A DNA stretch of 64,000 bases, from positions 1 to 64,000 of the forward strand of contig CAMZDG010000012.1 of NCBI GenBank assembly GCA_947305245.1, written 5' to 3'. The stretch is from an uncultured Lachnospiraceae bacterium. GTDB lineage: Bacteria; Bacillota; Clostridia; Lachnospirales; Lachnospiraceae. The number at the start of each line of letters is the position of its first letter. Positions within the stretch are counted from its first letter, which is position 1. Below the pieces are notes generated by a model. It was given only the letters and a program-made list of their open reading frames with translations. It was not told where the DNA came from and searched no databases. A program made the position numbers and the translations under genes. Below, piece by piece: positions 1-64,000 of this stretch.

Positions 1-495
1 AAGGCACACGGCAAGGGAATGTCCATCGAGGCTGAGGTTGGTTCCATCGGCGGCGAAGAGGACGGCGTGATCGGCATGGGCGAGTGCGCAGATCCCAAGG
101 AGTGCAAGGCGATCGCAGACCTGGGCGTTGACTTCCTGGCAGCAGGCATCGGCAACATCCACGGCAAGTATCCTGCAAACTGGAAGGGCCTTTCCTTTGA
201 GACCCTGGATGCAGTTCAGCAGCTCACCGGAGATCTTCCCCTGGTGCTTCACGGCGGTACCGGCATCCCTGCAGACATGATCAAGAAGGCGATTTCCCTT
301 GGCGTTGCAAAGATCAACGTAAACACCGAGTGCCAGCTGGCATTTGCAGCTGCTACCCGTAAGTACGTTGAGGCTGGCAAGGATCTGGAAGGCAAGGGCT
401 TCGATCCTCGTAAGCTTCTGGCTCCCGGCTTTGAGGCGATCAAGGCAACCGTAAAGGAAAAGATGGAGCTGTTCGGAAGCGTAGGCAAGGCCTGA
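1..495 (+). CDS. fba: class II fructose-1,6-bisphosphate aldolase, C-terminal part (5' end outside window)
   Basis: Cleaves fructose-1,6-bisphosphate to dihydroxyacetone phosphate and glyceraldehyde-3-phosphate in cytoplasmic glycolysis. The reading frame is open from base 1 (KAHGKGMSIEAEVG), so the ATG at 19 is internal and the gene starts upstream of the window. Visible family motifs are AEVGSIGGEEDG (the EE metal/substrate loop), GIGNIHGKYP (metal-binding His), LHGGTG (phosphate-binding loop) and KINVNTE near the substrate site. About 165 C-terminal residues are present of the usual 285-310. Codon use is strongly biased as expected for a highly expressed gene, and a terminator follows, so this is the end of a transcript. 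Confidence 0.95.
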   Translation, partial: KAHGKGMSIEAEVGSIGGEEDGVIGMGECADPKECKAIADLGVDFLAAGIGNIHGKYPANWKGLSFETLDAVQQLTGDLPLVLHGGTGIPADMIKKAISLGVAKINVNTECQLAFAAATRKYVEAGKDLEGKGFDPRKLLAPGFEAIKATVKEKMELFGSVGKA

Positions 496-557
496 GACTT
501 GAAAAAGTCCTGAGCTTGAAATGCTTCATGACTTGGATCAGTGAAAACGAAAACGAA

Positions 558-585
558 CCCCGACGCGACAGGCGCCGGGGTTTTT
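558..585 (+). terminator. rho-independent terminator after fba
   Basis: A GC-rich stem CCCCGACGC / GCGCCGGGG (one mismatch) with a 5-nt loop is followed by TTTTTG. It lies about 60 bp after the aldolase stop. Confidence 0.85.
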
Positions 586-625
586 GTTTCATCGTTTTTG
601 AATTCGCGTAGCATTTTTCGATTTT

Positions 626-713
626 TCCCTTTAAAAGGGAGGATGCCAAGGAACCTGGTTCCTTGGCACGTATTATGAAAAAGTTATTATCAAAGCAACT
701 GTGGCATCCACAG
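626..713. repeat. three consecutive palindromes in the fba-GH9 gap
   Basis: The 376-bp gap 496-871 holds the fba terminator and then three closely spaced inverted repeats: TCCCTTT-A-AAAGGGA (626-640), TGCCAAGGAACC-T-GGTTCCTTGGCA (644-668, perfect 12-bp arms) and CTGTGG-CAT-CCACAG (699-713). None is followed by a T-run, so they are not ordinary terminators. They could be operators for the GH9 gene or a folded 5' leader. The rest of the gap is AT-rich, with TATATA around 739 as a possible -10. I see no gene in it. Confidence 0.5.
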
Positions 714-871
714 GTAATGTGCTTTTCTATGGTTTTAGTATATAAGGCGTTCGTGAAGAAAAAACGTGTTTTAATTAAACGATTCTTAAATGATTTGTGA
801 ACAAATTATGAACGCAAGAAAGCACATTCAAATCCCTTGATAGTCCATTCCCCTTTTTGGGAAAGTACGTT

Positions 872-2704
872 ATGATAAAAAACGAAAGCAAAAGCATAGT
901 CATGCACCGGCCCGAAGATACGGCGCGGGCAGGAAACTTGGGGGTTTACGAATTTATGGCAATTCACGTGAATCAGTTGGGTTATTATCCTGAAGGAGAA
1001 AAAAGGGCGATCCTTCCCTTTGCGAGCAGACAGTTTTGGGTGATCAACGAAGCCGGAGAGGTTTGCTTTGAGGGGGAGACGAAGGAATATGGACTGGACT
1101 GTGCCTCCGGAGATGAGGTGACGGAGGCGGATTTTTCTGCCTTTGCCGTTCCGGGGAGATATCGCATCAAGGGCGCCAGGGCCGAGGAGCAATCGGATGA
1201 AAAGAGCGTTGCGGTGGAGTATTCCCCCTGGTTTGAGATCGGGGAGCAGGTATATGACAAGCTGCAAAGCGACTTGATGAAGGCGTATTATTATCTTCGC
1301 TGCGGCATGGACCTCGAGGAGAAGTATGCGGGGCCTTACGTGCACAAGGCCTGTCACCGCGGAAAGACGGTGGCTTGGGAAGATCATGACGTGGTGGTCG
1401 AAGCGACCGGCGGCTGGCATGACGCAGGGGATTATGGAAGATATGTCACGGCGGGTTCCTGCGCATTGGCGCATCTTTTATATGCCTATAAAATGTATCC
1501 GGAGGCGTTTGACGGGAAGACGTGGAACATTCCGGAGAGCGGCAACGGTGTTCCGGACCTATTGAATGAATGCCGGTATGAGCTGGAATGGTTCTTAAAA
1601 ATGCAGCGGACGGACGGCGCCGTATGGCATAAGCTGACGACGGCGCAGCATGCGGCCTTTGTGATGCCGGAGGATGATCTGGAGCCGCTTTACGTCCTGC
1701 CGGTATCCTCCATGGCGACGGCAGACTTTTCGGCCGCCTGCGCCCTGGCCAGCGGGATTTACCGCGCTTATGACGAGGCGTTTGCGGACCGCATGGAAAA
1801 GGCGTCCAAGAAGGCCTATGCCTGGCTGAAGGCGCATCCGGACTTTCTGGGATTTCGCAATCCGGAAGGCTGCGGGACGGGAGAGTATGGCGAGTGGAGC
1901 GATTTTTCGAACCGCTTTTGGGCGGCCTGCGAGCTGTATTCCCTGACGGGAGAAAAGAAATATCATGATGACCTGACGGAGCTTTTGGAAAAGCCGTTCC
2001 CCCGCATGTCCCTTGGCTATTTTGAGGTGGGAGGCTTTGGCATTTTGGCATATCTTTTGTCGAAGCAGGGGAAATCGCAGGATCTGACGGCAAAGTTTTT
2101 TTCGGAAATCGTTCAGGACGCGGCGCAGCGCGTTCGCATTTCGGAGGAGAGCGGCTACGGCGTCTCCATGCTGTTTTGGGAATATACCTGGGGAAGCAAC
2201 ATGGGCGTGATGAGGCAGGGCATGATCTTTGCAATCGCAGATTATTTTGGGCTGGAAGAAAAGGTGAAGGCAGCGGCCAGAACGGCAGGGCTTCCAAAGC
2301 GATGGCTTTGGCCGGGACAAAAGGAGGAGCCCTATGAACCGGGACCTTGGCAGAACCGGTGCCTGTCCATGCGCGATCAAGCCGCGGTGCAGCTAGATTA
2401 CCTTTTGGGATGCAATGCGCTGGGGATCAGCTACGTGACGGGAAATGGCGAGAATGCGTATAACGAGCCGCATCTTCGACCCGCGTTCGCGGACGGGATC
2501 GAGGCGTGCATGCCGGGCATGGTGAGCGGCGGACCCAACAGATATCGTCAGGACGCAAGGGCCAAGGAGGTGGTTCCCGAGGGAACGCCGGCCATGAAGA
2601 GTTATGCCGACGAAGTGGAGGCGTTTTCCTTGAATGAGATCACGATCTACTGGAATTCGCCTGCCGTGTTCACGCTGGCGTACCTCATGACGGGGCGGAA
2701 GTGA
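872..2704 (+). CDS. glycoside hydrolase family 9 (endoglucanase/cellodextrinase), apparently cytoplasmic
   Basis: Inverting beta-1,4-glucan hydrolase. An N-terminal Ig-like CelD_N domain (starting IHVNQLGYYPEG) precedes the GH9 alpha/alpha barrel. GGWHDAGDYGRY carries the catalytic-base aspartates, and the C-terminal block NEITIYWNSP carries the proton-donor Glu. About 610 aa is the normal size for the CelD_N-GH9 arrangement. There is no signal peptide, dockerin or carbohydrate-binding module, so it probably acts inside the cell on imported cello-oligosaccharides (inference). Start is uncertain: ATG 872 has GGGAAAG upstream, while ATG 956 (MAIHVNQLGYY) is where homology begins and has GGGGG 9 nt upstream. 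TTG 857 is less likely. It is monocistronic and ends at a bidirectional terminator. Confidence 0.88.
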   Translation: MIKNESKSIVMHRPEDTARAGNLGVYEFMAIHVNQLGYYPEGEKRAILPFASRQFWVINEAGEVCFEGETKEYGLDCASGDEVTEADFSAFAVPGRYRIKGARAEEQSDEKSVAVEYSPWFEIGEQVYDKLQSDLMKAYYYLRCGMDLEEKYAGPYVHKACHRGKTVAWEDHDVVVEATGGWHDAGDYGRYVTAGSCALAHLLYAYKMYPEAFDGKTWNIPESGNGVPDLLNECRYELEWFLKMQRTDGAVWHKLTTAQHAAFVMPEDDLEPLYVLPVSSMATADFSAACALASGIYRAYDEAFADRMEKASKKAYAWLKAHPDFLGFRNPEGCGTGEYGEWSDFSNRFWAACELYSLTGEKKYHDDLTELLEKPFPRMSLGYFEVGGFGILAYLLSKQGKSQDLTAKFFSEIVQDAAQRVRISEESGYGVSMLFWEYTWGSNMGVMRQGMIFAIADYFGLEEKVKAAARTAGLPKRWLWPGQKEEPYEPGPWQNRCLSMRDQAAVQLDYLLGCNALGISYVTGNGENAYNEPHLRPAFADGIEACMPGMVSGGPNRYRQDARAKEVVPEGTPAMKSYADEVEAFSLNEITIYWNSPAVFTLAYLMTGRK

Positions 2705-2743
2705 CAAAGAAGGAATGGAAAAAGTCCTGAGAGGAAATAAAGA

Positions 2744-2778
2744 AAAGGCGAAGCTTACAGAAGCATCGCCTTTTTTAA
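2744..2778. terminator. bidirectional terminator between the GH9 gene and bioY
   Basis: Stem AGGCGAAGC / GCATCGCCT (one mismatch) with T6 on the + side. It overlaps the last codons of bioY and can serve both convergent genes. Confidence 0.75.
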
Positions 2779-3330
2779 TTGCTTTTTGAGCGGGGTTGCC
2801 AGGGACAGGGCGAGGAGAAGCTTGACGGCGTCTCCCGGGATATAAGGGATCACGCCTGCCATAAGTGCGGCGGCGAAGGTCAGGTTTAGCTGATATCCCA
2901 GCCACAGCGTCCCAAACAAGTATAAAACCAACGTGCCAAGGACAAAGCCAAGAAGCTGCATTGGGAGGTTTTCCGGGAACTTCCTTAGGAAAAATCCGCA
3001 GATCAAAGCCAGGAAAAGATAGCCGATGATATAGCCGCCCGTGGGGCCGAGGAGCTTTCCGAAGCCTCCGCTGAAATTGGTGAAGACGGGAAGGCCAAAG
3101 CATCCAAGCAGGACATAGAGAAGAACGCTCAGGGTGCCCAGCTTTAGGTCCAGCACGTATAAAGCGAAATAAATGCCCATGGAGCACAGGGTGATGGGCA
3201 CGGGACTAATGGGGATCTGGATCGCCCAGGGGCCCAAGATGCACAAAATGGCAGTCATAACTGCAGTGACTGCCATTTCTTTTACGGAAAGCAGGGGTTT
3301 TCGATTCTGTGATTGCATTTCAGTTTTCAT
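2755..3330 (-). CDS. bioY: biotin transporter BioY (ECF transporter S component)
   Basis: Membrane protein of 191 aa with about six TM helices, the usual size for BioY, the biotin-capturing S component of energy-coupling-factor transporters. Family features are the N-terminal VTAVMTAILCILGPWAIQIP segment, ISPVPITL and the GPTGGYIIGYLF motif. No EcfA/EcfT genes are adjacent, so it probably uses a shared ECF module. Its ATG overlaps the prs stop by 4 bp (ATGA), so it is translationally coupled to prs. I see no biotin operator or riboswitch, as expected for the last gene of a larger operon. Confidence 0.92.
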   Translation of the reverse strand: MKTEMQSQNRKPLLSVKEMAVTAVMTAILCILGPWAIQIPISPVPITLCSMGIYFALYVLDLKLGTLSVLLYVLLGCFGLPVFTNFSGGFGKLLGPTGGYIIGYLFLALICGFFLRKFPENLPMQLLGFVLGTLVLYLFGTLWLGYQLNLTFAAALMAGVIPYIPGDAVKLLLALSLATPLKKQLKKAMLL

Positions 3331-4529
3331 GATTTCGTTTCGTTGTCTAACTCCCCTGTCATGTACTTGGCAACGATCTGCTGGATCCTCTCGCTGGGAT
3401 TTAAGAGATCGCTGATGGAGCTGTCGTGGTTCAGAGTGTCGATGATGTAAGCAATGTACTTACTGAGGTCGCAGCTGATATACCACTCACGCTTTAACAG
3501 TTCCGGCGTCTGATAGATCAGGTTCGTGGTCAGGATCCGACTGATGATGCCGGCTTCATATGCCTTGTCGAACTTGTCCAGGCCATTGGTGAAGAGGCCG
3601 AAGGTGGAGAAGACGAAGATGTTTCTTGCCTTTCTCTCCTTTAATGCCGTGGCAACCTCCAGAACGGATTCGCCGGAGGAGATCATGTCATCGATGATGA
3701 TCATGTCCTTGCCCTCCACGCTCGAGCCCAGGAATTCGTGAGCCACGATGGGATTTCTGCCGTTCTCGATCTTTGTGTAATCTCTTCTCTTATAGAACAT
3801 ACCCATGTCCAGGCCGAGGACGTTGGCGATGTAGATGGCACGCTTCATGCCGCCTTCATCCGGGCTGATGACCATCATGTGGTTCGAGTCGATCTGCAGG
3901 CCCTTTACGTTCTTTAAGAGTCCCTTGATGAACTGATAAGCGGGCTGCACCGTCTCGAAGCCGTGCAGGGGAATGGCGTTCTGTACTCTGGGGTCATGCG
4001 CGTCGAAGGTGATGATGTTGTCCACGCCCATGTGAACGAGCTCCTGCAGTGCCAATGCACAGTCGAGGGATTCTCTGGAGGTGCGCTTATGCTGACGGCT
4101 CTCATATAAGAAGGGCATGATCACCGTGATGCGTCTTGCCTTACCGCCGACGGCTGCAATGATCCTCTTTAAGTCCTGATAATGATCGTCGGGAGACATG
4201 TGATTCTCGCGACCACAGAGAGAATAGGTCATGGAATAGTTACATACGTCCACCAGAAGGTACAGGTCATCGCCGCGGACGGATTCCATGATCATGCCTT
4301 TGGCCTCACCGGAACCAAACCTGGGGATCTTGGCGTCGATCAGGTAGGAATCTCGCTGATAGCCGGCAAATGCAAGGGAATCCTTGTGCTCGCTCTCGCG
4401 CTCCTCCCTCCACTTTACCAGATACTGATTCACTTTTTCCCCAAGCGTGCGGCATCCCTCCAGGGCGATGATCCCCAGGGAGCCTACGGGAATGGTTTCC
4501 AGGTTTCTTTTTTCTTCACGACTGGGCAT
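3327..4529 (-). CDS. prs: ribose-phosphate pyrophosphokinase (PRPP synthetase), long form
   Basis: Makes PRPP from ribose-5-phosphate and ATP for purine, pyrimidine, His, Trp and NAD synthesis. The flexible-loop/ATP region is PFLYESRQHKRTSRES, the metal site is FDAHDPRVQNA, and the PRPP-binding loop is MIIIDDMISSGES. At 400 aa it is much longer than the usual ~315 aa, with an extended N-terminus and a C-terminal tail of about 50 aa after the catalytic core. ATG 4529 has AGAGAGG upstream. It lies 51 bp after dnaI and overlaps bioY, in a leftward operon dnaD-dnaI-prs-bioY. Confidence 0.93.
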   Translation of the reverse strand: MPSREEKRNLETIPVGSLGIIALEGCRTLGEKVNQYLVKWREERESEHKDSLAFAGYQRDSYLIDAKIPRFGSGEAKGMIMESVRGDDLYLLVDVCNYSMTYSLCGRENHMSPDDHYQDLKRIIAAVGGKARRITVIMPFLYESRQHKRTSRESLDCALALQELVHMGVDNIITFDAHDPRVQNAIPLHGFETVQPAYQFIKGLLKNVKGLQIDSNHMMVISPDEGGMKRAIYIANVLGLDMGMFYKRRDYTKIENGRNPIVAHEFLGSSVEGKDMIIIDDMISSGESVLEVATALKERKARNIFVFSTFGLFTNGLDKFDKAYEAGIISRILTTNLIYQTPELLKREWYISCDLSKYIAYIIDTLNHDSSISDLLNPSERIQQIVAKYMTGELDNETKS

Positions 4530-4580
4530 GAAAAAACCTCTCTTTCTTTCACTTAACGTCAGGTCTGTTACTGAAGTGCG

Positions 4581-5564
4581 TTAGGATCTGATCCCATTTA
4601 GCTTCTGGCACATGCGAACGTCAGGGCCCGACAGCTTGCAGAGCTGAAAGTTCTTGGAGACTCTGGAAAAAACGCGGTCAGAATAGCGATCCCGAAGTTC
4701 ACTCAGATTCAAATTGGTAGAGATGATGGTGGATTTTCGGCGCATCTCCCGCTCGTTTAAGAGGGTGAAAAGCTGGGAGGTCACAAAGCTGCTGAGGACT
4801 TCCGTTCCCAAATCGTCCACGATCACCAAATCATAATTGTATAGTTCTTTACAGAAATTGTAAAGACTTTCTTTTGCGTTTCCGTCAAAGGAGTAGCGCG
4901 CCAAGGACTCAAAGAGACTGACCGCGCTGAAGTAGATCACGGAAAAGCCTTTTTCCAACAGGGAATTCGCGATACAGCCGGACAGAAAACTTTTCCCCGT
5001 GCCGACCGTTCCATAAAAAAGAAGATTTTTTCCTTCTCCGAAAGTTTCCACAAAATCCTCGGAGATCCGCACTGCGCCTCGAAGATGCTCTAAGTCTTCG
5101 CCCTGGCAATAGGCATAGGACAGATTGGAAAAACGATCGGATTCTGAGATTCCTTTCAGGTTGGATTGCTCATAGAGATAAGCCTGTTCCTGCGCCCGCA
5201 GACAGTGACATTTCTCCTGAATGCCACTTTCCAAGGTGACGTAGCCGGTGTCCTTACAGTCGGGACAATCATAGATGGGTTCCAAATAATCTTCGGGATA
5301 TCCGGCGGACCGAAGAAGCGCTTTCTTTCGCAGGATGACTTTAGGGATGGGATTCTCCAGGGCGGCGGCCGCCTCGGGGGAGTCTCCCAGCAGAAGACGA
5401 AGGCGGCGGGAGCAATACGCACTCACTGCCGCATCTAATTCCTGAAATTCCGGGAGCTCCTTATAAACCTGCTCCCGTCTTTCTTCCATTTGAATTCGGT
5501 TTTGATCGCGGGTGATCTCATACTGACGCATGATCTCCCGATACTTTGAGGATGAAAGGGACAT
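4581..5564 (-). CDS. dnaI: DnaC/DnaI-type replicative helicase loader ATPase
   Basis: AAA+ ATPase that loads the replicative helicase at origins and restart sites. The N-terminal half has a zinc-binding motif CPDCKDTGYV followed by CHC. The ATPase core shows Walker A (GTVGTGKSFL), Walker B (LVIVDDLGTE) and sensor 1 (STNLNLSEL). Length 327 aa fits the family. ATG 5564 is preceded by AAAGGAAAAG. It lies 29 bp downstream of the DnaD-domain gene, the classic firmicute primosome pairing. The name could equally be given as DnaC (COG1484). Confidence 0.9.
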   Translation of the reverse strand: MSLSSSKYREIMRQYEITRDQNRIQMEERREQVYKELPEFQELDAAVSAYCSRRLRLLLGDSPEAAAALENPIPKVILRKKALLRSAGYPEDYLEPIYDCPDCKDTGYVTLESGIQEKCHCLRAQEQAYLYEQSNLKGISESDRFSNLSYAYCQGEDLEHLRGAVRISEDFVETFGEGKNLLFYGTVGTGKSFLSGCIANSLLEKGFSVIYFSAVSLFESLARYSFDGNAKESLYNFCKELYNYDLVIVDDLGTEVLSSFVTSQLFTLLNEREMRRKSTIISTNLNLSELRDRYSDRVFSRVSKNFQLCKLSGPDVRMCQKLNGIRS

Positions 5565-5593
5565 TTCTTTTCCTTTCCGGAACGCTAAGAAGA

Positions 5594-6676
5594 TTAGTTA
5601 CTGAGTAGCTGCTGTTCCAACGCATCAAAGTCATAATCGTTCTGAGAAAACTGATTGAACTTATTGGCGGTCGCCTTGGACTGCGGCTTTCTGGTGCGGC
5701 GCTGCTCATCCAGACGGGAAATGTCTTCCAATTGACTTACCTGCTTCTCGTGCCAGCTTTTCATGATCGTGTCGGCGTACTCAAAGCGATGGGAATCCAC
5801 CGCGAGCACCGTGCGCTGGCATGCTTCCAGGATCACGTCCATGGAGAAGCAGTAGTCCTTAGTCCAGCGATTGATGTACTCCAGCTCTTTTCTGGTGGGA
5901 GAGCCATTCTTTCCCAGCTCATTCATGATCGCATAGGTGTTTCTGTCATATTTCCCGAGGGTTTCGAGCTTCGCCTGTTCCCAGGTGGTGATCCCCTTTT
6001 CAGCCCAGTTGATGGCAATCTTTTCAATATAACGGAAGTCCTTCTTGTCGCGGTCCACGCAGTACTGGAGCAGATGATCGATCAGGTCGTCCGTGAAATG
6101 AAGCTCATCCATGAAGAAGAGAATGGTCTTCATCTCGGAAGGATTCAAGGTCCTGCCAAAGTATTGCTGTGCGACAAACAATAATTCGGAGACGTTCTCG
6201 CGCTTTTTGAATTCCCTCAGCTGTTCCGCGGTATACGCGGGCTTGGTGAACATGGGAGCTTCGGGCTCCGGCGCTGCCTCCGGCAGGGCGACGCGCGCTT
6301 CCGGACGGAAAGGCGTCACGCTCTCGGAAGTGAGCAGAATGGGCCTGGTAAACTGAGGCCGCACGCTCTCCTCGGGCTCTTTGGAAAGGTCATGCAAACG
6401 GATCCCGGAAAGGTTCTTTCCGGAATCAAATTCCAAGGTAAGGATGCCTTGCTTCTCCCAATAGCGCAGGGAGCGCATGACGTCCTTCTCCGTATGATTA
6501 AATTTATCAGCGATGTCGGACACGCTGGTATCCAAGTTGGCGTTCAGCATGCGGATCAGGTAGAGATACACCTTCAGCTGAGCATCATTCGCGTCCTTCA
6601 TGTATTTATCAATAAACAGATTGGAAACCACCGTAACGTCTGCGCTGTTTTCCTTATATAACGTAAGCCTGGCCAT
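5594..6676 (-). CDS. dnaD: DnaD-domain replication initiation protein
   Basis: Primosomal protein of 360 aa. The N-terminal winged-helix part (residues about 20-100, with a DnaD-like wH signature) is followed by a linker rich in Pro/Glu (about 110-145) and a C-terminal DnaD domain (around 165-300) whose YFGRTLNPSEMKTI and INWAEKGITTWEQA resemble the family's YxxxRxLxPxE and IxxxWxxxGIxT patterns. First gene of the dnaD-dnaI-prs-bioY operon. Its upstream region carries several DnaA boxes, suggesting DnaA-responsive transcription. A weak -10 (TATACT, complement of 6752-6757) lies in the leader. Confidence 0.85.
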   Translation of the reverse strand: MARLTLYKENSADVTVVSNLFIDKYMKDANDAQLKVYLYLIRMLNANLDTSVSDIADKFNHTEKDVMRSLRYWEKQGILTLEFDSGKNLSGIRLHDLSKEPEESVRPQFTRPILLTSESVTPFRPEARVALPEAAPEPEAPMFTKPAYTAEQLREFKKRENVSELLFVAQQYFGRTLNPSEMKTILFFMDELHFTDDLIDHLLQYCVDRDKKDFRYIEKIAINWAEKGITTWEQAKLETLGKYDRNTYAIMNELGKNGSPTRKELEYINRWTKDYCFSMDVILEACQRTVLAVDSHRFEYADTIMKSWHEKQVSQLEDISRLDEQRRTRKPQSKATANKFNQFSQNDYDFDALEQQLLSN

Positions 6677-6827
6677 ATCCCCACAACCCTCTGTCAGTGA
6701 CTGTTTTCTTTCTGCCGTTCTTGTTCAAAGGGAACCCCTTGAGCAAGGAAAAGTATAGCATGAGCCGCAAAAAAAGGAAATGGTAAAAATGTCCGAAACG
6801 GGTTTCGCGCCTCGGATGGGCCAAAAA

Positions 6828-6997
6828 CGTGGATAAAAACGGAAACGTGGATAAGTTTTGGCAGATGGTACGCAAAGCGGCTTAAAATATGGAATGGACG
6901 GCAATGCGGTCTGGAAAAGTTTTCCACGTCGAAAAAAGAAATATCCACAGATCCGACCAGTGAAAATTTTGTCGAGATCTGTGGATAACGTGGATTA
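6828..6997. promoter_or_regulatory. cluster of DnaA boxes upstream of dnaD
   Basis: The 318-bp gap between dnaD and murC contains a perfect DnaA box TGTGGATAA at 6980-6988 and close variants CGTGGATAA at 6828-6836 and 6846-6854, ATATCCACA at 6941-6949 and CGTGGATTA at 6989-6997. A degenerate TTTTCCACG sits at 6920-6928. They occur on both strands. The gap also holds a hairpin at 6721-6746 close to the dnaD start. No other gene is visible here. Confidence 0.6.
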
Positions 6998-8410
6998 TTC
7001 TATTCTGACCAAGGATTCCCCGATTTTATAGACGTCTCCCGCCCCCATAGTTATCAACGTGTCATCCTTTGTGCAATTTTCTAAGAGAAATTTTTCGATT
7101 TTTTCAAACGAAGGGAAATAGTGGCATTCCCTGCCAAGCTTCCTGATCTCTTCCTGAAGCGTTTCCGAGGAGATGCCAAGATTGTCGGTCTCGCGGGCCG
7201 CATAAATGTCTGCAAGTACCACCTTGTCGGCCAGGGCGAGAGCCTTGGCGAAGTCCTTCATAAACGCCTTCGTGCGAGAATAGGTGTGAGGCTGGAAGAC
7301 GCACCAGAGCGTGCCGGTCTTGATCGCATTGGCCGTGGTCAGCGTTGCCTCGATCTCCGTGGGGTGATGCGCATAATCGTCGATGACGCTCACGCCGTGA
7401 AAGCTTCCCTTATGCTCAAAGCGTCTCTCCGTGCCGCCATAGGACTTTAACGCTCTTTCGATCGCGTCATCGCCGATCCCGAGCAGGTCCGCCGCCGCGA
7501 TGGCGGCCAGGGCATTTCCGACGTTGTGGATCCCGGGAACGCTCAACGTAAAGCGCCGATCCGGCTTAAGATTGCAGCAGGCCGTAAAGCTGGCAAAGCC
7601 ATTTTCGTCAAACGAAACTTCCTTGGGATAATAATCCGCGCCAAAGGACGGCGCCAGGGCAAGATCTTCCATGCTGCGACACCCAAAGTAGGTCGTCACG
7701 GGGCAGGCAAGGTCTTTGGTGAGCTCCTGACAGTTTTCGATGGTCGCGTTCAGGATCAGGTTCCCGTCCGCCGGCAGGAGCTTTGCGAACTCGTGGAAGG
7801 AATTTCGAATGTCCGCGAGATCTTTGAAGAAGTCCAGGTGATCTGCCTCCACGTTCAGGATCACGCTAAGCTTCGGGAAGAAACTTAGGAAGGAGTTGGT
7901 ATATTCGCACGCTTCCAGGACAAAATAATCCTTGCCGCCGATGCGCGTGTTGGACTGGATGCGGGGATAGATGCCGCCGATGCTCAAGGTGGGATCCGCG
8001 TCTGCCTCCAGCAGGATCTCGCTGATCATGGAAGTCGTGGTGGTCTTGCCGTGGGTGCCGCTGACGGCCACGGGCATCTGATAATTTTTCATGAGCTGGC
8101 CCAGGAGCTGTCCCCTGGTCAGCATGGGAATTCCCTTTTCCTCAAGCGCCACGTACTCCGGGTTGTCCGGCCGGATGGCCGCCGTCAGGACGGCGAGATC
8201 GATGTCGTCCGTGATATTTTCTTTTTTCTGTCCATAGAAAACCTGAATCCCTAATTGCTCCAAGTGCCTGCACAGGTCGCTGGGAGCGCGGTCAGACCCT
8301 GAGACGCGAAAGCCTGCGTCCGCAAGGATCTCGGCCAGGCCGCTCATGCTGACGCCGCCGATGCCGACAAAGTAGATGGAGACGGGATGCTGAAAATCAA
8401 TCTGATACAT
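6995..8410 (-). CDS. murC: UDP-N-acetylmuramate--L-alanine ligase
   Basis: ATP-dependent cytoplasmic ligase adding L-Ala to UDP-MurNAc, the first step of the peptidoglycan stem peptide. The N-terminal Rossmann segment is YFVGIGGVSMSGLAEIL, the P-loop is SGTHGKTTTTSMI, and the Mur ligase middle-domain signatures EACEY and NVEADHLDFF are present. The C-terminal domain has DDYAHHPTEI and FQPHTYSRT. At 471 aa it is full length. It has its own consensus promoter, and ATG 8410 follows AAGGAATG. No other mur genes are adjacent. Confidence 0.97.
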   Translation of the reverse strand: MYQIDFQHPVSIYFVGIGGVSMSGLAEILADAGFRVSGSDRAPSDLCRHLEQLGIQVFYGQKKENITDDIDLAVLTAAIRPDNPEYVALEEKGIPMLTRGQLLGQLMKNYQMPVAVSGTHGKTTTTSMISEILLEADADPTLSIGGIYPRIQSNTRIGGKDYFVLEACEYTNSFLSFFPKLSVILNVEADHLDFFKDLADIRNSFHEFAKLLPADGNLILNATIENCQELTKDLACPVTTYFGCRSMEDLALAPSFGADYYPKEVSFDENGFASFTACCNLKPDRRFTLSVPGIHNVGNALAAIAAADLLGIGDDAIERALKSYGGTERRFEHKGSFHGVSVIDDYAHHPTEIEATLTTANAIKTGTLWCVFQPHTYSRTKAFMKDFAKALALADKVVLADIYAARETDNLGISSETLQEEIRKLGRECHYFPSFEKIEKFLLENCTKDDTLITMGAGDVYKIGESLVRIE

Positions 8411-8445
8411 GGTATCATTCCTTTCGAAAGTACGAATTCTACCTT

Positions 8446-8474
8446 ATTATAATCTTTGCTTGGCAAAAAGACAA
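8446..8474 (-). promoter_or_regulatory. sigma-A promoter of murC
   Basis: On the minus strand TTGTCT, 17-bp spacer, TATAAT, about 36 bp before the murC ATG. The 333-bp gap 8411-8743 otherwise holds only AT-rich sequence and the divergent glgC promoter. Confidence 0.75.
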
Positions 8475-8642
8475 ACAGAAATTCAAAAAGGAGTAAATCC
8501 CATTGGTAAACTTGTCGATAAAAACTGTGTGATATTTCAACAAACTGACACATATTTACAAAATATCCACTGGAATTGAAGTAAAAATAAAACAAATTCG
8601 TGAAAAAAGTTGAAAAAAGTAGAAAAAAATTGGCATTTCTTA

Positions 8643-8671
8643 TTCACTTTCACAAAACTCTGTGCTATAAT
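8643..8671 (+). promoter_or_regulatory. extended -10 promoter of glgCD-spoVG
   Basis: TTCACT, 17 bp, TATAAT with a TGC extension directly upstream of the -10, about 72 bp before the glgC ATG. Confidence 0.65.
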
Positions 8672-8743
8672 GGACAAAGAGTAGAATAAACATTTTATCC
8701 CCATTTGGCGGAATCTGCTCAATAGGCTGGAAGAGGTGATGAC

Positions 8744-10015
8744 ATGATCAAGAAAGAGATGATAGCCATGTTATTGGCTGGAGGACAGGGCAGCAGACTT
8801 GGCGTACTGACGTCAAAGGTTGCTAAGCCTGCCGTAGCATTTGGGGGGAAATATCGCATCATTGATTTTCCTTTGTCGAACTGTATCAATTCGGGCGTTG
8901 ACACAGTGGGCGTGCTGACACAGTATCAGCCCCTGAGGTTGAACACCCACATCGGGATCGGTATTCCCTGGGACTTGGACCGAAACATCGGCGGAGTGAC
9001 CGTACTGCCTCCTTATGAGAAGAGTACGAACAGTGAATGGTATACCGGTACCGCGAACGCGATCTACCAGAACCTGGAGTACATGGAAAGCTTCAATCCG
9101 GAATATGTTTTGATCCTTTCCGGTGACCATATTTATAAGATGGATTATGAAGTGATGCTGGAGTTCCACAAGGCCAACAACGCGGAAGTGACCATCGCCG
9201 TGATGCCTGTTCCCTGGGAGGAGGCAAGCCGTTTCGGCATCATGATCACGGATGACCAGAAGCGGATCACGGATTTTGAAGAGAAGCCCGCGAACCCCAG
9301 AAGTAATCTGGCGAGCATGGGCATCTACATCTTTAACTGGAAAACCCTGAAGGAAGCGCTCGTGAAGAATGCGGATCAGCCGGCACTGGATTTCGGTAAG
9401 CACGTGATCCCGTATTGTCATGAGAATGGCTCTCCCCTGTATGCTTATGAATTCACGGGCTATTGGAAGGACGTTGGAACCTTGAGCTCCTACTGGGAGG
9501 CCAACATGGAGCTGATCGACATCGTTCCGGAGTTCAATCTGTATGAGGAGTATTGGAAGATCTACACCAAGAGTGAGATCCAGCCGCCTCAGTACCTGTC
9601 TCCGAACAGCAAGGTGGAGAGAAGCATCATCGGTGAGGGAACCGAAGTTTACGGTGAGGTATATAATTCCGTGATCGGCTGCGGCGTAGTCATCGGCGCC
9701 GGCACGGTGGTCCGCGATTCCATCATCATGAACCATACGAAGATCGGTGAGAACTGTGAGCTGCATAAGGCCATTATCGCGGAGAACGCACAGATCGGAA
9801 ATGGCGTGAAGCTCGGCATCGGCGACGAAGCGCCCAATGAGACGGCGCCCCACATTTATAATCAGGGCATCGTGACCATTGGAGAAAAGAGTGAGATCCC
9901 CGATGGCATTACCGTGGGCAAGAACTCCGTCATCTTTGGCGTTACCACGGCTGCTGATTATGAAAATTCCTATCTTGCAAGCGGCAAAACTTTGATTAAG
10001 GCAGGTGAAGAATAG
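8744..10015 (+). CDS. glgC: glucose-1-phosphate adenylyltransferase, catalytic subunit
   Basis: Makes ADP-glucose for glycogen synthesis. The nucleotidyltransferase domain starts with [14 protein letters not shown], the pyrophosphorylase signature. Other family sites are [20 protein letters not shown] (catalytic Asp), FEEKP (glucose-1-P-binding region) and GYWKDVGT. A left-handed beta-helix domain with hexapeptide repeats occupies the last ~130 residues. Length 423 aa is typical. ATG 8744 follows GAGGTG. It is followed without a gap by its paralogue glgD. Confidence 0.96.
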
Positions 10016-11133
10016 TGAGAGCAATAGGTATTATTTTAGCAGGCGGTAACAATCGCAGAATGAGAGAGCTGTCCCAGAAGCGTGCCATTTGTGCAATGCC
10101 CGTGGCGGGGAGCTACAGAAGCATCGACTTTACGCTTAGCAACATGTCCAACTCCCATATCCAGAAGGTGGCTGTGCTCACCCAATATAACGCAAGAAGC
10201 CTGAACGAGCACCTCAATTCCTCCAAGTGGTGGGATTTCGGTCGTAAGCAGGGCGGCCTCGAGGTGAGAACCCCCGTGGTCACCGCATCGAACAGCAACT
10301 GGTATCGCGGCACCGCAGATGCCATCTACCAGAACATTAATTTCTTAAAGAATAGTCATGAGCCCTATGTCGTGATCGCTTCCGGCGACTGCGTGTATAA
10401 GATGGATTTCGGCAAGGTGCTGGAATTCCACATTGACAAGAAGGCTGACATTACCGTGGTGTGCAAGGAGATGGATCCCGCCGTGAGCGTGGAGCGCTAC
10501 GGAACCGTTCGCTTAAGCGATGAGCAGGTCATCGAGGAATTCGAGGAGAAGCCCATCCAGGCGAGAAGCCACGTGATCTCCTGCGGCATCTACGTGATCC
10601 GCAGACGTCTTCTGATCGAGCTCATCGAGAAGTGCGCAGAGGAAGGAAATTATGACTTTGTTCGCGACATCCTGGTGCGTTACAAGGGCGTGAAGAGGAT
10701 CGTTGGCTACATGATGACGGATTACTGGCGCAACATTGCCTCCGTGGATGACTACTTTAACACCAACATGGAATTCTTAAAGCCGGAAGTGAGAGATTAC
10801 TTCTTTAAGCAGTATCCCGACATTTACTCCAAGGTGGACGACCTTCCGCCCGCGAAGTACAACATGGGCGCCAACGTGAGGAACAGCTTAGTTACCAGCG
10901 GCTGTATCATCAACGGCGTGGTTGAGAATTCCGTGATCTTTAAGAAGAGCTATATCGGAAACAATTGCGTGATCAAGAATTCCATTATTTTGAATGACGT
11001 GTACATCGGCGATAACTCCTATATTGAGAACTGTATCGTGGAGAGCCACGGCACCATCAAGGCGGATTCCAGATACGTCGGCGAGAACGGGATCGAGATC
11101 GTTTTGGAGAAAAACGAGAGATACGTGATCTGA
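10015..11133 (+). CDS. glgD: glucose-1-phosphate adenylyltransferase subunit GlgD
   Basis: Paralogue of GlgC that forms a hetero-oligomer with it in Firmicutes and raises ADP-glucose synthesis. Starts at GTG 10015, overlapping the glgC TAG by one base. It keeps the LAGGNNRRM start but lacks the intact GxGxRL loop. [10 protein letters not shown] replaces SGDHIYKMD, in line with GlgD subunits being regulatory or weakly catalytic. C-terminal beta-helix repeats are present ([16 protein letters not shown]). 372 aa is normal for GlgD. Confidence 0.94.
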
Positions 11134-11179
11134 CCGTGACCTAGGGAGAATCGTATATTACGACAAGGAGGGAATGAAC

Positions 11180-11461
11180 ATGCAGATAACAGACGTACGA
11201 GTTCGTAAATTGTCAAAGGAAGGAAAGATGAAGGCCATTGTTTCCATCACCATCGACAATGTCTTTGTAGTGCATGACATTAAGGTGATCGAGGGCGAGA
11301 AGGGCCTGTTTATCGCCATGCCCAGCAAGAAAGCAACGGACGGCGAATATCGAGACATTGCACACCCCATTAATTCCGCAACCAGAGACAGCATCCAGAA
11401 GATCATCATGGAGAAGTACGAGCAGGCGCTGCTTGAGCCGGATACGGATGAAACCGTTTAA
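11180..11461 (+). CDS. spoVG: septation/sporulation regulator SpoVG
   Basis: Small nucleic-acid-binding protein of about 93 aa affecting sporulation and cell-division timing. The sequence [26 protein letters not shown] and [10 protein letters not shown] matches the SpoVG core closely, as does the HPINSATR segment. Start chosen at ATG 11180 because AAGGAGG (11165-11171) lies 8 nt upstream; ATG 11174 would leave only 2 nt. A TATATT at 11154-11159 may be its own -10. It otherwise reads through from glgD. A strong terminator follows about 130 bp later. Confidence 0.95.
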
Positions 11462-11588
11462 TGCGCGAAGACAAAACGATGGATCGCCTTGGAACGAGCG
11501 AGCCAGGAAATGAAACAATTCGGCCGGTCGTTTTCGGATGAGACCGGCGAGATCGCAAGATCATAAAAGTGAATAAAGAGACACTTTA

Positions 11589-11627
11589 CAAGAGGAGATG
11601 GCGAAAGCTTTCTCCTCTTGCTTTTTC
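11589..11627 (+). terminator. terminator of the glgCD-spoVG unit
   Basis: Perfect 10-bp stem CAAGAGGAGA / TCTCCTCTTG with a 12-nt loop followed by CTTTTTC. Confidence 0.85.
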
Positions 11628-11727
11628 TCTGGAAACATTGGTATAATGAATAAGGCTTTTTATAAGCGATCACGGCAAAAAACTGGCGGCCTGACCGCCA
11701 GGGGGAAAAGATTTCGGGGGAACATGC

Positions 11728-12960
11728 ATGAAGCACAAGAGACTGAACAGGGATGGCTGGGGATTTCAGTACTACCCATATTACCAGATGCGAATTGACT
11801 GTGAATGCTTTCATGGATTGGCTTGTCTGATCAGATTTACGGACGGGGAAGCGAATTATTGGGCGACGCCAAAGGCAGGAAGGATCCAGGTTACGGGCGA
11901 AGGAATGACCTGGCTGGAACTGATCCCGGATCACGAAAAGAGAGTCATCACGATCAAGTATTTTCCGGATGGTACGCACGATGAGGAGAGGACTAACTAT
12001 CCGAAGAGCTTTTGCACCAAGTATCGCCCCTCGATCTGGTATGTCGACGTCATCGAAGGGATGGAATATGACGAGGACGGCATTGCCGTTTTCATCGATA
12101 AGTACCTTGACGTGATCTTTACTCCGGAGGGCGACGTCAAGATCGACGACCGCAGCGAGCTCGATCAGGCACATGACGCGGGCGAGTTGTCGGATGAGCA
12201 ATATGCGGACGCCCTGGCGGAATGCGATCGCATCTTAAAGGAGCTGTGCTCGGACATTGCAAAAACCAATGCCTGGTGCGGGAAAGTGAGAGAGATCGTG
12301 GAAGAAAGAATTGCCGCAGGCGAAGGCATCAAAAAGAGCCGCGAGGTCCTGGCGCTTGAAAAAAGAGGGTATCCTACAAGACAAAAGGCGCAGGAACTCG
12401 TGCGCGAGGCGGAGGAGCGAAATCCGGGCCCTTGGGGCGATCACAGCCGCACGGCGGCGCACTGCGCGGAGCAGATCGCGGCGCGCTCCGGCATGGACGC
12501 AGAGAAAGCCTATGTGCTCGGCCTTTTACATGACATTGGCAGACGCTTTGGGAAAAGGCACCTTGGGCATGTTTCGGACGGGTATTCCTACATGACGTCC
12601 CTGGGATATCCTGACGCGGCCAGGATCTGTCTGACGCATTCCTTCAACCAGAAAAAGCTGGAAGCGTACGTCGGGAATTTTGACACCACGGAGGAGGAGA
12701 CCAATCTGATCAGGACAAAGCTTCAGGAGACGGAGCTGGATGATTATGACAGGCTGATCCAGCTGTGCGATTCCATCAGCGGTGCGGAGGGCGTCATGGA
12801 CATCATCGATCGGATGAGCGACGTAAAGCGCCGCTACGGCGACTATGATCAGGAAAAATGGGACGCGAACCTGGCGCTGAAGGACTATTTTGAAAAAAAG
12901 ATGGGCATGGATCTGTATGAAGCAGTGGATAAAGAGCATTTTAGGCCGAGCGCGAAGTAA
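11728..12960 (+). CDS. DUF402-HD domain fusion protein
   Basis: Two domains are visible. Residues about 1-175 resemble DUF402 (FomD/Ntdp-like nucleotide phosphatase fold): the segment WYVDVIEGMEYDEDGIAVFIDKYLDV.. and the acidic DGD/DDRSELDQA block fit that family's barrel and helix, where Asp/Glu residues bind divalent metal. Residues about 240-370 are an HD phosphohydrolase domain with DHSRTAAHC, LLHDIGRRFG and later H/D residues. Both halves are metal-dependent phosphohydrolase folds, so a nucleotide substrate is likely but unidentified. RBS is weak (GGGGGAACATGC). It lies between spoVG and pth, same strand. Confidence 0.75.
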   Translation: MKHKRLNRDGWGFQYYPYYQMRIDCECFHGLACLIRFTDGEANYWATPKAGRIQVTGEGMTWLELIPDHEKRVITIKYFPDGTHDEERTNYPKSFCTKYRPSIWYVDVIEGMEYDEDGIAVFIDKYLDVIFTPEGDVKIDDRSELDQAHDAGELSDEQYADALAECDRILKELCSDIAKTNAWCGKVREIVEERIAAGEGIKKSREVLALEKRGYPTRQKAQELVREAEERNPGPWGDHSRTAAHCAEQIAARSGMDAEKAYVLGLLHDIGRRFGKRHLGHVSDGYSYMTSLGYPDAARICLTHSFNQKKLEAYVGNFDTTEEETNLIRTKLQETELDDYDRLIQLCDSISGAEGVMDIIDRMSDVKRRYGDYDQEKWDANLALKDYFEKKMGMDLYEAVDKEHFRPSAK

Positions 12961-13060
12961 GCAGGCAGGAGAGAAAGGCCTGGGCATGCAAGGGTATGGG
13001 AAGGCAGGCGCCGGAAAAACCCCTTGGCCGGGAGAAGAAAAGGAAATCGGGAGCGGGAAA

Positions 13061-13708
13061 ATGTATATTATCGCAGGGCTGGGGAACCCCGGCAGAGAAT
13101 ATGAGAATACGAGGCACAACGTGGGCTGGCTCGTGCTTGACCGCCTTGCGGCGGAAGGCGGGATCGACATCCTCGAAAAAAAGCACAAGGCCCTTGTCGG
13201 AAAAGGCGTGATCGACGGACAAAAGGTCCTTCTCGCAAAGCCTCTGACCTATATGAACTTAAGCGGCGAAAGCGTGCGCGAGCTCGTGGATTATTATAAG
13301 ATCGACGTGGCCACGGAGCTGATCATCATCTCGGATGACATAGCGCTCACGCCCGGCCAGCTTCGCGTCCGCAAAAAGGGCAGTGCAGGCGGTCACAATG
13401 GCCTGAAAAACATCATCCAAAACCTTGGGAGCGATGAATTCATCCGTCTTCGCATGGGCGTTGGCGACAAGCCGACCGCCTACGATCTCAAGGACTTTGT
13501 GCTCGGACACCTTACCGGAGACGAGAAAAAGCTCATGGATGAGGCCGCAAAGCGCGGCTCTGACTGCATCCGCATGATCATGGCACAGGGCCCCGACGCC
13601 GCCATGAATGCGTTTAATGCGAAGAAGGAAAAGGAAAAGCCCTCAACCGAAGATAAGAAAGCGCAGTCGGACGAGGCAGCGCAACCAAATAAGGAATCAA
13701 TAACGTAA
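13061..13708 (+). CDS. pth: peptidyl-tRNA hydrolase
   Basis: Releases tRNA from prematurely dropped peptidyl-tRNA. Motifs: IAGLGNPGREYENTRHNVG (catalytic His and Asn), KPLTYMNLSG, SDDIALTPG (catalytic Asp) and KGSAGGHNGLKNI. Start at ATG 13061 (MYIIAGLGNPG) is where homology begins and GAGCGGG lies upstream; an upstream in-frame extension is not conserved. The last ~25 residues form a Lys/Glu/Ala-rich tail not typical of the family. It precedes mfd by 20 bp, the common firmicute order pth-mfd. Confidence 0.96.
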   Translation: MYIIAGLGNPGREYENTRHNVGWLVLDRLAAEGGIDILEKKHKALVGKGVIDGQKVLLAKPLTYMNLSGESVRELVDYYKIDVATELIIISDDIALTPGQLRVRKKGSAGGHNGLKNIIQNLGSDEFIRLRMGVGDKPTAYDLKDFVLGHLTGDEKKLMDEAAKRGSDCIRMIMAQGPDAAMNAFNAKKEKEKPSTEDKKAQSDEAAQPNKESIT

Positions 13709-13728
13709 GTACCAAGTGGAGGATTCGA

Positions 13729-16700
13729 ATGCAGGCAATGCTGGCGCCGCTTAGGGAATTGGCGGAGTATGATCAGATCCGGGAGAGGATGCGCAAAGGG
13801 ACGGGCCCGGTGGCCCTGACGGGATGCGTGCAATCCCAAAAACTGCATATGATCTATGGACTTGGCGATGGCTGGAGAGTGAAGGTCATCGCTACTTATA
13901 GTGACTTAAAAGCGAAAGAACTCTACGAAGAGTATAAGTTTTATGACAAGAACGTCGTTTTATATCCCGCGAAGGACCTGATCTTCTTCCAGGCGGACAT
14001 CCATGGAAATCAGCTGGTGCGAGAGCGCATCAAAACGCTCCGCAGGCTCATGGAGAGGACGAGCGTGACCATCGTCACCACCTATGCGGCGCTGATGGCG
14101 CCTCAGGCCATGCTGGATCCGGACGGCGACGTCATAAAGATCGGGCGTGGCAGCGTCGTCGAAGAAAAGGCCCTGACAAGACGCCTTGTGGACATGGGCT
14201 ATGAACGGGCCTATCAGGTGGAGGTGCCTGGCCAGTTTTCCGTGCGCGGCGGCATCATTGACGTGTATGACCTGACGGAGGAGAATCCGTACCGCATTGA
14301 GCTTTGGGGGGATGAAGTGGATTCCATCCGAAGCTTTGACGTGCTCAGCCAGCGCTCCGTGGAAAAGCTTGAGAGCGTCAGCATCTATCCGGCCACGGAA
14401 TTTGTGCTGACAAAGGAGCGGATCGACCGCGGCCTGGCCCTGTTGGAAAAGGAGGCCGCAGAGCAGGAGGCGATCTTCCGCGCGGCGTTCCAAACGGAGG
14501 AGGCGCACCGCGTTAAGACGCTGGCCAAGGAATTCGCGGACCGACTGGAGCTTCGCGGCGCCGTTAATTTAGAGAGCTACCTGCATTATTTTTATGAGGA
14601 CACGGTGACCCTGCCGGAGATGATCGAGCGGTATGCGGGCGAAGGGAAGACCGCGCAGGCCGTCTATTTTCTGGAGGAGCCCCTGCGCATTCGCGAGCAG
14701 GCGCAGGCCGTGGAACTGGAGTTTCGCGAGAGTATGACGCAGCGCGCCCAGATGGGATACGTGCTGCCGAGCCAGATGAAGCTGCTCTTCTCCGGAGAGG
14801 AAGTGGCGGCGCGCCTTCCGCAGGGCCGCATGGTAACCCTGTCCGCCATGGACAACAAGGGTGGATATTTCCCTCCTGCCTTAAAATGTGACATAGACGT
14901 CAGGAACGTGGCTCCGTATAACGGGAGCTTTGAAATGCTGGTTAAGGACCTGAAGGCTTATAAGAAAAAGGGCTATCGGGTTATTCTTCTGTCCGGTTCG
15001 AGGACGCGTGCGGCGCGCCTTGCCCAGGATCTCTGGGATCAGGAGCTGACCGCCATCTACAGCGACAACCCGCAGCGCGAGGCGCAGCCCGGCGAGGTCC
15101 TGACTCTTTACGGACACGTGGAGAGGGGCTTCGAATATCCTATGCTGAAGTATGTCGTGCTGGCGGAGACAGACATATTCGGCGCGGAAAAGAAAAAGAA
15201 GAAAAAGAGGAAGCTCTACCAGGGGCAGAAGATCAGTAACTTTGATGACCTGAAGGTGGGCGACTACGTCGTACATGAGAGCTATGGACTTGGCATCTAC
15301 CAGGGCATAGAAAAAATTTCCTCCGAGGGCGTCTCGAAGGATTATGTCAAGATCGAGTACCGCGACGGCGGGCACCTTTATATTCCCGCCACGGGGCTGC
15401 ACGTGATCCAAAAGTACGCCTCCGCGGAGGGCGCAAAGGTTCCCAAGCTCAATAAGCTCGGGGGCAAGGAATGGACCAAGACGAAGGAAAAGGTCCGCGG
15501 CGCCGTGCAGGAGGTGGCAAAGGACCTTGTGGAGCTGTATGCCACCCGGCAGCAGGCACAGGGCTTTGCCTACGGAAGGGATACCGTATGGCAGAAGGAA
15601 TTCGAGGAGATGTTCCCCTTCGAGGAGACGGAGGATCAGCTGGCCGCCATCGCCGACACCAAGGCGGACATGGAAAGCCGAAAGATCATGGACCGTCTGA
15701 TCTGTGGCGACGTGGGCTACGGAAAGACGGAGATCGCCATCCGCGCGGCATTCAAGGCCGTGCAGGAGGGCAAGCAGGTGGCCTATCTTGTCCCGACGAC
15801 CATCCTTGCGCAGCAGCATTATAACACCTTCGTGCAGCGCATGAAGGACTTCCCCGTGCGTGTCGAGCTCCTGTCCAGATTCCGCACGCCGGGCGAACAG
15901 AAAAAGACCATCACGGACTTAAAGAAAGGCCTTGTGGACATTGTGATCGGAACCCACAGGCTCCTTTCCAATGACGTGCAATATAAGGATTTAGGGCTCC
16001 TTGTCATCGACGAGGAACAGCGCTTTGGCGTGGCCCACAAGGAAAAGATCAAGAAGCTGAAGGAGAACGTGGACGTGCTGACGCTCACGGCGACGCCCAT
16101 CCCGAGAACCCTCCACATGAGCCTGGTGGGGATCCGCGACATGAGCGTGCTCGAGGAAGCGCCGGAGGATCGCCTGCCCATCCAGACCTTCGTGTGCGAA
16201 TATAACGAAGAACTCGTGAGGGAGGCCATTTCCAGGGAGCTTGCCCGGGGCGGTCAGGTTTATTATGTGTATAACAAGGTGCACGGCATCGCGGAGATCA
16301 CGGGACGCCTGCAGCAGATGCTCCCGGAGGCGAGCATCGCCTTTGCACACGGCCAGATGAAGGAGACGGAGCTCGAGCGCATCATGTATGACTTTGTCTC
16401 CGGGGAGATCGACGTGCTGGTGAGCACCACCATCATCGAGACGGGCCTGGACATTCCGAACGTAAACACTATGATCATTCATGAGCCGGAGCGCCTTGGA
16501 CTGTCCCAGATGTACCAGCTGCGCGGGCGCGTCGGCCGTTCCAGCCGCACGGCATATGCGTTCCTCATGTACCGAAGGGACCGCATGCTCAGCGAGGTGG
16601 CTGAAAAGCGGCTCGCCGCCATCCGCGAGTTCACCGACTTAGGAAGCGGATTCAAGATCGCCATGCGAGACTTAGAGATCCGCGGCGCCGGAAATCTTCT

Positions 16701-17286
16701 TGGCACCACCCAGCACGGCCACATGGAGGCGGTGGGCTATGAACTTTACTGCAAGATGCTAAACGACGCCGTGCGAAAGCTAAAAGGAGAGCCCACGCGG
16801 GAGTCCGAGGGGGATTTTGCGACCCAGGTGGACCTGGAGGTGGATGCCTTCATCCCGCCGGAATACATCGTCAACGAGGAGCAAAAGCTCGACATTTATA
16901 AGCGCATCGCCGGGATTGAAAACGAGAAGGAGCAGGGAGACATGCGGGATGAACTGCTCGACCGCTTCGGGGAGATCCCCTTAAGCGCGGACAATCTTCT
17001 TCGCATCGCCCTGATCCGTGAGAACGCGCATAAGCTCTTCCTCACGGAAGTGAAGGGCAGGCCCGGCCAGGTGACCTTCACCTTCCGGCCTGACGCCATG
17101 ATCGATCCGGCCGGCATTCCAAGGCTCCTTGCCAAGTATCCCAAGGAGCTGACCTTCGCAGCCTACGGGAATCCTTGCATGACGCTGAAATATCAGCGCA
17201 CGGGCCTTGTGGAGACGGACGAGGAGCTACTGATCGACCGCACGGAGGAGCTGCTGGCAGCGATGGCGGAAATGCTAATGGCATAA
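13729..17286 (+). CDS. mfd: transcription-repair coupling factor
   Basis: Removes RNA polymerase stalled at DNA lesions and recruits UvrA. 1185 aa, full length. Order: UvrB-homology N-terminal region (around 1-350), RNA-polymerase-interacting domain (around 500-560, VGDYVVHESYGLGIYQG), then RecG-like SF2 translocase with Walker A GDVGYGKTEIAIRA, DEEQRFG (DEEQ box), TLTATPIPRTL and QLRGRVGRSSRTAYA (motif VI), and a C-terminal TRCF domain. ATG 13729 follows GTGGAGG. Moderately GC-rich compared with the island that follows. Confidence 0.97.
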   Translation: MQAMLAPLRELAEYDQIRERMRKGTGPVALTGCVQSQKLHMIYGLGDGWRVKVIATYSDLKAKELYEEYKFYDKNVVLYPAKDLIFFQADIHGNQLVRERIKTLRRLMERTSVTIVTTYAALMAPQAMLDPDGDVIKIGRGSVVEEKALTRRLVDMGYERAYQVEVPGQFSVRGGIIDVYDLTEENPYRIELWGDEVDSIRSFDVLSQRSVEKLESVSIYPATEFVLTKERIDRGLALLEKEAAEQEAIFRAAFQTEEAHRVKTLAKEFADRLELRGAVNLESYLHYFYEDTVTLPEMIERYAGEGKTAQAVYFLEEPLRIREQAQAVELEFRESMTQRAQMGYVLPSQMKLLFSGEEVAARLPQGRMVTLSAMDNKGGYFPPALKCDIDVRNVAPYNGSFEMLVKDLKAYKKKGYRVILLSGSRTRAARLAQDLWDQELTAIYSDNPQREAQPGEVLTLYGHVERGFEYPMLKYVVLAETDIFGAEKKKKKKRKLYQGQKISNFDDLKVGDYVVHESYGLGIYQGIEKISSEGVSKDYVKIEYRDGGHLYIPATGLHVIQKYASAEGAKVPKLNKLGGKEWTKTKEKVRGAVQEVAKDLVELYATRQQAQGFAYGRDTVWQKEFEEMFPFEETEDQLAAIADTKADMESRKIMDRLICGDVGYGKTEIAIRAAFKAVQEGKQVAYLVPTTILAQQHYNTFVQRMKDFPVRVELLSRFRTPGEQKKTITDLKKGLVDIVIGTHRLLSNDVQYKDLGLLVIDEEQRFGVAHKEKIKKLKENVDVLTLTATPIPRTLHMSLVGIRDMSVLEEAPEDRLPIQTFVCEYNEELVREAISRELARGGQVYYVYNKVHGIAEITGRLQQMLPEASIAFAHGQMKETELERIMYDFVSGEIDVLVSTTIIETGLDIPNVNTMIIHEPERLGLSQMYQLRGRVGRSSRTAYAFLMYRRDRMLSEVAEKRLAAIREFTDLGSGFKIAMRDLEIRGAGNLLGTTQHGHMEAVGYELYCKMLNDAVRKLKGEPTRESEGDFATQVDLEVDAFIPPEYIVNEEQKLDIYKRIAGIENEKEQGDMRDELLDRFGEIPLSADNLLRIALIRENAHKLFLTEVKGRPGQVTFTFRPDAMIDPAGIPRLLAKYPKELTFAAYGNPCMTLKYQRTGLVETDEELLIDRTEELLAAMAEMLMA

Positions 17287-17331
17287 TAGAGAACGAACAA
17301 AGTGAACTCATACGAAAAGCGAGGGAATGAA

Positions 17332-18621
17332 ATGATACTTTACGGGATTAGCTTTTGGGTGGATTTTTTGAACTACTACTTTGTTTACAAGTGGATCTTT
17401 CGCGTTCCCTTCCAAAAGAAGAAGGGGCTTAGCATTGGCGTGGCGTGCGTAGCCTTCGTGCTTGCCGTGGGGTTAAGCCTTGGAAAGATCCTGAAATATG
17501 AAGGATACGCCATTGCCCTTTGCTCCCTGGCTGTTTTCGTTGCGATCGCGAAGGAGAAGCGCATTCGCGTCGCAGCGCTCTTTCCCATTGCATTTTTTAT
17601 CTCCGGCGTCATCAATATTCTTGGAAGTTATCTTCTGTCATTTGCTTTGCAAATGTCGTACGCGGAATTTATGGATTCTGGTTTTTGGAAGATTGCAATG
17701 AATTTATGTTTTCCCATTCTTTTTTCCATTTTACTGATTTTTATCCCAAAGCTTCGCGCGGGAGGCGAGATGATCCGCTTTAGCCTGCCGCAATACCTGA
17801 CGGCCTTGTTGGGAGCCGGGTGTCTGTTCGTCATCATTGCCGTTTCCCAGGGAGTGATGAAGGGAAAAACGGAATTCTCGGATTGGACCAGACCGCTATC
17901 CATTTGCCTGGTGGTGGTTGGCATTCTTTTCGCGATCCTGATCTTTTGGCAGATGAGTAATGAGAAACGCGCGTTACAGTATAAGTTGGAAAATGAGCAT
18001 TATCAGGTCTATCTGGAAAAGCAGGAGGCTCACGTCAGGGAAATCGTTGAAAGCGATCAAAAGATCCGCAGATTTCGTCATGACATCAATGCACATCTTA
18101 CGGCCTTGGAGCAGTGCATTCAGTCTGGAGATCTGAAGCAGCTGAGCCAGTATATAAATCGTATGCGTGAGGAGACGCGAAGGTTTGAAGTGCAAAAATA
18201 CACGGGAATCGGCGCCGTGGATGCCGTCATCAGCGAATGGCATCAAAAAGCCTTGGAGGCAAATGCGAAGTGGAACTGGGAGGGAGGTTTTTTATCGCAG
18301 ACGGAAATGGAAATCTTTGATCTTTGCGTGATCTTTTCCAATCTGCTGAGCAATGCCGTGGAAGCCGTAAGGCAGGTGGAGGAAGGCAGGGAAAAGGTGA
18401 TCTCAGTCAACTGCGGCTCTTTTCAGGGAAGGGTTTGCATCCGCATTACCAATTCCTGTAAGCTGGATACGGAAAATCTCAGCCAGTTTGTTACCACGAA
18501 AGAAGATGCCAAGAACCACGGCTTTGGCATGTTCAACATCCAAAGCATCGTTGACAAGGTGGATGGTGAATTTCATAAAAGTGTGGAGCAGGGGATCTTC
18601 CAAGTGGAGGTAATTCTGTAA
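17332..18621 (+). CDS. AgrC-like membrane sensor histidine kinase (GHKL type)
   Basis: About 429 aa. The N-terminal ~200 residues hold six or so hydrophobic helices and no large external loop, as in peptide-pheromone receptors of the AgrC class. A helical linker precedes the phosphoacceptor box FRHDINAHL (His about residue 250) and a GHKL ATPase with N-box FSNLLSNAVEAV and G-box GFGMFNIQSIVDK. Start at ATG 17332 with GAGGGA upstream; the GTG 30 bp earlier lacks an RBS. It lies 45 bp after mfd and 5 bp before a LytTR-type operator, and the cognate regulator is 18979-19704. The ligand may be the short peptide encoded at 18732 (inference). Confidence 0.85.
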   Translation: MILYGISFWVDFLNYYFVYKWIFRVPFQKKKGLSIGVACVAFVLAVGLSLGKILKYEGYAIALCSLAVFVAIAKEKRIRVAALFPIAFFISGVINILGSYLLSFALQMSYAEFMDSGFWKIAMNLCFPILFSILLIFIPKLRAGGEMIRFSLPQYLTALLGAGCLFVIIAVSQGVMKGKTEFSDWTRPLSICLVVVGILFAILIFWQMSNEKRALQYKLENEHYQVYLEKQEAHVREIVESDQKIRRFRHDINAHLTALEQCIQSGDLKQLSQYINRMREETRRFEVQKYTGIGAVDAVISEWHQKALEANAKWNWEGGFLSQTEMEIFDLCVIFSNLLSNAVEAVRQVEEGREKVISVNCGSFQGRVCIRITNSCKLDTENLSQFVTTKEDAKNHGFGMFNIQSIVDKVDGEFHKSVEQGIFQVEVIL

Positions 18622-18626
18622 GAACC

Positions 18627-18695
18627 TGTCGTTCATCAAGAAAACGTGTAGTTCGTCAAAGATGGATTGTTTTTTCCCCGGTTCTTTCCCATAAT
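18627..18695 (+). promoter_or_regulatory. LytTR-type direct-repeat operator and promoter of the Trp-rich peptide gene
   Basis: Direct repeats TGTCGTTCATC (18627-18637) and TGTAGTTCGTC (18647-18657), start-to-start distance 20 bp, lie 9 bp upstream of a poor -35 (TTGTTT, 18667-18672). A 17-bp spacer leads to the -10 CATAAT (18690-18695). Distances are identical to those at 19797-19865. Repeats about two helical turns from the -35 are typical of LytTR activators such as AgrA. Confidence 0.7.
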
Positions 18696-18731
18696 GGAAT
18701 TAGGCCAAGAAAAAAAGGGAGGTGAAGCGGG

Positions 18732-18812
18732 ATGAATGGCAAAAACGTGCGGTTGACGGACGGCGACTGGTGGGAGTGGTTATGGAATCTGCTGAATGGG
18801 GGAAAGTCATAA
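18732..18812 (+). CDS. 26-aa Trp-rich small peptide, candidate pheromone
   Basis: Short ORF with a near-perfect Shine-Dalgarno (GGGAGGTGA, 18717-18725) 6 nt before the ATG, between the kinase and regulator genes. The peptide has no signal sequence. A polar N-terminus with Lys4 and Arg7 leads into DWWEWLW (four Trp in seven residues), then a Leu-Leu pair and a C-terminal GGKS. Net charge is near zero. It has its own LytTR-type promoter upstream and a terminator downstream, so it is a discrete transcript. I do not recognise a family: it is too short for AgrD and lacks a double-glycine leader of useful length. A signalling role is inferred from position only. It could also be a leaderless bacteriocin. 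Confidence 0.6.
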   Translation: MNGKNVRLTDGDWWEWLWNLLNGGKS

Positions 18813-18842
18813 GAAAAACGAGCAGAGAAGGTTTCATTTGAT

Positions 18843-18889
18843 AAGAACGTAAAAGGGCGGTCACTTTCATGAGTGGGCGTTCTTTTTTT
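18843..18889 (+). terminator. terminator after the small peptide gene
   Basis: Outer stem AAGAACG / CGTTCTT and inner stem CACT / AGTG, followed by T7. Confidence 0.65.
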
Positions 18890-18978
18890 GAAAAAATAAA
18901 GGAAAAATCCTAAAAATGCTTTTGTTTTTTTGTCATTTCCTGTACAATAGATTATAGATTTCTGATGGGGAGGACAAC

Positions 18979-19704
18979 ATGTTAACAATTGGGATTTGTG
19001 ATGATGAAGCATCCTACCGTGAGCTCATAAGATCGTTCTGCAGTCAGTACTTAAACACTTGCAAACAAGAGCATCAGTTTGTTGAGTTCTCTTCGGGAGA
19101 GGAAGTGCTGTCCTATCAGGGAGATAAGATCCATTTGCTGTTTCTGGACATTGAAATGTCGGGAATGGACGGGCTGGAGGTCATGGAGAAGGTGCGCGGG
19201 AACGATCTGATCTGGCGGATCGCGTTTGTGACCAGTCATAAAGAATTGAAATGGGATACCATTGACTTAAAGACCCTGGCCTTTTTGGAGAAGCCCGCGG
19301 ACAAGATCGGCGTGGAGACCTGTCTGAGAACAGTGATCCGCGAAAACAGGGAAAACATAGACATTTCCTTTAAGACCATCACCGGAGAGTGCTTTATGAA
19401 GCTGGATGAGATCATTTTCATCCGCGCGCAGGGAAATTACGTGAACATACGCTCCAAGGAGAGCGAGCTGATGGGATATGACAGCATAAAGACAATGGAG
19501 GAGCAGATTAAGGGAACCACCATGTTGCGTGCGCATAAATCCTATCTTGCAAATCTCCAGTACGTAAGAAAGATCAATCGGGACGAGTTACAGATGACGA
19601 ACGGACTGCAGGTTCCGCTGGGAAGAAAGTATTATCAATCCGTGAAGGAAGCCTATCATGCCTTCCTCAAAAACGTTGCCCTTGACAGAAGCAAAAGAGC
19701 CTGA
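18979..19704 (+). CDS. LytTR family response regulator (AgrA/ComE type)
   Basis: 241 aa. The receiver domain (1-120) has the acidic pair CDDEAS, phosphoacceptor Asp in LFLDIEMSGMDG and Lys in FLEKPAD. The LytTR DNA-binding domain (140-235) shows FIRAQGNYVNI, RAHKSYLANL and PLGRKYYQSVKEAY. This class binds two direct repeats spaced about two helical turns, matching the repeats at 18627 and 19797. RBS GGGGAGGA lies upstream. A possible promoter is TTGTCA (18930-18935), 17 bp, TATAGA. Its own terminator follows. Most likely the partner of the kinase at 17332 and activator of the peptide gene and lasso operon (inference). Confidence 0.9.
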   Translation: MLTIGICDDEASYRELIRSFCSQYLNTCKQEHQFVEFSSGEEVLSYQGDKIHLLFLDIEMSGMDGLEVMEKVRGNDLIWRIAFVTSHKELKWDTIDLKTLAFLEKPADKIGVETCLRTVIRENRENIDISFKTITGECFMKLDEIIFIRAQGNYVNIRSKESELMGYDSIKTMEEQIKGTTMLRAHKSYLANLQYVRKINRDELQMTNGLQVPLGRKYYQSVKEAYHAFLKNVALDRSKRA

Positions 19705-19739
19705 TCGAGGGAAAAGATCTGAAGGGAAAAGCCATCAAA

Positions 19740-19787
19740 AGATAACCGGAAAAAGCTCATTTTAGAGCCTACGGTTATCTTTTTTTA
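19740..19787 (+). terminator. terminator after the response regulator
   Basis: Outer stem AGATAACCG / CGGTTATCT, perfect, with inner GCTC / GAGC, followed by T7. It separates the regulator from the lasso operon promoter 10 bp downstream. Confidence 0.85.
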
Positions 19788-19796
19788 TTGATTTTG

Positions 19797-19865
19797 TGTC
19801 GTTCATCCAAAAAAAGTGTCGTTCAACATTGAACAGTTGAAAATTGAATTTGGGGGCTTGATAAT
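19797..19865 (+). promoter_or_regulatory. LytTR-type operator and promoter of the lasso-peptide operon
   Basis: Direct repeats TGTCGTTCATC (19797-19807) and TGTCGTTCAAC (19817-19827), 20-bp period, then 9 bp, -35 TTGAAA (19837-19842), 17 bp, -10 GATAAT (19860-19865). Predicted start of transcription is near 19872, which places the true start of the next gene at 19907. Confidence 0.75.
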
Positions 19866-19906
19866 GAGATTGTAAGCAAGAGATGCAAAGGAAAGGAAAG
19901 AGAAAA

Positions 19907-20872
19907 ATGAAAGAATTACCTTTCAAATTTCCGCCAATGGGAACCTATCAGGGAATGGCATTTGTCATGGGGATCCTGCTGGCAGATCCGACGAAGGATA
20001 AGGTGAGATGGAATCATTACGTGAATTTGCAGTGCGTAAAGACGGAGCGCCTGACGAACGCAAAGTTAACCTTCACGGATGCCCTGTGGGAGGAATACCG
20101 ACTGGAAGGTCTCGCGGAGATGAGCCTGTACGACGTGGCCAACTTTAATGCCGAAACGCTGGAGCGATTCCTCTGTGAGCGGATTGATCAAGGAAATTAT
20201 CTCTTGCTGTATGACATCGACGAATACTACCTTTCCTATACGGAAGCATTTGAAAAGGAACATTACAATCATGACACTTACGTGTATGGCTACTCGGAAA
20301 AGGACTTTTTGGTTTTTGCCTACAGAAAGGAACATTTAGCTTCCTTTCCCGTTCCAAAGCAGGAGATCATAAACTCCCTGCTAAGCAATCAGGCCTACAA
20401 GAATCTAAACTTCCGAAGAGATTTTTGTACCTTCCGGCCGAGCGTCAACCGATCCGTCAGACTGGATCGGAAAAAGATCCGCAGGGAGATCCAAAATTAT
20501 CTGGAACGGCGTACCTTAGGGAAGGCGGAAGAAAACAGAGCCTATGGACTGGCGGTATATGACGTGTTGCTGGAAGGCCTGGATCGCTTAAGCGCGAGCG
20601 GAAGCCTAAATCACTTAGACCTGCGGCCGTTTCGCTGCCTGATGGAGCATAAGCGCATCGCCCGGGACAGGGCTGCCGTTCTTATCAAGGCGCAGGATCC
20701 GCTGATCCTTCGGGCTGGATCCATGGTGGAGCAGGCAGAGATCATTTTTCGGTTGATGATGAAGTATAATCTGACTTTTGACAAAAACGCCTTAAGGAAG
20801 GCAAGGGCAAGGATCGAGCAGCTAAGAAAGGAGGACGAGGCATGGTGTAAAGAGTATCTGGAGCAGATGTAA
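19907..20872 (+). CDS. C39-like/BtrH_N-like protein of unknown function, first gene of the lasso operon
   Basis: 321 aa, soluble, no signal peptide. Residues around 90-140 (GNYLLLYDIDEYYLSYTEA and then KEHYNHDTYVYGY) resemble the conserved core of the BtrH N-terminal/papain-like C39 fold seen in many NRPS, PKS and RiPP clusters, with the His of the YNHD motif in the catalytic-His position. I cannot identify a nucleophilic Cys in the expected N-terminal position, so activity is uncertain. The C-terminal ~150 residues are helical and charged. BtrH itself moves an acyl group from an acyl carrier protein onto an amine, which is suggestive because an ACP is encoded later in this operon, but this is only a weak fold-level match. 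Start ATG 19907 has AAAGGAAAG upstream; ATG 19883 is too close to the predicted transcription start. Confidence 0.45.
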   Translation: MKELPFKFPPMGTYQGMAFVMGILLADPTKDKVRWNHYVNLQCVKTERLTNAKLTFTDALWEEYRLEGLAEMSLYDVANFNAETLERFLCERIDQGNYLLLYDIDEYYLSYTEAFEKEHYNHDTYVYGYSEKDFLVFAYRKEHLASFPVPKQEIINSLLSNQAYKNLNFRRDFCTFRPSVNRSVRLDRKKIRREIQNYLERRTLGKAEENRAYGLAVYDVLLEGLDRLSASGSLNHLDLRPFRCLMEHKRIARDRAAVLIKAQDPLILRAGSMVEQAEIIFRLMMKYNLTFDKNALRKARARIEQLRKEDEAWCKEYLEQM

Positions 20873-20879
20873 GACGGGG

Positions 20880-20922
20880 AGTCGTTCACGTGCTCTGGTC
20901 GGTTAAAAAAGTGTTATATAAT
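20880..20922 (+). promoter_or_regulatory. possible internal promoter of the lasso precursor gene
   Basis: A perfect -10 TATAAT (20917-20922) lies 69 bp before the precursor ATG, with no good -35 17 bp upstream (TCTGGT). A single half-site match GTCGTTCA occurs at 20881-20888, but no second half at 20-bp spacing, and its distance to the -10 differs by 6 bp from the two clear operators. Confidence 0.35.
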
Positions 20923-20991
20923 AAGCCCCCCCAAAAAAATATAGACAGAAAACAAAACTATAATTCAAAACATATTGGGAGGAAAAATTTT

Positions 20992-21147
20992 ATGAAGAAT
21001 ATCGAGTATAAGAAGCCTTCATTCTTTAAGCTGGGTGACGTTGCGGAGCTGACCAAGGGCTCTGGTTCCAAGAATACTGAAACGATCGAGGTTGGTGCTT
21101 GCTGCATCATTCATGGTTCCTATTCCGTAACCATTCCTTTTAACTAA
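20992..21147 (+). CDS. lasso peptide precursor (A protein)
   Basis: 51 aa with RBS GGGAGGA. The leader (residues 1-22) fits the lasso recognition pattern: Tyr6, Pro9, Gly15 and Thr21 have the same spacing as Y..P.....G.....T. in lariatin-type leaders, Thr21 being the conserved penultimate leader residue. Cleavage after Lys22 gives a 29-residue core that begins GSGSKNTE. Gly1 and Glu8 can form the macrolactam (8-residue ring). The tail contains a vicinal Cys pair (core 15-16, in GACC), His19, Tyr22 and two Pro/Ser/Thr-rich stretches, and ends PFN with no C-terminal Ser. Encoded just before B1, C and B2 genes, which confirms the class. The ring prediction is inference from pattern only. Confidence 0.85.
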   Translation: MKNIEYKKPSFFKLGDVAELTKGSGSKNTETIEVGACCIIHGSYSVTIPFN

Positions 21148-21162
21148 ATCGAAAAAAACAAT

Positions 21163-21191
21163 TTGATCTGATAGGGGAGCAGGCTTATTAT
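21163..21191 (+). promoter_or_regulatory. weak promoter-like signal between precursor and biosynthesis genes
   Basis: TTGATC, 17 bp, TATTAT in the 97-bp gap after the precursor gene. It could let precursor and enzymes be expressed in different amounts. No clear terminator is visible in this gap. Confidence 0.3.
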
Positions 21192-21244
21192 ATAATACTT
21201 TTTTAGTCGATCAGAGAGACTTTGTATGAGAAAGGAAAGATTGC

Positions 21245-21511
21245 ATGAAATACTTTATCAATTCAAAAGTGAAGGTGGCACAGGCTGACAATGATACCTA
21301 TGTCATGTTAGACGGACAATATTATGTGTTAAACGAGATCGCAAGGTTGACCCTGCAGTGCTTCGCAAAGGGAGCCACGCCGCAGGAGGCCGTGGAAGAA
21401 ATGGTCAGGGAGTTTGAGGGTGAGGCCGATCCTGATCAGGTTAGGGCGGATTGTGAAGAATTGATGGGATATTTACTGGAAAGCCAGATGATCATCGAGG
21501 AGAAGGCATAA
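21245..21511 (+). CDS. PqqD-like RiPP recognition protein (B1 type), first copy
   Basis: 88 aa winged-helix RiPP recognition element: beta-strand segment VKVAQADNDTYVMLDGQYYVLNEIA matches the PqqD N-terminal hairpin (with the LD/LN pair), followed by helices ending in LMGYLLESQMI. Such proteins bind the precursor leader and present it to the modifying enzymes. It sits directly before the radical SAM gene (11 bp), so it may serve that enzyme, whereas the second copy at 25674 lies next to the B2 peptidase. RBS AAAGGAAAG. Confidence 0.8.
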   Translation: MKYFINSKVKVAQADNDTYVMLDGQYYVLNEIARLTLQCFAKGATPQEAVEEMVREFEGEADPDQVRADCEELMGYLLESQMIIEEKA

Positions 21512-21522
21512 AGGAGACTTAA

Positions 21523-22557
21523 ATGAGCATGCAGGTAGACGGAGCATACATCGAGATTACTTCAAAATGCAATATGAAATGTAAACAATGCTATAACGAT
21601 TCTGAGCAGAGAAATAACAAATTCGTGACGAGGGAAGAGTATGTAAGGACCATGAAAGCTCTCGTGGAGCATGGGTGTAAAATCATCGTGATCAGCGGCG
21701 GAGAACCGCTCCTTCATCCTGACCTGACTTGGATGTTGGAGAGTGCGCATGAGCTTGGCGTAGAGGAGATCAGGGTTGTCACAAACGGTATGCTTTTTCT
21801 GCCTGAATTCGCGGCAAAAATGAAGGAACTTGGCGCGACGCTTTTGATCAGCATGGATGGTCCCACGGCGGAGACATACGGCATTCTTCGTGACGGACGA
21901 AACTTTCGGAGAGTGAAAGAAAACGTCGAGCGGTATGCGAAGGAATGCATCGTGGAGTTTAACCTGATCATGTGCAAGGGGAATGCGGAAACCTTAGTTG
22001 CCATGGCAGATTTTGCGGATCAAAACGGGATTAGGACGATCAATCTGCTGAATCTCCAGTGCATCGGACGTGCGACGGATTTTTATGATGAGGTGGCACT
22101 GGACGGCGCTGAGATGGAAAAATTCCGAAACGCGATCGTGGAGATCGTGAACAAGTATCCCGGACTGAGCGTGAAGGGGAGCGTGAACCCGTTCGAGGGC
22201 GTTCACTGCAGGCATCTTCTTCGCGACAGGGGAATGGCACACTATTTAAGGATAGACAGTCACGGAGATTTTTTTCCTTGCGACAGCTCCAAGTGTCCTA
22301 TCGGAAAGATGACGGAAGAGGATCCTTCTGGAGTTTTCGAGAAGATGGCGAGCTGCGCTTCCCGCGAAGTTAGGAAAAAAAGCGTGGAGCTATATGGCCA
22401 ATGCAAAAATTGTGAAGCAAGGAGCGTTTGTTCCAAGGGGTGCCCGCTGATGTTCGAAGATCAGGAACAGATGAAGGCATACTGCGAAGATTTTCGCAGA
22501 ATTTATCATAAATCTAGAAAGGCGATGGAGACCATTGCAGCGGTGAGCATGGGATGA
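21523..22557 (+). CDS. radical SAM/SPASM peptide-modifying enzyme
   Basis: 344 aa. The [4Fe-4S]-SAM site CNMKCKQC (CxxxCxxC) lies at residues about 15-22, with SGGEPLLHPD as the GGE SAM-binding motif. The C-terminal SPASM region (about 230-320) carries FFPCDSSKCP, a CKNCEARSVCSKGC block and a final YCEDF Cys, enough to ligate auxiliary clusters. SPASM proteins encoded next to a PqqD-like protein typically install thioether, C-C or epimer modifications in RiPPs. The product here is unknown; the precursor core offers a Cys-Cys pair. Overlaps the next gene by 4 bp (ATGA). RBS AAGGAG. Confidence 0.88.
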   Translation: MSMQVDGAYIEITSKCNMKCKQCYNDSEQRNNKFVTREEYVRTMKALVEHGCKIIVISGGEPLLHPDLTWMLESAHELGVEEIRVVTNGMLFLPEFAAKMKELGATLLISMDGPTAETYGILRDGRNFRRVKENVERYAKECIVEFNLIMCKGNAETLVAMADFADQNGIRTINLLNLQCIGRATDFYDEVALDGAEMEKFRNAIVEIVNKYPGLSVKGSVNPFEGVHCRHLLRDRGMAHYLRIDSHGDFFPCDSSKCPIGKMTEEDPSGVFEKMASCASREVRKKSVELYGQCKNCEARSVCSKGCPLMFEDQEQMKAYCEDFRRIYHKSRKAMETIAAVSMG

Positions 22558-23513
22558 AATACTATTACGCGTTTGGCATTGTGATCGGATGTAATCTTGA
22601 ACTTCCGCTTCCGGAATATCCAGGAGAGGAAAAGGATTGTCTGGAAATCCGGCTGCTGGAAAAGAGCGTCGAGGTTCCGGATGGATTTGTTTTGAGAAAT
22701 AGTTTCCTCATCGAAGGGAATGGCGACGATGACATGGGATCCTACTATGAGAGGGGCGACGAAAAATGGGTTCGCTATCAGGCGGTCTGTGATTTCTGGA
22801 TCCGTCCCCTGGAGCAAAAAATGGATTGCTATTATCGGGTGCCTGAGAATCTGGAGCTGGCGGAGATCTATCTGCTCTCTGACTGCATCAGTGCCTACTT
22901 GCGTCACGTAAAACAATATGTGTTCCATGCGGCTGCCGTAAGACTTGGAAATAAAAGCTATGTCTTCAGCGCGGAAAAGGGCGGCGGGAAAAGCACTCTG
23001 CTTGCCTCACTGGTAAATAGCGGCGGCGACGTCATTTCGGATGATCTTGTTCCTCTTTTTCTTGCAGAGCAGGGAGTGATGCTTCGCAGCAGTTTTCCCA
23101 GCGTGAAACTGAATTCAGGGCAGTTTCCCCTGGCGACTGACTGGATCAGCGATGCAAGGCCCGTGCTGAAGGGATCTCTCAAGAAAAGCTGCACGTTAAA
23201 GTCGGAGCGCTATGCCGAGGGAGATTTCCCGTTGGATGCATTTTTTGTCATCCACCCTGTGACGGCGGATGAGCCCATTCAGGTTAGAAAGCTGAATGCG
23301 GCAGAAGGATTTGTGGCGCTTTTGCAGTGCATCTTCAGCGGAACGACAGCTTCGAACAGTGAGATCATTGCATATCAAAAAGTCATTCGCCGCATCTTAA
23401 AAGAGAACTTGGCATTTCAGTTGGACATTCCGAGAGATTTGGAGCAGTTGCCAAACGTGATCGACGTCCTAAAGCATTTCGATAACGGGAAAGAGGAGAG
23501 CAAAAATGGGTGA
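22554..23513 (+). CDS. HPr-kinase-like (lasso-peptide kinase type) protein
   Basis: 319 aa, related to the C-terminal half of HPr kinase/phosphorylase. Residues about 125-165 have the conserved HAAAV followed by AEKGGGKSTLL (P-loop) and then DVISDDLVPL (metal-binding Asp pair). In paeninodin- and thermobacillus-type clusters such kinases phosphorylate the C-terminal Ser of the lasso precursor. Here the precursor ends in Asn, so the acceptor must differ (internal Ser/Thr/Tyr) or the protein has another role. Overlaps the radical SAM gene by 4 bp and the cyclase gene by 8 bp. Confidence 0.8.
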   Translation: MKYYYAFGIVIGCNLELPLPEYPGEEKDCLEIRLLEKSVEVPDGFVLRNSFLIEGNGDDDMGSYYERGDEKWVRYQAVCDFWIRPLEQKMDCYYRVPENLELAEIYLLSDCISAYLRHVKQYVFHAAAVRLGNKSYVFSAEKGGGKSTLLASLVNSGGDVISDDLVPLFLAEQGVMLRSSFPSVKLNSGQFPLATDWISDARPVLKGSLKKSCTLKSERYAEGDFPLDAFFVIHPVTADEPIQVRKLNAAEGFVALLQCIFSGTTASNSEIIAYQKVIRRILKENLAFQLDIPRDLEQLPNVIDVLKHFDNGKEESKNG

Positions 23514-25248
23514 GATCTACATATGGGCTGATAAGCAGGGGCAAAAGAGGGATTATGATCATATCAGGGACATCCTGTTGGAACAGGATGCCGCCTTTAT
23601 GGAATACGACAAAAAGAAGATCAGTTATCTGCGAGAGGAGAATGGCTTTGGCCTTCTGATTTCGGCACTGGAGGCAGACATTCGGCAAGGGAACCTGGAC
23701 GTCTACGTGGACGGACATATAGAGAATCTGCCGGAGCTGCGAAAGGAGCTGCAGCTGAGCCCGTCAAGCAGCACGGAAGCAGTTGTGAGGACCGCGTATG
23801 AGAGATGGGAAGAGGAATTTCCAAGCCGTCTAAAGGGAGATTACGCCATTGTTCTAAGAGATAAAAGCAAAGAGCAGTTCATTTGTGCGCGGGCTCCCTT
23901 TGGTGTGAAGGCAATGTATTACTATCTGGATGAGTCCGCCTGCGTGTTTGCAACGAGCCAGCAAAAGGTTCTTGCCTTAAAGCTTCTTCCAGTGAAGTTT
24001 AACTGGGAATATGTGGCGGAGTATTTTGCAAATCACGAGACGTCTGTCGTGAAAGAAACGCCCTACTGTAACTGGCGCGTGGTACTGCCCGGGGAAAGCC
24101 TGATCATCAGGAAAAATGACGCAAGAAGGATCGCTTTGTGGCAGCCGAGAGTACTAAAGCATACACTGGGAGAGCGCGAGACAATCGAGAGATTTCGGGA
24201 TCTTTTTGTCGATTCCGTGAAGAGGAAAATCTGCGACAATGTCTTTCCGGATTATAACTTCTTTTTGAGCGGCGGACTGGATTCCTCCTCCATCGCCTGC
24301 GCATTTCTTCACATACCTGATTTTGATCCCAAGAGGCTTCACATATATCACGATTGCCATAAAGAGGAAATTGATGAGTATGAGATGTTAAAGCGCGGGA
24401 TAGACGACGAAGCCATTCTGGCACAAAAGATCTGTGAGAGGCTTGGTACGCCGCTTCACTTAAGAAATGGCAGCCAAAAAAATAATCTTCTGAAGGATTT
24501 TGAACCGTTGCAGGATTTCGCGGATCCAGATATTAACATTCTGTATGGGCATTCAAAGTGGACGGGAGAGAAAATACCGAACTACCCATTCATCACGGGA
24601 TTTGGCGGAGATCAGGTGGCAGGCAGGGTCGTAAACATTGATCGCAATCATCAGATCAACCAGTCCCAGTATGACATGCACATGTATGAGATCTATGAAG
24701 AGTGTCTGAAGCCTGAATTTGTGACACGCTATAGTCTTCGGGACCGCGTGAACGGGAAAGAGGGATTGGGAAACTACAAGACGGAATCGCAAAACATTCA
24801 GTGGAAGACCATCTTTCAGAATGGTCAGGGCGTGGGAAGACAGCAAGGGTATCGATTTGAAATAGTTTCGCCCTTTCATGACATTGACCTGGTGGAGTAT
24901 TGCGTAAACTTACCAGACAAGTATTTTAACAGGAAGGGTGTAGGAAAGTATATCCTCAGGAAGGCGTTCGAAAAGGATCTCCCGCCGGAAATCTTTATCC
25001 GCAAGGGAAAGGGAACGCACGTCCATACGGCCTATGAAGGCATAAAGGATAACTGGGGAAGCATAGAAAAGAGATATGATCACCTAAAGCTGGCAGAATA
25101 CGGGATCGTGGACAAAGAGAAGTTCATCGGCATGATGCAAAGATTCCGGTATGGCACGGAGTATCACTCTCTTCACGTCATGAAGCTGTTGGCACTGGAA
25201 TTATGGCTTGAGAGCAAGCAGAGCGTTTTCGAAGGAGTAATGGGATGA
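23506..25248 (+). CDS. asparagine-synthetase-like lasso cyclase (C protein)
   Basis: 580 aa. An N-terminal Ntn-like domain lacks the catalytic Cys2 of glutamine-dependent AsnB (begins MGEIYIW), as usual for lasso cyclases. The ATP-pyrophosphatase domain has FFLSGGLDSSSIACA (PPi loop) and GFGGDQ. It adenylates the ring-forming Asp/Glu side chain and closes the macrolactam with the new N-terminus. Region 380-580 contains the family's conserved SPFHDIDLVEYC and RKAFEKDLPPEI segments. Overlaps the B2 gene by 4 bp, which argues for coordinated production. Confidence 0.93.
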   Translation: MGEIYIWADKQGQKRDYDHIRDILLEQDAAFMEYDKKKISYLREENGFGLLISALEADIRQGNLDVYVDGHIENLPELRKELQLSPSSSTEAVVRTAYERWEEEFPSRLKGDYAIVLRDKSKEQFICARAPFGVKAMYYYLDESACVFATSQQKVLALKLLPVKFNWEYVAEYFANHETSVVKETPYCNWRVVLPGESLIIRKNDARRIALWQPRVLKHTLGERETIERFRDLFVDSVKRKICDNVFPDYNFFLSGGLDSSSIACAFLHIPDFDPKRLHIYHDCHKEEIDEYEMLKRGIDDEAILAQKICERLGTPLHLRNGSQKNNLLKDFEPLQDFADPDINILYGHSKWTGEKIPNYPFITGFGGDQVAGRVVNIDRNHQINQSQYDMHMYEIYEECLKPEFVTRYSLRDRVNGKEGLGNYKTESQNIQWKTIFQNGQGVGRQQGYRFEIVSPFHDIDLVEYCVNLPDKYFNRKGVGKYILRKAFEKDLPPEIFIRKGKGTHVHTAYEGIKDNWGSIEKRYDHLKLAEYGIVDKEKFIGMMQRFRYGTEYHSLHVMKLLALELWLESKQSVFEGVMG

Positions 25249-25655
25249 GGATAATTACAAAACTTGCTTTGAAAAGAATCAACAAGAAATTGAATCAGCA
25301 GGGAATGGAATATGCGGACCGTTTCCTCGAAAAATGTAACAAAAGAAGACGCCACGTCCGCACGGCGACACAGGAAGAAGTGGAATTGATGAAGGCCCTG
25401 GCATGGAAGATCAATGACGTGGCAGCCACGCTGAGACTCACCTCGCCGTGCATCTGCAGATCCCTTTGGTGTTATAAGCAGCTCGCGGGGAAATATGGCG
25501 TAGAGATGATCATCGGTGTGAAAGGATATCCGTTTGAAGCGCACGCGTGGATCGAGTATAATAAAGAGGTGATCAATGACACGGAAGAACACGCTCGCGG
25601 ATATATTGTTTTTGAGGGCGTTTCGGCGAAGGATTTGATCACCGCCCAGGCATAA
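25245..25655 (+). CDS. lasso peptide biosynthesis B2 protein (leader peptidase, transglutaminase-like)
   Basis: 136 aa, papain-like transglutaminase fold that removes the leader. The triad residues are visible: Cys in SPCICRSLWCYK (around residue 66), His in EAHAWIEYN and Asp in VINDTEEH. IIGVKGYPFEAHAW matches the family core. B1 is not fused. Starts with ATGA overlap to the cyclase. Confidence 0.93.
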   Translation: MRIITKLALKRINKKLNQQGMEYADRFLEKCNKRRRHVRTATQEEVELMKALAWKINDVAATLRLTSPCICRSLWCYKQLAGKYGVEMIIGVKGYPFEAHAWIEYNKEVINDTEEHARGYIVFEGVSAKDLITAQA

Positions 25656-25673
25656 AACAGGAGGAGAATAAAG

Positions 25674-25979
25674 GTGGAGAGGGAGTTTAACTATAATGTT
25701 GCGGAGCACGAACTGACGCTGCTTGGCGAAGAAGAGGCGGAGTTTAGTAAAAAGGCGGAGGATGGCGGCATTTTATATTTATTCGCAGACCGCAGCTTTC
25801 AGTCTTTGGATTTCACGGCCTGCATCATGTGGAACGTGATCAGTCAACATCATTCCTTTCAAAAGGCAAAAGAGGAGATCCTCAAGGTTTTTTGCGCGGG
25901 GGACGACCAGGATGTTTCCGGTGACGTCAGTGATTTCTTTGATTTCCTGACGGAAACGGGTGCCATCCAAGTGATTTAA
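25674..25979 (+). CDS. PqqD-like RiPP recognition protein, second copy
   Basis: 101 aa starting at GTG 25674 with GGAGGA 8 nt upstream. The C-terminal half (DFTACIMWNVISQHHSFQKAKEEIL and then FFDFLTETGAIQVI) fits the PqqD helix and final strand pattern, and an acidic N-terminus precedes it. Divergent from the copy at 21245. Its position after the B2 gene makes it the likely B1 of the leader-peptidase step. Confidence 0.65.
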   Translation: MEREFNYNVAEHELTLLGEEEAEFSKKAEDGGILYLFADRSFQSLDFTACIMWNVISQHHSFQKAKEEILKVFCAGDDQDVSGDVSDFFDFLTETGAIQVI

Positions 25980-26014
25980 GCTTTTCCATCATAAAGAATT
26001 GGGAGTGACGGTCC

Positions 26015-27805
26015 ATGGCAATCAAAGAACAATTGAAAAAATATGGCCAGATCAAAAAGAACTGGAAAACAATTTTATCCTTCTTTTTCAAGTATAACGA
26101 CAAAGCAGTGATCGCTCTGTTTGTTGTGAGCGGCGTGAGCGCCCTGACAGGCGTGGCGTTCACCTATCTGCTGAGTCAATTCGTTAATGAGGCGGGATCC
26201 CTGCTTACGGGAGAGCAGGGAACGGCTCTTTGGCTGCTTGGAGGCATTTTGGGGCTTGCCGTCATGGCATATTTAGCGATGACCCTTCGAAGTGCACTCA
26301 CTAGAAAAGTGATCGCGGATAGTACGGAGCGCATTCAGGGAGAGGCCATTACGTTCGCCTGCTCGGATGATTACCTGCATTTTATCTCCAAGGAGCAAAA
26401 GGATAAGCATCTCTTTCTGATGAATGTTTCCAACAGTACGAATCGGGCGATCTTAAATGGCGTTACGGGTTTTATCAGCGGTTTTTTCACCATTCTTGGA
26501 GGCATTGGCATCTTATTCTCCGTCAGCGGCTGGGCATCCCTCGTGATGACGGTCCTGATGATCATTTCCTGCCTCTACGTGGAAAACAACAACGGCCGAA
26601 AGCTCATGGAACTGTTCGGGAATACCATCATGGAGAGCCGGAAGCTGAATTATTTCACGGAATTGTTGACGGGAAACGGATATGCCTGTGAAAAGTCCTT
26701 GTTTGGATACTCGGAGCAGATGCACGAGCGCATGAAGCAGGTCAATGACGAGATCGTCTCTCAAAAGGAAAAGACGACAAAGCGGATCTCCCGAAATACC
26801 ATGCTGTTTCGCCTGTTCTATTCGTTTACCTATTTTATCTTTGTGCTATGCGTGTTCCTGAGCGGGAACATTCACGACGCCGGTACCATTTTCCTGGCGT
26901 TTAGCATGACAAAAAGCATTGTGCAGGCAGCGACGGCAGTCGGAAAGAGTCTTTCGAACACTTATATTCAGGCAGGGTATATTGAAAAGTTCAACGATTA
27001 TCTGGCAAAGGGCACGACCAGTCAGGCTTCGCACGTTTCGAAGACGGAGGCGGCTTTGCCGCAGCCTAGTCAGGATGACGTCATCGCCGTTCGGAATCTG
27101 ACGTTCCGGTATTATGAGAACGCGCCAGTGCTCCAGGATGTCTCCTTTACCATCCACAAGGGAGAGACGGTGGCCATCGTGGGAGAAAACGGCGCAGGAA
27201 AAACAACCCTGGCGAACATCTTGCTCGGACTATTGTATTCTGGCGGAAGCGTGCTGGTAAATGGCGTGGATCCGTATGAAGATCTGATGGCACAAAAGAA
27301 GGAAAGCGGGATCGTTTCCGTGATGCAGAATTTTGGCCGGTACAACGGCATCAGCTTAAAGGATAACATAACTTTTGGGGAGCCGCTTTCAGAGGAACTG
27401 CAAAAGAAGGTTGAGGCCATCTTTGGAGAGAATAAGGACCAGACGCCAGAGAGCATCATGGGAAATGAATTCGGAGGAATCGGTGCATCTGGCGGACAGT
27501 GGCAGAAACTGGCACTTCTCAGAGGACAAAGAAAGCAAGGGATCGTGTTGTTGGATGAACCTACGGCATCCCTGGATCCTCGTTCGGAGGCCACGATCCT
27601 GCGGGAATTCATGACGGAAAGTGCCGGAGAGAACACCAAGCTGATCATCACGCACAGGCTTGGCTGCACGAAATACGCGGACAGGATTCTTGTCCTGGAT
27701 CACGGTACCATTGCAGAGAACGGCAGCTTCGACGAATTGATGGCAAGGAAGGGAAAGTATCACGAGATGTATACGGCGCAGGCCGAGCTATATCAGATTT
27801 CATAG
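26015..27805 (+). CDS. ABC exporter half-transporter, first of a pair
   Basis: 596 aa, TM domain with about six helices (residues 30-330) and NBD (350-596). Walker A GENGAGKTTL, Q-loop VMQNFGR, signature ASGGQWQKLAL and Walker B GIVLLDEPTASLD are present. No C39 peptidase domain. With the next gene it probably forms a heterodimer exporting the mature lasso peptide and conferring self-resistance (family knowledge of lasso D proteins plus position). ATG follows GGGAGTGA. Confidence 0.9.
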   Translation: MAIKEQLKKYGQIKKNWKTILSFFFKYNDKAVIALFVVSGVSALTGVAFTYLLSQFVNEAGSLLTGEQGTALWLLGGILGLAVMAYLAMTLRSALTRKVIADSTERIQGEAITFACSDDYLHFISKEQKDKHLFLMNVSNSTNRAILNGVTGFISGFFTILGGIGILFSVSGWASLVMTVLMIISCLYVENNNGRKLMELFGNTIMESRKLNYFTELLTGNGYACEKSLFGYSEQMHERMKQVNDEIVSQKEKTTKRISRNTMLFRLFYSFTYFIFVLCVFLSGNIHDAGTIFLAFSMTKSIVQAATAVGKSLSNTYIQAGYIEKFNDYLAKGTTSQASHVSKTEAALPQPSQDDVIAVRNLTFRYYENAPVLQDVSFTIHKGETVAIVGENGAGKTTLANILLGLLYSGGSVLVNGVDPYEDLMAQKKESGIVSVMQNFGRYNGISLKDNITFGEPLSEELQKKVEAIFGENKDQTPESIMGNEFGGIGASGGQWQKLALLRGQRKQGIVLLDEPTASLDPRSEATILREFMTESAGENTKLIITHRLGCTKYADRILVLDHGTIAENGSFDELMARKGKYHEMYTAQAELYQIS

Positions 27806-27835
27806 ACAAGGAAAACGGGAAAGGAATCAAGGGCC

Positions 27836-29617
27836 ATGAAAAAGAGCAAAGAAAAGAATGGACAGCCCAGCATGCGGATTCTTCCGAGAATCATAAAGCT
27901 ATTGTTCCGGCACGTGCCTGCGTGGTCACTGGCTATCGTTCTCATTATGGTGCTACAGGGCGTGCTTCCGGTGTTGAACCTTTATTTGATCGGCCGGTTT
28001 GCCGGGATCTTGGTTGAAAACCAGTTTATGCTGACGCGGGAAGCAGTGACCTATGCCATTTTGGTGGCGATCACTTTCTGCTTTGACGCCATGTGCGCGG
28101 AATGTAACAACCTGATCAGAGTGCAGGCCTCTTATCGAATGGAATATCGCCTGCGCAAAGAAATCATAGATCAAGTTGAAAAATTGGACATAAGATATAA
28201 GGAGCAAAACGAGTATCAGACCATTGTCAGCAGGGCAAATCAGGCGGTAACGCCCATGGAATTGTTTAACTTCCTGGACATGATAAGCACCGTTACTTCA
28301 GCGCTGATCACCATGGCTGGCGTGATCGCATTGCTGCTTCGCGTGAATTTCGTCATTCCGGCCTTTCAGCTTCTGGTGCTTGTCTTCTGCGCCTGGATCA
28401 TGAAGAAAACGGCGCAAATGATGAATCGCGTATTCGAGAAGACAAATCTGGAGGAGAGAAAAACTTCTGCCATTTCTTCGTGGTTCATTACGGATCACAA
28501 TAATGCAGAGATGAGGATCTTTCGGTCCACTCAGTGGTTTTTTGCCCTGTGGAAGGATCTGTTTCGAAAAGTGAACCGAAAAAAGAATCAGGGAATTACC
28601 AAGATCGAAGCGTTGCAGGGACTGTCACAGATATTAATGTCGATCCTTCCGGTGCTTTCTCTCGTCATCTATCTGCTCATGAGGGGAACGGTAAGCCTGG
28701 ATCTGGCAGAGGACGTGATCAATATCTTCAACTCCTGTAATACGATGGCGACAAGCGTACTCATGTTGATCACGGTGGCCGGACTGCTTTCGGGGCGAAT
28801 GGTTAATTTCGCAAATTTCTTCCGGTTGTTTGACATTCAAGCGGAACCTGCAAGACAAGAGGGGGAGGCGTGTTCCAAGGCAACGATCCTGCTTCGGGAT
28901 TGTACGTTCAGGTATGATGAAAAAGACGCATCCTCTAAGGCGGCGGTGGATCACGTAAACTTAAGACTGGACAGCGGTAAGGTTTATGCCATCGTGGGAG
29001 AGAACGGAAGCGGTAAGTCAACGCTGGCGAAATTGCTTCTTCAGCTCTATCATCCGCAGGAGGGAACGATGGAAGCATATAATGAGGCCGGAAAGAAGGT
29101 GACGCTTCGTGCCACTACCGTGATGCAGGATTTTGCAAGATATGATCTTTCGCTAAAGGATAACATTCTCCTTGGTGATTTCAAGGCCAAAGAGGATGTG
29201 GATGCTTATCGGGCGGCCATGGAAGACGCATCCTGCCTGCAAGTGGCAGAAAAGATCGGAGAAGACACCGTATTGGGGAATCGGTTTGGTACCGTGAATC
29301 CTTCCGGAGGAGAATGGCAGCGACTGGCCGTCGCAAGAGGCTTTTTTAGAAAGAACTGTCCGCTGGTCGTATTCGATGAACCGGACGCGAGCCTAGATGC
29401 GCTGGCAGAAGCAAATATTATCAAGAACATGGCATCGAATTGTCGGAATGGCATTTGCGTGTTCATTACGCACCGTCTTGCTTCCGTAAAATACGCGGAT
29501 CAGATTCTGGTCATGAAGGACGGACGGCTGGCGGAGCAGGGAACCCATCAGGAACTGACGGCAAAGGACGGCATCTACAAGGAGATGTTTTCAGCGCAGA
29601 TCGGCTGGTATCAATAA
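27836..29617 (+). CDS. ABC exporter half-transporter, second of a pair
   Basis: 593 aa with the same domain order: TM domain (30-340) and NBD with GENGSGKSTL, VMQDFARYD, PSGGEWQRLAVARG and LVVFDEPDASLD. The Asp after the Walker B Glu motif is normal; Walker B reads VFDEP, so ATPase residues look intact in both halves. About 30 bp after the first transporter and 30 bp before the nucleotidyltransferase gene. Confidence 0.9.
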   Translation: MKKSKEKNGQPSMRILPRIIKLLFRHVPAWSLAIVLIMVLQGVLPVLNLYLIGRFAGILVENQFMLTREAVTYAILVAITFCFDAMCAECNNLIRVQASYRMEYRLRKEIIDQVEKLDIRYKEQNEYQTIVSRANQAVTPMELFNFLDMISTVTSALITMAGVIALLLRVNFVIPAFQLLVLVFCAWIMKKTAQMMNRVFEKTNLEERKTSAISSWFITDHNNAEMRIFRSTQWFFALWKDLFRKVNRKKNQGITKIEALQGLSQILMSILPVLSLVIYLLMRGTVSLDLAEDVINIFNSCNTMATSVLMLITVAGLLSGRMVNFANFFRLFDIQAEPARQEGEACSKATILLRDCTFRYDEKDASSKAAVDHVNLRLDSGKVYAIVGENGSGKSTLAKLLLQLYHPQEGTMEAYNEAGKKVTLRATTVMQDFARYDLSLKDNILLGDFKAKEDVDAYRAAMEDASCLQVAEKIGEDTVLGNRFGTVNPSGGEWQRLAVARGFFRKNCPLVVFDEPDASLDALAEANIIKNMASNCRNGICVFITHRLASVKYADQILVMKDGRLAEQGTHQELTAKDGIYKEMFSAQIGWYQ

Positions 29618-29647
29618 GCGGTGCAAAAGAAGGAGAGGAGCCAGGAA

Positions 29648-30535
29648 ATGCAAGAGGATTTCTTATATCAGATGGTCAGCAGGGAAAGGCACAGACAGGT
29701 TGCGGAAGTACTCTCTGAGGTGAAAGTCCCTTACGCCATTATCAAGGGAGAAGCGTTATCCTATCATGCCTATGGGAAATTTGGCAAGAGGAGATCGTCT
29801 GACGTCGACATTCTAGTGTCCAGAAAAAATCGTGACGTGATCAGGGACGCATTTCTAAGGCACGGCTTTTCCATGAAAGGGAAAACGCGTGCGGAGATCG
29901 TACAGGCAAATCTCTATACGCATCAGATGATCCCACTGACCAAACCGTCAAAATACGAGGAGATGGCCGTCGACGTGAATTTCGACATTTTCTGGGGGGA
30001 ATACCAGGGAGTAAGGGTTGACGTGGACAGATTCCTAGAGCATACCGTGCCGATGAAGATTTATGGATATGAATTTCAGGTGCTCCCTCATGAAAAGGCC
30101 ATGGTGCAGCTGATCCTACACCACTACAAGGAAATGAATTCCATTTTCCATCTTATGACGCATGACAGCTTTAACGTAAAAATGCTGGATGACGTTTATT
30201 ACTACGTAAAATCCTGGAAGAACGTGTTCACGCCGGAAGCGATCTGGCGCGTCATGCAAGTATATGGGATTGCGAAGTATGCTTATTATGTATTCTATTA
30301 TGTGGCAAAGGTGCATCCGGACGGGGAGATCCTAAAGATCAGGGACGCATTGTATTCGGAGGAGGCGGAAAAGCTGCTGAATCGATACGGCCTGGAGGAG
30401 GAAGAGTACGGAGAGTGGGAGGTCGGGTTTGAAGAACGGCTGAAAAGTGAGGATCTGTCGCAGTTTTTGAAACATAAACTCAGCAAGAAAAGCATGGAAA
30501 AACTAAATCAAAATGTTGCCATATTTCTTTCTTGA
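29648..30535 (+). CDS. nucleotidyltransferase-fold protein (PF14907-like)
   Basis: 295 aa. The motif KRRSSDVDILVSRKN holds the DxD metal pair of the nucleotidyltransferase fold, preceded by IKGEALSYHAYG. Proteins of this family recur in RiPP and lasso clusters; in pseudomycoidin a homologue glycosylates the phosphorylated lasso peptide. Together with the kinase-like gene it suggests a phosphorylation-dependent tailoring step (inference). Start ATG 29648 chosen: AAGGAGAGG lies 9 nt upstream. GTG 29621 has no such site. Confidence 0.75.
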   Translation: MQEDFLYQMVSRERHRQVAEVLSEVKVPYAIIKGEALSYHAYGKFGKRRSSDVDILVSRKNRDVIRDAFLRHGFSMKGKTRAEIVQANLYTHQMIPLTKPSKYEEMAVDVNFDIFWGEYQGVRVDVDRFLEHTVPMKIYGYEFQVLPHEKAMVQLILHHYKEMNSIFHLMTHDSFNVKMLDDVYYYVKSWKNVFTPEAIWRVMQVYGIAKYAYYVFYYVAKVHPDGEILKIRDALYSEEAEKLLNRYGLEEEEYGEWEVGFEERLKSEDLSQFLKHKLSKKSMEKLNQNVAIFLS

Positions 30536-30556
30536 GCAAAGGAGGGAGGAAAAAAG

Positions 30557-30778
30557 ATGATTGAAAAGAAAGTGACTACTGAGGATGGAAAGGTGATCAA
30601 GGAAACAAGAAGAGGGATCAACTCGGGAGATGTTGTCAAGGGCGGGGTTACGTTTGGCAGTTGTCTGGCAATGATCCTTTCTTACGTCAAGTGGAATTCC
30701 ATTCTTTGGGCGATCCTGCACGGGATCTTAAGCTGGGCATACGTGATTTATTTTGCGATCAAATATGGTTTACAGTGA
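30557..30778 (+). CDS. small two-TM membrane protein
   Basis: 73 aa with strong RBS (GGAGGGAGG). A basic, hydrophilic N-terminus (residues 1-26) precedes two hydrophobic helices (about 28-46 and 48-70) rich in Trp, Leu and Ile. No recognised family. Position inside the lasso operon after the exporters makes it a candidate immunity or transport accessory protein, which is only inference. Confidence 0.7.
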   Translation: MIEKKVTTEDGKVIKETRRGINSGDVVKGGVTFGSCLAMILSYVKWNSILWAILHGILSWAYVIYFAIKYGLQ

Positions 30779-30799
30779 TCGCACGGAGTGTGAGGTAAA

Positions 30800-31228
30800 A
30801 TGAGAATTCACCATGTGGGAGTCGTGACGTCCAACATGGACAGAAGCATAACGATATACGAAAAGCTGGGATACCGCAAAGCAGTGGACGTGATTGATCC
30901 GTTTCAGAATAACCGGATCGTGATGATGGATCGCGGAGAGGGTGTCATGATCGAGTTGATCTGGCCCGCGAATGAACAGTCCACGGTGCGGAACTTCTCG
31001 GATGGCTATCATCATTTATGTTATGAGATGGAACCGGGGGAGGATGTCGGTCAGGGTTTTAAACGGTTGCGCATTGGGAAGATATTCACCGAACCGATTA
31101 CGGCTCCGGCGTTCGATGGTCGTAAAGTCGTGTTTGCCTGTTTATTGGATGGATCATTTATTGAATTCATATTGTGCGAGGAAGGAGAAAAGAAAAATGA
31201 AGTCCGTAACGATGGGAGAAGTCATTGA
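30800..31228 (+). CDS. VOC-family (glyoxalase/methylmalonyl-CoA-epimerase-like) protein
   Basis: 142 aa with duplicated beta-alpha-beta-beta-beta modules. Metal-ligand candidates are the His of IHHVGVV, Glu in MIELIWP, His in GYHHLCYEM and Glu in FIEFILCE. VOC proteins catalyse epimerisation, isomerisation or dioxygenation of small metabolites. Here it belongs to a VOC-ACP-FkbH block, overlapping the ACP gene by 32 bp, so a role in making or moving a C3 unit is likely (inference). ATG follows GAGGTAAA. Confidence 0.75.
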   Translation: MRIHHVGVVTSNMDRSITIYEKLGYRKAVDVIDPFQNNRIVMMDRGEGVMIELIWPANEQSTVRNFSDGYHHLCYEMEPGEDVGQGFKRLRIGKIFTEPITAPAFDGRKVVFACLLDGSFIEFILCEEGEKKNEVRNDGRSH

Positions 31229-31469
31229 AGTACTGAATGCAGCGGGAGAGTTATCCTTAACGGAGGAGCAAAAGGAGACGGACATTACCGAGCTTGGCAT
31301 CGATTCCATTGCGTTTATAAAGGTGGTTGTCGCATTGGAGGAGCAATTCGATTGTGAGATTCCGGATTCGAAGCTGATCCTCTCGGACATGAATACGCTT
31401 CAGAAGATTTATGAGACGATGGATGCGTTGTATGAGGAGACGATGGGAAGAGACAACCTGTCGGCCTGA
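31197..31469 (+). CDS. standalone acyl carrier protein in the lasso operon
   Basis: 90 aa. Ser of the phosphopantetheine attachment site is in LGIDSIAF, within the usual helix-2 context; VVALEEQFDCEIPDSKL is the acidic recognition helix. Different from the housekeeping AcpP at 59607 (LGADSLDIVEL). Start at ATG 31197 with AAGGAGAAAAG upstream and a 32-bp overlap with the VOC gene. It is likely charged by the adjacent FkbH protein. Confidence 0.85.
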   Translation: MKSVTMGEVIEVLNAAGELSLTEEQKETDITELGIDSIAFIKVVVALEEQFDCEIPDSKLILSDMNTLQKIYETMDALYEETMGRDNLSA

Positions 31470-31492
31470 GAATGGGACGGAGAGTGGCGAGC

Positions 31493-33034
31493 ATGTATGA
31501 ATTAGCATTTATTTCCAATATCCATTTTGAACCATATCTGTGCGCCGCGCTGATGCATGCTTTTTCCAAGACAAGAAAAGATCTGGAAGTCAAAGTGATC
31601 CAATATGAAAATCTGATCGAGCGGAAGGCGGAATTGGAAGGGGCGGACATGATTGTCGTTTGCCTGAATTTTTCAGACTGGTATCCCAATGCGCAGATCG
31701 ATCTGGCACAGAGGAGGATTTCACGGCAGGAGATCAAGGAGGCCGCATTAGTCAGATGCGAGATCCTGCGCAGAGAGCTCAATAACGTAAAGGTGCAGAT
31801 CCTTTGGTTTGGATTCGAAGACGATGAATATCCCAGCGCGGCCGTATGCGGACAATCCCCCGTCATGGAAGGGCTGGTGGATGAGATCAATCAGGCACTG
31901 CTTTGGCAATTGAAGGATGTTACGTTCCTTGACTTTAAGAAGCTGATCGCGCAGGTGGGGATCGGGAATGCTTACAGCCTAAAGGGAAGACTTCGCTGGA
32001 ATGCCCCTTATTCCAAACAGTTGGCCGGTCTTCTCGCAGATGAGATTTACAAACAATATCTGATCGCGCGCGGAAGGACGCCAAAGTGTTTAGTGCTGGA
32101 CTGCGATAACGTTCTTTGGGGTGGCGTTCTGGCGGATGATGGAATTGAAGGCATTTGGCTGGGGAGCGACGGATTGGGACGGCAGTTTCAGGAATTCCAG
32201 CGTTTTGTGAAGTTTTTATGGCTACACGGAGTAATCCTTGCAATCTGTAGCAAAAACAATCAAGAGGACATTCTGCGCGTTTTCCGGGAGCACGGAGGAA
32301 TGCTCCTAAAAGAGGGAGACGTGGCCTGTTTTCAATGTAACTGGGAGCCCAAGGCGGGAAACATTCTTGCCATCTCAGAGAGATTAAACATTGGATTGGC
32401 AGACATGGTATTTGTGGATGATTCGGTATTTGAAGTGGAAGCGGTAAAGGCGCAGCTTCCGGAAGTAAGGACGGTCCTTTATCAGAAGGAAACCATTTAT
32501 GATTCCTTGGGCTGCTTTCATTTAAGGACCTCTGTTGACCAGCATGAAAACCTGCTTCGCACGAAAACCTATCAGAGCAATGAAAAGCGGGCAATCCTGC
32601 GCGAGCAGACGGGATCGTTTGAAGAATACCTTGAGTCTCTGGACATGAAGCTGGACATTCATGAAACCTTGGATTCGGAAGTGGCCAGAGTGGCGGAATT
32701 GACGCAAAGGACCAATAAATGTACGAATGGCACGAGATATTCGAAGGAAGAAATCCTTGGGAAAAAGGCGTTGACGGATTATTCTTTCTATACGGTTTGT
32801 CTCTCAGACAGGTTTTCCGATCTGGGGATTGTAGGCATCCTCGGGATGTGTGACAAAGAGATCGATCTATTCTCTCTTTCCTGTCGCGCGTTGGGCAGGA
32901 AGGTGGAAGAAAGGCTGATAGAGTTTGCAGTGAACAAAAAGGCGAAGAGGATCCAGTTTGTCAAAACGCCGAAAAATGAATGGATGCATCCCTTGTTGGA
33001 AAAGTGGGGAGTGCAGATTACGGAAAGCGCATAA
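31493..33034 (+). CDS. FkbH-type HAD-IIIC protein (glyceryl-ACP synthase family)
   Basis: About 513 aa. An N-terminal SGNH/GDSL-like region (1-200) is followed by the HAD domain with LVLDCDNVLWGGVLADDG (nucleophile DxD and the LWGG signature of the FkbH group) and FVDDSVFEVEAV. A C-terminal GNAT-like section (about 385-513) completes the usual order. Characterised members transfer a glyceryl group from 1,3-bisphosphoglycerate to an ACP. Directly downstream of an ACP, so a glyceryl-S-ACP product is the default prediction. Start ATG 31493 has GGAGAG upstream. Last gene of the lasso operon. Confidence 0.85.
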   Translation: MYELAFISNIHFEPYLCAALMHAFSKTRKDLEVKVIQYENLIERKAELEGADMIVVCLNFSDWYPNAQIDLAQRRISRQEIKEAALVRCEILRRELNNVKVQILWFGFEDDEYPSAAVCGQSPVMEGLVDEINQALLWQLKDVTFLDFKKLIAQVGIGNAYSLKGRLRWNAPYSKQLAGLLADEIYKQYLIARGRTPKCLVLDCDNVLWGGVLADDGIEGIWLGSDGLGRQFQEFQRFVKFLWLHGVILAICSKNNQEDILRVFREHGGMLLKEGDVACFQCNWEPKAGNILAISERLNIGLADMVFVDDSVFEVEAVKAQLPEVRTVLYQKETIYDSLGCFHLRTSVDQHENLLRTKTYQSNEKRAILREQTGSFEEYLESLDMKLDIHETLDSEVARVAELTQRTNKCTNGTRYSKEEILGKKALTDYSFYTVCLSDRFSDLGIVGILGMCDKEIDLFSLSCRALGRKVEERLIEFAVNKKAKRIQFVKTPKNEWMHPLLEKWGVQITESA

Positions 33035-33064
33035 AAAAGGCTGGAAAGTTACCTTTCCAGCCTA
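33031..33064 (-). terminator. hairpin terminator shared at the convergent junction
   Basis: Perfect 11-bp stem AGGCTGGAAAG / CTTTCCAGCCT with loop TTAC. The T-run (TTTTTTATG) is on the minus side, so it serves the ATPase gene at 33049; on the + side it follows the FkbH gene without a T-run. Confidence 0.7.
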
Positions 33065-34758
33065 AGTCCCCGATAACGGTTGACCATCGCCCAGAGTTCC
33101 TGGGGGCGCACCATGGCGAGATTGCCGGGAATGGAGCCAGTTGCGCCTCCTTGCGCGCAGGCCGAAAAGCCTTGCTTTTCGAGCCTGTCATACAGGGCAT
33201 TCACGCATTTTGGCAGGGGATCCCTGCCGTTAAAGCATTGTTCCTCCAGGGTACGGAGCAGCGCTCCTAAGAGATTGGTCTGCTCATTGTCCACGACCTG
33301 CTCCACAAAGCGCAGCTCCACGGATTCATGGCCGAGGGAGACCGCGTCCGTGCCGTTTCCGCGCACCTTAACCTTTCGGCTTTCCGTCACTTCCCTGTTG
33401 GGGAAGGGGAGCCGCCTGTCAGGAGAAATCTTTAGTGGATCAGGCAATTCCAGTTTTTCAGAAGTCGCTTCGGCGGCTTCTTTTGCTTTGCGGGTAATGT
33501 CGATCGGCTCATACTCGCGCATCTGCAGAACCGTATCGGAAATCTCGAAAAAGGCACCGGAGCTTCCTGCCACCAGAATGGTGGAGATGCCAAGCTCCTC
33601 GTAGAGCTGGCGCATTCTTAACAGGAACGGGATAATGGGCTCCTCGCCGGGGTGGATGACCTTTTGCATCAGGGCGTCGCGCACCATGAAGTTGGTCGCA
33701 CTGGTGTCCTCATCGATCAGCAGGGTCTTGCTGCCGGAGAGAATGGCCTCCACGGTGCAGGCCGCCTGTGAGGTGCTTCCGCTGGCGTCCTCCGTGGAAA
33801 AGCATTTGGTGTCGCGCTTGCTTGGAAGGTCACGGATGAAGGCACTGATGTCTAATTGTTTTACACTTCTGCCGTCCTCGCTTCGAAGCTTCATGGCGGT
33901 GTCTTCCGTGATCACGTATTCGCGTCCGTCCCCGGGCACGTGATCATAGACACCGCGCTCTAAGGCCTTGAGGAGCGTGGACTTTCCGTGATATCCGCCG
34001 CCGACGATGAGGGTGATGCCCTTTTTCACGCCAAGGCCCGTGAGGGTGCGGCCGCCGGGAAGATTTAGCGTAACGGCATCTTCGACCGGGCTTTGGAACG
34101 CGACGGCGCCCTGCATGGGTCTGTCGTCCACGCCGCTCTTTCTGGGCAGGATGGCGCCGTTTGCCACAAAGGCGACAAGACCTCTGTCGGAAAGCTGTTC
34201 GCGGATGGCCTTCTGGTCATCGGAAAGAGCGATCCACTTCTGTAAGGTCGCCTTGTCGATCGCGGCGAAGCGAAGCGTCTTTGCGGCGCAGGCAGGCACA
34301 TATTCAAAGAGCATTTTCTTTAATTCCTGTGCCAGGGTGGTTCGCCCTGCGGCAGGAAAGCCGGCTGAAAAGCGAAGGATCAGGGAGCCGTCCGCAGGTG
34401 AGATCGTCAGGGCGGAGCGCTCTAAAACCTCCTGCCCGCAGGAGCTGACGGAGAGCGTGCCGGATTTCCCAGAGCCACCTGCCTTATGGCTGTAGCGGCC
34501 AAGCTCCTTATAAAAACCGCGGAGCAGATAGTCCTGCAGCATGACGCGGCGATGCGGCTCGGCATAATAATCCTTTGGAAAGCCATGCTGACCTGCCGCC
34601 ATATGAATGCTTAGGGAGGAAGGCGCCGCAAACGGATCCCCCTGTACGTGGTCGATGGAGAGCACGTAGCCTTGGAAGGTATAGCGTCCCTTTAAGCTTT
34701 TATAAACGGGATAGGGTTTATGATCGTTCTCCCGAAGGAGCTGTTCTAATCTTCTCAT
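33049..34758 (-). CDS. ABC-class P-loop ATPase (COG3044-type)
   Basis: 569 aa, soluble. Opens with MRRLEQLL and a domain of about 200 residues (PHRRVMLQDYLLRGFY), then a P-loop (GGGYHGKSTLLKAL) and the ABC-like segments LLIDEDTSATNFMVRD and ILVAGSSGAFFEISD. This matches the predicted ATPase of the ABC class (single polypeptide, no TM). Function unknown in the family. Start ATG 34758 chosen for its AAGGAG upstream, instead of longer in-frame extensions. Unrelated to the lasso operon, opposite strand. Confidence 0.8.
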   Translation of the reverse strand: MRRLEQLLRENDHKPYPVYKSLKGRYTFQGYVLSIDHVQGDPFAAPSSLSIHMAAGQHGFPKDYYAEPHRRVMLQDYLLRGFYKELGRYSHKAGGSGKSGTLSVSSCGQEVLERSALTISPADGSLILRFSAGFPAAGRTTLAQELKKMLFEYVPACAAKTLRFAAIDKATLQKWIALSDDQKAIREQLSDRGLVAFVANGAILPRKSGVDDRPMQGAVAFQSPVEDAVTLNLPGGRTLTGLGVKKGITLIVGGGYHGKSTLLKALERGVYDHVPGDGREYVITEDTAMKLRSEDGRSVKQLDISAFIRDLPSKRDTKCFSTEDASGSTSQAACTVEAILSGSKTLLIDEDTSATNFMVRDALMQKVIHPGEEPIIPFLLRMRQLYEELGISTILVAGSSGAFFEISDTVLQMREYEPIDITRKAKEAAEATSEKLELPDPLKISPDRRLPFPNREVTESRKVKVRGNGTDAVSLGHESVELRFVEQVVDNEQTNLLGALLRTLEEQCFNGRDPLPKCVNALYDRLEKQGFSACAQGGATGSIPGNLAMVRPQELWAMVNRYRGLRLER

Positions 34759-34971
34759 GGGATATCTCCTTATCATACAGAAATATTTCTGCCTCATTAT
34801 AGCATAAGACGGGAGGAAATACACGGGAAGTTTTGCCGCATTATGGATATTTCTCCTGAAATCAAGTATAATAACCTCGGTAAAGCATGGCGGTCTGTCT
34901 TGACGGGGGCGTGAAATACAATCCATGTCATGGTTTGGACGGGAAATGATAACTGAAATTTGAAATGATTA

Positions 34972-35016
34972 TTTGGACATAAAACTTTTGGACATAAAAC
35001 TTTTGGATGTTAAATT
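34972..35016. repeat. 15-bp tandem repeats upstream of the sigma factor gene
   Basis: TTTGGACATAAAACT occurs twice in tandem (34972-34986, 34987-35001) followed by a diverged copy TTTGGATGTTAAATT (35002-35016), then partial similarity onward. The repeats lie 60-110 bp before the sigma factor ATG in a 319-bp gap (34759-35077) that also has a TATAAT around 34869. They could be operator repeats or -35-like boxes. Confidence 0.55.
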
Positions 35017-35077
35017 TTGGGCGAGACGTAAGATGGGGCGAGATTTGTCGTGTATATCATAAAGGAGGGGCGATTCC

Positions 35078-35638
35078 ATGGAGGACGAAAAGATCGTACG
35101 ATTATATTGGGACAGAAATGAACAGGCCATCGAAGAATCTTCAAAGAAATACGGCTCCTATTGCACGGCCATCGCCCGCCATATCCTAGAGACGCCGGGT
35201 GACGTGGAGGAATGCGTGAACGACACTTGGCTGCATGCATGGAATGCCATGCCGCCACATAAGCCCGTTAGACTTTCTGCATTTCTTGGAAAGATCACGC
35301 GAAATCTGTCCTTTGACCGATATAAGAGTCTGCACCGGGAAAAACGTGGCGGGAGCGCCGTGGAGCTTGTGCTGGACGAGCTGGAGGAGTGCGTCTCCGG
35401 AAAGGACAGCGTGGAGGGAAATTATCAGGAGAAGGAGCTGAAGGAAGAGATCGGCCGATTTCTGAAATCCCTTTCCGAGGAGGCACGGGTGCAGTTCCTG
35501 CTTCGGTATTGGTATGCGGAGTCCGTGACGGAGATCGCGAGGCGGTTCCAAAAGAGCGAAAATCAGATTTCCGTGAATCTGTCCCGCATTCGGAAAAAGT
35601 TAAAGACCTACCTGGAAGAAAGGGGGTATTCGCTGTGA
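35078..35638 (+). CDS. ECF-type sigma-70 family RNA polymerase sigma factor
   Basis: 186 aa. Region 2 (RHILETPGDVEECVNDTWLHAWNAM, with the DVEEC motif) and region 4 (SVTEIARRFQKSENQISVNLSRIRKKL) helix-turn-helix are visible. Region 1 is absent, as in extracytoplasmic-function sigma factors. ATG follows AAGGAGGGG. The downstream serpin gene overlaps its stop by 4 bp (GTGA), the usual position of an anti-sigma factor. Confidence 0.88.
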   Translation: MEDEKIVRLYWDRNEQAIEESSKKYGSYCTAIARHILETPGDVEECVNDTWLHAWNAMPPHKPVRLSAFLGKITRNLSFDRYKSLHREKRGGSAVELVLDELEECVSGKDSVEGNYQEKELKEEIGRFLKSLSEEARVQFLLRYWYAESVTEIARRFQKSENQISVNLSRIRKKLKTYLEERGYSL

Positions 35639-37383
35639 AGAAAGAAGAGTTATTTGAAATATTGGGAGACCTTGACGAAGAGGAGATCGCGAAAGCCGGC
35701 AGTTACGACCAAAGCAAGGGATCTGCCGCCGAAGGATCTGGTTGGAAAGAATCAGCTGCCAAAGGATCTGGCACCAAGGGTTCTGACGGGGAAGGATCTG
35801 GCACTCAAGAAGTGCGGGAAGGCCGCAGACGAGCACTAAGCCGCAGCTGGGCGATATTTGGCGCTGTGGCAGCCGTGCTGGCCCTGGCTCTTTTCGTAAA
35901 GCTGCTTTGGCCGAAGGAGCCGGGCGGTGATGACAGGGAAGGAATAGAAGTTGCCGGCATGAAAGCCTCCGAGAGCCCGGAGGTCAGGAGCAGTGAAGGC
36001 ATCAGCGCCACGCAGGGCGGCGAGGGCAATGAAAGCATCGGATCGGGCGAAGATCCTGGGCAGGAGGAGACGGATCCGGACGGCGATGCATGGGAGCTTG
36101 CCTCGAAGTGGATGGGCTGGACGGAGGAAGATGCGGCCTGGCTGAAGAAGGTAAAGGTCGTTAACGTCAGTCTCCCGGAGCCCTTGACGGAAAAAGAATA
36201 TATCTATGGTCTGGAGTATCTTACGGAGGAGCATGCCTATTTTGCAACCTGCCGCACGGAGGCAAGTCAGCTGAAAGGTTCCATGCAGGGTTTCTACGAA
36301 AGCGTGACGAAGTCCCTGCTGGCGGAGGGAGAAGGCAACGCGATCTGTTCACCGCTCAACATATATCTGGCGCTTTCCGTGCTGGCAGAGACGACGGATG
36401 GGAATTCCAGGAAGGAAATCTTGGACTTTCTCGGCGCGGACTCCATTGAGACACTTCGAAAGAGCGCAGGAAATCTGTGGAACAGTAATTATATGGATTC
36501 CAGGGTCGTGACAAGCATTTTGGCGAATTCAATCTGGCTCAATGAGGCGGAATCCTTCCGATGGGACACCTTGGAGAGGCTTGCTAAGGAATATTACGTA
36601 TCTTCCTTTGTCGGGCAACCCGGGTCAGAAGAGATGGATCAGGGCCTGCAGTCATGGACCAACAAGGCAACGGGAGGACTTCTGGAAGAATATGTGCGGG
36701 ACATCCACCTGACGCCCTCGACGGTATTTGACCTGATCTCCACGCTGTATTATCATGCCACCTGGGGAGAAGGGTTTGACGAAGAAAAGACGACGGAAGA
36801 GACCTTCCACGGAACGAAGGGGGACACCTCAGTCGAAATGATGCACAAGTCAAAAATGGCGGAGGTGTATACCTCCGAGAAGGTTACGGCAATCCGCATG
36901 CCCTTGTATGGCGGGGGATGGACCTATTTTTATCTGCCTGCCGAGGGGATTGACGTGGCGTCGCTTGCAGGGGATCCGGAGCTTCTTGCCATTGAGCGCC
37001 TGTATGAGAATCAGGAAGGGTGGAGCAGACCGCTTGTCCGTCTGTCACTCCCCAGATTTCAGGTCAAGCAAAAGACGGACCTGCTCCCTTTGCTTGCAAG
37101 CTGGGGGATCAAGGACATATTGGATGGCTCGGCTTCTGATTTTTCGCCCGTCATGGAGGATCCGGAGGATCAGATCAGCCTGGGGAAAGCGGAGCATGCT
37201 GCCACTTTCATGATCGATGAGAATGGCGTCACCGGGGCTGCCTATGTCGAGCTGCGCGCGCAGAGAAGCGCGCAAAGGGCGGAGGATGAGATTGATCTCG
37301 CCTTTGATCGGCCGTTCCTTTTCGCAGTTTATTCGGAGGACGGATCCATCCTGTTTGAGGGGATTGTCAGAGATATTGAGTGA
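35635..37383 (+). CDS. membrane-anchored serpin with anti-sigma-like N-terminus
   Basis: 582 aa, start GTG 35635 (RBS AGGGGGT) overlapping the sigma gene. The N-terminal MKKEELFEILGDLDEEEIAKA resembles the start of clostridial anti-sigma partners. A Gly/Ser/Lys repeat linker (about 28-57) precedes one TM helix (about 72-91). After an acidic linker (100-170) comes a serpin domain (about 190-582): NAICSPLNIYLALSVLAE, TTDGNSRKEIL, VFDLISTLYYHATW, and a hinge-like IDENGVTGAAYVEL before FDRPFLFAVYSE. The reactive loop after the hinge is Arg-rich (RAQRSAQR), so a trypsin-like target protease is suggested. The role as protease-sensing anti-sigma factor is inference. Confidence 0.8.
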   Translation: MKKEELFEILGDLDEEEIAKAGSYDQSKGSAAEGSGWKESAAKGSGTKGSDGEGSGTQEVREGRRRALSRSWAIFGAVAAVLALALFVKLLWPKEPGGDDREGIEVAGMKASESPEVRSSEGISATQGGEGNESIGSGEDPGQEETDPDGDAWELASKWMGWTEEDAAWLKKVKVVNVSLPEPLTEKEYIYGLEYLTEEHAYFATCRTEASQLKGSMQGFYESVTKSLLAEGEGNAICSPLNIYLALSVLAETTDGNSRKEILDFLGADSIETLRKSAGNLWNSNYMDSRVVTSILANSIWLNEAESFRWDTLERLAKEYYVSSFVGQPGSEEMDQGLQSWTNKATGGLLEEYVRDIHLTPSTVFDLISTLYYHATWGEGFDEEKTTEETFHGTKGDTSVEMMHKSKMAEVYTSEKVTAIRMPLYGGGWTYFYLPAEGIDVASLAGDPELLAIERLYENQEGWSRPLVRLSLPRFQVKQKTDLLPLLASWGIKDILDGSASDFSPVMEDPEDQISLGKAEHAATFMIDENGVTGAAYVELRAQRSAQRAEDEIDLAFDRPFLFAVYSEDGSILFEGIVRDIE

Positions 37384-37417
37384 TGAGGAAAGGATCCCGG
37401 GACGATCCTGAAAAGAA

Positions 37418-37463
37418 AAACCGCTTTGGGCCTGCGTTGGACAGGCCGAAAGCGGTTTCTTTA
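37418..37463. terminator. bidirectional terminator between serpin and cyclophilin genes
   Basis: 17-bp arms starting AAACCGCTTT and ending AAAGCGGTTT with one mismatch, T-rich on both sides (TTTCTTT on +, TTTTTCTTTT on -). Confidence 0.8.
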
Positions 37464-37489
37464 TGCTTCAGAAGTGATATGGCGGCGGA

Positions 37490-38017
37490 TTATCTTCTGC
37501 CGTACTTTTCGGGTTCGGGATAGGTTACGCCGAAGGTCTCGACGGTAACGCTCTCCATCACCTGATCCTCCATGGGACGATCGCGGTAGTCAGTGGCGGT
37601 CTCAGCGATCGCATCTACCACGTCCATGCCTTCCGTTACCTTGCCGAAGGCAGCATATTCGCCGTCAAGATGAGGGCTGGTCTTATGCATTACAAAGAAC
37701 TGGCTGCCTGCGGAGTTGGGCATCATGGAACGTGCCATGGAAAGAACGCCGGGGGTGTGCTTTAAGTCATTCTTGAAGCCATTGTGGGAGAATTCGCCCT
37801 TGATGGAATAGCCAGGGCCGCCCATGCCGGTGCCGTCGGGGCAACCGCCCTGAATCATAAAGCCACGGATTACGCGGTGAAAGATCAGGCCGTTATAGAA
37901 GCCCTTGTTTACCAGGCTGATAAAGTTGTTGACGGTGTTGGGTGCGATCTCGGGATAGAGCTCAGCCTTGAACACGGAGCCGTCCTTCATAGTAAAGGTT
38001 ACGATGGGATTTGACAT
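37490..38017 (-). CDS. cyclophilin-type peptidyl-prolyl isomerase
   Basis: 175 aa, catalyses cis-trans isomerisation of Xaa-Pro bonds. Conserved [13 protein letters not shown] (catalytic Arg), [20 protein letters not shown] and [16 protein letters not shown]. No signal peptide, so cytoplasmic. Single gene with a terminator on its downstream side. Confidence 0.93.
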
Positions 38018-38158
38018 TGGATTCCTCTCTTTCTTCCAAAGGGACGAAGTATTTGTCCCATTTGAGTTTGTTCTGATTTGTTTTGCTTTTCCGTCGCAAA
38101 ACAGTTATACTTATTCTAGCTTAAATCTTCAATTCCGTAAAGAGGAAAGGATGGAGAA

Positions 38159-39088
38159 ATGTTTTATTTGAAGAACGTCTTTCTGGAATTGACGCAGGAA
38201 GGGCTTATCAGGGAGTTTGGGGAAAACTTTGCAAAAGAGGAGCAAATCCCCGGCGAACCCTTGGGAGAATGGGCTGCAAGGCTTCGAGAAAAGGGCATTC
38301 AATTGCTGACGCAACGGTCCGAGCGGGCGACTCTCTGGATCACGGATGATGCAGAATGTGCCAAAGCGAAGGCGCTAAGGGGCGAACCTGTCCTTGGAGT
38401 TTTGCGGGATGATCTTGAGCAAAGCTTCGAAGGCGTCAGATACCTCGTCAGTGACCTTGCGGAAGTGGAGCCGGAGTATTTGGAGAAGGTTTATCGAAGG
38501 CAGGCAGGGATTCCCTGGGACATCCTCGAGACAAAGCGATGCATCCTCAGGGAGACATCCTTACGGGATAGAGACGCGTTATATCGGATCTATGATGAGC
38601 CATCCGTCACCGACCATCTGGAGAAGCTTCCGGGTGATCCGGATGGGTTTGCCGCATGGCTGGAGGATTATGCAAAGCATGTGTATGCCCTGCTGGAATA
38701 TGGCGTTTGGACCATTTGCCTCAAGCGAAATGATGCTATGGGAGACGCGCCTTTTGAGCACCTGGGGCAATGCGATGCGGGAAACAACTTGGAAGACCTC
38801 GTGATCGGACGCGCGGGACTGGGCGTTCGGGAAGGATGCTCTCAGCCTGAGCTTGGGTTCGTGATCGGAAAGCCTTGGCAGGGGCAGGGATTGGCCTTGG
38901 AGGTTTGCGAGGCGATCCTGACCTATGCAAGGAAGCTTGGAATTTCGGAGGTGATCGCTTTCGCGGAGCCGGAAAACATTGCTTCCGTGGGACTGCTTCG
39001 CCGGCTTGGATTTGAGGAAACGGGCGAGGTAAACCTTGACGGGAAGCACTGCCTTGCATTTCGTATCGTTTTCGAATACAATGGATGA
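38159..39088 (+). CDS. GNAT acetyltransferase with an N-terminal HAD-like half domain
   Basis: 309 aa. N-terminal ~125 residues (TLWITDDAECAKAKALRG, GVLRDDLEQSFEGVRYLVSD, then RRQAGIPWDI) look like a degenerated HAD-like segment lacking the catalytic DxD. Residues 130-309 are a GNAT domain: LRETSLRDRDALYRIYDE, PELGFVIGKPWQGQGLALEVC (acetyl-CoA loop) and NIASVGLLRRLGFEE. Substrate unknown. The arrangement recurs in clostridial genomes (from memory). ATG follows GAAAGGATGGAGA. Confidence 0.75.
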   Translation: MFYLKNVFLELTQEGLIREFGENFAKEEQIPGEPLGEWAARLREKGIQLLTQRSERATLWITDDAECAKAKALRGEPVLGVLRDDLEQSFEGVRYLVSDLAEVEPEYLEKVYRRQAGIPWDILETKRCILRETSLRDRDALYRIYDEPSVTDHLEKLPGDPDGFAAWLEDYAKHVYALLEYGVWTICLKRNDAMGDAPFEHLGQCDAGNNLEDLVIGRAGLGVREGCSQPELGFVIGKPWQGQGLALEVCEAILTYARKLGISEVIAFAEPENIASVGLLRRLGFEETGEVNLDGKHCLAFRIVFEYNG

Positions 39089-39143
39089 GAAATCTTGTAA
39101 AACCGTCGAGAATTCATCATCACGGACTGTATGGAGTACTAAA

Positions 39144-39881
39144 ATGGCTGGAACAATCATGCATCTTGTGATCGCGGATCGGCTTTTAGAGACGCTGCAG
39201 GTGAAGAATCCCGGGTATTTCTACTGCGGGAATCTTGCGCCGGACGCGATCATGAATCGAAAGAATTACGTGCGGGAGATGAAGAGGCATACGCATTTTA
39301 AGGACGGGATCCGTCTGCATGAGCTTCGCATCCCTGAGAATTTTGAAGTCTACCTGGAGAGGCTGAATGCGTTTTATGACAGGCTCGTGGCGCCTCCGGA
39401 TCCACATCATGAGATTTATTTCGGATATTTGACGCACATGCTGGTGGATGAACTGTACCTTTTGAAATTTCGGGACGGATTCGTGGATCAGCTGATCGCG
39501 GCGGGGAAAGAGCCGACCGACGAGGAGTTCTTCCGATTCTTCACGAAGGACGTTTACCTGGTGGATCTGGAATTGGTGCGAACCTACGCATTCCATTATC
39601 CCATGCCGGACACCTTACGGATCCAGGAGGAGTATGAGATCCCCGGCCTGATCACTTCGCAGGAGCTTCAAGACAGCAAGGAATTCATTATCAACATGAA
39701 TTTCAAGCAGAAGGAATGCGTGCCAAAGCCCAAGGACGAACTCGGCAGCTTTTATTTTCCTGAGGTGTCTAACCAATACACGAAGGAACTCAAGGTCATG
39801 ACCATGCAGCAAAACCTTGATTTTATTGAGCTTTGCGTGAGCGAATTGCCAAGGATGCTGAGGGAAAGATATGGAATTTAA
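39144..39881 (+). CDS. zinc-dependent phospholipase-C-like protein
   Basis: About 245 aa. MHLVIADRLLE near the start, YFYCGNLAPDAI, HFKDG and GYLTHMLVDEL provide the His/Asp pattern of the zinc-dependent PLC/S1-P1-like helical fold. No signal peptide, so a secreted phospholipase is unlikely. The true role is unknown. Start ATG 39144 has GGAG 7 nt upstream; the ATG 108 bp upstream lies inside the GNAT gene. Confidence 0.65.
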   Translation: MAGTIMHLVIADRLLETLQVKNPGYFYCGNLAPDAIMNRKNYVREMKRHTHFKDGIRLHELRIPENFEVYLERLNAFYDRLVAPPDPHHEIYFGYLTHMLVDELYLLKFRDGFVDQLIAAGKEPTDEEFFRFFTKDVYLVDLELVRTYAFHYPMPDTLRIQEEYEIPGLITSQELQDSKEFIINMNFKQKECVPKPKDELGSFYFPEVSNQYTKELKVMTMQQNLDFIELCVSELPRMLRERYGI

Positions 39882-39910
39882 GAACTGGCAGGCATAAGAA
39901 TCATAAAGCA

Positions 39911-39945
39911 AAATACCCGCTCTCATCTGAGGGCGGGTATTTTTA
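39911..39945. terminator. terminator at a convergent junction
   Basis: Stem AAATACCCGC / GCGGGTATT followed by T5, overlapping the last codons of the VanZ gene on the minus strand. Confidence 0.75.
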
Positions 39946-40951
39946 TGGTGGTTTCTTTTCCGTTTAAGGTACCTGTGAAGGCATAGGTGGGTTGCAGAAA
40001 ACCTTTGGAATCGACGGCGTAGGTGAGCTCGCAGTCCGTGATCACTAGATCGATCGCTTTGGAGCGGAATTCCTCGTCGCATTGGAAGTCGCCTTTTTCT
40101 ATTTTTTCATAGGCTTCCTTTTCGCTCAGTATGTATTCCTGCTTGGAAAGAGCTGCTTGGTAGCCCGAACTGGCGACAAGGTTTTCGCCTTCTGAAGGGA
40201 ATTCCAACGTGGAAGTCACGGTGAGGTACTTCTTATTCGGGCGATCCAGCGGCTCGTCCGGATGAACGCCCAACGGCATGGACTGATATTTCACAAACAA
40301 GATCAGGAATGCGAGGGCCGTAAGAAGCAAAGGAAGCTGCGCGGCGAGGACTCTTTTGGGGCTGCGGGGAAGTTCCTGCGGGAATTTCTTCCACAGCTTT
40401 TTCATGGCTTTCTTTCGCAGTTCGTCCCAAAGGAGGAAAAAGCCATAACCGATCAGTGCGCCCACCGTATTTCCAAGAAGATCGTCCGGCTCAAACATGC
40501 CGCGGCGCGAGAGGAGCTGCACACACTCGATCATGAGGGAAAAGCCAAAGCCGGCAAGCAGGATCCAAAGGCCGCGCTGCAGTCTTTTCCATCCAAGCGG
40601 AAGGAGAAATCCCAAGGGCATAAACATGCAAAAATTCAGGATGATGTTGCGCCAGGAGCTCTCTGAACCAGTGATCCAGGCCTCTTGATAGGAATAAAAC
40701 AAGGGGTAGGCGCGCTCCGGCATTTCACTTGGAAAGCGCATAAATATGGTCGCGCACAGGACAACGAAGCAGTAGCAGGCAAAGACGCACCACCAAAGGA
40801 TGCGACGCCAGGGAAGGTGCATTGGCCCGCCTTTTTTCTTGCGCCAGACGGCGCGGTAAAAGATCAGCAAGGCGGACAGAACAAGTATTATCAGGACAAT
40901 GCCCACGCTGGCGAAGGTCATCGCCAGCGAGAGCAAGGTGTGAAGCTGCAT
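39923..40951 (-). CDS. VanZ-family membrane protein with a C-terminal extracytoplasmic extension
   Basis: 342 aa. VanZ core with WRNIILNFCMFMPLGFLLPL and EPDDLLGNTVGALIGY, about four helices plus an N-terminal helix. After a fifth TM helix (residues around 205-225) the C-terminal ~110 residues are polar and presumably outside. RBS AGGAGG. Last gene of the GntR-ABC operon. VanZ gives low-level teicoplanin resistance in enterococci; function here is unknown. Confidence 0.8.
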   Translation of the reverse strand: MQLHTLLSLAMTFASVGIVLIILVLSALLIFYRAVWRKKKGGPMHLPWRRILWWCVFACYCFVVLCATIFMRFPSEMPERAYPLFYSYQEAWITGSESSWRNIILNFCMFMPLGFLLPLGWKRLQRGLWILLAGFGFSLMIECVQLLSRRGMFEPDDLLGNTVGALIGYGFFLLWDELRKKAMKKLWKKFPQELPRSPKRVLAAQLPLLLTALAFLILFVKYQSMPLGVHPDEPLDRPNKKYLTVTSTLEFPSEGENLVASSGYQAALSKQEYILSEKEAYEKIEKGDFQCDEEFRSKAIDLVITDCELTYAVDSKGFLQPTYAFTGTLNGKETTIKIPALR

Positions 40952-40971
40952 GAAAAAACCTCCTGTGATTC

Positions 40972-43281
40972 TTAGTAGATCGGGTCGTAAAACTCAGGAT
41001 AAACGGCATAGTCGTCATATCCTTTGTAGGATTCGTAATATCCCGTTTTCGCATAGTTTTCAATGGCTTTCAGGAGATCGGCCGGAAGCTTGCCGTATTG
41101 GATATAGCAGTTGATTCTTCCTTCATAGCTGCTAAACTCAGCCGTTCCAATGGGAATATAATCCAGCGTAAGTCCCTCGTCATAATACCCCCAGATCAGG
41201 TAGGGCTCTAATTCCTTGAGGAAATCTAAATCCGTGAGGGTGAAGTTCCAGTGCATGTAAGAGGGATGGTCCGCGTAATAAATTCTGGAAGCGCTGGTGG
41301 GCGCGGAAAGCGCGGAGCCGTTTGGATCAAAGCCGTAGTAACAATATAAAGCATCATGCATTGTCTCATTTTCGAGCAGGCCAAGGTCGCCGTAGAGATT
41401 CAGGCTAATGATCTCATTCAGGTCGGGATCCCATTGCTTATTCGGGAACCAGCTGTTCACGAGAGCGATCGTGTGCTGATACCAATAGGGGATATCATAT
41501 TGAAAAGATCTGGTCCCGCCGTTCCACTCGTACCGAAAGCTCAAAGAGAACAGGCGGCTTTTCGCGAGCAGGTCGGAGAGATTTAAGTGTTCCTCGAAAT
41601 CCTGATGGATGGCGTTCATGAGCATGTCGATCTTCTCGGGATCTCTGATGAAAGAATCCGTCGTGAGGGAACCGCTCAGGGTCACCATCTTAGGCGAGCC
41701 AAACTTAAGACTCTTTAAGGGGTAGAAGGTTTCCGTATATTCCTTTGTTTCCACGAGGGGCTCCAGGAGGGCAAGATACTCGTCGCTGATCTTATAGGAG
41801 CGATAGTAGGAGCCCAATTTGGTAGAAACCTTTACGGTTAAGCGATGGAAGCGGCCGGATTTCATGCCTTCACTTGCGATGCATGCCTTCAGGAAGTCAT
41901 AGATCTGGCCGGCATCCCGGCTGACAAGACCTTCCGAAGGGCCGTCCCAGTCGGACTTAGTTTCAAAGCCGTCCTTTGTCAGCACCACGTGGCAGTCGGG
42001 GTCATTCAGACCGTTGACATACAGGGAAAGACCGGTAATGCTTTCTTTCTTCGGAAGACGCTTGTCGAACCCCGTAAGGTCGAAGAACATGCCAAAGATG
42101 ATGACCATGGTGGTGACGAGCACCAAAACATATTGGAGCTTATGAGAGATGACCTCCTTAAAGTTGATGTGATAGATCACGTTCAGGACGCAGAAGGTCA
42201 GGGCCGTTCCGAACAGAACACCAAAGGCGGTCCAGCCGATGCGGGTGATGGCGCGGGTCGTCTCATGGAAGATCAGGCCCATAAAGATGCCGCCGAGCAC
42301 GGAGATGCAAAAGCGGAAAGGAATCCGTGCAAACTTGGCTTCCAAGCCGCGCTCCGAAAGCTCGCTCCTGCGCTTCTGATAAAGGAAGAAGGCCAAAGCG
42401 AGGTTGACAAGCATCAAAAGGATGCCGCCCCAAAGGTGCCAGGGCATGGTGGGGATCGCAGAGGAATCCTTCGACCAATTGTAGATCAGGAGAACTGGCG
42501 TGGTCAGAGGGGACAGGGCATACAGAGGATGAAAATATTGCATGTGATCCGGATGGTATGCAGTAGAATAGAACACGTTCTGAAGCACCATCACGGCCAC
42601 TGTCATAAAGAAAACGAGCAGGCCGAGGGTCAAGCTTTCCAAGATGGCGTTGAGCACGTTTCCTGAGAGCATGACGCCAACGAGGCATACATGGTAGACG
42701 ATCAGGAAGCAAAGGCTCAGCCGGAGCAAGGTCAGCAGGACGGTTACAAAGATCGTGCCAAGGTAGGCCCCTCCCATATAGACGGCGAGTTCCACAAAGA
42801 CCAGCAGGCTGCCGACGAAGGCCGGAACGAACCAGATCAGAAAACCTTCCAGCCAGTAAGCCGTAAAGAGCTTTCCCCTGGTGACAGGGGCGCTGTGATA
42901 CAGGTCCACCATCTGCTTGTGGTAGAGATAGCGGAAGCCCAGGATGGCGACGATCGCCGCGCCAATGCAGGCAATGATTGCCATCAGGATCGTGTGATAA
43001 GTGCACAGATAATGCTTGCAAACATTCAGGTGCTCTAAGCGCAGCTCCTGCAGTGCCATCAGGAATTCGCCTTGCCGATTAAAGACTTGATCGCCGATGA
43101 TCTTATAATAGGCGTTGCGTTTTCCATATTCCTCAGAGAAGGCGAAGAGGCAGGCAACGGGACCGGCCAAAAAGGACCCGAGGATGGAAAGCGCCAGCAT
43201 CCAGGTCTTGTGATGCAGATCCTCGCGCATCAGTCCGAGCAGGGAGATGGATTTTTTATTCGTAGAGCTTTGTGAAGTCAT
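40972..43281 (-). CDS. ABC transporter permease, two TM blocks with a large middle/C-terminal domain
   Basis: 769 aa. About 20-410 holds numerous TM helices (LSILGSFLAGPVACLF, MAIIACIGAAIVAIL and others). The C-terminal ~350 residues are hydrophilic with one or two helices, probably external. The size and partner genes match YtrC/YtrD-like GntR-linked ABC systems. Its start overlaps the ATPase gene by 26 bp. Substrate unknown. Confidence 0.78.
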   Translation of the reverse strand: MTSQSSTNKKSISLLGLMREDLHHKTWMLALSILGSFLAGPVACLFAFSEEYGKRNAYYKIIGDQVFNRQGEFLMALQELRLEHLNVCKHYLCTYHTILMAIIACIGAAIVAILGFRYLYHKQMVDLYHSAPVTRGKLFTAYWLEGFLIWFVPAFVGSLLVFVELAVYMGGAYLGTIFVTVLLTLLRLSLCFLIVYHVCLVGVMLSGNVLNAILESLTLGLLVFFMTVAVMVLQNVFYSTAYHPDHMQYFHPLYALSPLTTPVLLIYNWSKDSSAIPTMPWHLWGGILLMLVNLALAFFLYQKRRSELSERGLEAKFARIPFRFCISVLGGIFMGLIFHETTRAITRIGWTAFGVLFGTALTFCVLNVIYHINFKEVISHKLQYVLVLVTTMVIIFGMFFDLTGFDKRLPKKESITGLSLYVNGLNDPDCHVVLTKDGFETKSDWDGPSEGLVSRDAGQIYDFLKACIASEGMKSGRFHRLTVKVSTKLGSYYRSYKISDEYLALLEPLVETKEYTETFYPLKSLKFGSPKMVTLSGSLTTDSFIRDPEKIDMLMNAIHQDFEEHLNLSDLLAKSRLFSLSFRYEWNGGTRSFQYDIPYWYQHTIALVNSWFPNKQWDPDLNEIISLNLYGDLGLLENETMHDALYCYYGFDPNGSALSAPTSASRIYYADHPSYMHWNFTLTDLDFLKELEPYLIWGYYDEGLTLDYIPIGTAEFSSYEGRINCYIQYGKLPADLLKAIENYAKTGYYESYKGYDDYAVYPEFYDPIY

Positions 43282-44158
43282 AGCCTTTTACCTCCATTTC
43301 GCTGATAAAGATCTCTTCCAAAGTGAGCGGCAACAGTTCCCAGAAGACGGGTTGCAGTTCATGCTGCAGCATGGACACGTCGCTGCTCTTTCCGCGCAGG
43401 GTGAGCGTGATCAGCATGCCGGACTGTTCCTTTTTCAGGATGGGGAATTGCTCCGCGATCCGATCGAGTTGCTCCGGGGACTGTAATACGCATTGCAGCT
43501 TAAAGATGCCAAGCTTCATGGAATCCAGATCCTGGGAGAAGAGGATGCCGCCCTTGTGAAGGAGGCCTACGTGGTCGCAGACGTCCTCGAGCTCTCTTAA
43601 GTTGTGGGAAGCGATGATCGGCGTCAAGCCGCGGTCCGCCATCTCCTTGATGAATAGGCTCTTGATGGCCTGACGCATTACGGGGTCCAGTCCGTCAAAG
43701 GTCTCGTCGCAAAGCAGGTACTTTGTTCCCGCGCATACGCCAAGCATGACGGAGAGCTGCTTTTTCATGCCCTTGGAGAAGGTGTTGATCTTTCTCTTGG
43801 GGTCGAGGCTCAGGGTCTCCATAAGCTTTAAGAACCGCTCCTTGTCAAAGGAAGGGTACATGGTCTGACAGTAGCGTACCATGTCCATGGGCGTGCCGTT
43901 CGCAAAGAAAAACTGGTCATCGGAAATGTAGAAGACCTTTGCCTTGGCTGCGGGATTTTCATAAACCTTCTCGCCATCGATCAGTACCTCGCCCTCTTCG
44001 GGGGAGAACACGCCGCAGATGGTTCGCATCATCGTGCTCTTTCCTGCGCCGTTGGTACCGATCAGGCCGAATACCTGGCCTTCCTCGATGGTGGCGGTGA
44101 CGCCGTTCAGCGCCGTGATCTCGTCAAATCGTTTTGTGACCTTCTTTATCTCAATCAT
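43256..44158 (-). CDS. ABC transporter ATP-binding protein
   Basis: 300 aa, start at ATG 44158 (MIEIKKVTKRF), homology start. Walker A GTNGAGKSTMM, Q-loop ISDDQFF, signature TFSKGMKKQLSVML and Walker B YLLCDETFDGLDP, with the switch His in IIASHNL. It overlaps the GntR gene by 8 bp. Partner of the permease downstream. Confidence 0.92.
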   Translation of the reverse strand: MIEIKKVTKRFDEITALNGVTATIEEGQVFGLIGTNGAGKSTMMRTICGVFSPEEGEVLIDGEKVYENPAAKAKVFYISDDQFFFANGTPMDMVRYCQTMYPSFDKERFLKLMETLSLDPKRKINTFSKGMKKQLSVMLGVCAGTKYLLCDETFDGLDPVMRQAIKSLFIKEMADRGLTPIIASHNLRELEDVCDHVGLLHKGGILFSQDLDSMKLGIFKLQCVLQSPEQLDRIAEQFPILKKEQSGMLITLTLRGKSSDVSMLQHELQPVFWELLPLTLEEIFISEMEVKGYDFTKLYE

Positions 44159-44585
44159 GTCGTTCCTCCTCCTGCGATGCTGTTTCATTTGGCAGAGCCT
44201 TTGTTTCCGCCGTGGGCGAGGGGCCGCTTTCATAGCATTTCCTTGCCATGGCAAGTACCTTCTCCAGGGGAAGCCCAGCGGTCTTTGCCTTCTGCAGGGA
44301 GCCCTCCAGCTCCGCCGCCGCGGCCTTTTGATAGCCCTTCTGCCATTCGTGGACGTCCGTCACGTAGTTCCCGCGTCCGACCACCGTGTAGATATAGCCG
44401 TCCTGCTCTAGCTGAGCATAAGCGCGCTGTATGGTGTTCGGATTGATGGAAAGCTCCATGGCGAGGGTGCGCACGGAAGGGAGCTTTGCGTTGGATTCCA
44501 GCGCACCGCAGATGATGAGCTGGGCCAGCTTTTCCGTGACCTGCTCGTAGAGCGGTCGCTTGTCTCGATAGTCTATAACGATCAT
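44151..44585 (-). CDS. GntR-family (YtrA subfamily) transcriptional regulator
   Basis: About 144 aa, start ATG 44585. The N-terminal winged helix shows RPLYEQVTEKLAQLII, LPSVRTLAMELSINPNTIQRAYAQLEQDGYIYT; a short C-terminal helical part replaces the usual ligand-binding domain, as in YtrA. Autoregulation is likely because a palindrome overlaps its own promoter. First gene of the GntR-ATPase-permease-VanZ operon. Confidence 0.9.
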   Translation of the reverse strand: MIVIDYRDKRPLYEQVTEKLAQLIICGALESNAKLPSVRTLAMELSINPNTIQRAYAQLEQDGYIYTVVGRGNYVTDVHEWQKGYQKAAAAELEGSLQKAKTAGLPLEKVLAMARKCYESGPSPTAETKALPNETASQEEERHD

Positions 44586-44626
44586 AATGCCTCTCAATCT
44601 GCCGCGATTTGCGACTGTTCAAAAAA

Positions 44627-44684
44627 ATGAGTGTATTAACTCGCTTAGTACACTCATAATACAGCCGATGGGAAAGATTGTCAA
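44627..44684 (-). promoter_or_regulatory. consensus promoter and palindromic operator of the GntR-ABC operon
   Basis: On the minus strand: TTGACA (44679-44684), 17 bp, TATTAT (44656-44661). Perfect 9-bp arms ATGAGTGTA / TACACTCAT (44627-44657) with a 13-bp centre overlap the -10 and extend downstream, the expected place for repression by the GntR protein. Confidence 0.75.
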
Positions 44685-44780
44685 GAGGGGAAATGAAAAA
44701 AGAAAAAGAGGCAGCAAAAGAAGGGAGAAAAAAAGGAAAGAGGGCATCAAAAAGAGAAGTCAAAAAGGAAAGAGGGCATC

Positions 44781-44811
44781 AAAAAAGGCAGACATGCCTG
44801 GCATGCCTGCC
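44781..44811 (-). terminator. terminator of the membrane protein gene at 44878
   Basis: On the minus strand GGCAGGCATGCC / GGCATGTCTGCC (one mismatch, 1-nt loop) followed by T6. Just beyond it, 44700-44785 is purine-rich with two copies of AAAGGAAAGAGGGCATCAAA; I see no gene there. Confidence 0.6.
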
Positions 44812-44877
44812 GCCGCGGGGCGCGGTTTCATAGCAATGATCACGGGTTTTCTGCAAAATGCGGAACTGCGAAAGTCA

Positions 44878-46251
44878 TCACAGGATTTCAGCAAATACGT
44901 TGAACAGAGAAAGCCCTGAGTAGAGATGTAAAAGCAGAAGGAACCAGCTGATGATCAGGTAAGCCGTGTGCGCCTTTCCACTCTTTTCCTGAAGCGAGGT
45001 GAGCATCAGACGGTAGACGGCGACGGCGTAGAAAACCGTCATGCCGGCCATCATGCACCAGGAGAAGTTCCCCGCATCCTTTCGGGAGCCGGATTCGGCG
45101 AGGATGGAGAATTCCAACACGCCGAAGGCATAGCCTAAAACGGAGAGACGACCCTCTGCGGATTTATAAAAATATCCGAGGTTGGTCAGCAGCATCCAGA
45201 TCGGGAAGAGCATGCCAAGCAGAACCGAGGTGGGAACGTCCCAGGTATAAAAATGCCAAACTTCAAAAGGCTTTGTGAACACGACGGAAGTCCCTTGCTC
45301 CGTCCCCCAGAAGAAGAGAGCCACGTATTCCGTCAGAATATAGGCACAGGCCGGAAGGGACGCGAGGGCAAGCTTCCAGGCACTGCTCCAAATGGCCTTG
45401 AGTTTCTTCCTTTGCTCTACTTGCTGGTGTGCTGCCTTTTTCTTCGAGGCTTCCTTCGACACGCTGCCCTTCAGGTACACCTCCTTCAGCGCGCCGAGCA
45501 GATCGATCAGGATCAGGAGTACGCCTGCGGGAAGCAGCATATAGAGGAAGGTCGGCTTTGCCAATACGGAGAGGAGCGCCGAAATGCTAAACCAGAGATA
45601 CGGATGCTTTCGAAAGAAGGCGGGACTCTCTCCGCGATAGGAGCGAATGACATCGATGCCGGCCATCATGGCAAGCATTCCAAAGCCCTTGGAGGTAATG
45701 TGCGTGGGATTATGCAAGGGGTTTGGCGTAAAGGAACCAAGGTACGGATTTGAAAACCATTCCATGATCAAGGGGCCAACAAAGGAAAGGACGGCGCCAA
45801 GGAGCGAAGCATAGGCCAGCCGCCGTTGGCCAGTATGGCACTTGAGCATATGGTAAAGGAATGCAGTCATCACTGCGAAGGCAAAGAGCCCAAATAAGGC
45901 AAAGGAAAGGGATGCCGCATCCCAAAGCGGGAGTCCCATGCGGGATTCAAAGGCTTTCGTGACCAAGTGCCAAAGCATGTGCGGCACCTTGAGCCAGGTC
46001 TTGAAAAACTCTGTCGGATTGAGGTAGAAATTCTGCGCAAACTCCGCATGCGCCTTCATGTCCTGCAGGCCGTCCATCAGACAATATGCATGCGCAACCT
46101 TATAATAGATCACGAAAACGAGCACGGCCATGGCGCCGCAGCAAAGCGGTGCCGCAGGAGCCTTCTCGCTGTTTTCCACGTATCGTTCCCGCGAGGGATC
46201 CTTTGCATTTTCACTTAGATAATTCGTCAGGGCTTTCCATAGCTTATTCAT
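44878..46251 (-). CDS. polytopic membrane protein of unknown function
   Basis: 457 aa with about ten hydrophobic helices and a basic loop (residues around 265-290, SVSKEASKKKAAHQQVEQRKK split across the cytoplasm). The first external loop after TM1 and helix composition recall GT-C-like membrane proteins, but I see no diagnostic motif. ATG 46251. Alone between two terminators on the minus strand. Confidence 0.7.
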   Translation of the reverse strand: MNKLWKALTNYLSENAKDPSRERYVENSEKAPAAPLCCGAMAVLVFVIYYKVAHAYCLMDGLQDMKAHAEFAQNFYLNPTEFFKTWLKVPHMLWHLVTKAFESRMGLPLWDAASLSFALFGLFAFAVMTAFLYHMLKCHTGQRRLAYASLLGAVLSFVGPLIMEWFSNPYLGSFTPNPLHNPTHITSKGFGMLAMMAGIDVIRSYRGESPAFFRKHPYLWFSISALLSVLAKPTFLYMLLPAGVLLILIDLLGALKEVYLKGSVSKEASKKKAAHQQVEQRKKLKAIWSSAWKLALASLPACAYILTEYVALFFWGTEQGTSVVFTKPFEVWHFYTWDVPTSVLLGMLFPIWMLLTNLGYFYKSAEGRLSVLGYAFGVLEFSILAESGSRKDAGNFSWCMMAGMTVFYAVAVYRLMLTSLQEKSGKAHTAYLIISWFLLLLHLYSGLSLFNVFAEIL

Positions 46252-46394
46252 GTGATCGATGTTCCTTATCCTTATCTATGATGGCGAGTCATTCTTCTTG
46301 CATTTCGAGATAGTACAGGGCAACCCTGCAGGTATTGTAGCATGGATTGGTGCTCGTGAAAAGCGTTTCTATGAAATTTGCCTTGCAGACGGCC

Positions 46395-47759
46395 TTATTT
46401 CCAAAGGTCGCCCCAGACAGTGTCGCACAGGTTCGTGCAATAGGAAAGGGAAAAATTGGGATCCTGCTTTTGGATTGCGTTTTCCTCCGCCAGCGCGTCA
46501 GTATAATCAGAGAGAGGCCACACGGTGACGCCGTCCTGACCGCTTGTCAGGTGACAGACGAGGGCGGTAACGCCGTAGTCGGAGATCACGACTTCACCCT
46601 CCTCATTTCGCTCCAGGGTGATCTGCGCCATGCCGCCGACCATGCGATTTGCCACGCCGTCGCCGGAGGAGGAAGTCCAGTTGACGAAATTCCCCAGAGA
46701 GTAGTAGACCAGCATGGAATGTCCCGTCTCGTCATCCACAAGGAGCTCCACGGGTTCGATCACGTGCGGATGCGTTCCCAGAACCAGGTCCACGCCATTT
46801 TCGAAAAAGAGCTTCGTCCATTTTTCCTGCGAGGAATCAGCCGTGAGCCGATATTCCGTGCCCCAGTGAGGGCAGACTACGGTAAAGTCCGCGTGACTCT
46901 CCGCATAAGCGATGTCCGAGAGAACCTTGGACTTATTACCCAGCAGATCGACCGCATAGGGCATGTCCGCCGGAAGCGCAATGCCATTCGTTCCATAGGT
47001 ATAATTCAGAAAGGCGATCCGCATGCCATCCTTTTCATAAATATAAATGGGATCGTCAGGCTCGTCGTGGAGTCCCAGGATCTGGATCTCCGGATGGTTT
47101 TCCTCCCAATAGGTCAGACAGTTGACCACCCCCGCCTTTCCCTTGTCCATCGCATGATTTGTGGCGTGACAGATGACATCGAACCCAGCCTCCACGAGGT
47201 CATCGCCCACCTCATACGGCGCGTTAAACGCAGGATATCCGCTGATCCCAAGCTCCGTTCCGCCCAGGATCACCTCCTGATTGACCAAGGCAAGGTCTGC
47301 CTCGCTGATCAGCTCCGAAGTGTTCGCGAAAATGGCATCATAGCTGTAGGAACCATCCTCTCGCTTGGCGCTTTTCTCCACGGGCGTATGCAACAGAATG
47401 TCGCCCACCATAAGAAGCGTCACCTGTTCCCTGGCCGGCGTCTCCCCGCCATCCTCCGTCCCTTCCGTGCTGCCGTCCCCCTCAGAACCGTCTGCTCCCT
47501 TCTCACTGCCATCCCATCTAGAATCATTGGAACCTTCCTCCCCCTCGTTGGAGGAAGTAACGCTTTCCGTAGAGGAACTTATCTCTGTCACCTTCGAGGA
47601 AATCAAATCCGCCCCGCTACTGGCATCGTCTACAATTGCCTCCGAAATTGTAGACGCATCAAAATCCGGCTGAGGAGCCTTCCCACAGCCGGCCACACAA
47701 ACCCATATTCCTACCAAGAATATCAATCTAAAAGTCTCACTAAGCCATTTCTTATTCAT
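46395..47759 (-). CDS. CapA-family lipoprotein (metallophosphatase-like)
   Basis: About 454 aa. N-terminal signal with lipobox VAGC predicts a cell-surface lipoprotein; a Ser/Glu/Gly-rich linker (about 30-105) spans the wall. The CapA domain shows MVGDILLHT (metal), LVNQEVILGG, CHATNHAMDKG (NH), HWGTEY and VLGTHPHVIEP. CapA homologues take part in poly-gamma-glutamate or similar capsule processing; no cap operon is nearby. Start ATG 47759 preferred; GTG 47780 is possible. Confidence 0.85.
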   Translation of the reverse strand: MNKKWLSETFRLIFLVGIWVCVAGCGKAPQPDFDASTISEAIVDDASSGADLISSKVTEISSSTESVTSSNEGEEGSNDSRWDGSEKGADGSEGDGSTEGTEDGGETPAREQVTLLMVGDILLHTPVEKSAKREDGSYSYDAIFANTSELISEADLALVNQEVILGGTELGISGYPAFNAPYEVGDDLVEAGFDVICHATNHAMDKGKAGVVNCLTYWEENHPEIQILGLHDEPDDPIYIYEKDGMRIAFLNYTYGTNGIALPADMPYAVDLLGNKSKVLSDIAYAESHADFTVVCPHWGTEYRLTADSSQEKWTKLFFENGVDLVLGTHPHVIEPVELLVDDETGHSMLVYYSLGNFVNWTSSSGDGVANRMVGGMAQITLERNEEGEVVISDYGVTALVCHLTSGQDGVTVWPLSDYTDALAEENAIQKQDPNFSLSYCTNLCDTVWGDLWK

Positions 47760-47871
47760 ATTCCCAAAATCCTTACTCACTTCATATCAATTCATCTTTT
47801 CCTAATCCCAAATTACCGCATTTCCTTCCCTTTTGCTATCACTCATTATGATAGGCTTTGGGAGTCTCGAA

Positions 47872-48029
47872 GGGGCGCTTACCTGAGATGTTTCAGGCCC
47901 GTGTGCCAAGCGTCGGTACTTAGGTGATGCCCATGGAAGGGCATTTATGCACTTCCGTGGGCAGCGCCTTAGTACCGCTACGCTGCACTCGGAGCGCGAG
48001 CGTGCCTGAAACGCTCAGGTAAGCGCCCC
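47872..48029. repeat. 158-bp imperfect palindrome (large hairpin element)
   Basis: The 291-bp gap between the CapA start and the next stop contains nested inverted arms: outer GGGGCGCTTACCTGAG (47872-47887) with its complement CTCAGGTAAGCGCCCC (48014-48029), TTTCAGGC / GCCTGAAA, middle CGGTACT / AGTACCG (47914-47920, 47971-47977) and inner GCCCATGGAAG / CTTCCGTGGGC (47929-47939, 47952-47962). GC-rich compared with its surroundings. No ORF with RBS and no T-run. It resembles a MITE-like or REP-like repeat or a structured RNA. Confidence 0.65.
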
Positions 48030-48050
48030 GAGTCCTTCCATAACCCAACC

Positions 48051-50330
48051 TTACGACGCAAAATCCTCAGGAAATGCATACCACTCGAATTCCTCTATTG
48101 GCATGGGCTTTGAGAAGTAATAGCCCTGGAACAGCTTGCATCCCATCTCGGTGAGGATCTGATACTGGGAAGGGGTCTCCACGCCTTCCGTGAGGGAACC
48201 AATGCCAAGCGCCTCAGACAGCTGGATGATGCTGCGCACGATCGTCTTTGCCTTGTATTCATTCTGAGACTTTGTCAGGAAGTTCATGTCGATCTTCAGG
48301 AAGTCCACGGGCATGTCCTTGAGCATGTTCAGGGAAGAATACCCGCTTCCAAAGTCATCCATCTCTACGATAAAGCCGGCACGCTTTAAGTCATGGAAGA
48401 TCTCCATTCTCTTTTCCACGTCCGTCATCATCACGGTCTCCGTGATCTCAAGACGCAGTCTCGCCGGCGCGACGTGATATTCCGTGACTAACGCCTTTAG
48501 CTGCGCGGGCACGTCCATGAAGTAGAAATCCCGGGGCGAAATGTTGACGGAGAGGAAGAGCGATTTGTCCTTCCAGCGAGAGAGCATTTCGCAGGCCTGG
48601 CGCCAAATATATTGATCGATCTCACTGATCATGCCGTTCTTTTCAAAGACGGGAATAAAGGAGCCGGGCGGCAGGAAGCCATGCTCTGGATGGTTCCAGC
48701 GGACTAGACACTCGGCGCCGACAACATTGCCCTGGCCGTCCACGATGGGCTGGAGATAGGGCAGGAGCTGCCTTGTGGAAATGGCATCGCGAAGCTGGGA
48801 GGAGATCTTCTGATCCCAGAGAACCTTATTTCGCATGGCATCATCATAGTAAGCAATGTGCTTTTGGTAATCATCCTTGATGGAGGACAGTGCCAGATGG
48901 GCACGGTCAAACATGACGGAGACGTCCATGTTCTTTTCCGCCACCACGTAGATGCCCAAATGGATCAGCACGTGATGGGAAATGTTCTCCTTCTTCACTT
49001 CAAAGCTTGCAAGCGCCTGCTCAATGCGGTGCGGATCAAATTCATCCACGGGGAGACAGACGCCAAAGGTATCTCCGGCCAGGCGCCCGCAGACGGTATT
49101 CTCGGAAAGCCCGGTCTGGATCCAGTCGGCGATGCACTGGATGGCATAGTCACCGAAGGCGTTGCCGAAGACGTCATTAACGATCTTGAAATTCTTTACG
49201 TCCACGAACACGATCATGTAAGGCACGTCCTGCTTGATCGCAAGAAGCTCGCGGATCTTTTGGTATAAATATTCCTTTGTAAAAAGTCCCGTCAGGGAAT
49301 CATGCGTCGTGTCATAGAGCTCCTGCTGGAAATGAAGCTGTTCTTCAGTATTGTCACGAATGCTGAGGAAGGAACCGGCGATCCTGCCGCTGTCATCCTT
49401 GACGACGTGCTTTTCCAGATTATAATATTTCGCATCATTTCCGGCGCCGATGATCTGCTTGGAGGACCATTCCTTCCCCTCTTTTTCATATGTGCCAAAC
49501 AGTGCCGTGAGCTTCGCGTTCACTTGATCCAGCTCTTTCTCGGTGGCACCGGCGAGCGCAAGGCCGGGGGCGTTCGCCCAGATACAGCGCCCGGACCCGT
49601 CATAGAAATATAAGGCTTCAGGCATGTCGGACGCGATGTTTGCAAGCATTCGGTCCAAGAGCCGCAGCGGTCTGTAATATAGGGAGAAGTAGAAGATCAA
49701 CAATCCAAAGCATCCGAAGCCCACCATGGAGCGATCCACCGGCGTTCTGGAGAAGATAAAGAAGGTCTGCCAGAGAGAGAAGCCGGACAAGGTGATGAGG
49801 ATCACGGAATAGCGTTCGGAATTGATGCGGGATGCGCGGATGGTCTTGACGGCGAAGATCACGAGAACAGCAACCAAAATGCCATAATCGATCACGCGAT
49901 GGATCGTCTGCCCCAGATAGGGAACCAGACGATAATACGGTGCGCCCTCCACCATCAGTGGCTCCGTGGAGAAGGCCTGCCCAAAGAAGGGATTGAAGGC
50001 ATATTGCAGCGCGTCGGCACAAAGGAGGCCGTAAACAACGTTCCGAAGCTTTTTACTCGGCCACGAGAACACGCAATAATCAAAGGTAAAGCGGAGCAGG
50101 GAATAGACCACGAAGTCCATTCCGAGGAAATAGAAATAATAACCGATCGTTGCGGATAATTCCGACGTGGAAGAAATGATGATCAGATGACCGGTCACGG
50201 GAAGGAGCAAAGAACCCGTCAAAAAGGCCACGGAAGTCCCTATCGCCTTGCGCGAACGCTTTGCGATCACGGCGCAGACGCCCAAGGCAATGATCAGCAG
50301 TATGAAAATGATCGCATAAGTACTTCTCAT
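48051..50330 (-). CDS. 7TM-sensor GGDEF-EAL protein (c-di-GMP metabolism)
   Basis: 759 aa. Seven N-terminal helices (about 5-215) of 7TM-histidine-kinase type, a PAS-like stretch (240-320), a degenerate GGDEF domain (AGDTF in place of GGDEF, about 340-490) and an EAL domain (500-755). The EAL site shows ECLVRW, LEITETVM, MDDFGSGYSSL, LKIDMNFL, TEGVET and FQGYYFSKP, so phosphodiesterase residues look preserved while cyclase activity is unlikely. It probably degrades c-di-GMP. RBS GGAGGGTG. Confidence 0.9.
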   Translation of the reverse strand: MRSTYAIIFILLIIALGVCAVIAKRSRKAIGTSVAFLTGSLLLPVTGHLIIISSTSELSATIGYYFYFLGMDFVVYSLLRFTFDYCVFSWPSKKLRNVVYGLLCADALQYAFNPFFGQAFSTEPLMVEGAPYYRLVPYLGQTIHRVIDYGILVAVLVIFAVKTIRASRINSERYSVILITLSGFSLWQTFFIFSRTPVDRSMVGFGCFGLLIFYFSLYYRPLRLLDRMLANIASDMPEALYFYDGSGRCIWANAPGLALAGATEKELDQVNAKLTALFGTYEKEGKEWSSKQIIGAGNDAKYYNLEKHVVKDDSGRIAGSFLSIRDNTEEQLHFQQELYDTTHDSLTGLFTKEYLYQKIRELLAIKQDVPYMIVFVDVKNFKIVNDVFGNAFGDYAIQCIADWIQTGLSENTVCGRLAGDTFGVCLPVDEFDPHRIEQALASFEVKKENISHHVLIHLGIYVVAEKNMDVSVMFDRAHLALSSIKDDYQKHIAYYDDAMRNKVLWDQKISSQLRDAISTRQLLPYLQPIVDGQGNVVGAECLVRWNHPEHGFLPPGSFIPVFEKNGMISEIDQYIWRQACEMLSRWKDKSLFLSVNISPRDFYFMDVPAQLKALVTEYHVAPARLRLEITETVMMTDVEKRMEIFHDLKRAGFIVEMDDFGSGYSSLNMLKDMPVDFLKIDMNFLTKSQNEYKAKTIVRSIIQLSEALGIGSLTEGVETPSQYQILTEMGCKLFQGYYFSKPMPIEEFEWYAFPEDFAS

Positions 50331-50384
50331 TTACACCCTCCTGCCGAGTCAAAGGATCAATCTCCGTGGCTTTGATTGAGTAAT

Positions 50385-50465
50385 ATTATAACAGATTTTC
50401 GAGAATAGTACAAGGAAATTCAGAGGTTTGGCGTATTTGACAGAGCTTCGTTTGCTTGCTATAAT
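50385..50465. promoter_or_regulatory. back-to-back promoters of the EAL gene and the GT-C-like gene
   Basis: Minus strand: TTGTAC (50408-50413), 17 bp, TATAAT (50385-50390). Plus strand: TTGACA (50437-50442), 17 bp, TATAAT (50460-50465), a perfect sigma-A consensus. Confidence 0.75.
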
Positions 50466-50496
50466 TCGAATTAACGTAAGAAATGCGAGGGCGATC

Positions 50497-52167
50497 ATGG
50501 AAAAGAAGAAGAGCTGGATCCTGTGGGGTTTGGCATGGCTGGTAAACATCAAAATGATCTTTATGGATTATTGCGCGGATTCCGGATATGTCTTCGCAAT
50601 GGCTCAAAGAATGCTGGACGGGGATGGAATGTTTCGGGAAATGTGGGAGCCGCATCAGACTTCCGCGTTCGCTTTGGCCTTCCTGATGCGGATCTATGAG
50701 TGGATCGTTCCCTCCCGGACGGGGCTCGTGATCGGAATTCATTTTATGATGGCAGTGGTGTTTTTTGCCATTTCGCTCTTTCTCGCGAAGAACCTGAGCC
50801 GCTTTGTTGAGGAAGGCCTTGCGCAGCTCGCAGGAGTTTTGTTCTTTGTGATGCGTCCAAAGATGGTGCAGGTGTTAGATTATTCAAATTTGAGCACCAT
50901 ATTCACAGTGTTTCTTTTTCTCTTTTTGATCCGCTATTTTCTCGGAGGCAAAAAAGCGGCTGACCTGTTACTTGCCGCCGCTTCGCTCTGCCTTGCCGTG
51001 TTGGCCTATCCTTCCTGTCTGATCCTGTATGTTCCTTGCGTGATCGTTTTGTTTCTCTATTCTGAGAAGAAGTGGCGCGACTTTTTTACCTTCTCGGCAT
51101 GCTGCGCGGCGGCGGGAGCTGCTTACGTGGGATTTTTTGCATGGCTGCGCGGACCGGCGACTTTTTTAGAGACCTTGCTGCAGATCTGGCGGGCGGACTC
51201 GCATTCCCAGCAAAGGACATATGTGGGATATGCTTATTTTGAGGAGCTGGTCATAGGCCTGATCGCGGCGGGTGCCTGCTTCCTGATCGCTGCCGCGGTA
51301 TTGAGCCTTCTTGGCAGGAGCGGAAGAAAGAAACCTGACCTGATGACTTGGGGGAGCGCCGCGATGGCGGCAGGTCTTTGCCTGACAAGGATCTTGCTCC
51401 CGCAACTTTCGGAAAAGCCGAACCTGGCCATTTGGGCATTGGGGAACGTTGCCGTGTTCCTGGCCGTTTTGGCAGGACTTTTTGGGATACGGAAGTTGAA
51501 TGCGCAGGAGAAAATGGTCTATGTGACAGGCATGCTCCTGGCGGCAGGCACGTTCGTTGCGGTGGCGCTTTTGACGAATCTGCCTCTGATCACGATCTTG
51601 GGATACCTTTATCTGGCGGTGATAGTTTCTTTCCTTCCGATCCGAAGGCTGGCAGCCGGGAAAGAAGAGTCCGACGGCGAACTTGGCGCCACCGCTAAGG
51701 TGAAAGCGTACGTGCCGCTGTTTTGCGTGGTCGCGGTGTTATTGTTTAGCCAGGCATACTTAAACTTAACTCAGGCGCAGAATTACGTTAGAAAGGGCCC
51801 GCTCTTTGGCGTGGTCACGACCTTGGAGAAGTGCAATCGGGTGAAATATGGCATTGCGGAATGGGAGGCGAAGGTCAGTGAAAAGGATCGGGTGCTGATC
51901 ATTCAGGAATTTGGCTTGGATCCGATCGATTATCTTTCCGTGAAAGCTGGCATTGCGACACATTCCACCATCAGCACGCCAACCTATTCTGAAAAAATGC
52001 AGGAGTATTGGCAGATCTATCCGAAAAAGGAGCCTACCGTGATGGCGGTGCCTTGCTGGAACGGACAGGAAAATGGCGCCATGCCTTCCTGGCTGCGAGA
52101 AAAGCTGGACCAGGAATATGAATTGCATGACGCCGGTACCTATTGGAACTTCTATTTTAAGAAATGA
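50497..52167 (+). CDS. GT-C-like polytopic membrane protein
   Basis: About 556 aa with around 11 hydrophobic helices. The acidic MDYCADSGYVFAMAQRMLDGDG motif in the first external loop is typical of dolichyl/undecaprenyl-phosphate-sugar glycosyltransferases (GT39-like, Asp as catalytic candidate), and the C-terminus is an extracytoplasmic domain (about 440-556). Substrate unknown. Start ATG 50497 after GCGAGGG; ATG further upstream lies over the promoter. A perfect 12-bp palindrome sits at its end, and its stop is only 6 bp from the convergent hflC stop. Confidence 0.65.
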   Translation: MEKKKSWILWGLAWLVNIKMIFMDYCADSGYVFAMAQRMLDGDGMFREMWEPHQTSAFALAFLMRIYEWIVPSRTGLVIGIHFMMAVVFFAISLFLAKNLSRFVEEGLAQLAGVLFFVMRPKMVQVLDYSNLSTIFTVFLFLFLIRYFLGGKKAADLLLAAASLCLAVLAYPSCLILYVPCVIVLFLYSEKKWRDFFTFSACCAAAGAAYVGFFAWLRGPATFLETLLQIWRADSHSQQRTYVGYAYFEELVIGLIAAGACFLIAAAVLSLLGRSGRKKPDLMTWGSAAMAAGLCLTRILLPQLSEKPNLAIWALGNVAVFLAVLAGLFGIRKLNAQEKMVYVTGMLLAAGTFVAVALLTNLPLITILGYLYLAVIVSFLPIRRLAAGKEESDGELGATAKVKAYVPLFCVVAVLLFSQAYLNLTQAQNYVRKGPLFGVVTTLEKCNRVKYGIAEWEAKVSEKDRVLIIQEFGLDPIDYLSVKAGIATHSTISTPTYSEKMQEYWQIYPKKEPTVMAVPCWNGQENGAMPSWLREKLDQEYELHDAGTYWNFYFKK

Positions 52168-52173
52168 TCTAGA

Positions 52174-53043
52174 TCACTTTCCATAAAAGATCTGGGCGAT
52201 GGGACTGTCCTGCGAGAGGATGACAGTCTTGTTGCCGCCCTTCATGGAGAGCTTGAGCGCATCGAGGCTTCTCACAAAGGAGTAGAATTCAGCGCGTCCC
52301 TCGTCCGCATATGCTTCGGACAGGATCCGCATGTATTCTGCTTCGCCCTCTGCGATCAGGATCTCCGCTTCTTTTTCTGCCTCTGAGAGCATCACGGTCA
52401 CTTCCTTGTCGGTAGAGTTCATGATCTTCTTTGCCTCGGAGCTGCCCTCTGCGGTATACTGCGCGGCAATGTTATTACGCTCAGAGATCATGCGCTCATA
52501 AACGGCTGCCTTGTTATCATCGGGCAAGTCGAGCTGCTTGATCTGGAAGTCCAACAGGGTGATGCCATACTGGTCTAAGGAGTTGCCGATACTGGCAATG
52601 ATGGCGGCAGACAGTGCGCCGTCACGGCCGGAGATCACGTCGTCCTGACTGGTCGCGGAGATCACGTTCTTCGTGGAGTTATAAACCGTGATGTCCAGAC
52701 GGCTTTCGGCATTGCCGATGGAACAGTTCAGGGTCTGGGCGAATTTCAGGGGATCGGTAATCTTCCAAAGCACGTAGCTGTCACAGATCATGGTCTTCTT
52801 GTCACTGGTGATGACGTCGGAAGGGGACAGATCATAAAGGAGCGTCTGCTTCGGCAGGGTATCCACCGTCTGGATCAGAGGAATGCGGTAGGAAATGCCG
52901 GCTTCCTTGACAATGTGGTCGATCTTGCCGAACTGTCGCACCAAGCTGTATTGATTTTCATTTGTTATGACAAAGCAGGAGGAGCCGATCATCAGGCAGA
53001 TGACTGCGAGTATGGCGATGATGACTTTTTTTGCTGTTTTCAT
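52174..53043 (-). CDS. hflC: band 7/SPFH protein HflC
   Basis: 289 aa. N-terminal TM anchor (IIAILAVICLMIGSSCFVI) and an SPFH/prohibitin domain with TENQYSLVRQFGKI, RIPLIQTVDTLPKQ and SEAKKIMNSTDKEVTVMLSEAEKEA coiled-coil. Forms a membrane complex with HflK that regulates the FtsH protease in other bacteria; FtsH is not in the window. Starts at ATG 53043, 69 bp after the hflK stop with a GCCGGC / GCCGGC hairpin in the gap. Confidence 0.88.
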   Translation of the reverse strand: MKTAKKVIIAILAVICLMIGSSCFVITNENQYSLVRQFGKIDHIVKEAGISYRIPLIQTVDTLPKQTLLYDLSPSDVITSDKKTMICDSYVLWKITDPLKFAQTLNCSIGNAESRLDITVYNSTKNVISATSQDDVISGRDGALSAAIIASIGNSLDQYGITLLDFQIKQLDLPDDNKAAVYERMISERNNIAAQYTAEGSSEAKKIMNSTDKEVTVMLSEAEKEAEILIAEGEAEYMRILSEAYADEGRAEFYSFVRSLDALKLSMKGGNKTVILSQDSPIAQIFYGK

Positions 53044-53112
53044 GGATTCTCACTTTCCGCCGGCGCTGCCGGCTTTTTTAATAAATAACTACTTGGAAGG
53101 CTGCTCGTTCGC

Positions 53113-54147
53113 TTATTCCGCGGAGCCTGTGCCCACGGAGAGCTCGCCTACAAAGGATTCGAGCGGAAGGACGGTCTGCGTCTCGCCGCCGTCGCTTTGA
53201 ATGATCACCTTAAGGCCGGGGAGAACGTCCTCCATGGTCTCATAGAACATACGCTCGCGGGTCAGAAGGGGATTTTTTACGTACTCTTCATAGGTTGCGT
53301 TGAATCTTGCCACCTGCGCGGTCGCCTCATTGATACGCTCGGTCTTCTTTGCCTCAGCTTCCTTGATGATGCCGTCGGCGCGAGCCTGCGCGGAAGGGAT
53401 CTGCTCATTGCGGTATTTGTTGGCGTTGTTCAGGGCAGTCTCTTTCCCCTGCTTTGCAGTCTCCACGGCCTTGAAGGCCTCCATGATGGTAGCGGTAGGG
53501 GGCTCGGAATCCTGGATGGTGATGTTGACCAGCTGAATGCCAATGTTCTGCTTCTCCAAGTCGGCAATGATCCTCTCCTTGATGGAGGACTGGATCTCGC
53601 CCTTTCCGGTAGTCAGTACGGCGTCCACGGGATAGCCGCTGATGACGGTACGGATGCAGCTCTTGCTGGCGTTCTTCAGAACCTCCACGGGATTCTTGGA
53701 GGCGTACAGCGCTTTCACGGGATCACTGTAACGGAACTCCACGAAGAAATCCACGTTCACGAAATTATAATCGGAGGTGATCATCAGGGATTCGCTCTCG
53801 TTGGGAAGATTGGTGTTCATGTCATAGCCGATGGAGAAGCCTTGAATGGTGGTGTTGACCTTGCGGATCTGCTGTACAAAGGGGATCTTGAAGTGCAGGC
53901 CGGGGTCAGTGACTGCCTGCGCCTTACCAAAGGTGACAAGGACGCCCTGCTCCTGCTCGCCGATCTTATAGGCAGAGTTAAATGCCACGATCAGCAGGAA
54001 AATGATCAGGGCGATCACACCCAGAAGTTTGAGGCCTGACGCGGTTCCGGATCCGCCGGGTCGCGATGCGCCTCCGCCCTGAAAGACGGATTTGTTATTG
54101 CCCATGGTTTCAAAACCATTGGCACGATTTCTTGCGGAATCACTCAT
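53113..54147 (-). CDS. hflK: band 7/SPFH protein HflK
   Basis: About 344 aa, start ATG 54147 with AAGGAG upstream. A Gly/Asn-rich N-terminus (about 1-45), TM helix (ALIIFLLIVAFNSAYKI) and SPFH domain (EQEQGVLVTFGKA, GLHFKIPFVQQIRKV) with a coiled-coil tail. Encoded upstream of hflC in the same operon. No consensus promoter recognised. Divergent from moxR. Confidence 0.87.
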   Translation of the reverse strand: MSDSARNRANGFETMGNNKSVFQGGGASRPGGSGTASGLKLLGVIALIIFLLIVAFNSAYKIGEQEQGVLVTFGKAQAVTDPGLHFKIPFVQQIRKVNTTIQGFSIGYDMNTNLPNESESLMITSDYNFVNVDFFVEFRYSDPVKALYASKNPVEVLKNASKSCIRTVISGYPVDAVLTTGKGEIQSSIKERIIADLEKQNIGIQLVNITIQDSEPPTATIMEAFKAVETAKQGKETALNNANKYRNEQIPSAQARADGIIKEAEAKKTERINEATAQVARFNATYEEYVKNPLLTRERMFYETMEDVLPGLKVIIQSDGGETQTVLPLESFVGELSVGTGSAE

Positions 54148-54419
54148 ATTGTTGCTCCTTTCGATTCGCATGAATAAATGATCAGAATCTTAGCTTATCA
54201 TATCGAAAAGGCGGGAAAGACGCAAGGGGAGAATTCGCACGATACCAAATCGTAACGTGCGAGGGAAAATGGGGCGGGTCGATTTCAGAAAAAAGAAGTT
54301 CATTTCCCAAGAAACGGATTGTTTCCTTTGGCGGGAGATGATAAAATAAAAAAAGAATGCTGAACAGGCCCGTACCGCGAAACGCGCGGACGGGAGCAGC
54401 TGGAAAGGGGATCACGGCA

Positions 54420-55355
54420 TTGGCTGAGGAAGGCAAGAAGACAGAGCTTTTGAAAAAGCAGATGATGGAATATTTCGCGGGAAAGGAAAGCGCGGCGGAG
54501 AACGTGCTGATCTGCCTGTTGGCAGGCGGACACGTGCTCCTGGAGGACGTGCCCGGCGTGGGAAAGACAACGCTTGCCAGAACGCTTGCCAACTCCATGG
54601 AGTGTGATTTCGGACGGATCCAGTTCACGCCGGACACGCTTCCCGGAGACGTGGTGGGCACCACGGTCTATAACATGAAGACCGGCGAATTCACGTACCG
54701 CGAGGGCGCGGTCATGCACCAGATCCTTCTGGCGGACGAGATCAACCGCACATCCCCCAAGACGCAGTCGAGCCTTCTTGAGGCCATGGCGGAAGGGCAA
54801 GTGACAGTGGATGGCAAGGAATATCCCCTGCCCAAGCCCTTTATGGTCATCGCGACCCAAAATCCCGTGGAATTCCTTGGAACCTATCCTCTGCCCGAGG
54901 CGCAGATGGATCGCTTTATGATGCGCCTTTCGCTGGGGTATCCGGAGGAATCGGAGGAGCTTCGCCTCGCCAAGAACTTCCTGGCCGGAAAGACCGTGGG
55001 AGAGATCCAGGGTGTCTGCACTTCGCAGGACGTGCTTGCGATGAAGGAAGCAGTGGAAAAGGTGCAGGTGAGCGACGGCGTGATCAAGTATATCCAGGAC
55101 ATTATCGCGCTGACTCGCAACGAGAAGAGCTTTGTGCTCGGCGCCAGTCCCAGGGCGATGCTGAACCTCATCCGCGCCTCCCAGGCGAAGGCCTTCCTTT
55201 TGGATCGCGACTTCGTAAAGCCGGATGACATAAAGGCCGTTGCCATCAACGTGCTCCACCACCGCATCAGTCTCACCCCGGAGGCCAAGATCCGCAAAGA
55301 AGACATGGACCGCCTCCTAAAGGAGCTGATCCTCAAGGCGAAAGTCCCCATGTAA
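54420..55355 (+). CDS. MoxR-family AAA+ ATPase
   Basis: About 311 aa. Walker A LLEDVPGVGKTTLARTLA, Walker B LADEINRTSP, sensor 1 ATQNPVE and GASPRAMLN C-terminal lid. Works with the downstream DUF58 and transglutaminase proteins, a common trio thought to activate or assemble protein complexes. Start TTG 54420 has AAAGGGG upstream; ATG 54357 would add 21 non-conserved residues. Confidence 0.9.
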   Translation: MAEEGKKTELLKKQMMEYFAGKESAAENVLICLLAGGHVLLEDVPGVGKTTLARTLANSMECDFGRIQFTPDTLPGDVVGTTVYNMKTGEFTYREGAVMHQILLADEINRTSPKTQSSLLEAMAEGQVTVDGKEYPLPKPFMVIATQNPVEFLGTYPLPEAQMDRFMMRLSLGYPEESEELRLAKNFLAGKTVGEIQGVCTSQDVLAMKEAVEKVQVSDGVIKYIQDIIALTRNEKSFVLGASPRAMLNLIRASQAKAFLLDRDFVKPDDIKAVAINVLHHRISLTPEAKIRKEDMDRLLKELILKAKVPM

Positions 55356-55381
55356 GGTAATGTTGTAGATTTACATAAACT

Positions 55382-55403
55382 GGGATCACCCATGCGTGAT
55401 CCC
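55382..55403 (+). other. intercistronic hairpin between moxR and the DUF58 gene
   Basis: Perfect 8-bp arms GGGATCAC / GTGATCCC with 6-nt loop in the 64-bp gap. No T-run, so it is more likely an RNA-processing or stability element than a terminator. Confidence 0.5.
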
Positions 55404-55419
55404 GTCCCTTGGAGAAGTT

Positions 55420-56586
55420 ATGAAACGTAACCGCATTATATTTGCCATATTGTGGATCACGTCCCTAGTGGGGATCAGCTTTTTTGGCGGTCCCGTCAGC
55501 TATGGCTTTTTTGCCGCGCTCACGTTTCTTCCCCTGGTCTCGCTTGCGTACCTTGGCTTCGTGTTCTTTTTCTTCCGGATCTATCAGGAATTGGACGGAA
55601 AGCGCTTGGTCGCCAACCATACCGTGCCTTTTTATTTTACTTTGATCAATGAATATCACTTTGGATTCTGCGGCATCCGCGTTCGCTTTTTCTCCTCTTT
55701 CTCCACCATCAGCGGTCTGGACGACGGAGTGGAATATGAGCTCTTGCCGGGGACCGGCATTACGAAGCAGACCAACCTGGTCTGCAAGTATCGCGGAGAG
55801 TATGAGGTGGGCATTAAGAGCGTGGAGATCCAAGATTACTTTCGGCTGCTCCACCTTTCCTATCACAACAAGGAGACGCTTCGCGTGATCGTGAAGCCGA
55901 ATCTCGTAAAGCTAAGCAACTTAAAGTGCATGGATCTTTCCCAGACCATGGCCAGGGAGACCATGGTGAATCCGACGGAAGCAGACGTGCTGGTGCGGGA
56001 GTATGAGCCTGGGGACGACGTCCGTCAGATGAACTGGAAGGCCAGTGCCAGAAGCGGAAGGCTCCTGATCCGGAAACGGGTGGGAGAGGAAAAGGAGGGT
56101 GTTTACATCCTTCTTGGAACCAACAGATGCAGCAGCGAGCAGAAGGAATATCTGCCCGTGGAAAATAAGATGCTGGAGGTGACGCTTGCGCTTGCAATGT
56201 TCTTTGCGGAAAAGAGCATTCAGACGAACCTCTGCTATGAGGCCGGAGGGATCGTGGAGAGGGGCGTCTCCAATTTGGAACAATTTGATGCTTTTTATGA
56301 GAACGTCTGCGGCATTTCCTTCCAAGAGGACGTGACGGAGCAAGACTTCCTTGCACAGGCGGCGATGCGGCCGGAGATCTTCCGGTGCAAGACCATGTTC
56401 CTCGTGCTGCATGAATGGACGGAAGCTGCGCTTCAGATGCTGCACTTGCTCAGAGAGAATAACGTGTTTGCCATCACTTGTCTGATCCGTGATGAGATTC
56501 CGGAGGATCTGCCCGGAGCAAAAATGCCTGGCATGGAGCTGGTGCGGATCGGTACGGAGGATGATCTGACGGAGGTGGCGCTATGA
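55420..56586 (+). CDS. DUF58 domain protein
   Basis: About 388 aa, start ATG 55420 with GGAGAAG upstream. Two N-terminal TM helices (up to about residue 55), a beta-rich middle domain and a C-terminal vWA-like part. The DUF58 signature REYEPGDDVRQMNWKASAR is at about 210-225. Genetic partner of MoxR and the transglutaminase; overlaps the next gene by 4 bp. Confidence 0.9.
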   Translation: MKRNRIIFAILWITSLVGISFFGGPVSYGFFAALTFLPLVSLAYLGFVFFFFRIYQELDGKRLVANHTVPFYFTLINEYHFGFCGIRVRFFSSFSTISGLDDGVEYELLPGTGITKQTNLVCKYRGEYEVGIKSVEIQDYFRLLHLSYHNKETLRVIVKPNLVKLSNLKCMDLSQTMARETMVNPTEADVLVREYEPGDDVRQMNWKASARSGRLLIRKRVGEEKEGVYILLGTNRCSSEQKEYLPVENKMLEVTLALAMFFAEKSIQTNLCYEAGGIVERGVSNLEQFDAFYENVCGISFQEDVTEQDFLAQAAMRPEIFRCKTMFLVLHEWTEAALQMLHLLRENNVFAITCLIRDEIPEDLPGAKMPGMELVRIGTEDDLTEVAL

Positions 56587-58850
56587 TCGCGGTTTTGTAT
56601 GATCTGCTCTACGTCATTTCCACAACCTTCCTGGCCGTGAACGTGGGACTGCCCTACTTTGGAGGCCCCGAGAAGCCGTTTCGGGCCTATTTTATGGCAC
56701 TGGTGGTGGCCGGCATCCTGATGACGCTAAAGCATTGGGAGAATCGCTTAAAATTCTTGCTTCCGGGGATTTTCCTGGTGCTGACGGGCGGTAAGTTCCT
56801 GCTGCAGAGTTCGGAAGAGAGGATGGATTATTTTTGGGAGAATGAGTGGGTCCTTTGGGTGACGCTGACGGCCGCTTTGTGCTTCCTGGCAGGCGTACTC
56901 ATGGCCAGATTCCGGTGGGTCCGCAGGGTCACGGCGCTGCTTTTGGTCGTCGGGCTGGTACTGTTTTTGACGGTCCTGCCCTGGCCGGGGAAGCTGACGG
57001 TGGGCATGGCGATCCTGCTTCTTGTGATGATCCTTGCGGATGAGATCCAGCTTCGCTGGGAGAAGAGCGGATACGTGGAGGCAAAGGGGCATCTGGTCTC
57101 CATCGCGCCTTTCCTCCTTGCATTAAGCCTGTTGGTGCTTTGCTTTCCGGCGCCGGAGAATCCTTATGACTGGAATTTCGCCTATAAGATCTGGCAGCAG
57201 GCGAGTAACCTTGTCAAAGCGACTTCCAGATGGTTCCACGGCAGTGATGAGGATTATGCCGGGACCATTGGCTTTTCGGATGAAAATCATTTTTGGGGGA
57301 ACCTGAGGAAGCGCGATAAGACCGTGATGACCATAAACAGCAACAAGGATTCCGGCCCCGTCATTTACCTGACAGGAAAGATCGCGGACACCTTTGACGG
57401 GCGGAATTGGACGGTGCGCAACCAGGAGGAGACCAGGGATCGCATGGTGGATACTCTGGAGACCTTGTGCGCCGTGAACCAATATGATCCGGAATATGTC
57501 AGAAACTATGTCTGGCGCGTGGAAGTCAAGGTGACCTTTGATGAATTCAACACGAAGTATTTCTTCTCGCCCCTAAAGTCCATTTTGGGTGAGAATGGAA
57601 CGGGCAAGGTCAACTTCACGCAGGAGGGCGGCGACCTTGTCGCGCCGGAAAAGCTCGGCTACGGAACGGAATATACGCTTGCTTTCTATCGGATGAATCA
57701 GTCTCACGTCGGATTCCAGACCTTCCTCCTCGAGGCCAAGGGCCCGGAGCCTGACAGCTGGACGTCGGTCCGCAACCAGTATGAGCCGGATTATTTCTCC
57801 GTGGACGGCGCGCCTAACATGGAGGAGAAGTATCGCGGCACCTCCTATGAGGATTATCTCAGCTACCGGGAGAGGATCCAGACTTATTATCTGGGGGAGA
57901 CGCCTGTTTCAGAGGAATTGCAGGAATATCTGGAGAAGCTCTATGACGGTGCGGAGACGGATCTCGAGAAGCTTTCCCGCATCGAGAACCTTCTCTCCTC
58001 CTTCCAATATACGGAGCGGCCGGGAGAGCTGCCGGCTTACGTCGAGACGCCTTCGGATTTCCTGGAGTATTTCCTGCTTCATAAGCAGGAGGGATATTGC
58101 AGTTATTTCGCCACGACGTTTGTGCTTCTTGCGAGGAATCTGGGCATTCCCGCAAGATTTGTGCAGGGCTTTTACGTGCCCAAGGAGGACTATCAGACGG
58201 TGGAGGTGAAATCCTCCATGGCGCATGCCTGGCCGGAGGTCTATCTGGACGGCATTGGATGGATCCCATATGAGCCTACGCCGGGAAAGAAGTATGTCAG
58301 TGCCTGGGCCTTTAAGGTAAAGGTTGACGGTTCCGGCCCGGGCGCCGTGACAGATCATAATGAGGCAAAGGACGAGGTGGATCCGGAGCTCCTTCAGACC
58401 CAGGAGGAGGAAAAAGAGAGCCTTCGGATCAAGTGGCGCGTGATCCTGATCCCGCTTGGACTTGTCCTCTTCTTCCTGATCGCCTTCCTTCTCATCGACC
58501 GTGCCATGATCATTTCCTGGTATCGCAAGCTTTCGGATGAGGGGAAATTTAAGGTGACCTTCCAAAAGAACCTAAGGATCTTAGGCCTGCTGGGATTTGC
58601 GATGGAGCAGGGCGAGACGCTGGAGGAGTTTTATGACAGGATGTCGAAGGAGATTTCGGAAAGAAGCCTTTCCTTCCTGAAGGACCGCGAGCTATCCTCA
58701 TATGCGGGCATGGTTCCCACGGAGAAGATGCGCCGTAATGCCGAGCACTGTCAGGATGATCTGATGAAGCTCTTAAAGGAAGCCAAGGGGAAGTGGTATT
58801 TCTGGTATCAGTATCAGATCTTCCGCATGGCGGCCGGGAAAAAGCCTTAA
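56583..58850 (+). CDS. membrane transglutaminase-like protein (TgpA/DUF3488-like)
   Basis: 755 aa. Five to six N-terminal TM helices (up to about 200), a long extracellular region and a transglutaminase core: GYCSYFATTFVLLARNLGIPARFVQGF (Cys), SSMAHAWPEVYLDG (His) and IPYEPTPG (with Asp in YLDG). A final TM helix at about 620-645 precedes a cytoplasmic C-terminus. Third gene of the moxR-DUF58-TGase operon. The substrate is unknown; a role in cross-linking or cleavage of surface polymers is family inference. Confidence 0.9.
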   Translation: MIAVLYDLLYVISTTFLAVNVGLPYFGGPEKPFRAYFMALVVAGILMTLKHWENRLKFLLPGIFLVLTGGKFLLQSSEERMDYFWENEWVLWVTLTAALCFLAGVLMARFRWVRRVTALLLVVGLVLFLTVLPWPGKLTVGMAILLLVMILADEIQLRWEKSGYVEAKGHLVSIAPFLLALSLLVLCFPAPENPYDWNFAYKIWQQASNLVKATSRWFHGSDEDYAGTIGFSDENHFWGNLRKRDKTVMTINSNKDSGPVIYLTGKIADTFDGRNWTVRNQEETRDRMVDTLETLCAVNQYDPEYVRNYVWRVEVKVTFDEFNTKYFFSPLKSILGENGTGKVNFTQEGGDLVAPEKLGYGTEYTLAFYRMNQSHVGFQTFLLEAKGPEPDSWTSVRNQYEPDYFSVDGAPNMEEKYRGTSYEDYLSYRERIQTYYLGETPVSEELQEYLEKLYDGAETDLEKLSRIENLLSSFQYTERPGELPAYVETPSDFLEYFLLHKQEGYCSYFATTFVLLARNLGIPARFVQGFYVPKEDYQTVEVKSSMAHAWPEVYLDGIGWIPYEPTPGKKYVSAWAFKVKVDGSGPGAVTDHNEAKDEVDPELLQTQEEEKESLRIKWRVILIPLGLVLFFLIAFLLIDRAMIISWYRKLSDEGKFKVTFQKNLRILGLLGFAMEQGETLEEFYDRMSKEISERSLSFLKDRELSSYAGMVPTEKMRRNAEHCQDDLMKLLKEAKGKWYFWYQYQIFRMAAGKKP

Positions 58851-58874
58851 CGCGCAGGGAGGGAGTGATGCATC

Positions 58875-59504
58875 ATGCGGTATTATTTGGCTGATTGCCA
58901 TTTCTTCCACGGGAACTTAAACGACAGGATGGACTGCCGGGGGTTTTCCAGTGAGGAAGAAATGAATGAATATATGATCGAAAAATGGAACGCCAAGGTC
59001 CGAAAGAGGGACGAGGTGGTCATCTTAGGGGATTTTTCCTTAGGGAACGTGGAGGAGACCACGGCGCTCCTTGGAAGGCTACAGGGAAGGCTGCATCTGA
59101 TCCTTGGAAACCATGATCACGTCATGGAGCATAAGAGAATGGATCTTTCGAGGTTTGAGTGGGTGAAGCGCTACGCGGAAATGTCGGACAATGGGAGGAA
59201 GGTCGTGCTCTGCCATTATCCCATTTTCTGTTATAACGGGCAGTACCGTCTGGACCGAAACGGGAAGCCCACCACCTATATGCTCTACGGGCACGTGCAT
59301 GACACCATGGATCAGCGGCTTATGGAGCAATTCGCAGCCATCACGGAAAGCACGCAGACGAAAAATGCGGCGGGGGAGGTGCTTCGGATCCCCTGCCAGA
59401 TGATCAATTGCTTTTGCAAATATTCTGATTATACGCCGCTTTCTTTGGACGAATGGATCGAGATTGACAGGAAGAGAAAGGAAAGTCTGCGAAATCCTAC
59501 TTGA
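58875..59504 (+). CDS. calcineurin-like metallophosphoesterase
   Basis: 209 aa cytoplasmic phosphoesterase. Metal-binding motifs LADCHFFHGN, VVILGDFSLG, LILGNHDHV, CHYPIF and YGHVHD are in canonical order. Substrate unknown. Starts 24 bp after the transglutaminase gene with AGGGAGTG upstream, so it may be cotranscribed with it. Confidence 0.9.
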   Translation: MRYYLADCHFFHGNLNDRMDCRGFSSEEEMNEYMIEKWNAKVRKRDEVVILGDFSLGNVEETTALLGRLQGRLHLILGNHDHVMEHKRMDLSRFEWVKRYAEMSDNGRKVVLCHYPIFCYNGQYRLDRNGKPTTYMLYGHVHDTMDQRLMEQFAAITESTQTKNAAGEVLRIPCQMINCFCKYSDYTPLSLDEWIEIDRKRKESLRNPT

Positions 59505-59529
59505 CAAATGGGGGCCATCCCCATATACT
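59501..59529 (+). promoter_or_regulatory. promoter of acpP
   Basis: TTGACA (59501-59506), 17 bp, TATACT (59524-59529), near consensus. The -35 overlaps the last codons of the metallophosphoesterase gene. Confidence 0.8.
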
Positions 59530-59606
59530 TTGAGTGATTGACGTAGGCTGAAATGAACATTAACGAAACACGGAGAATAGAATATCACTATTAGGAGGTT
59601 ACTAAA

Positions 59607-59840
59607 ATGTTAGAGAAGATCAAGCAGGTGATTGCAGAGCAGCTGGACGTGAACGAGGACGAGATCACGGAAGATACCAATCTTCAGGATGACCTTGGCG
59701 CAGATTCCCTGGACATCGTGGAGCTGATCATGGCATTCGAGTCCGAGTATGACATCGAGCTTCCCACGGAAGAGCTGGAGAACATCGCTACCGTGAAGGA
59801 CATTATGGATCTGATGAGAAAGATGGGCGTAGACGCTTAA
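59607..59840 (+). CDS. acpP: acyl carrier protein of fatty acid synthesis
   Basis: 77 aa, highly acidic. The phosphopantetheine Ser lies in LGADSLDIVEL, and MAFESEYDIELPTEELENI is the conserved helix 2-3 region. RBS TAGGAGGTTA. Strong promoter and terminator make it a single-gene transcript; no fab genes are adjacent. Clearly distinct from the ACP in the lasso operon. Confidence 0.95.
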   Translation: MLEKIKQVIAEQLDVNEDEITEDTNLQDDLGADSLDIVELIMAFESEYDIELPTEELENIATVKDIMDLMRKMGVDA

Positions 59841-59856
59841 AAAAGGCGAGAACGAG

Positions 59857-59890
59857 TAAGTCGCGGAAGATATCCGCGACTTATTTTTTT
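59857..59890 (+). terminator. terminator after acpP
   Basis: Perfect 11-bp stem TAAGTCGCGGA / TCCGCGACTTA, 5-nt loop, then T7. Confidence 0.9.
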
Positions 59891-59958
59891 GCCCAAATGG
59901 TCATGAGGAAGCGGCCCGGGACATAGGATGGGGTAGAAAAGGTGGCCGGGCGGTACGC

Positions 59959-60735
59959 ATGTTAAATAAGATTTGGGCTTTTATGATACTGGGAGGGATC
60001 ATCTGCGGCGTTCTCACCGGGAAGATGGAGGAGATCTCCGGCGCTGCCATCGAGAGCGCGGGGGATGCCATCACCCTGTGCATTACCATGGCCGGCGCCA
60101 CGGCGCTCTGGACGGGACTGATGGAGATCGCGAGAAAGTCCGGGCTGGTGGAGCGAATGACAAAGGGCATCGCTCCTTTTTTACGCTTTCTCTTTCCGAG
60201 GATCCCCGAGGGGCATCCCGCCATGGAGCATATCAGCACCAACGTGATCGCGAACGTTCTGGGACTTGGCTGGGCCTGCACGCCGGCCGGGCTTAAGGCC
60301 ATGGAAGCCCTGGCGGACCTCGAGCGGGAGCGGGGAAATCTGGAGGGGATCGCATCGCCTGAGATGTGTACCTTCCTGATCTTTAACATTTCCTCCCTGC
60401 AGTTGATCCCAGTCAACATGATCGCCTACCGGAGCCAATATGGCAGTGCGAACCCTGCGGGGATCATCGCGCCGGCGCTCCTTGCCACGCTGACGAGCAC
60501 CCTGGCCGCGATTGCGTTTTGTAAGCTTATGGACCGTGGCCATCATACGGGAAGCATGGACGGTAAGCCTGGAAGCATGGACGGTAAGCCGGGAACCATG
60601 GACGCTAAGTCTGGAAGCAAAGGCGGTAAGCCGGGAAACATGGACGATAAGCCTGGAAGCATGGATGGTAAGCCGGGAAGCAAAGGAGGTAAGATGGGAA
60701 TTGCAGACGGTAAGGCGGGGAGGGAAAGTATATGA
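59959..60735 (+). CDS. spmA: spore maturation protein SpmA with a repeat-rich C-terminal extension
   Basis: 258 aa. The first ~195 residues are the nucleoside-recognition (Gate) domain typical of SpmA: MAGATALWTGLMEIARKSGL, GHPAMEHISTNVIANVLGLG, FNISSLQLIPVNMIAYRSQYG and further TM helices. The last ~60 residues are a hydrophilic tail of nine 7-residue repeats of GKPGSMD type, not normally present in SpmA (about 195 aa). Involved in spore core dehydration with SpmB, whose gene overlaps its stop by 4 bp. Confidence 0.88.
   Translation: MLNKIWAFMILGGIICGVLTGKMEEISGAAIESAGDAITLCITMAGATALWTGLMEIARKSGLVERMTKGIAPFLRFLFPRIPEGHPAMEHISTNVIANVLGLGWACTPAGLKAMEALADLERERGNLEGIASPEMCTFLIFNISSLQLIPVNMIAYRSQYGSANPAGIIAPALLATLTSTLAAIAFCKLMDRGHHTGSMDGKPGSMDGKPGTMDAKSGSKGGKPGNMDDKPGSMDGKPGSKGGKMGIADGKAGRESI
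60549..60727 (+). repeat. 21-bp tandem repeats at the 3' end of spmA
   Basis: Units of the form GGAAGCATGGACGGTAAGCC repeated about nine times in frame with variants at the ACC, AAA and AAC codons. They encode the GKPGSMD-type tail. Expected to vary in copy number by slippage. Confidence 0.8.
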
Positions 60736-61247
60736 CATATGTGTCAAATTTTATCATACCTGCCGTACTCTTTCTCGTGGTGGCCCACGGGCTCCTGGCA
60801 AAGGTAAAGATTTACGAAAGCTTTCTCAAGGGAGCAAGCGACGGATTAAAGATCACCGTGGAGATCATGCCCACCCTGATCGGCCTGATGGTGGGCGTTG
60901 GGATCCTTCGCGCCTCCGGCTTTTTTGCATTGCTGGAGCAGGCGCTGGCGCCGGTGGCGGCGCTCTTTGGCTTCCCGGCACAGATCCTGACGCTCCTTGC
61001 CGTAAAGCTTTTTTCTTCCTCCGCGGCCACCGGGCTGGTGCTGGACGTCTTTGCCACCTATGGTCCGGATTCCTATCCGGGACTCATCACGAGCATTGTC
61101 ATGAGCTGTACGGAAACCGTCTTTTATACCATGAGCGTCTATTTTCTCGCGGCGAAGGTCACAAAAACCCGCTACACGTTGGCGGGAGCACTCCTGTCAA
61201 CCGTAGCGGGCACCATGATGGGCATTTTCCTTGCAAGGCTTGCGTAG
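60732..61247 (+). CDS. spmB: spore maturation protein SpmB
   Basis: 171 aa, about five TM helices, nucleoside-recognition domain. Conserved YESFLKGASDGLKITVEIMP, LIGLMVGVGILRASG, KLFSSSAATGLVLD and GPDSYPGLITSIVMSCTETVFYT. Overlaps spmA by 4 bp. Partner of SpmA. Indicates a sporulating lineage. Confidence 0.92.
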   Translation: MTYVSNFIIPAVLFLVVAHGLLAKVKIYESFLKGASDGLKITVEIMPTLIGLMVGVGILRASGFFALLEQALAPVAALFGFPAQILTLLAVKLFSSSAATGLVLDVFATYGPDSYPGLITSIVMSCTETVFYTMSVYFLAAKVTKTRYTLAGALLSTVAGTMMGIFLARLA

Positions 61248-61302
61248 GTCATACGCCTTAGCCTGCACAGATGGATAATTTGTCAGGTTTCTTTTCGGCG
61301 GG

Positions 61303-62274
61303 TTATTTGTTCGGTCTCATGTAGATGGTCTGCTGACCGCCCTGCGTGTAGAGATTTCGGTACTCCGTGGGCGAGCAGCCCTTGTTTCGCTTAAAGGTTC
61401 TGTTAAAAGAGGACAGGCTGGAGAACCCTGCCTGGATCGAGACATCCGTCACGGGGAACTTGGGAACCAGAAGCATTTGCTCCGCCGCGCGGATCCGCTT
61501 TTCCGTCAGATACTCATAAAAGGTATGGTTCGTGTATTCCTTAAAGAGACGGGTGAAATAAAACTTTGAAAACCCTGCGATCTGAGCGGCCTGCTCCAGC
61601 GTGACGTTCTCGGAATAATGCTCATCAATATAATCCAGCACCATGGTAAGCTGGCTGACGACAGAGCTGTTCTTGACGGGATTGCTGGCCTGGGTCGGAA
61701 CGGTTCCAATGTTCTTCTCGCCGAGCTTGGCAAAGAAGCTCAGGATGCAGGCGTAGAGATTCATCTCCTTTGTAATGCTCTGCCCCCAGTAATGCTCTGC
61801 GAGAAGCAGGATCAGCTTTGCCTCCGCCGCATAATACTCCGGATCGTCATCGTAGGTGATGCGCATGGGCTGCGACAAAAGGGACTGAATGTAGTTATAG
61901 CCCGGAAGCTGGGAGAGGAGATTCAGCTCAAAAATGTAGATCAGGCGGGAGCCCTGCTGCGGGGCTTCCAGGGAATGGATCGTTCCCGCAGGAATGATAA
62001 AGATGTCTCCGGGCTCTAAGACATAGGTCTCGGAGAGAATGTTCGCCACGTAATTCCCCTCCAGCGGCATGATGATCTCCAGCGCCGTGTGCCAATGGCT
62101 GGAAAAATTCGCCGACTGAACGTTATACCAAAAGCGCATGGAGGAGCTCTTCACGGTTTGCACGTGCTCATGCGTCCCTTCCAGGATACGGTCGCCGTTT
62201 GGCACCATGTCTGGCTGGACAAGGTATTTTTGCCGCTGCTCGGGAGCAATGTAATATAGTTCGGGTGGATTCAT
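61303..62274 (-). CDS. AraC-family transcriptional regulator with cupin sensor domain
   Basis: 323 aa. An N-terminal cupin (about 50-150: HWHTALEIIMPLEGNY, VLEPGDIFIIPAGTIHSLE) probably binds a sugar or related ligand. The C-terminal tandem helix-turn-helix (215-315) has TLEQAAQIAGFSKFYFTRLFKEYT and VTDVSIQAGFSSLSSFNRTFKRNKGCSPTEYR. Target genes are unknown; no sugar operon is adjacent. ATG 62274 with AAGGAG upstream. Gap 62275-62528 shows nothing recognisable. Confidence 0.92.
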   Translation of the reverse strand: MNPPELYYIAPEQRQKYLVQPDMVPNGDRILEGTHEHVQTVKSSSMRFWYNVQSANFSSHWHTALEIIMPLEGNYVANILSETYVLEPGDIFIIPAGTIHSLEAPQQGSRLIYIFELNLLSQLPGYNYIQSLLSQPMRITYDDDPEYYAAEAKLILLLAEHYWGQSITKEMNLYACILSFFAKLGEKNIGTVPTQASNPVKNSSVVSQLTMVLDYIDEHYSENVTLEQAAQIAGFSKFYFTRLFKEYTNHTFYEYLTEKRIRAAEQMLLVPKFPVTDVSIQAGFSSLSSFNRTFKRNKGCSPTEYRNLYTQGGQQTIYMRPNK

Positions 62275-62528
62275 TTGTACTCCTTATTGGCACGCTGGGT
62301 GCTCGCATCGAAAAAGCCCGCAAAGATGGCACTTTTGCAGGATCCTTTGTTTCGGAAAGCAATATCTGCTTTGCATTTATTGCTTTTCGCGTTCATCGTA
62401 GCACAATGTGCAAAGCAATGCAAGGTTTTCTGACGAAAAATTGCTTTTTTCACAGAAAATTCACAATTGTTTTACGCAACATTTGCATGGGCTGGAGCTT
62501 TGGAGAGGAGAAAACTGTTCATGATTTG

Positions 62529-64000
62529 TCATTTCTTGTCAATTTTAGACTTTCTTCCGATGGGCTGAGATTCGTCCGTCTTGTCATCCTTCAGCTGCTT
62601 TCCGGGGAGACGAAAGTTGTCAGCCAGATCCTCTTTTAACTTGTTTTCCAAGGAGACGAAATCTGCGGGTCCCCAGGTCAGGAAAAACTCATGAAAGCGC
62701 AGGTCGTCATAGGACTCGGCCCAGAGCTGCCTCGCCTCCTCCTTTAGCTTAAGAAGCTCGAGATATCCGAGGTAATACTTCATATAATTACAGGGGGCCG
62801 CGCAGATATATGCATACAGGGGGGCCAGATCAGCGTCCTGCTTTGCGCCGAAGGCCGCGAGCACGTCGGTAAGGTCTTTGATCTCGGCACCGTCATAATG
62901 GATCATGAGGTCGAACAGGGCGCAGAGGCACAGGCGCAGGCTCCGCTCATGCTTGGCGATCTGGACGCAGACGGCGTCAGCGGCGCGCCCCTGACTGATA
63001 AGTAGCTTTGATGCGTCATCATAAGCATACTGCTCCACGTAAAGGGCCCAGCCCTCCAGGTAGCCACCGCAGCCCGTCAGCTGTCGCAGGCGGTTATTCG
63101 GAAGGGAGAGAAGATTCGCCGCCGAATAGGCATTCTGATAAAGGTGTCCGGGATAGCCCTCGTGCGCCAGCGTGACGTAAAGCTCAAGACCTGAGGGCGT
63201 GGCCGCCGGATTGACATAGATCACGTTGTCCGTCACCTCGTCCAGGGGAGACGTCAGATAAAACGCGGGGGCGCAGAAGCTCTGCAGACCGGGGGAGACG
63301 GACTTGACGGTGACGGAGCACTGCTCCGGAAGGTCGGGATAGATGCCCTTCATTCTCGCTTCCAGGTCTGAAAGAATGACACTTGCGTCAGAAAAACCCA
63401 GATCTTCATAAGAGCCAGTCTTTAAGGAAGCAAGGCAGCCGGGGTATGAAGCGGTCAGCTGCCTTATGGCCTCGGTCTCTTGAACCAGTGTCCGCTCCAG
63501 GAGTGAGCGCACTTCTTCCGGCGTCTTGGAGGAACCGGTGACGCTGGCGAGAAGAAGCCGATAATATTCTCTGCCCTGGGGCAGGGACGAAAGGGCCACG
63601 GGATTCTTTGGCGCCGTGCGGGAAAGCTTTATGAGACCGGCCTTCAGTTCTTGAAAGGCCGGGAGGACGATCCCTGCGAGAATGGCATTATTTCTGGAAA
63701 GAAACGCCTGCTTCTCCTCAGGAGAGAGACTGGCGGCGCCGGAAAGGCCGTCCAGCCGTTCCTGAAAACTCGTCTGGAAAAGACTTTGTCCCTGCTCTAG
63801 CTGTGATAAAGTGACAATCGTGTCACATTCTTCGGCCGCCTGGAGAAGGCTTTCCGCAGACGGCGATAACCCTGCCTCGCACTTTTCCGTTTCATATTGA
63901 AGCAAAGAGGAGAAATACTCCCCGGTCTGTGAGAGGAGCATTAGATATTCCTCCACGTCCTTCGCCTCGCGAAACGCATATTCACTGAGGAGAATGGGCA
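62529..64000 (-). CDS. DUF885 family protein (M32/M2-like peptidase fold), N-terminus outside window
   Basis: At least 490 aa. The frame stays open to the window edge beyond the GTG at 63956 (visible upstream residues include LLSEYAFREAKD), so the start lies outside. The zinc-peptidase-like segment TLAHEGYPGHLYQ (HExGH variant) at the usual place and the Glu-containing YLEGWALYVEQYA indicate a metallopeptidase-like fold as in DUF885. Lacks a visible signal peptide in the window. Substrate unknown. Confidence 0.88.
   Translation of the reverse strand, partial: PILLSEYAFREAKDVEEYLMLLSQTGEYFSSLLQYETEKCEAGLSPSAESLLQAAEECDTIVTLSQLEQGQSLFQTSFQERLDGLSGAASLSPEEKQAFLSRNNAILAGIVLPAFQELKAGLIKLSRTAPKNPVALSSLPQGREYYRLLLASVTGSSKTPEEVRSLLERTLVQETEAIRQLTASYPGCLASLKTGSYEDLGFSDASVILSDLEARMKGIYPDLPEQCSVTVKSVSPGLQSFCAPAFYLTSPLDEVTDNVIYVNPAATPSGLELYVTLAHEGYPGHLYQNAYSAANLLSLPNNRLRQLTGCGGYLEGWALYVEQYAYDDASKLLISQGRAADAVCVQIAKHERSLRLCLCALFDLMIHYDGAEIKDLTDVLAAFGAKQDADLAPLYAYICAAPCNYMKYYLGYLELLKLKEEARQLWAESYDDLRFHEFFLTWGPADFVSLENKLKEDLADNFRLPGKQLKDDKTDESQPIGRKSKIDKK

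Follow-up and report, generated by a model that had tools for sequence, protein, structure and literature searches.

A predicted lasso-peptide operon that may carry a tailoring cassette in common with other RiPP clusters

Firmicute lasso clusters of the paeninodin/pseudomycoidin type encode a precursor, a split B1/B2 pair, a cyclase, an HPrK-like kinase, a nucleotidyltransferase (NTase) of family PF14907 and an ABC exporter, and paeninodin-type kinases modify the C-terminal Ser of the core. FkbH-family enzymes charge an acyl carrier protein (ACP) with a glyceryl unit taken from 1,3-bisphosphoglycerate, and the butirosin proteins BtrI and BtrH are an ACP and an acyltransferase, respectively. 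In pseudomycoidin, added hexoses are reported to be linked to the NTase (PMC9266682). Linear polyphosphorylated peptides (LPP) represent a related system with an HPrK kinase, an NTase, a discrete RRE, a YxxP leader and an exporter; activity of the kinase is reported for it, as is an NTase deletion that changed nothing detectable, which led the authors to propose that the substrate is rare or that a partner is missing (PMC13381572). The terms "radical", "SPASM" and "acyl carrier" are absent from the main text of that paper. Here, we characterized a locus within a 64,000-nucleotide stretch of DNA from an uncultured Lachnospiraceae bacterium (the window) that shares the listed components of both systems (Table 1). 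In contrast to the paeninodin/pseudomycoidin type, its NTase falls in another clade, the last residue of its core is Asn where that type has Ser, and radical SAM, ACP, FkbH, VOC and BtrH-like genes are added. Unlike LPP clusters, it has B2 and a lasso cyclase, and the archaeal-type signal peptidase that serves as the LPP leader peptidase was not among the window genes scanned. As in butirosin biosynthesis, a BtrH_N-like protein is encoded together with an ACP, but the substrate in the window would be a peptide and the BtrH_N match lies below its cut-off.

With slightly better than even confidence, we favor the reading that the island at 17302-33034 serves one lasso-type peptide, which would be decorated by a tailoring cassette common to other RiPP clusters. 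This island extends from the histidine kinase gene through FkbH and is characterized by low GC3, both in its 10 ORFs of at least 200 aa relative to 30 other ORFs (p 4.6e-5) and in the value of 0.59 found in the histidine kinase gene and the operon alike, against a mean of 0.68 in the 30 ORFs outside. Since neighboring genes overlap (radical SAM/kinase by 4 bp, kinase/cyclase by 8 bp, cyclase/B2 by 4 bp and VOC/ACP by 17 bp), intergenic gaps from the RRE gene to FkbH are at most 35 bp, GC3 is low and the operon is preceded by a perfect direct repeat that has no second perfect copy in the genome, the sequence supports the lasso operon genes as a single transcription-like unit and a single low-GC3 island. 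The earlier note had proposed a single pathway from the uninterrupted run of genes on one strand and their overlaps of 4-8 bp between radical SAM, kinase, cyclase and B2. All of its genes are present on the plus strand, with radical SAM/SPASM, HPr-kinase-like, NTase, VOC, ACP and FkbH proteins each recovered by profile match, and the measured overlaps and the unit described above agree with the proposal. Its list left out the BtrH_N-like gene, both ABC transporters and the pair formed by the histidine kinase and the LytTR regulator.

Table 1. Features of the island in the window, with the profile matches or details on which each assignment is based.
Feature	Position	Strand	Match or detail
GHKL-type sensor histidine kinase	17302..18621	+	PF14501 1.2e-20
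Imperfect direct repeat before regulator gene	18627..18655	+	2 mismatches
LytTR response regulator	18979..19704	+	PF04397 4.8e-18, PF00072 5.4e-12
Perfect direct repeat TGTCGTTCA-N11-TGTCGTTCA	19797..19825	+	LytTR-type, precedes operon
Promoter-like TTGAAA-17-GATAAT	19837-19865	+	downstream of perfect repeat
BtrH_N-like protein, candidate acyl-ACP-dependent acyltransferase	19907..20872	+	PF14399 8.6e-6, 26.5 bits (cut-off 29.7)
Lasso precursor, 51 aa	20992..21147	+	NCBIfam NF033521 lasso leader, 22.0 bits (cut-off 19)
PqqD-like RRE (B1)	21245..21511	+	PF05402 1.1e-8; NF033530 3.2e-11, below its cut-off
Radical SAM/SPASM peptide maturase	21523..22557	+	PF04055 1.9e-24
HPr-kinase-like peptide kinase	22554..23513	+	TIGR04352 3.3e-7, 29.7 bits (cut-off 200)
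Lasso macrolactam cyclase, divergent	23506..25248	+	NF033535 1.5e-43, 149 bits (cut-off 525)
B2 leader peptidase	25245..25655	+	NF033537 53.9 bits (cut-off 33)
Weak second PqqD-like RRE	25674..25979	+	PF05402 E 0.012, below cut-off
ABC exporter	26015..27805	+	PF00005 5.5e-22
ABC exporter	27836..29617	+	PF00005 4.7e-20
NTP_transf_5 nucleotidyltransferase, ACP-linked cassette type	29621..30535	+	PF14907 2.6e-22
Small hydrophobic protein, possible immunity role	30557..30778	+	73-aa ORF; no Pfam family, best NCBIfam E 0.064
VOC protein, methylmalonyl-CoA-epimerase-like	30800..31228	+	PF13669 1.8e-13; TIGR03081 8.5e-9, below cut-off
Acyl carrier protein	31212..31469	+	PF00550 6e-10; GIDS attachment site
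FkbH/HAD-IIIC	31472..33034	+	TIGR01686 3.7e-71, over cut-off

The perfect repeat, whose first base is the start position given in the earlier note, is probably a LytTR binding site, through which the regulator, driven by the GHKL kinase, would switch the operon on. With up to three mismatches allowed, the repeat pattern matched the 3.34 Mb genome twice, one match being the imperfect copy before the regulator gene, and a reversed control pattern matched equally often; this copy may serve autoregulation of the LytTR gene. Promoter-like matches in the region numbered 27 vs. a shuffle mean of 18.5 (sd 3.9), which is not clearly above shuffles.

The precursor leader carries a YKKPSF RRE motif of the [Y/W]xxPx type, which the RRE would bind. 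Thr21 is the only choice for residue -2 that leaves an acidic residue at core positions 7-9, namely E8, giving a single register with the predicted core GSGSKNTETIEVGACCIIHGSYSVTIPFN. Following this register, B2 would cleave after Thr-Lys and the cyclase would join Gly1 to Glu8. A product altered by nothing beyond loss of water in macrolactam formation would have a calculated monoisotopic mass of 2965.395. Although its score is below the equivalog cut-off, the cyclase is asparagine-synthetase-like, with an SGGLDS motif, a Met-Gly start and no Cys2. The leader model, the B2 and cyclase matches and the single fitting register uphold the assignment of precursor, cyclase and B2 to a lasso-type cluster, as made in the earlier note, and B1 is present beside B2. 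Alternatively, the divergent cyclase could make another amide, or be a relic in a pathway to an LPP- or sactipeptide-like linear product without a threaded lasso. Such an outcome would agree with the predicted tail of 21 aa, which is long and counts against the reading we favor, and with the lack of a close cyclase relative in overlapping draws of 99, 295 and 398 genomes, where other matches had 28-36% identity and mostly partial query coverage. Likewise, L035 has B2, RRE, radical SAM, kinase and NTase genes without a cyclase, and 14 of the 25 other B2 loci have no cyclase-like ORF. We nevertheless judge a non-lasso product very unlikely, given the intact ATP-pyrophosphatase motif, the lasso leader, the fit of Thr(-2), Gly1 and Glu8, and a B2 over its cut-off.

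Inspection by eye and regex shows a CX3CX2C motif and a SPASM pattern of seven Cys in the radical SAM protein, and its best NCBIfam match is the sactipeptide maturase StsB (1.6e-29, far below its cut-off). A radical SAM/SPASM maturase encoded with Cys in the core, here Cys15 and Cys16, is the combination of sactipeptides and ranthipeptides, and the enzyme probably acts on this pair, with thioethers as the most likely outcome. It is conceivable that it serves a second, unseen precursor instead, as at L026. There, radical SAM, kinase and NTase genes lie beside a lasso cluster, a second precursor comes after the radical SAM gene that it belongs to, and the locus also encodes three PqqD-like proteins and what by eye is a signal peptidase. 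Lasso and LPP clusters are also described as neighbors in PMC13381572, and the window has a second RRE of its own. Of the two PqqD-like proteins claimed for the locus, the first is clear; the second is present but weak, reaching E 5e-4 with a custom PqqD profile built without that sequence. However, a scan of 19600-33300 found the lasso precursor to be the only plausible small ORF with an RRE motif and a ribosome-binding site, and the window genes scanned include no signal-peptidase gene, making a second precursor distinctly unlikely. A second motif match in the scan was dismissed as it sits inside FkbH. The two-Cys core, found also in the putative cores of L148, L241 and L035 and in the second L026 precursor, argues in the same direction, with the weak point that L240 has many Cys and that precursors with at least two also occur at loci where no radical SAM match was seen (L027, L094).

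The HPrK-like protein has a P-loop (AEKGGGKS) and a DD motif, and, by analogy with characterized relatives, would phosphorylate a core Ser. Its TIGR04352 score is far below cut-off, as kinase scores are at every locus (L240, 4.8e-4 and 0.0039 by NCBIfam). Beside these low scores, two features count against the reading we favor: the kinase tree leaves its placement unresolved, and the core terminates in PFN without the paeninodin-type Ser.

FkbH contains the HAD DxD motif (as DCD) and an SCR motif, and two alignments show no variation at D210, D212 and C471; with an ACP partner, these are the sequence features of a glyceryl-ACP synthase, and by analogy with its family the enzyme would load a C3 glyceryl unit derived from 1,3-bisphosphoglycerate onto the ACP. 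The best of the 80 FkbH relatives listed (45%, E 2e-143; next 3e-66), and the only one of these loci with an NTase or BtrH, is at L148, a non-lasso RiPP cluster in an Oscillospiraceae SIG427 MAG. L148 shares with the window a kinase, an RRE, a radical SAM/SPASM enzyme, NTase-ACP-FkbH, a BtrH-like protein and the two-Cys core, whereas YcaO and a signal-peptidase-like gene (TIGR02228 1.8e-10, below cut-off; L241 also has such a gene) replace cyclase and B2, extra ACPs and an AMP-ligase are present, and VOC has no match. In the only three cassette relatives known (L148, L240 and L241, one a MAG), NTase-ACP-FkbH is contiguous, with radical SAM, kinase-like and BtrH-like genes nearby; L240 has no PqqD match. 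BtrH_N matches are weak at L240 (1.2e-3) and L241 (0.049) and below the Pfam cut-off for one L148 copy, another L148 copy had none, and the BtrH structure model (pLDDT 42) was unusable. In the NTase tree, the window NTase groups with those of L148, L240 and L241 at 100/99, within an ACP-linked clade (99/99) that excludes all 13 B2-locus NTases, 9 of them cyclase-adjacent. The window FkbH groups with the cassette FkbHs at 100/100, apart from 14 VOC-linked FkbHs. Since the relatives are RiPP loci and both window proteins fall inside their clade, the lasso operon appears to have recruited NTase-ACP-FkbH as a portable cassette for RiPP tailoring, which probably attaches to the peptide an acyl group of glyceryl type, small and derived from a sugar. 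No description of a decoration of this kind turned up in our searches. BtrH-like relatives also lie near ACP genes in L069, L148, L233 and L245; in L233 and L245, NTases of the wider clade are near ACP, AMP-ligase and BtrH in a setting from which FkbH is absent, which fits an acyl-ACP donor with a variable acyl group.

VOC stands outside the recurring block, with a match in 0 of the 3 cassette relatives. It accompanies FkbHs of other clades, occurring at 20 of the 80 FkbH loci listed (within 250 bp at 13) and, among 16 FkbH regions of the same family that were fetched, lying together with FkbH in 3, which by eye resemble capsule and flagellin-glycosylation loci. The same three gene types, VOC, ACP and FkbH, are adjacent in modules by sugar genes (L141), with FkbHs of other clades and, by eye, glycan-type surroundings. 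These pairings count against the reading we favor and would suit two products: a lasso peptide with no more than the usual kinase tailoring, and an independent glyceryl-ACP-dependent modification of a surface glycan or lipid by VOC-ACP-FkbH. We consider this division unlikely, as the window FkbH and NTase sit in the RiPP cassette clade instead of with the VOC-linked FkbHs, and profile scans found no glycosyltransferase or sugar gene among the island genes. On the reading of one decorated peptide, VOC would be a local addition that may epimerize or otherwise alter the acyl unit.

Among 25 B2 loci besides the window, 11 with a cyclase, none combines the window's gene set, and FkbH, ACP, VOC and BtrH occur in 0 of the 25, cyclase-bearing loci included. 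The remark in the earlier note that no described lasso peptide is known to combine these genes therefore stands among these loci, except that its radical SAM/kinase/NTase part recurs at L026. Its VOC-ACP-FkbH trio exists as genes, but the block recurring in RiPP loci is NTase-ACP-FkbH; the NTase, for which it cited precedent in firmicute lasso clusters, is of another kind than theirs. It had also named linkage of the extra genes to other pathways in relatives as grounds for refutation. Such linkage does occur, but since the pathways in question also make RiPPs and use enzymes of the types seen here, it favors a shared tailoring system more than it refutes one.

In the proposed pathway, the NTase and BtrH_N-like protein would move the glyceryl or a derived acyl unit to a phosphorylated or other free side chain, with Ser2, Ser4, Lys5, Ser21 and Ser23 as candidate acceptors, and the ABC pair would export the product. 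More tentatively, and at less than even confidence, HPrK-NTase-ACP-FkbH-BtrH may be a portable cassette independent of RiPP class that places a glyceryl or phosphoglyceryl unit from a glycolytic intermediate onto a phosphorylated peptide; the classes concerned are lasso, YcaO/radical SAM, Cys-rich radical SAM and signal-peptidase types. For the NTase of lasso and LPP clusters that carry a kinase, a PF14907-family NTase adjoining ACP-FkbH offers a concrete donor to test. If the hypothesis is correct, it would provide the missing partner for the NTase of LPP and paeninodin-type pathways, whose role is unexplained, and would mean that ribosomal peptides can be acylated with a C3 sugar-acid unit by way of a carrier protein. 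An acyl-carrier-dependent decoration would then be common to several RiPP classes, and the window would hold a compact operon in which this decoration, a lasso fold and a radical SAM enzyme come together.

An earlier note had described a lasso-peptide operon with an unusually large tailoring set, and this set is real: the genes, their overlaps and a low GC3 were confirmed, and the profiles built here for FkbH, ACP, VOC (methylmalonyl-CoA-epimerase-like) and BtrH matched none of 25 other loci with a B2 leader peptidase. On the plus strand, the island (17302–33034 of the window) runs from genes for a GHKL histidine kinase and a LytTR regulator through those for a BtrH_N-like candidate acyltransferase, a 51-aa lasso precursor, a PqqD-like RRE protein (B1), a radical SAM/SPASM enzyme and an HPr-kinase-like (HPrK) kinase to those for a lasso cyclase, B2, a second PqqD-like protein (weak match), a pair of ABC exporters, an NTP_transf_5 nucleotidyltransferase (NTase), a small hydrophobic protein, VOC, ACP and FkbH. 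Between the RRE gene and FkbH no intergenic gap exceeds 35 bp, and neighboring genes overlap by 4, 8, 4 and 17 bp; the next gene beyond the island, at 33049, has the opposite orientation. GC3 is lower in the island's 10 ORFs of ≥200 aa (0.56–0.63, mean 0.59) than in 30 other ORFs of the window (0.57–0.76, mean 0.68; Mann-Whitney p 4.6e-5), and a single, perhaps foreign, origin of the island is therefore probable. The small hydrophobic protein may confer immunity, or it may be a membrane protein with no link to the pathway. We cautiously favor the reading that the island encodes one lasso-type peptide together with a tailoring cassette common to other RiPP clusters.

Coordinates of features in the window and in the loci compared with it
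Locus	Position	Feature
Window	18627–18655	Imperfect direct repeat (2 mismatches)
Window	19797–19825	Perfect direct repeat, TGTCGTTCA-N11-TGTCGTTCA
Window	30557–30778	73-aa hydrophobic protein between NTase and VOC; no Pfam match
Window	35389–37383	Serpin-family protease inhibitor gene (PF00079 8.9e-55), directly behind ECF-type sigma factor gene
L026	5275–16486	Lasso cluster adjoining LPP-like cluster; radical SAM, three PqqD-like, three HPrK-like, two precursors
L035	2458–10411	B2-RRE-radical SAM-HPrK-ABC-ABC-NTase, 36-aa two-Cys precursor; cyclase match absent
L148	5695–8542 and 17955–19121	Two MutS-like genes in RiPP cluster; SAM synthetase gene directly behind exporter (by eye)
L241	3455–9111	Second, partial NTase and short FkbH beside LytTR-type regulator and histidine kinase
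L033		Radical SAM at B2 locus, among molybdenum-cofactor genes (by eye)
L092		Radical SAM at B2 locus, ~7 kb off, other strand

The precursor leader and B2 score above the cut-offs of their NCBIfam models, and the cyclase matches the lasso cyclase model at 1.5e-43, well under its equivalog cut-off, keeping SGGLDS and lacking Cys2. By the usual rules for lasso precursors, Thr occupies −2 and one of core positions 7–9 is acidic; if both rules hold here, a single register is left and gives the core GSGSKNTETIEVGACCIIHGSYSVTIPFN, with a predicted Gly1–Glu8 ring and a 21-residue tail. Nothing matched the cyclase at E 1e-20 in the 60 other genomes searched within the genus, and the remaining matches among 99, 295 and 398 genomes were just 28–36% identical. 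Plasmids gave 197 records, all below 60% identity (23–29% for the 15 listed), while a scan of genome contigs with six patterns unselected for conservation gave 18 matches and zero relatives, which says little. Three candidate relatives (L036, L037, L039) were rejected, as tblastn found the other operon genes absent and the ORFs begin Met-Cys like asparagine synthetases. Weak cyclase matches at four of the 80 FkbH loci surveyed (the best 80 of 584; L182, L189, L195, L227) also look like asparagine synthetases rather than lasso cyclases, since the best-matching ORF of each begins Met-Cys.

With the window counted in, the B2 profile search found 13 of 398 phylum-drawn and 18 of 285 order-drawn genomes. 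Of the 26 places over the cut-off outside the window (12 from the phylum draw, 14 from the order draw), 25 were examined over up to 20 kb (five loci are shorter), G723 being left out and sub-cut-off rows in G342, G293 and G045 dropped. Phmmer queries with the cyclases of the window and of L026 detected a cyclase-like ORF in 11 of the 25, and the profiles built here detected HPrK in 19, PqqD in 17, NTase in 13 and radical SAM in 4; six loci (L091, L095, L097, L098, L099, L102) matched none of the profiles used. Not all 25 are thus proven, and some may be neither lasso nor even RiPP loci. Among the B2 loci L090–L102, 11 of 13 are without a cyclase-like ORF, although some have kinase, PqqD and WxxP precursors; B2-type peptidases of this order may therefore act in RiPP pathways other than lasso ones. 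L035 likewise seems to be a B2-type RiPP locus and not a lasso one. Besides L033 and L092, the radical SAM matches fell in L026 and L035. Behind the L026 radical SAM gene come a second precursor with an RRE motif, a kinase-like gene and, by eye, a signal peptidase; this radical SAM gene therefore probably belongs to the neighboring cluster, which resembles those for linear polyphosphorylated peptides (LPP; PMC13381572). That L026 is a lasso cluster with its own radical SAM enzyme is weakened by this second precursor.

The extra genes were followed through FkbH, using a profile seeded with the window protein, three same-family FkbHs and one plasmid FkbH and scanned over genome contigs. The best 80 of 584 relatives were surveyed as loci (23 of them under 15 kb), and the same-family search gave 26 places outside the window, with 16 regions fetched. 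The top match among the best 80 of 584 was L148, in the Oscillospiraceae bacterium SIG427 MAG (45%, residues 7–510, E 2e-143; runner-up 3e-66). On a single strand, L148 carries an HPrK-like kinase, a two-Cys RRE-motif precursor, PqqD, radical SAM/SPASM, YcaO, a signal-peptidase-like gene (top NCBIfam match of archaeal type, below cut-off), the two genes taken by eye as MutS-like, NTase (41%), ACP (59%), FkbH, BtrH-like genes, two more ACPs, an AMP-ligase and an ABC exporter. By Pfam, one BtrH-like gene scores 7.8e-6 and another has no match, a third lying outside the scan; tblastn matched no cyclase, B2 or VOC there, nor did profile or phmmer searches for cyclase and VOC. The SAM synthetase of this locus perhaps serves its radical SAM enzyme. 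Among the best 80 of 584 FkbH loci, L148 was the sole carrier of any NTase, BtrH, PqqD or radical SAM match; HPrK occurred in 2, VOC in 20 and ACP in 9. Plasmids yielded 113 FkbH records (three examined by tblastn held no operon gene besides FkbH), one VOC record and no BtrH or NTase; viral contigs gave one FkbH at 28% and no NTase. Searches of PDB by sequence linked FkbH to 3slr (4.8e-34), BtrH to ribosomal L13 only (E 0.22), and NTase and kinase to nothing at E 0.1; AlphaFold models of the BtrH-like protein and NTase had pLDDT 42 and 59.5, respectively. BtrH_N-like proteins recur in the order (L058–L070), often by ABC exporter genes and sometimes in two or three copies per locus; by eye, the one in L069 has an ACP ahead of it and a phosphopantetheinyl-transferase-like ORF after it, and L062 has one with radical SAM and adenylation-type genes nearby.

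Matches to the window NTase at E ≤1e-15 occurred in 4 of 112 genomes related to that of L148 (itself counted), at six places, and at five of these FkbH adjoins NTase or lies ≤2 kb off: L148, L240, L241 twice (one copy partial) and L244 (gene between). At L245, ACP, AMP-ligase and BtrH stand by NTase instead of FkbH, as at L233, the remoter second NTase of the L148 genome. L240 has NTase, ACP, FkbH, weak HPrK-like and BtrH-like genes, a small Cys-rich ORF and a 472-aa radical SAM protein whose nearest matches are maturases of Cys-rich peptides. L241 combines HPrK and a fusion of signal peptidase and PqqD with radical SAM/SPASM, NTase, ACP and FkbH; a precursor with two Cys lies upstream, and the region downstream has a weak BtrH-like gene in the opposite orientation. 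Survey profiles were seeded with the window, L148, L240, L241 and others (kinase, radical SAM and PqqD also with L026 and L035), so matches at those loci are circular; independent of this seeding are the Pfam values for BtrH (L240 1.2e-3, L241 0.049) and the NCBIfam values for the kinase (L148 3.6e-11, L241 7.7e-13, L240 4.8e-4; all far from cut-off). By sequence, NTase-ACP-FkbH, with kinase-like and BtrH-like genes near, appears to be a tailoring cassette; at least three other kinds of RiPP core machinery accompany it elsewhere, and the window is the only lasso case found. Linkage of the extra genes to other pathways in relatives, which the earlier note had set against its own reading, is indeed seen at L148, L240 and L241, but the clusters there are RiPP-like. 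Two genes beside the partial L241 copy are ones we take to be AgrB-like and AgrD-like and, with the LytTR-type and histidine kinase genes, they point to a possible quorum-sensing system alongside the cassette at this locus.

In the NTase tree, which leaves out the partial L241 copy, the window, L148, L240 and L241 form one clade (100/99), joined by L244, L245 and L233 at 99/99, and the 13 NTases of B2 loci, nine of them beside a cyclase, fall outside. The window NTase, which lies in this separate, ACP-linked clade, is thus not of the firmicute lasso kind for which precedent had been claimed. The FkbH tree (L148, 41 of the 79 other loci from the best 80 of 584, 3 plasmid and 16 same-family loci) groups the window with L148 and one L241 copy (100/93), then the other L241 copy and L240 (100/100), then L244 (88/84). 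Since the two trees agree, NTase and FkbH seem to travel together in RiPP-like clusters; the HPrK tree does not place the window, which sits on a long branch. VOC-ACP-FkbH as one inherited trio was rejected, as 14 VOC-linked FkbHs are scattered outside the window's clade. The three genes do stand side by side in the window, but the recurring unit is NTase-ACP-FkbH, and VOC does not travel with NTase and FkbH; within the same bacterial family it adjoins FkbH in apparent capsule and flagellin loci, and it accompanies FkbHs of other clades.

The window radical SAM protein has a CX3CX2C motif and a seven-Cys SPASM pattern, and the predicted core holds adjacent Cys15-Cys16; the enzyme likely forms thioethers. 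Every NCBIfam match lay far under cut-off, and the 145 plasmid records were all below 60% identity. Two Cys also occur in the putative cores of L148, L241, L035 and the second L026 precursor. The correlation of two Cys with radical SAM is weak, since the L240 small ORF has many Cys and the L027 and L094 precursors, without a radical SAM match, have at least two.

Eleven bases beyond the perfect repeat begins a promoter-like TTGAAA-17-GATAAT. Allowing ≤3 mismatches, the repeat pattern occurs at just the two tabulated sites in the 3.34-Mb genome (94.6% complete), the imperfect one between the histidine kinase and regulator genes. Because a reversed control pattern also matched twice, weight can be given only to the perfect site and to where the two sites lie. 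From these we infer that the LytTR regulator controls the operon through the repeat.

Proteins of the FkbH family charge an ACP with a glyceryl unit taken from 1,3-bisphosphoglycerate, and BtrH transfers an ACP-bound acyl group to an amine. In the simplest mechanism, the kinase would phosphorylate the peptide, and a glyceryl-type group would then be added via NTase and the BtrH-like protein. In LPP, NTase deletion was without detectable effect, and its authors suggested that a partner is missing or that the substrate is rare (PMC13381572); the NTase of pseudomycoidin goes with hexose addition (PMC9266682). In the literature searched, no paper combined lasso peptide, radical SAM and FkbH; judged by listings, the one match for lasso peptide with FkbH is a Streptomyces genome paper and nothing concerned a RiPP cluster with FkbH and acyl carrier protein, and no title among the matches listed concerned lasso acylation with glyceryl or phosphoglyceryl. 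The window and L241 ACPs weakly match TIGR04069 (NCBIfam), a "peptide maturation system acyl carrier-related protein," and carrier proteins in peptide-maturation loci are therefore not wholly new. The operon is a variant of the known lasso kind that the searches here met nowhere else, and its odd gene set is partly explained by a recurrent cassette.
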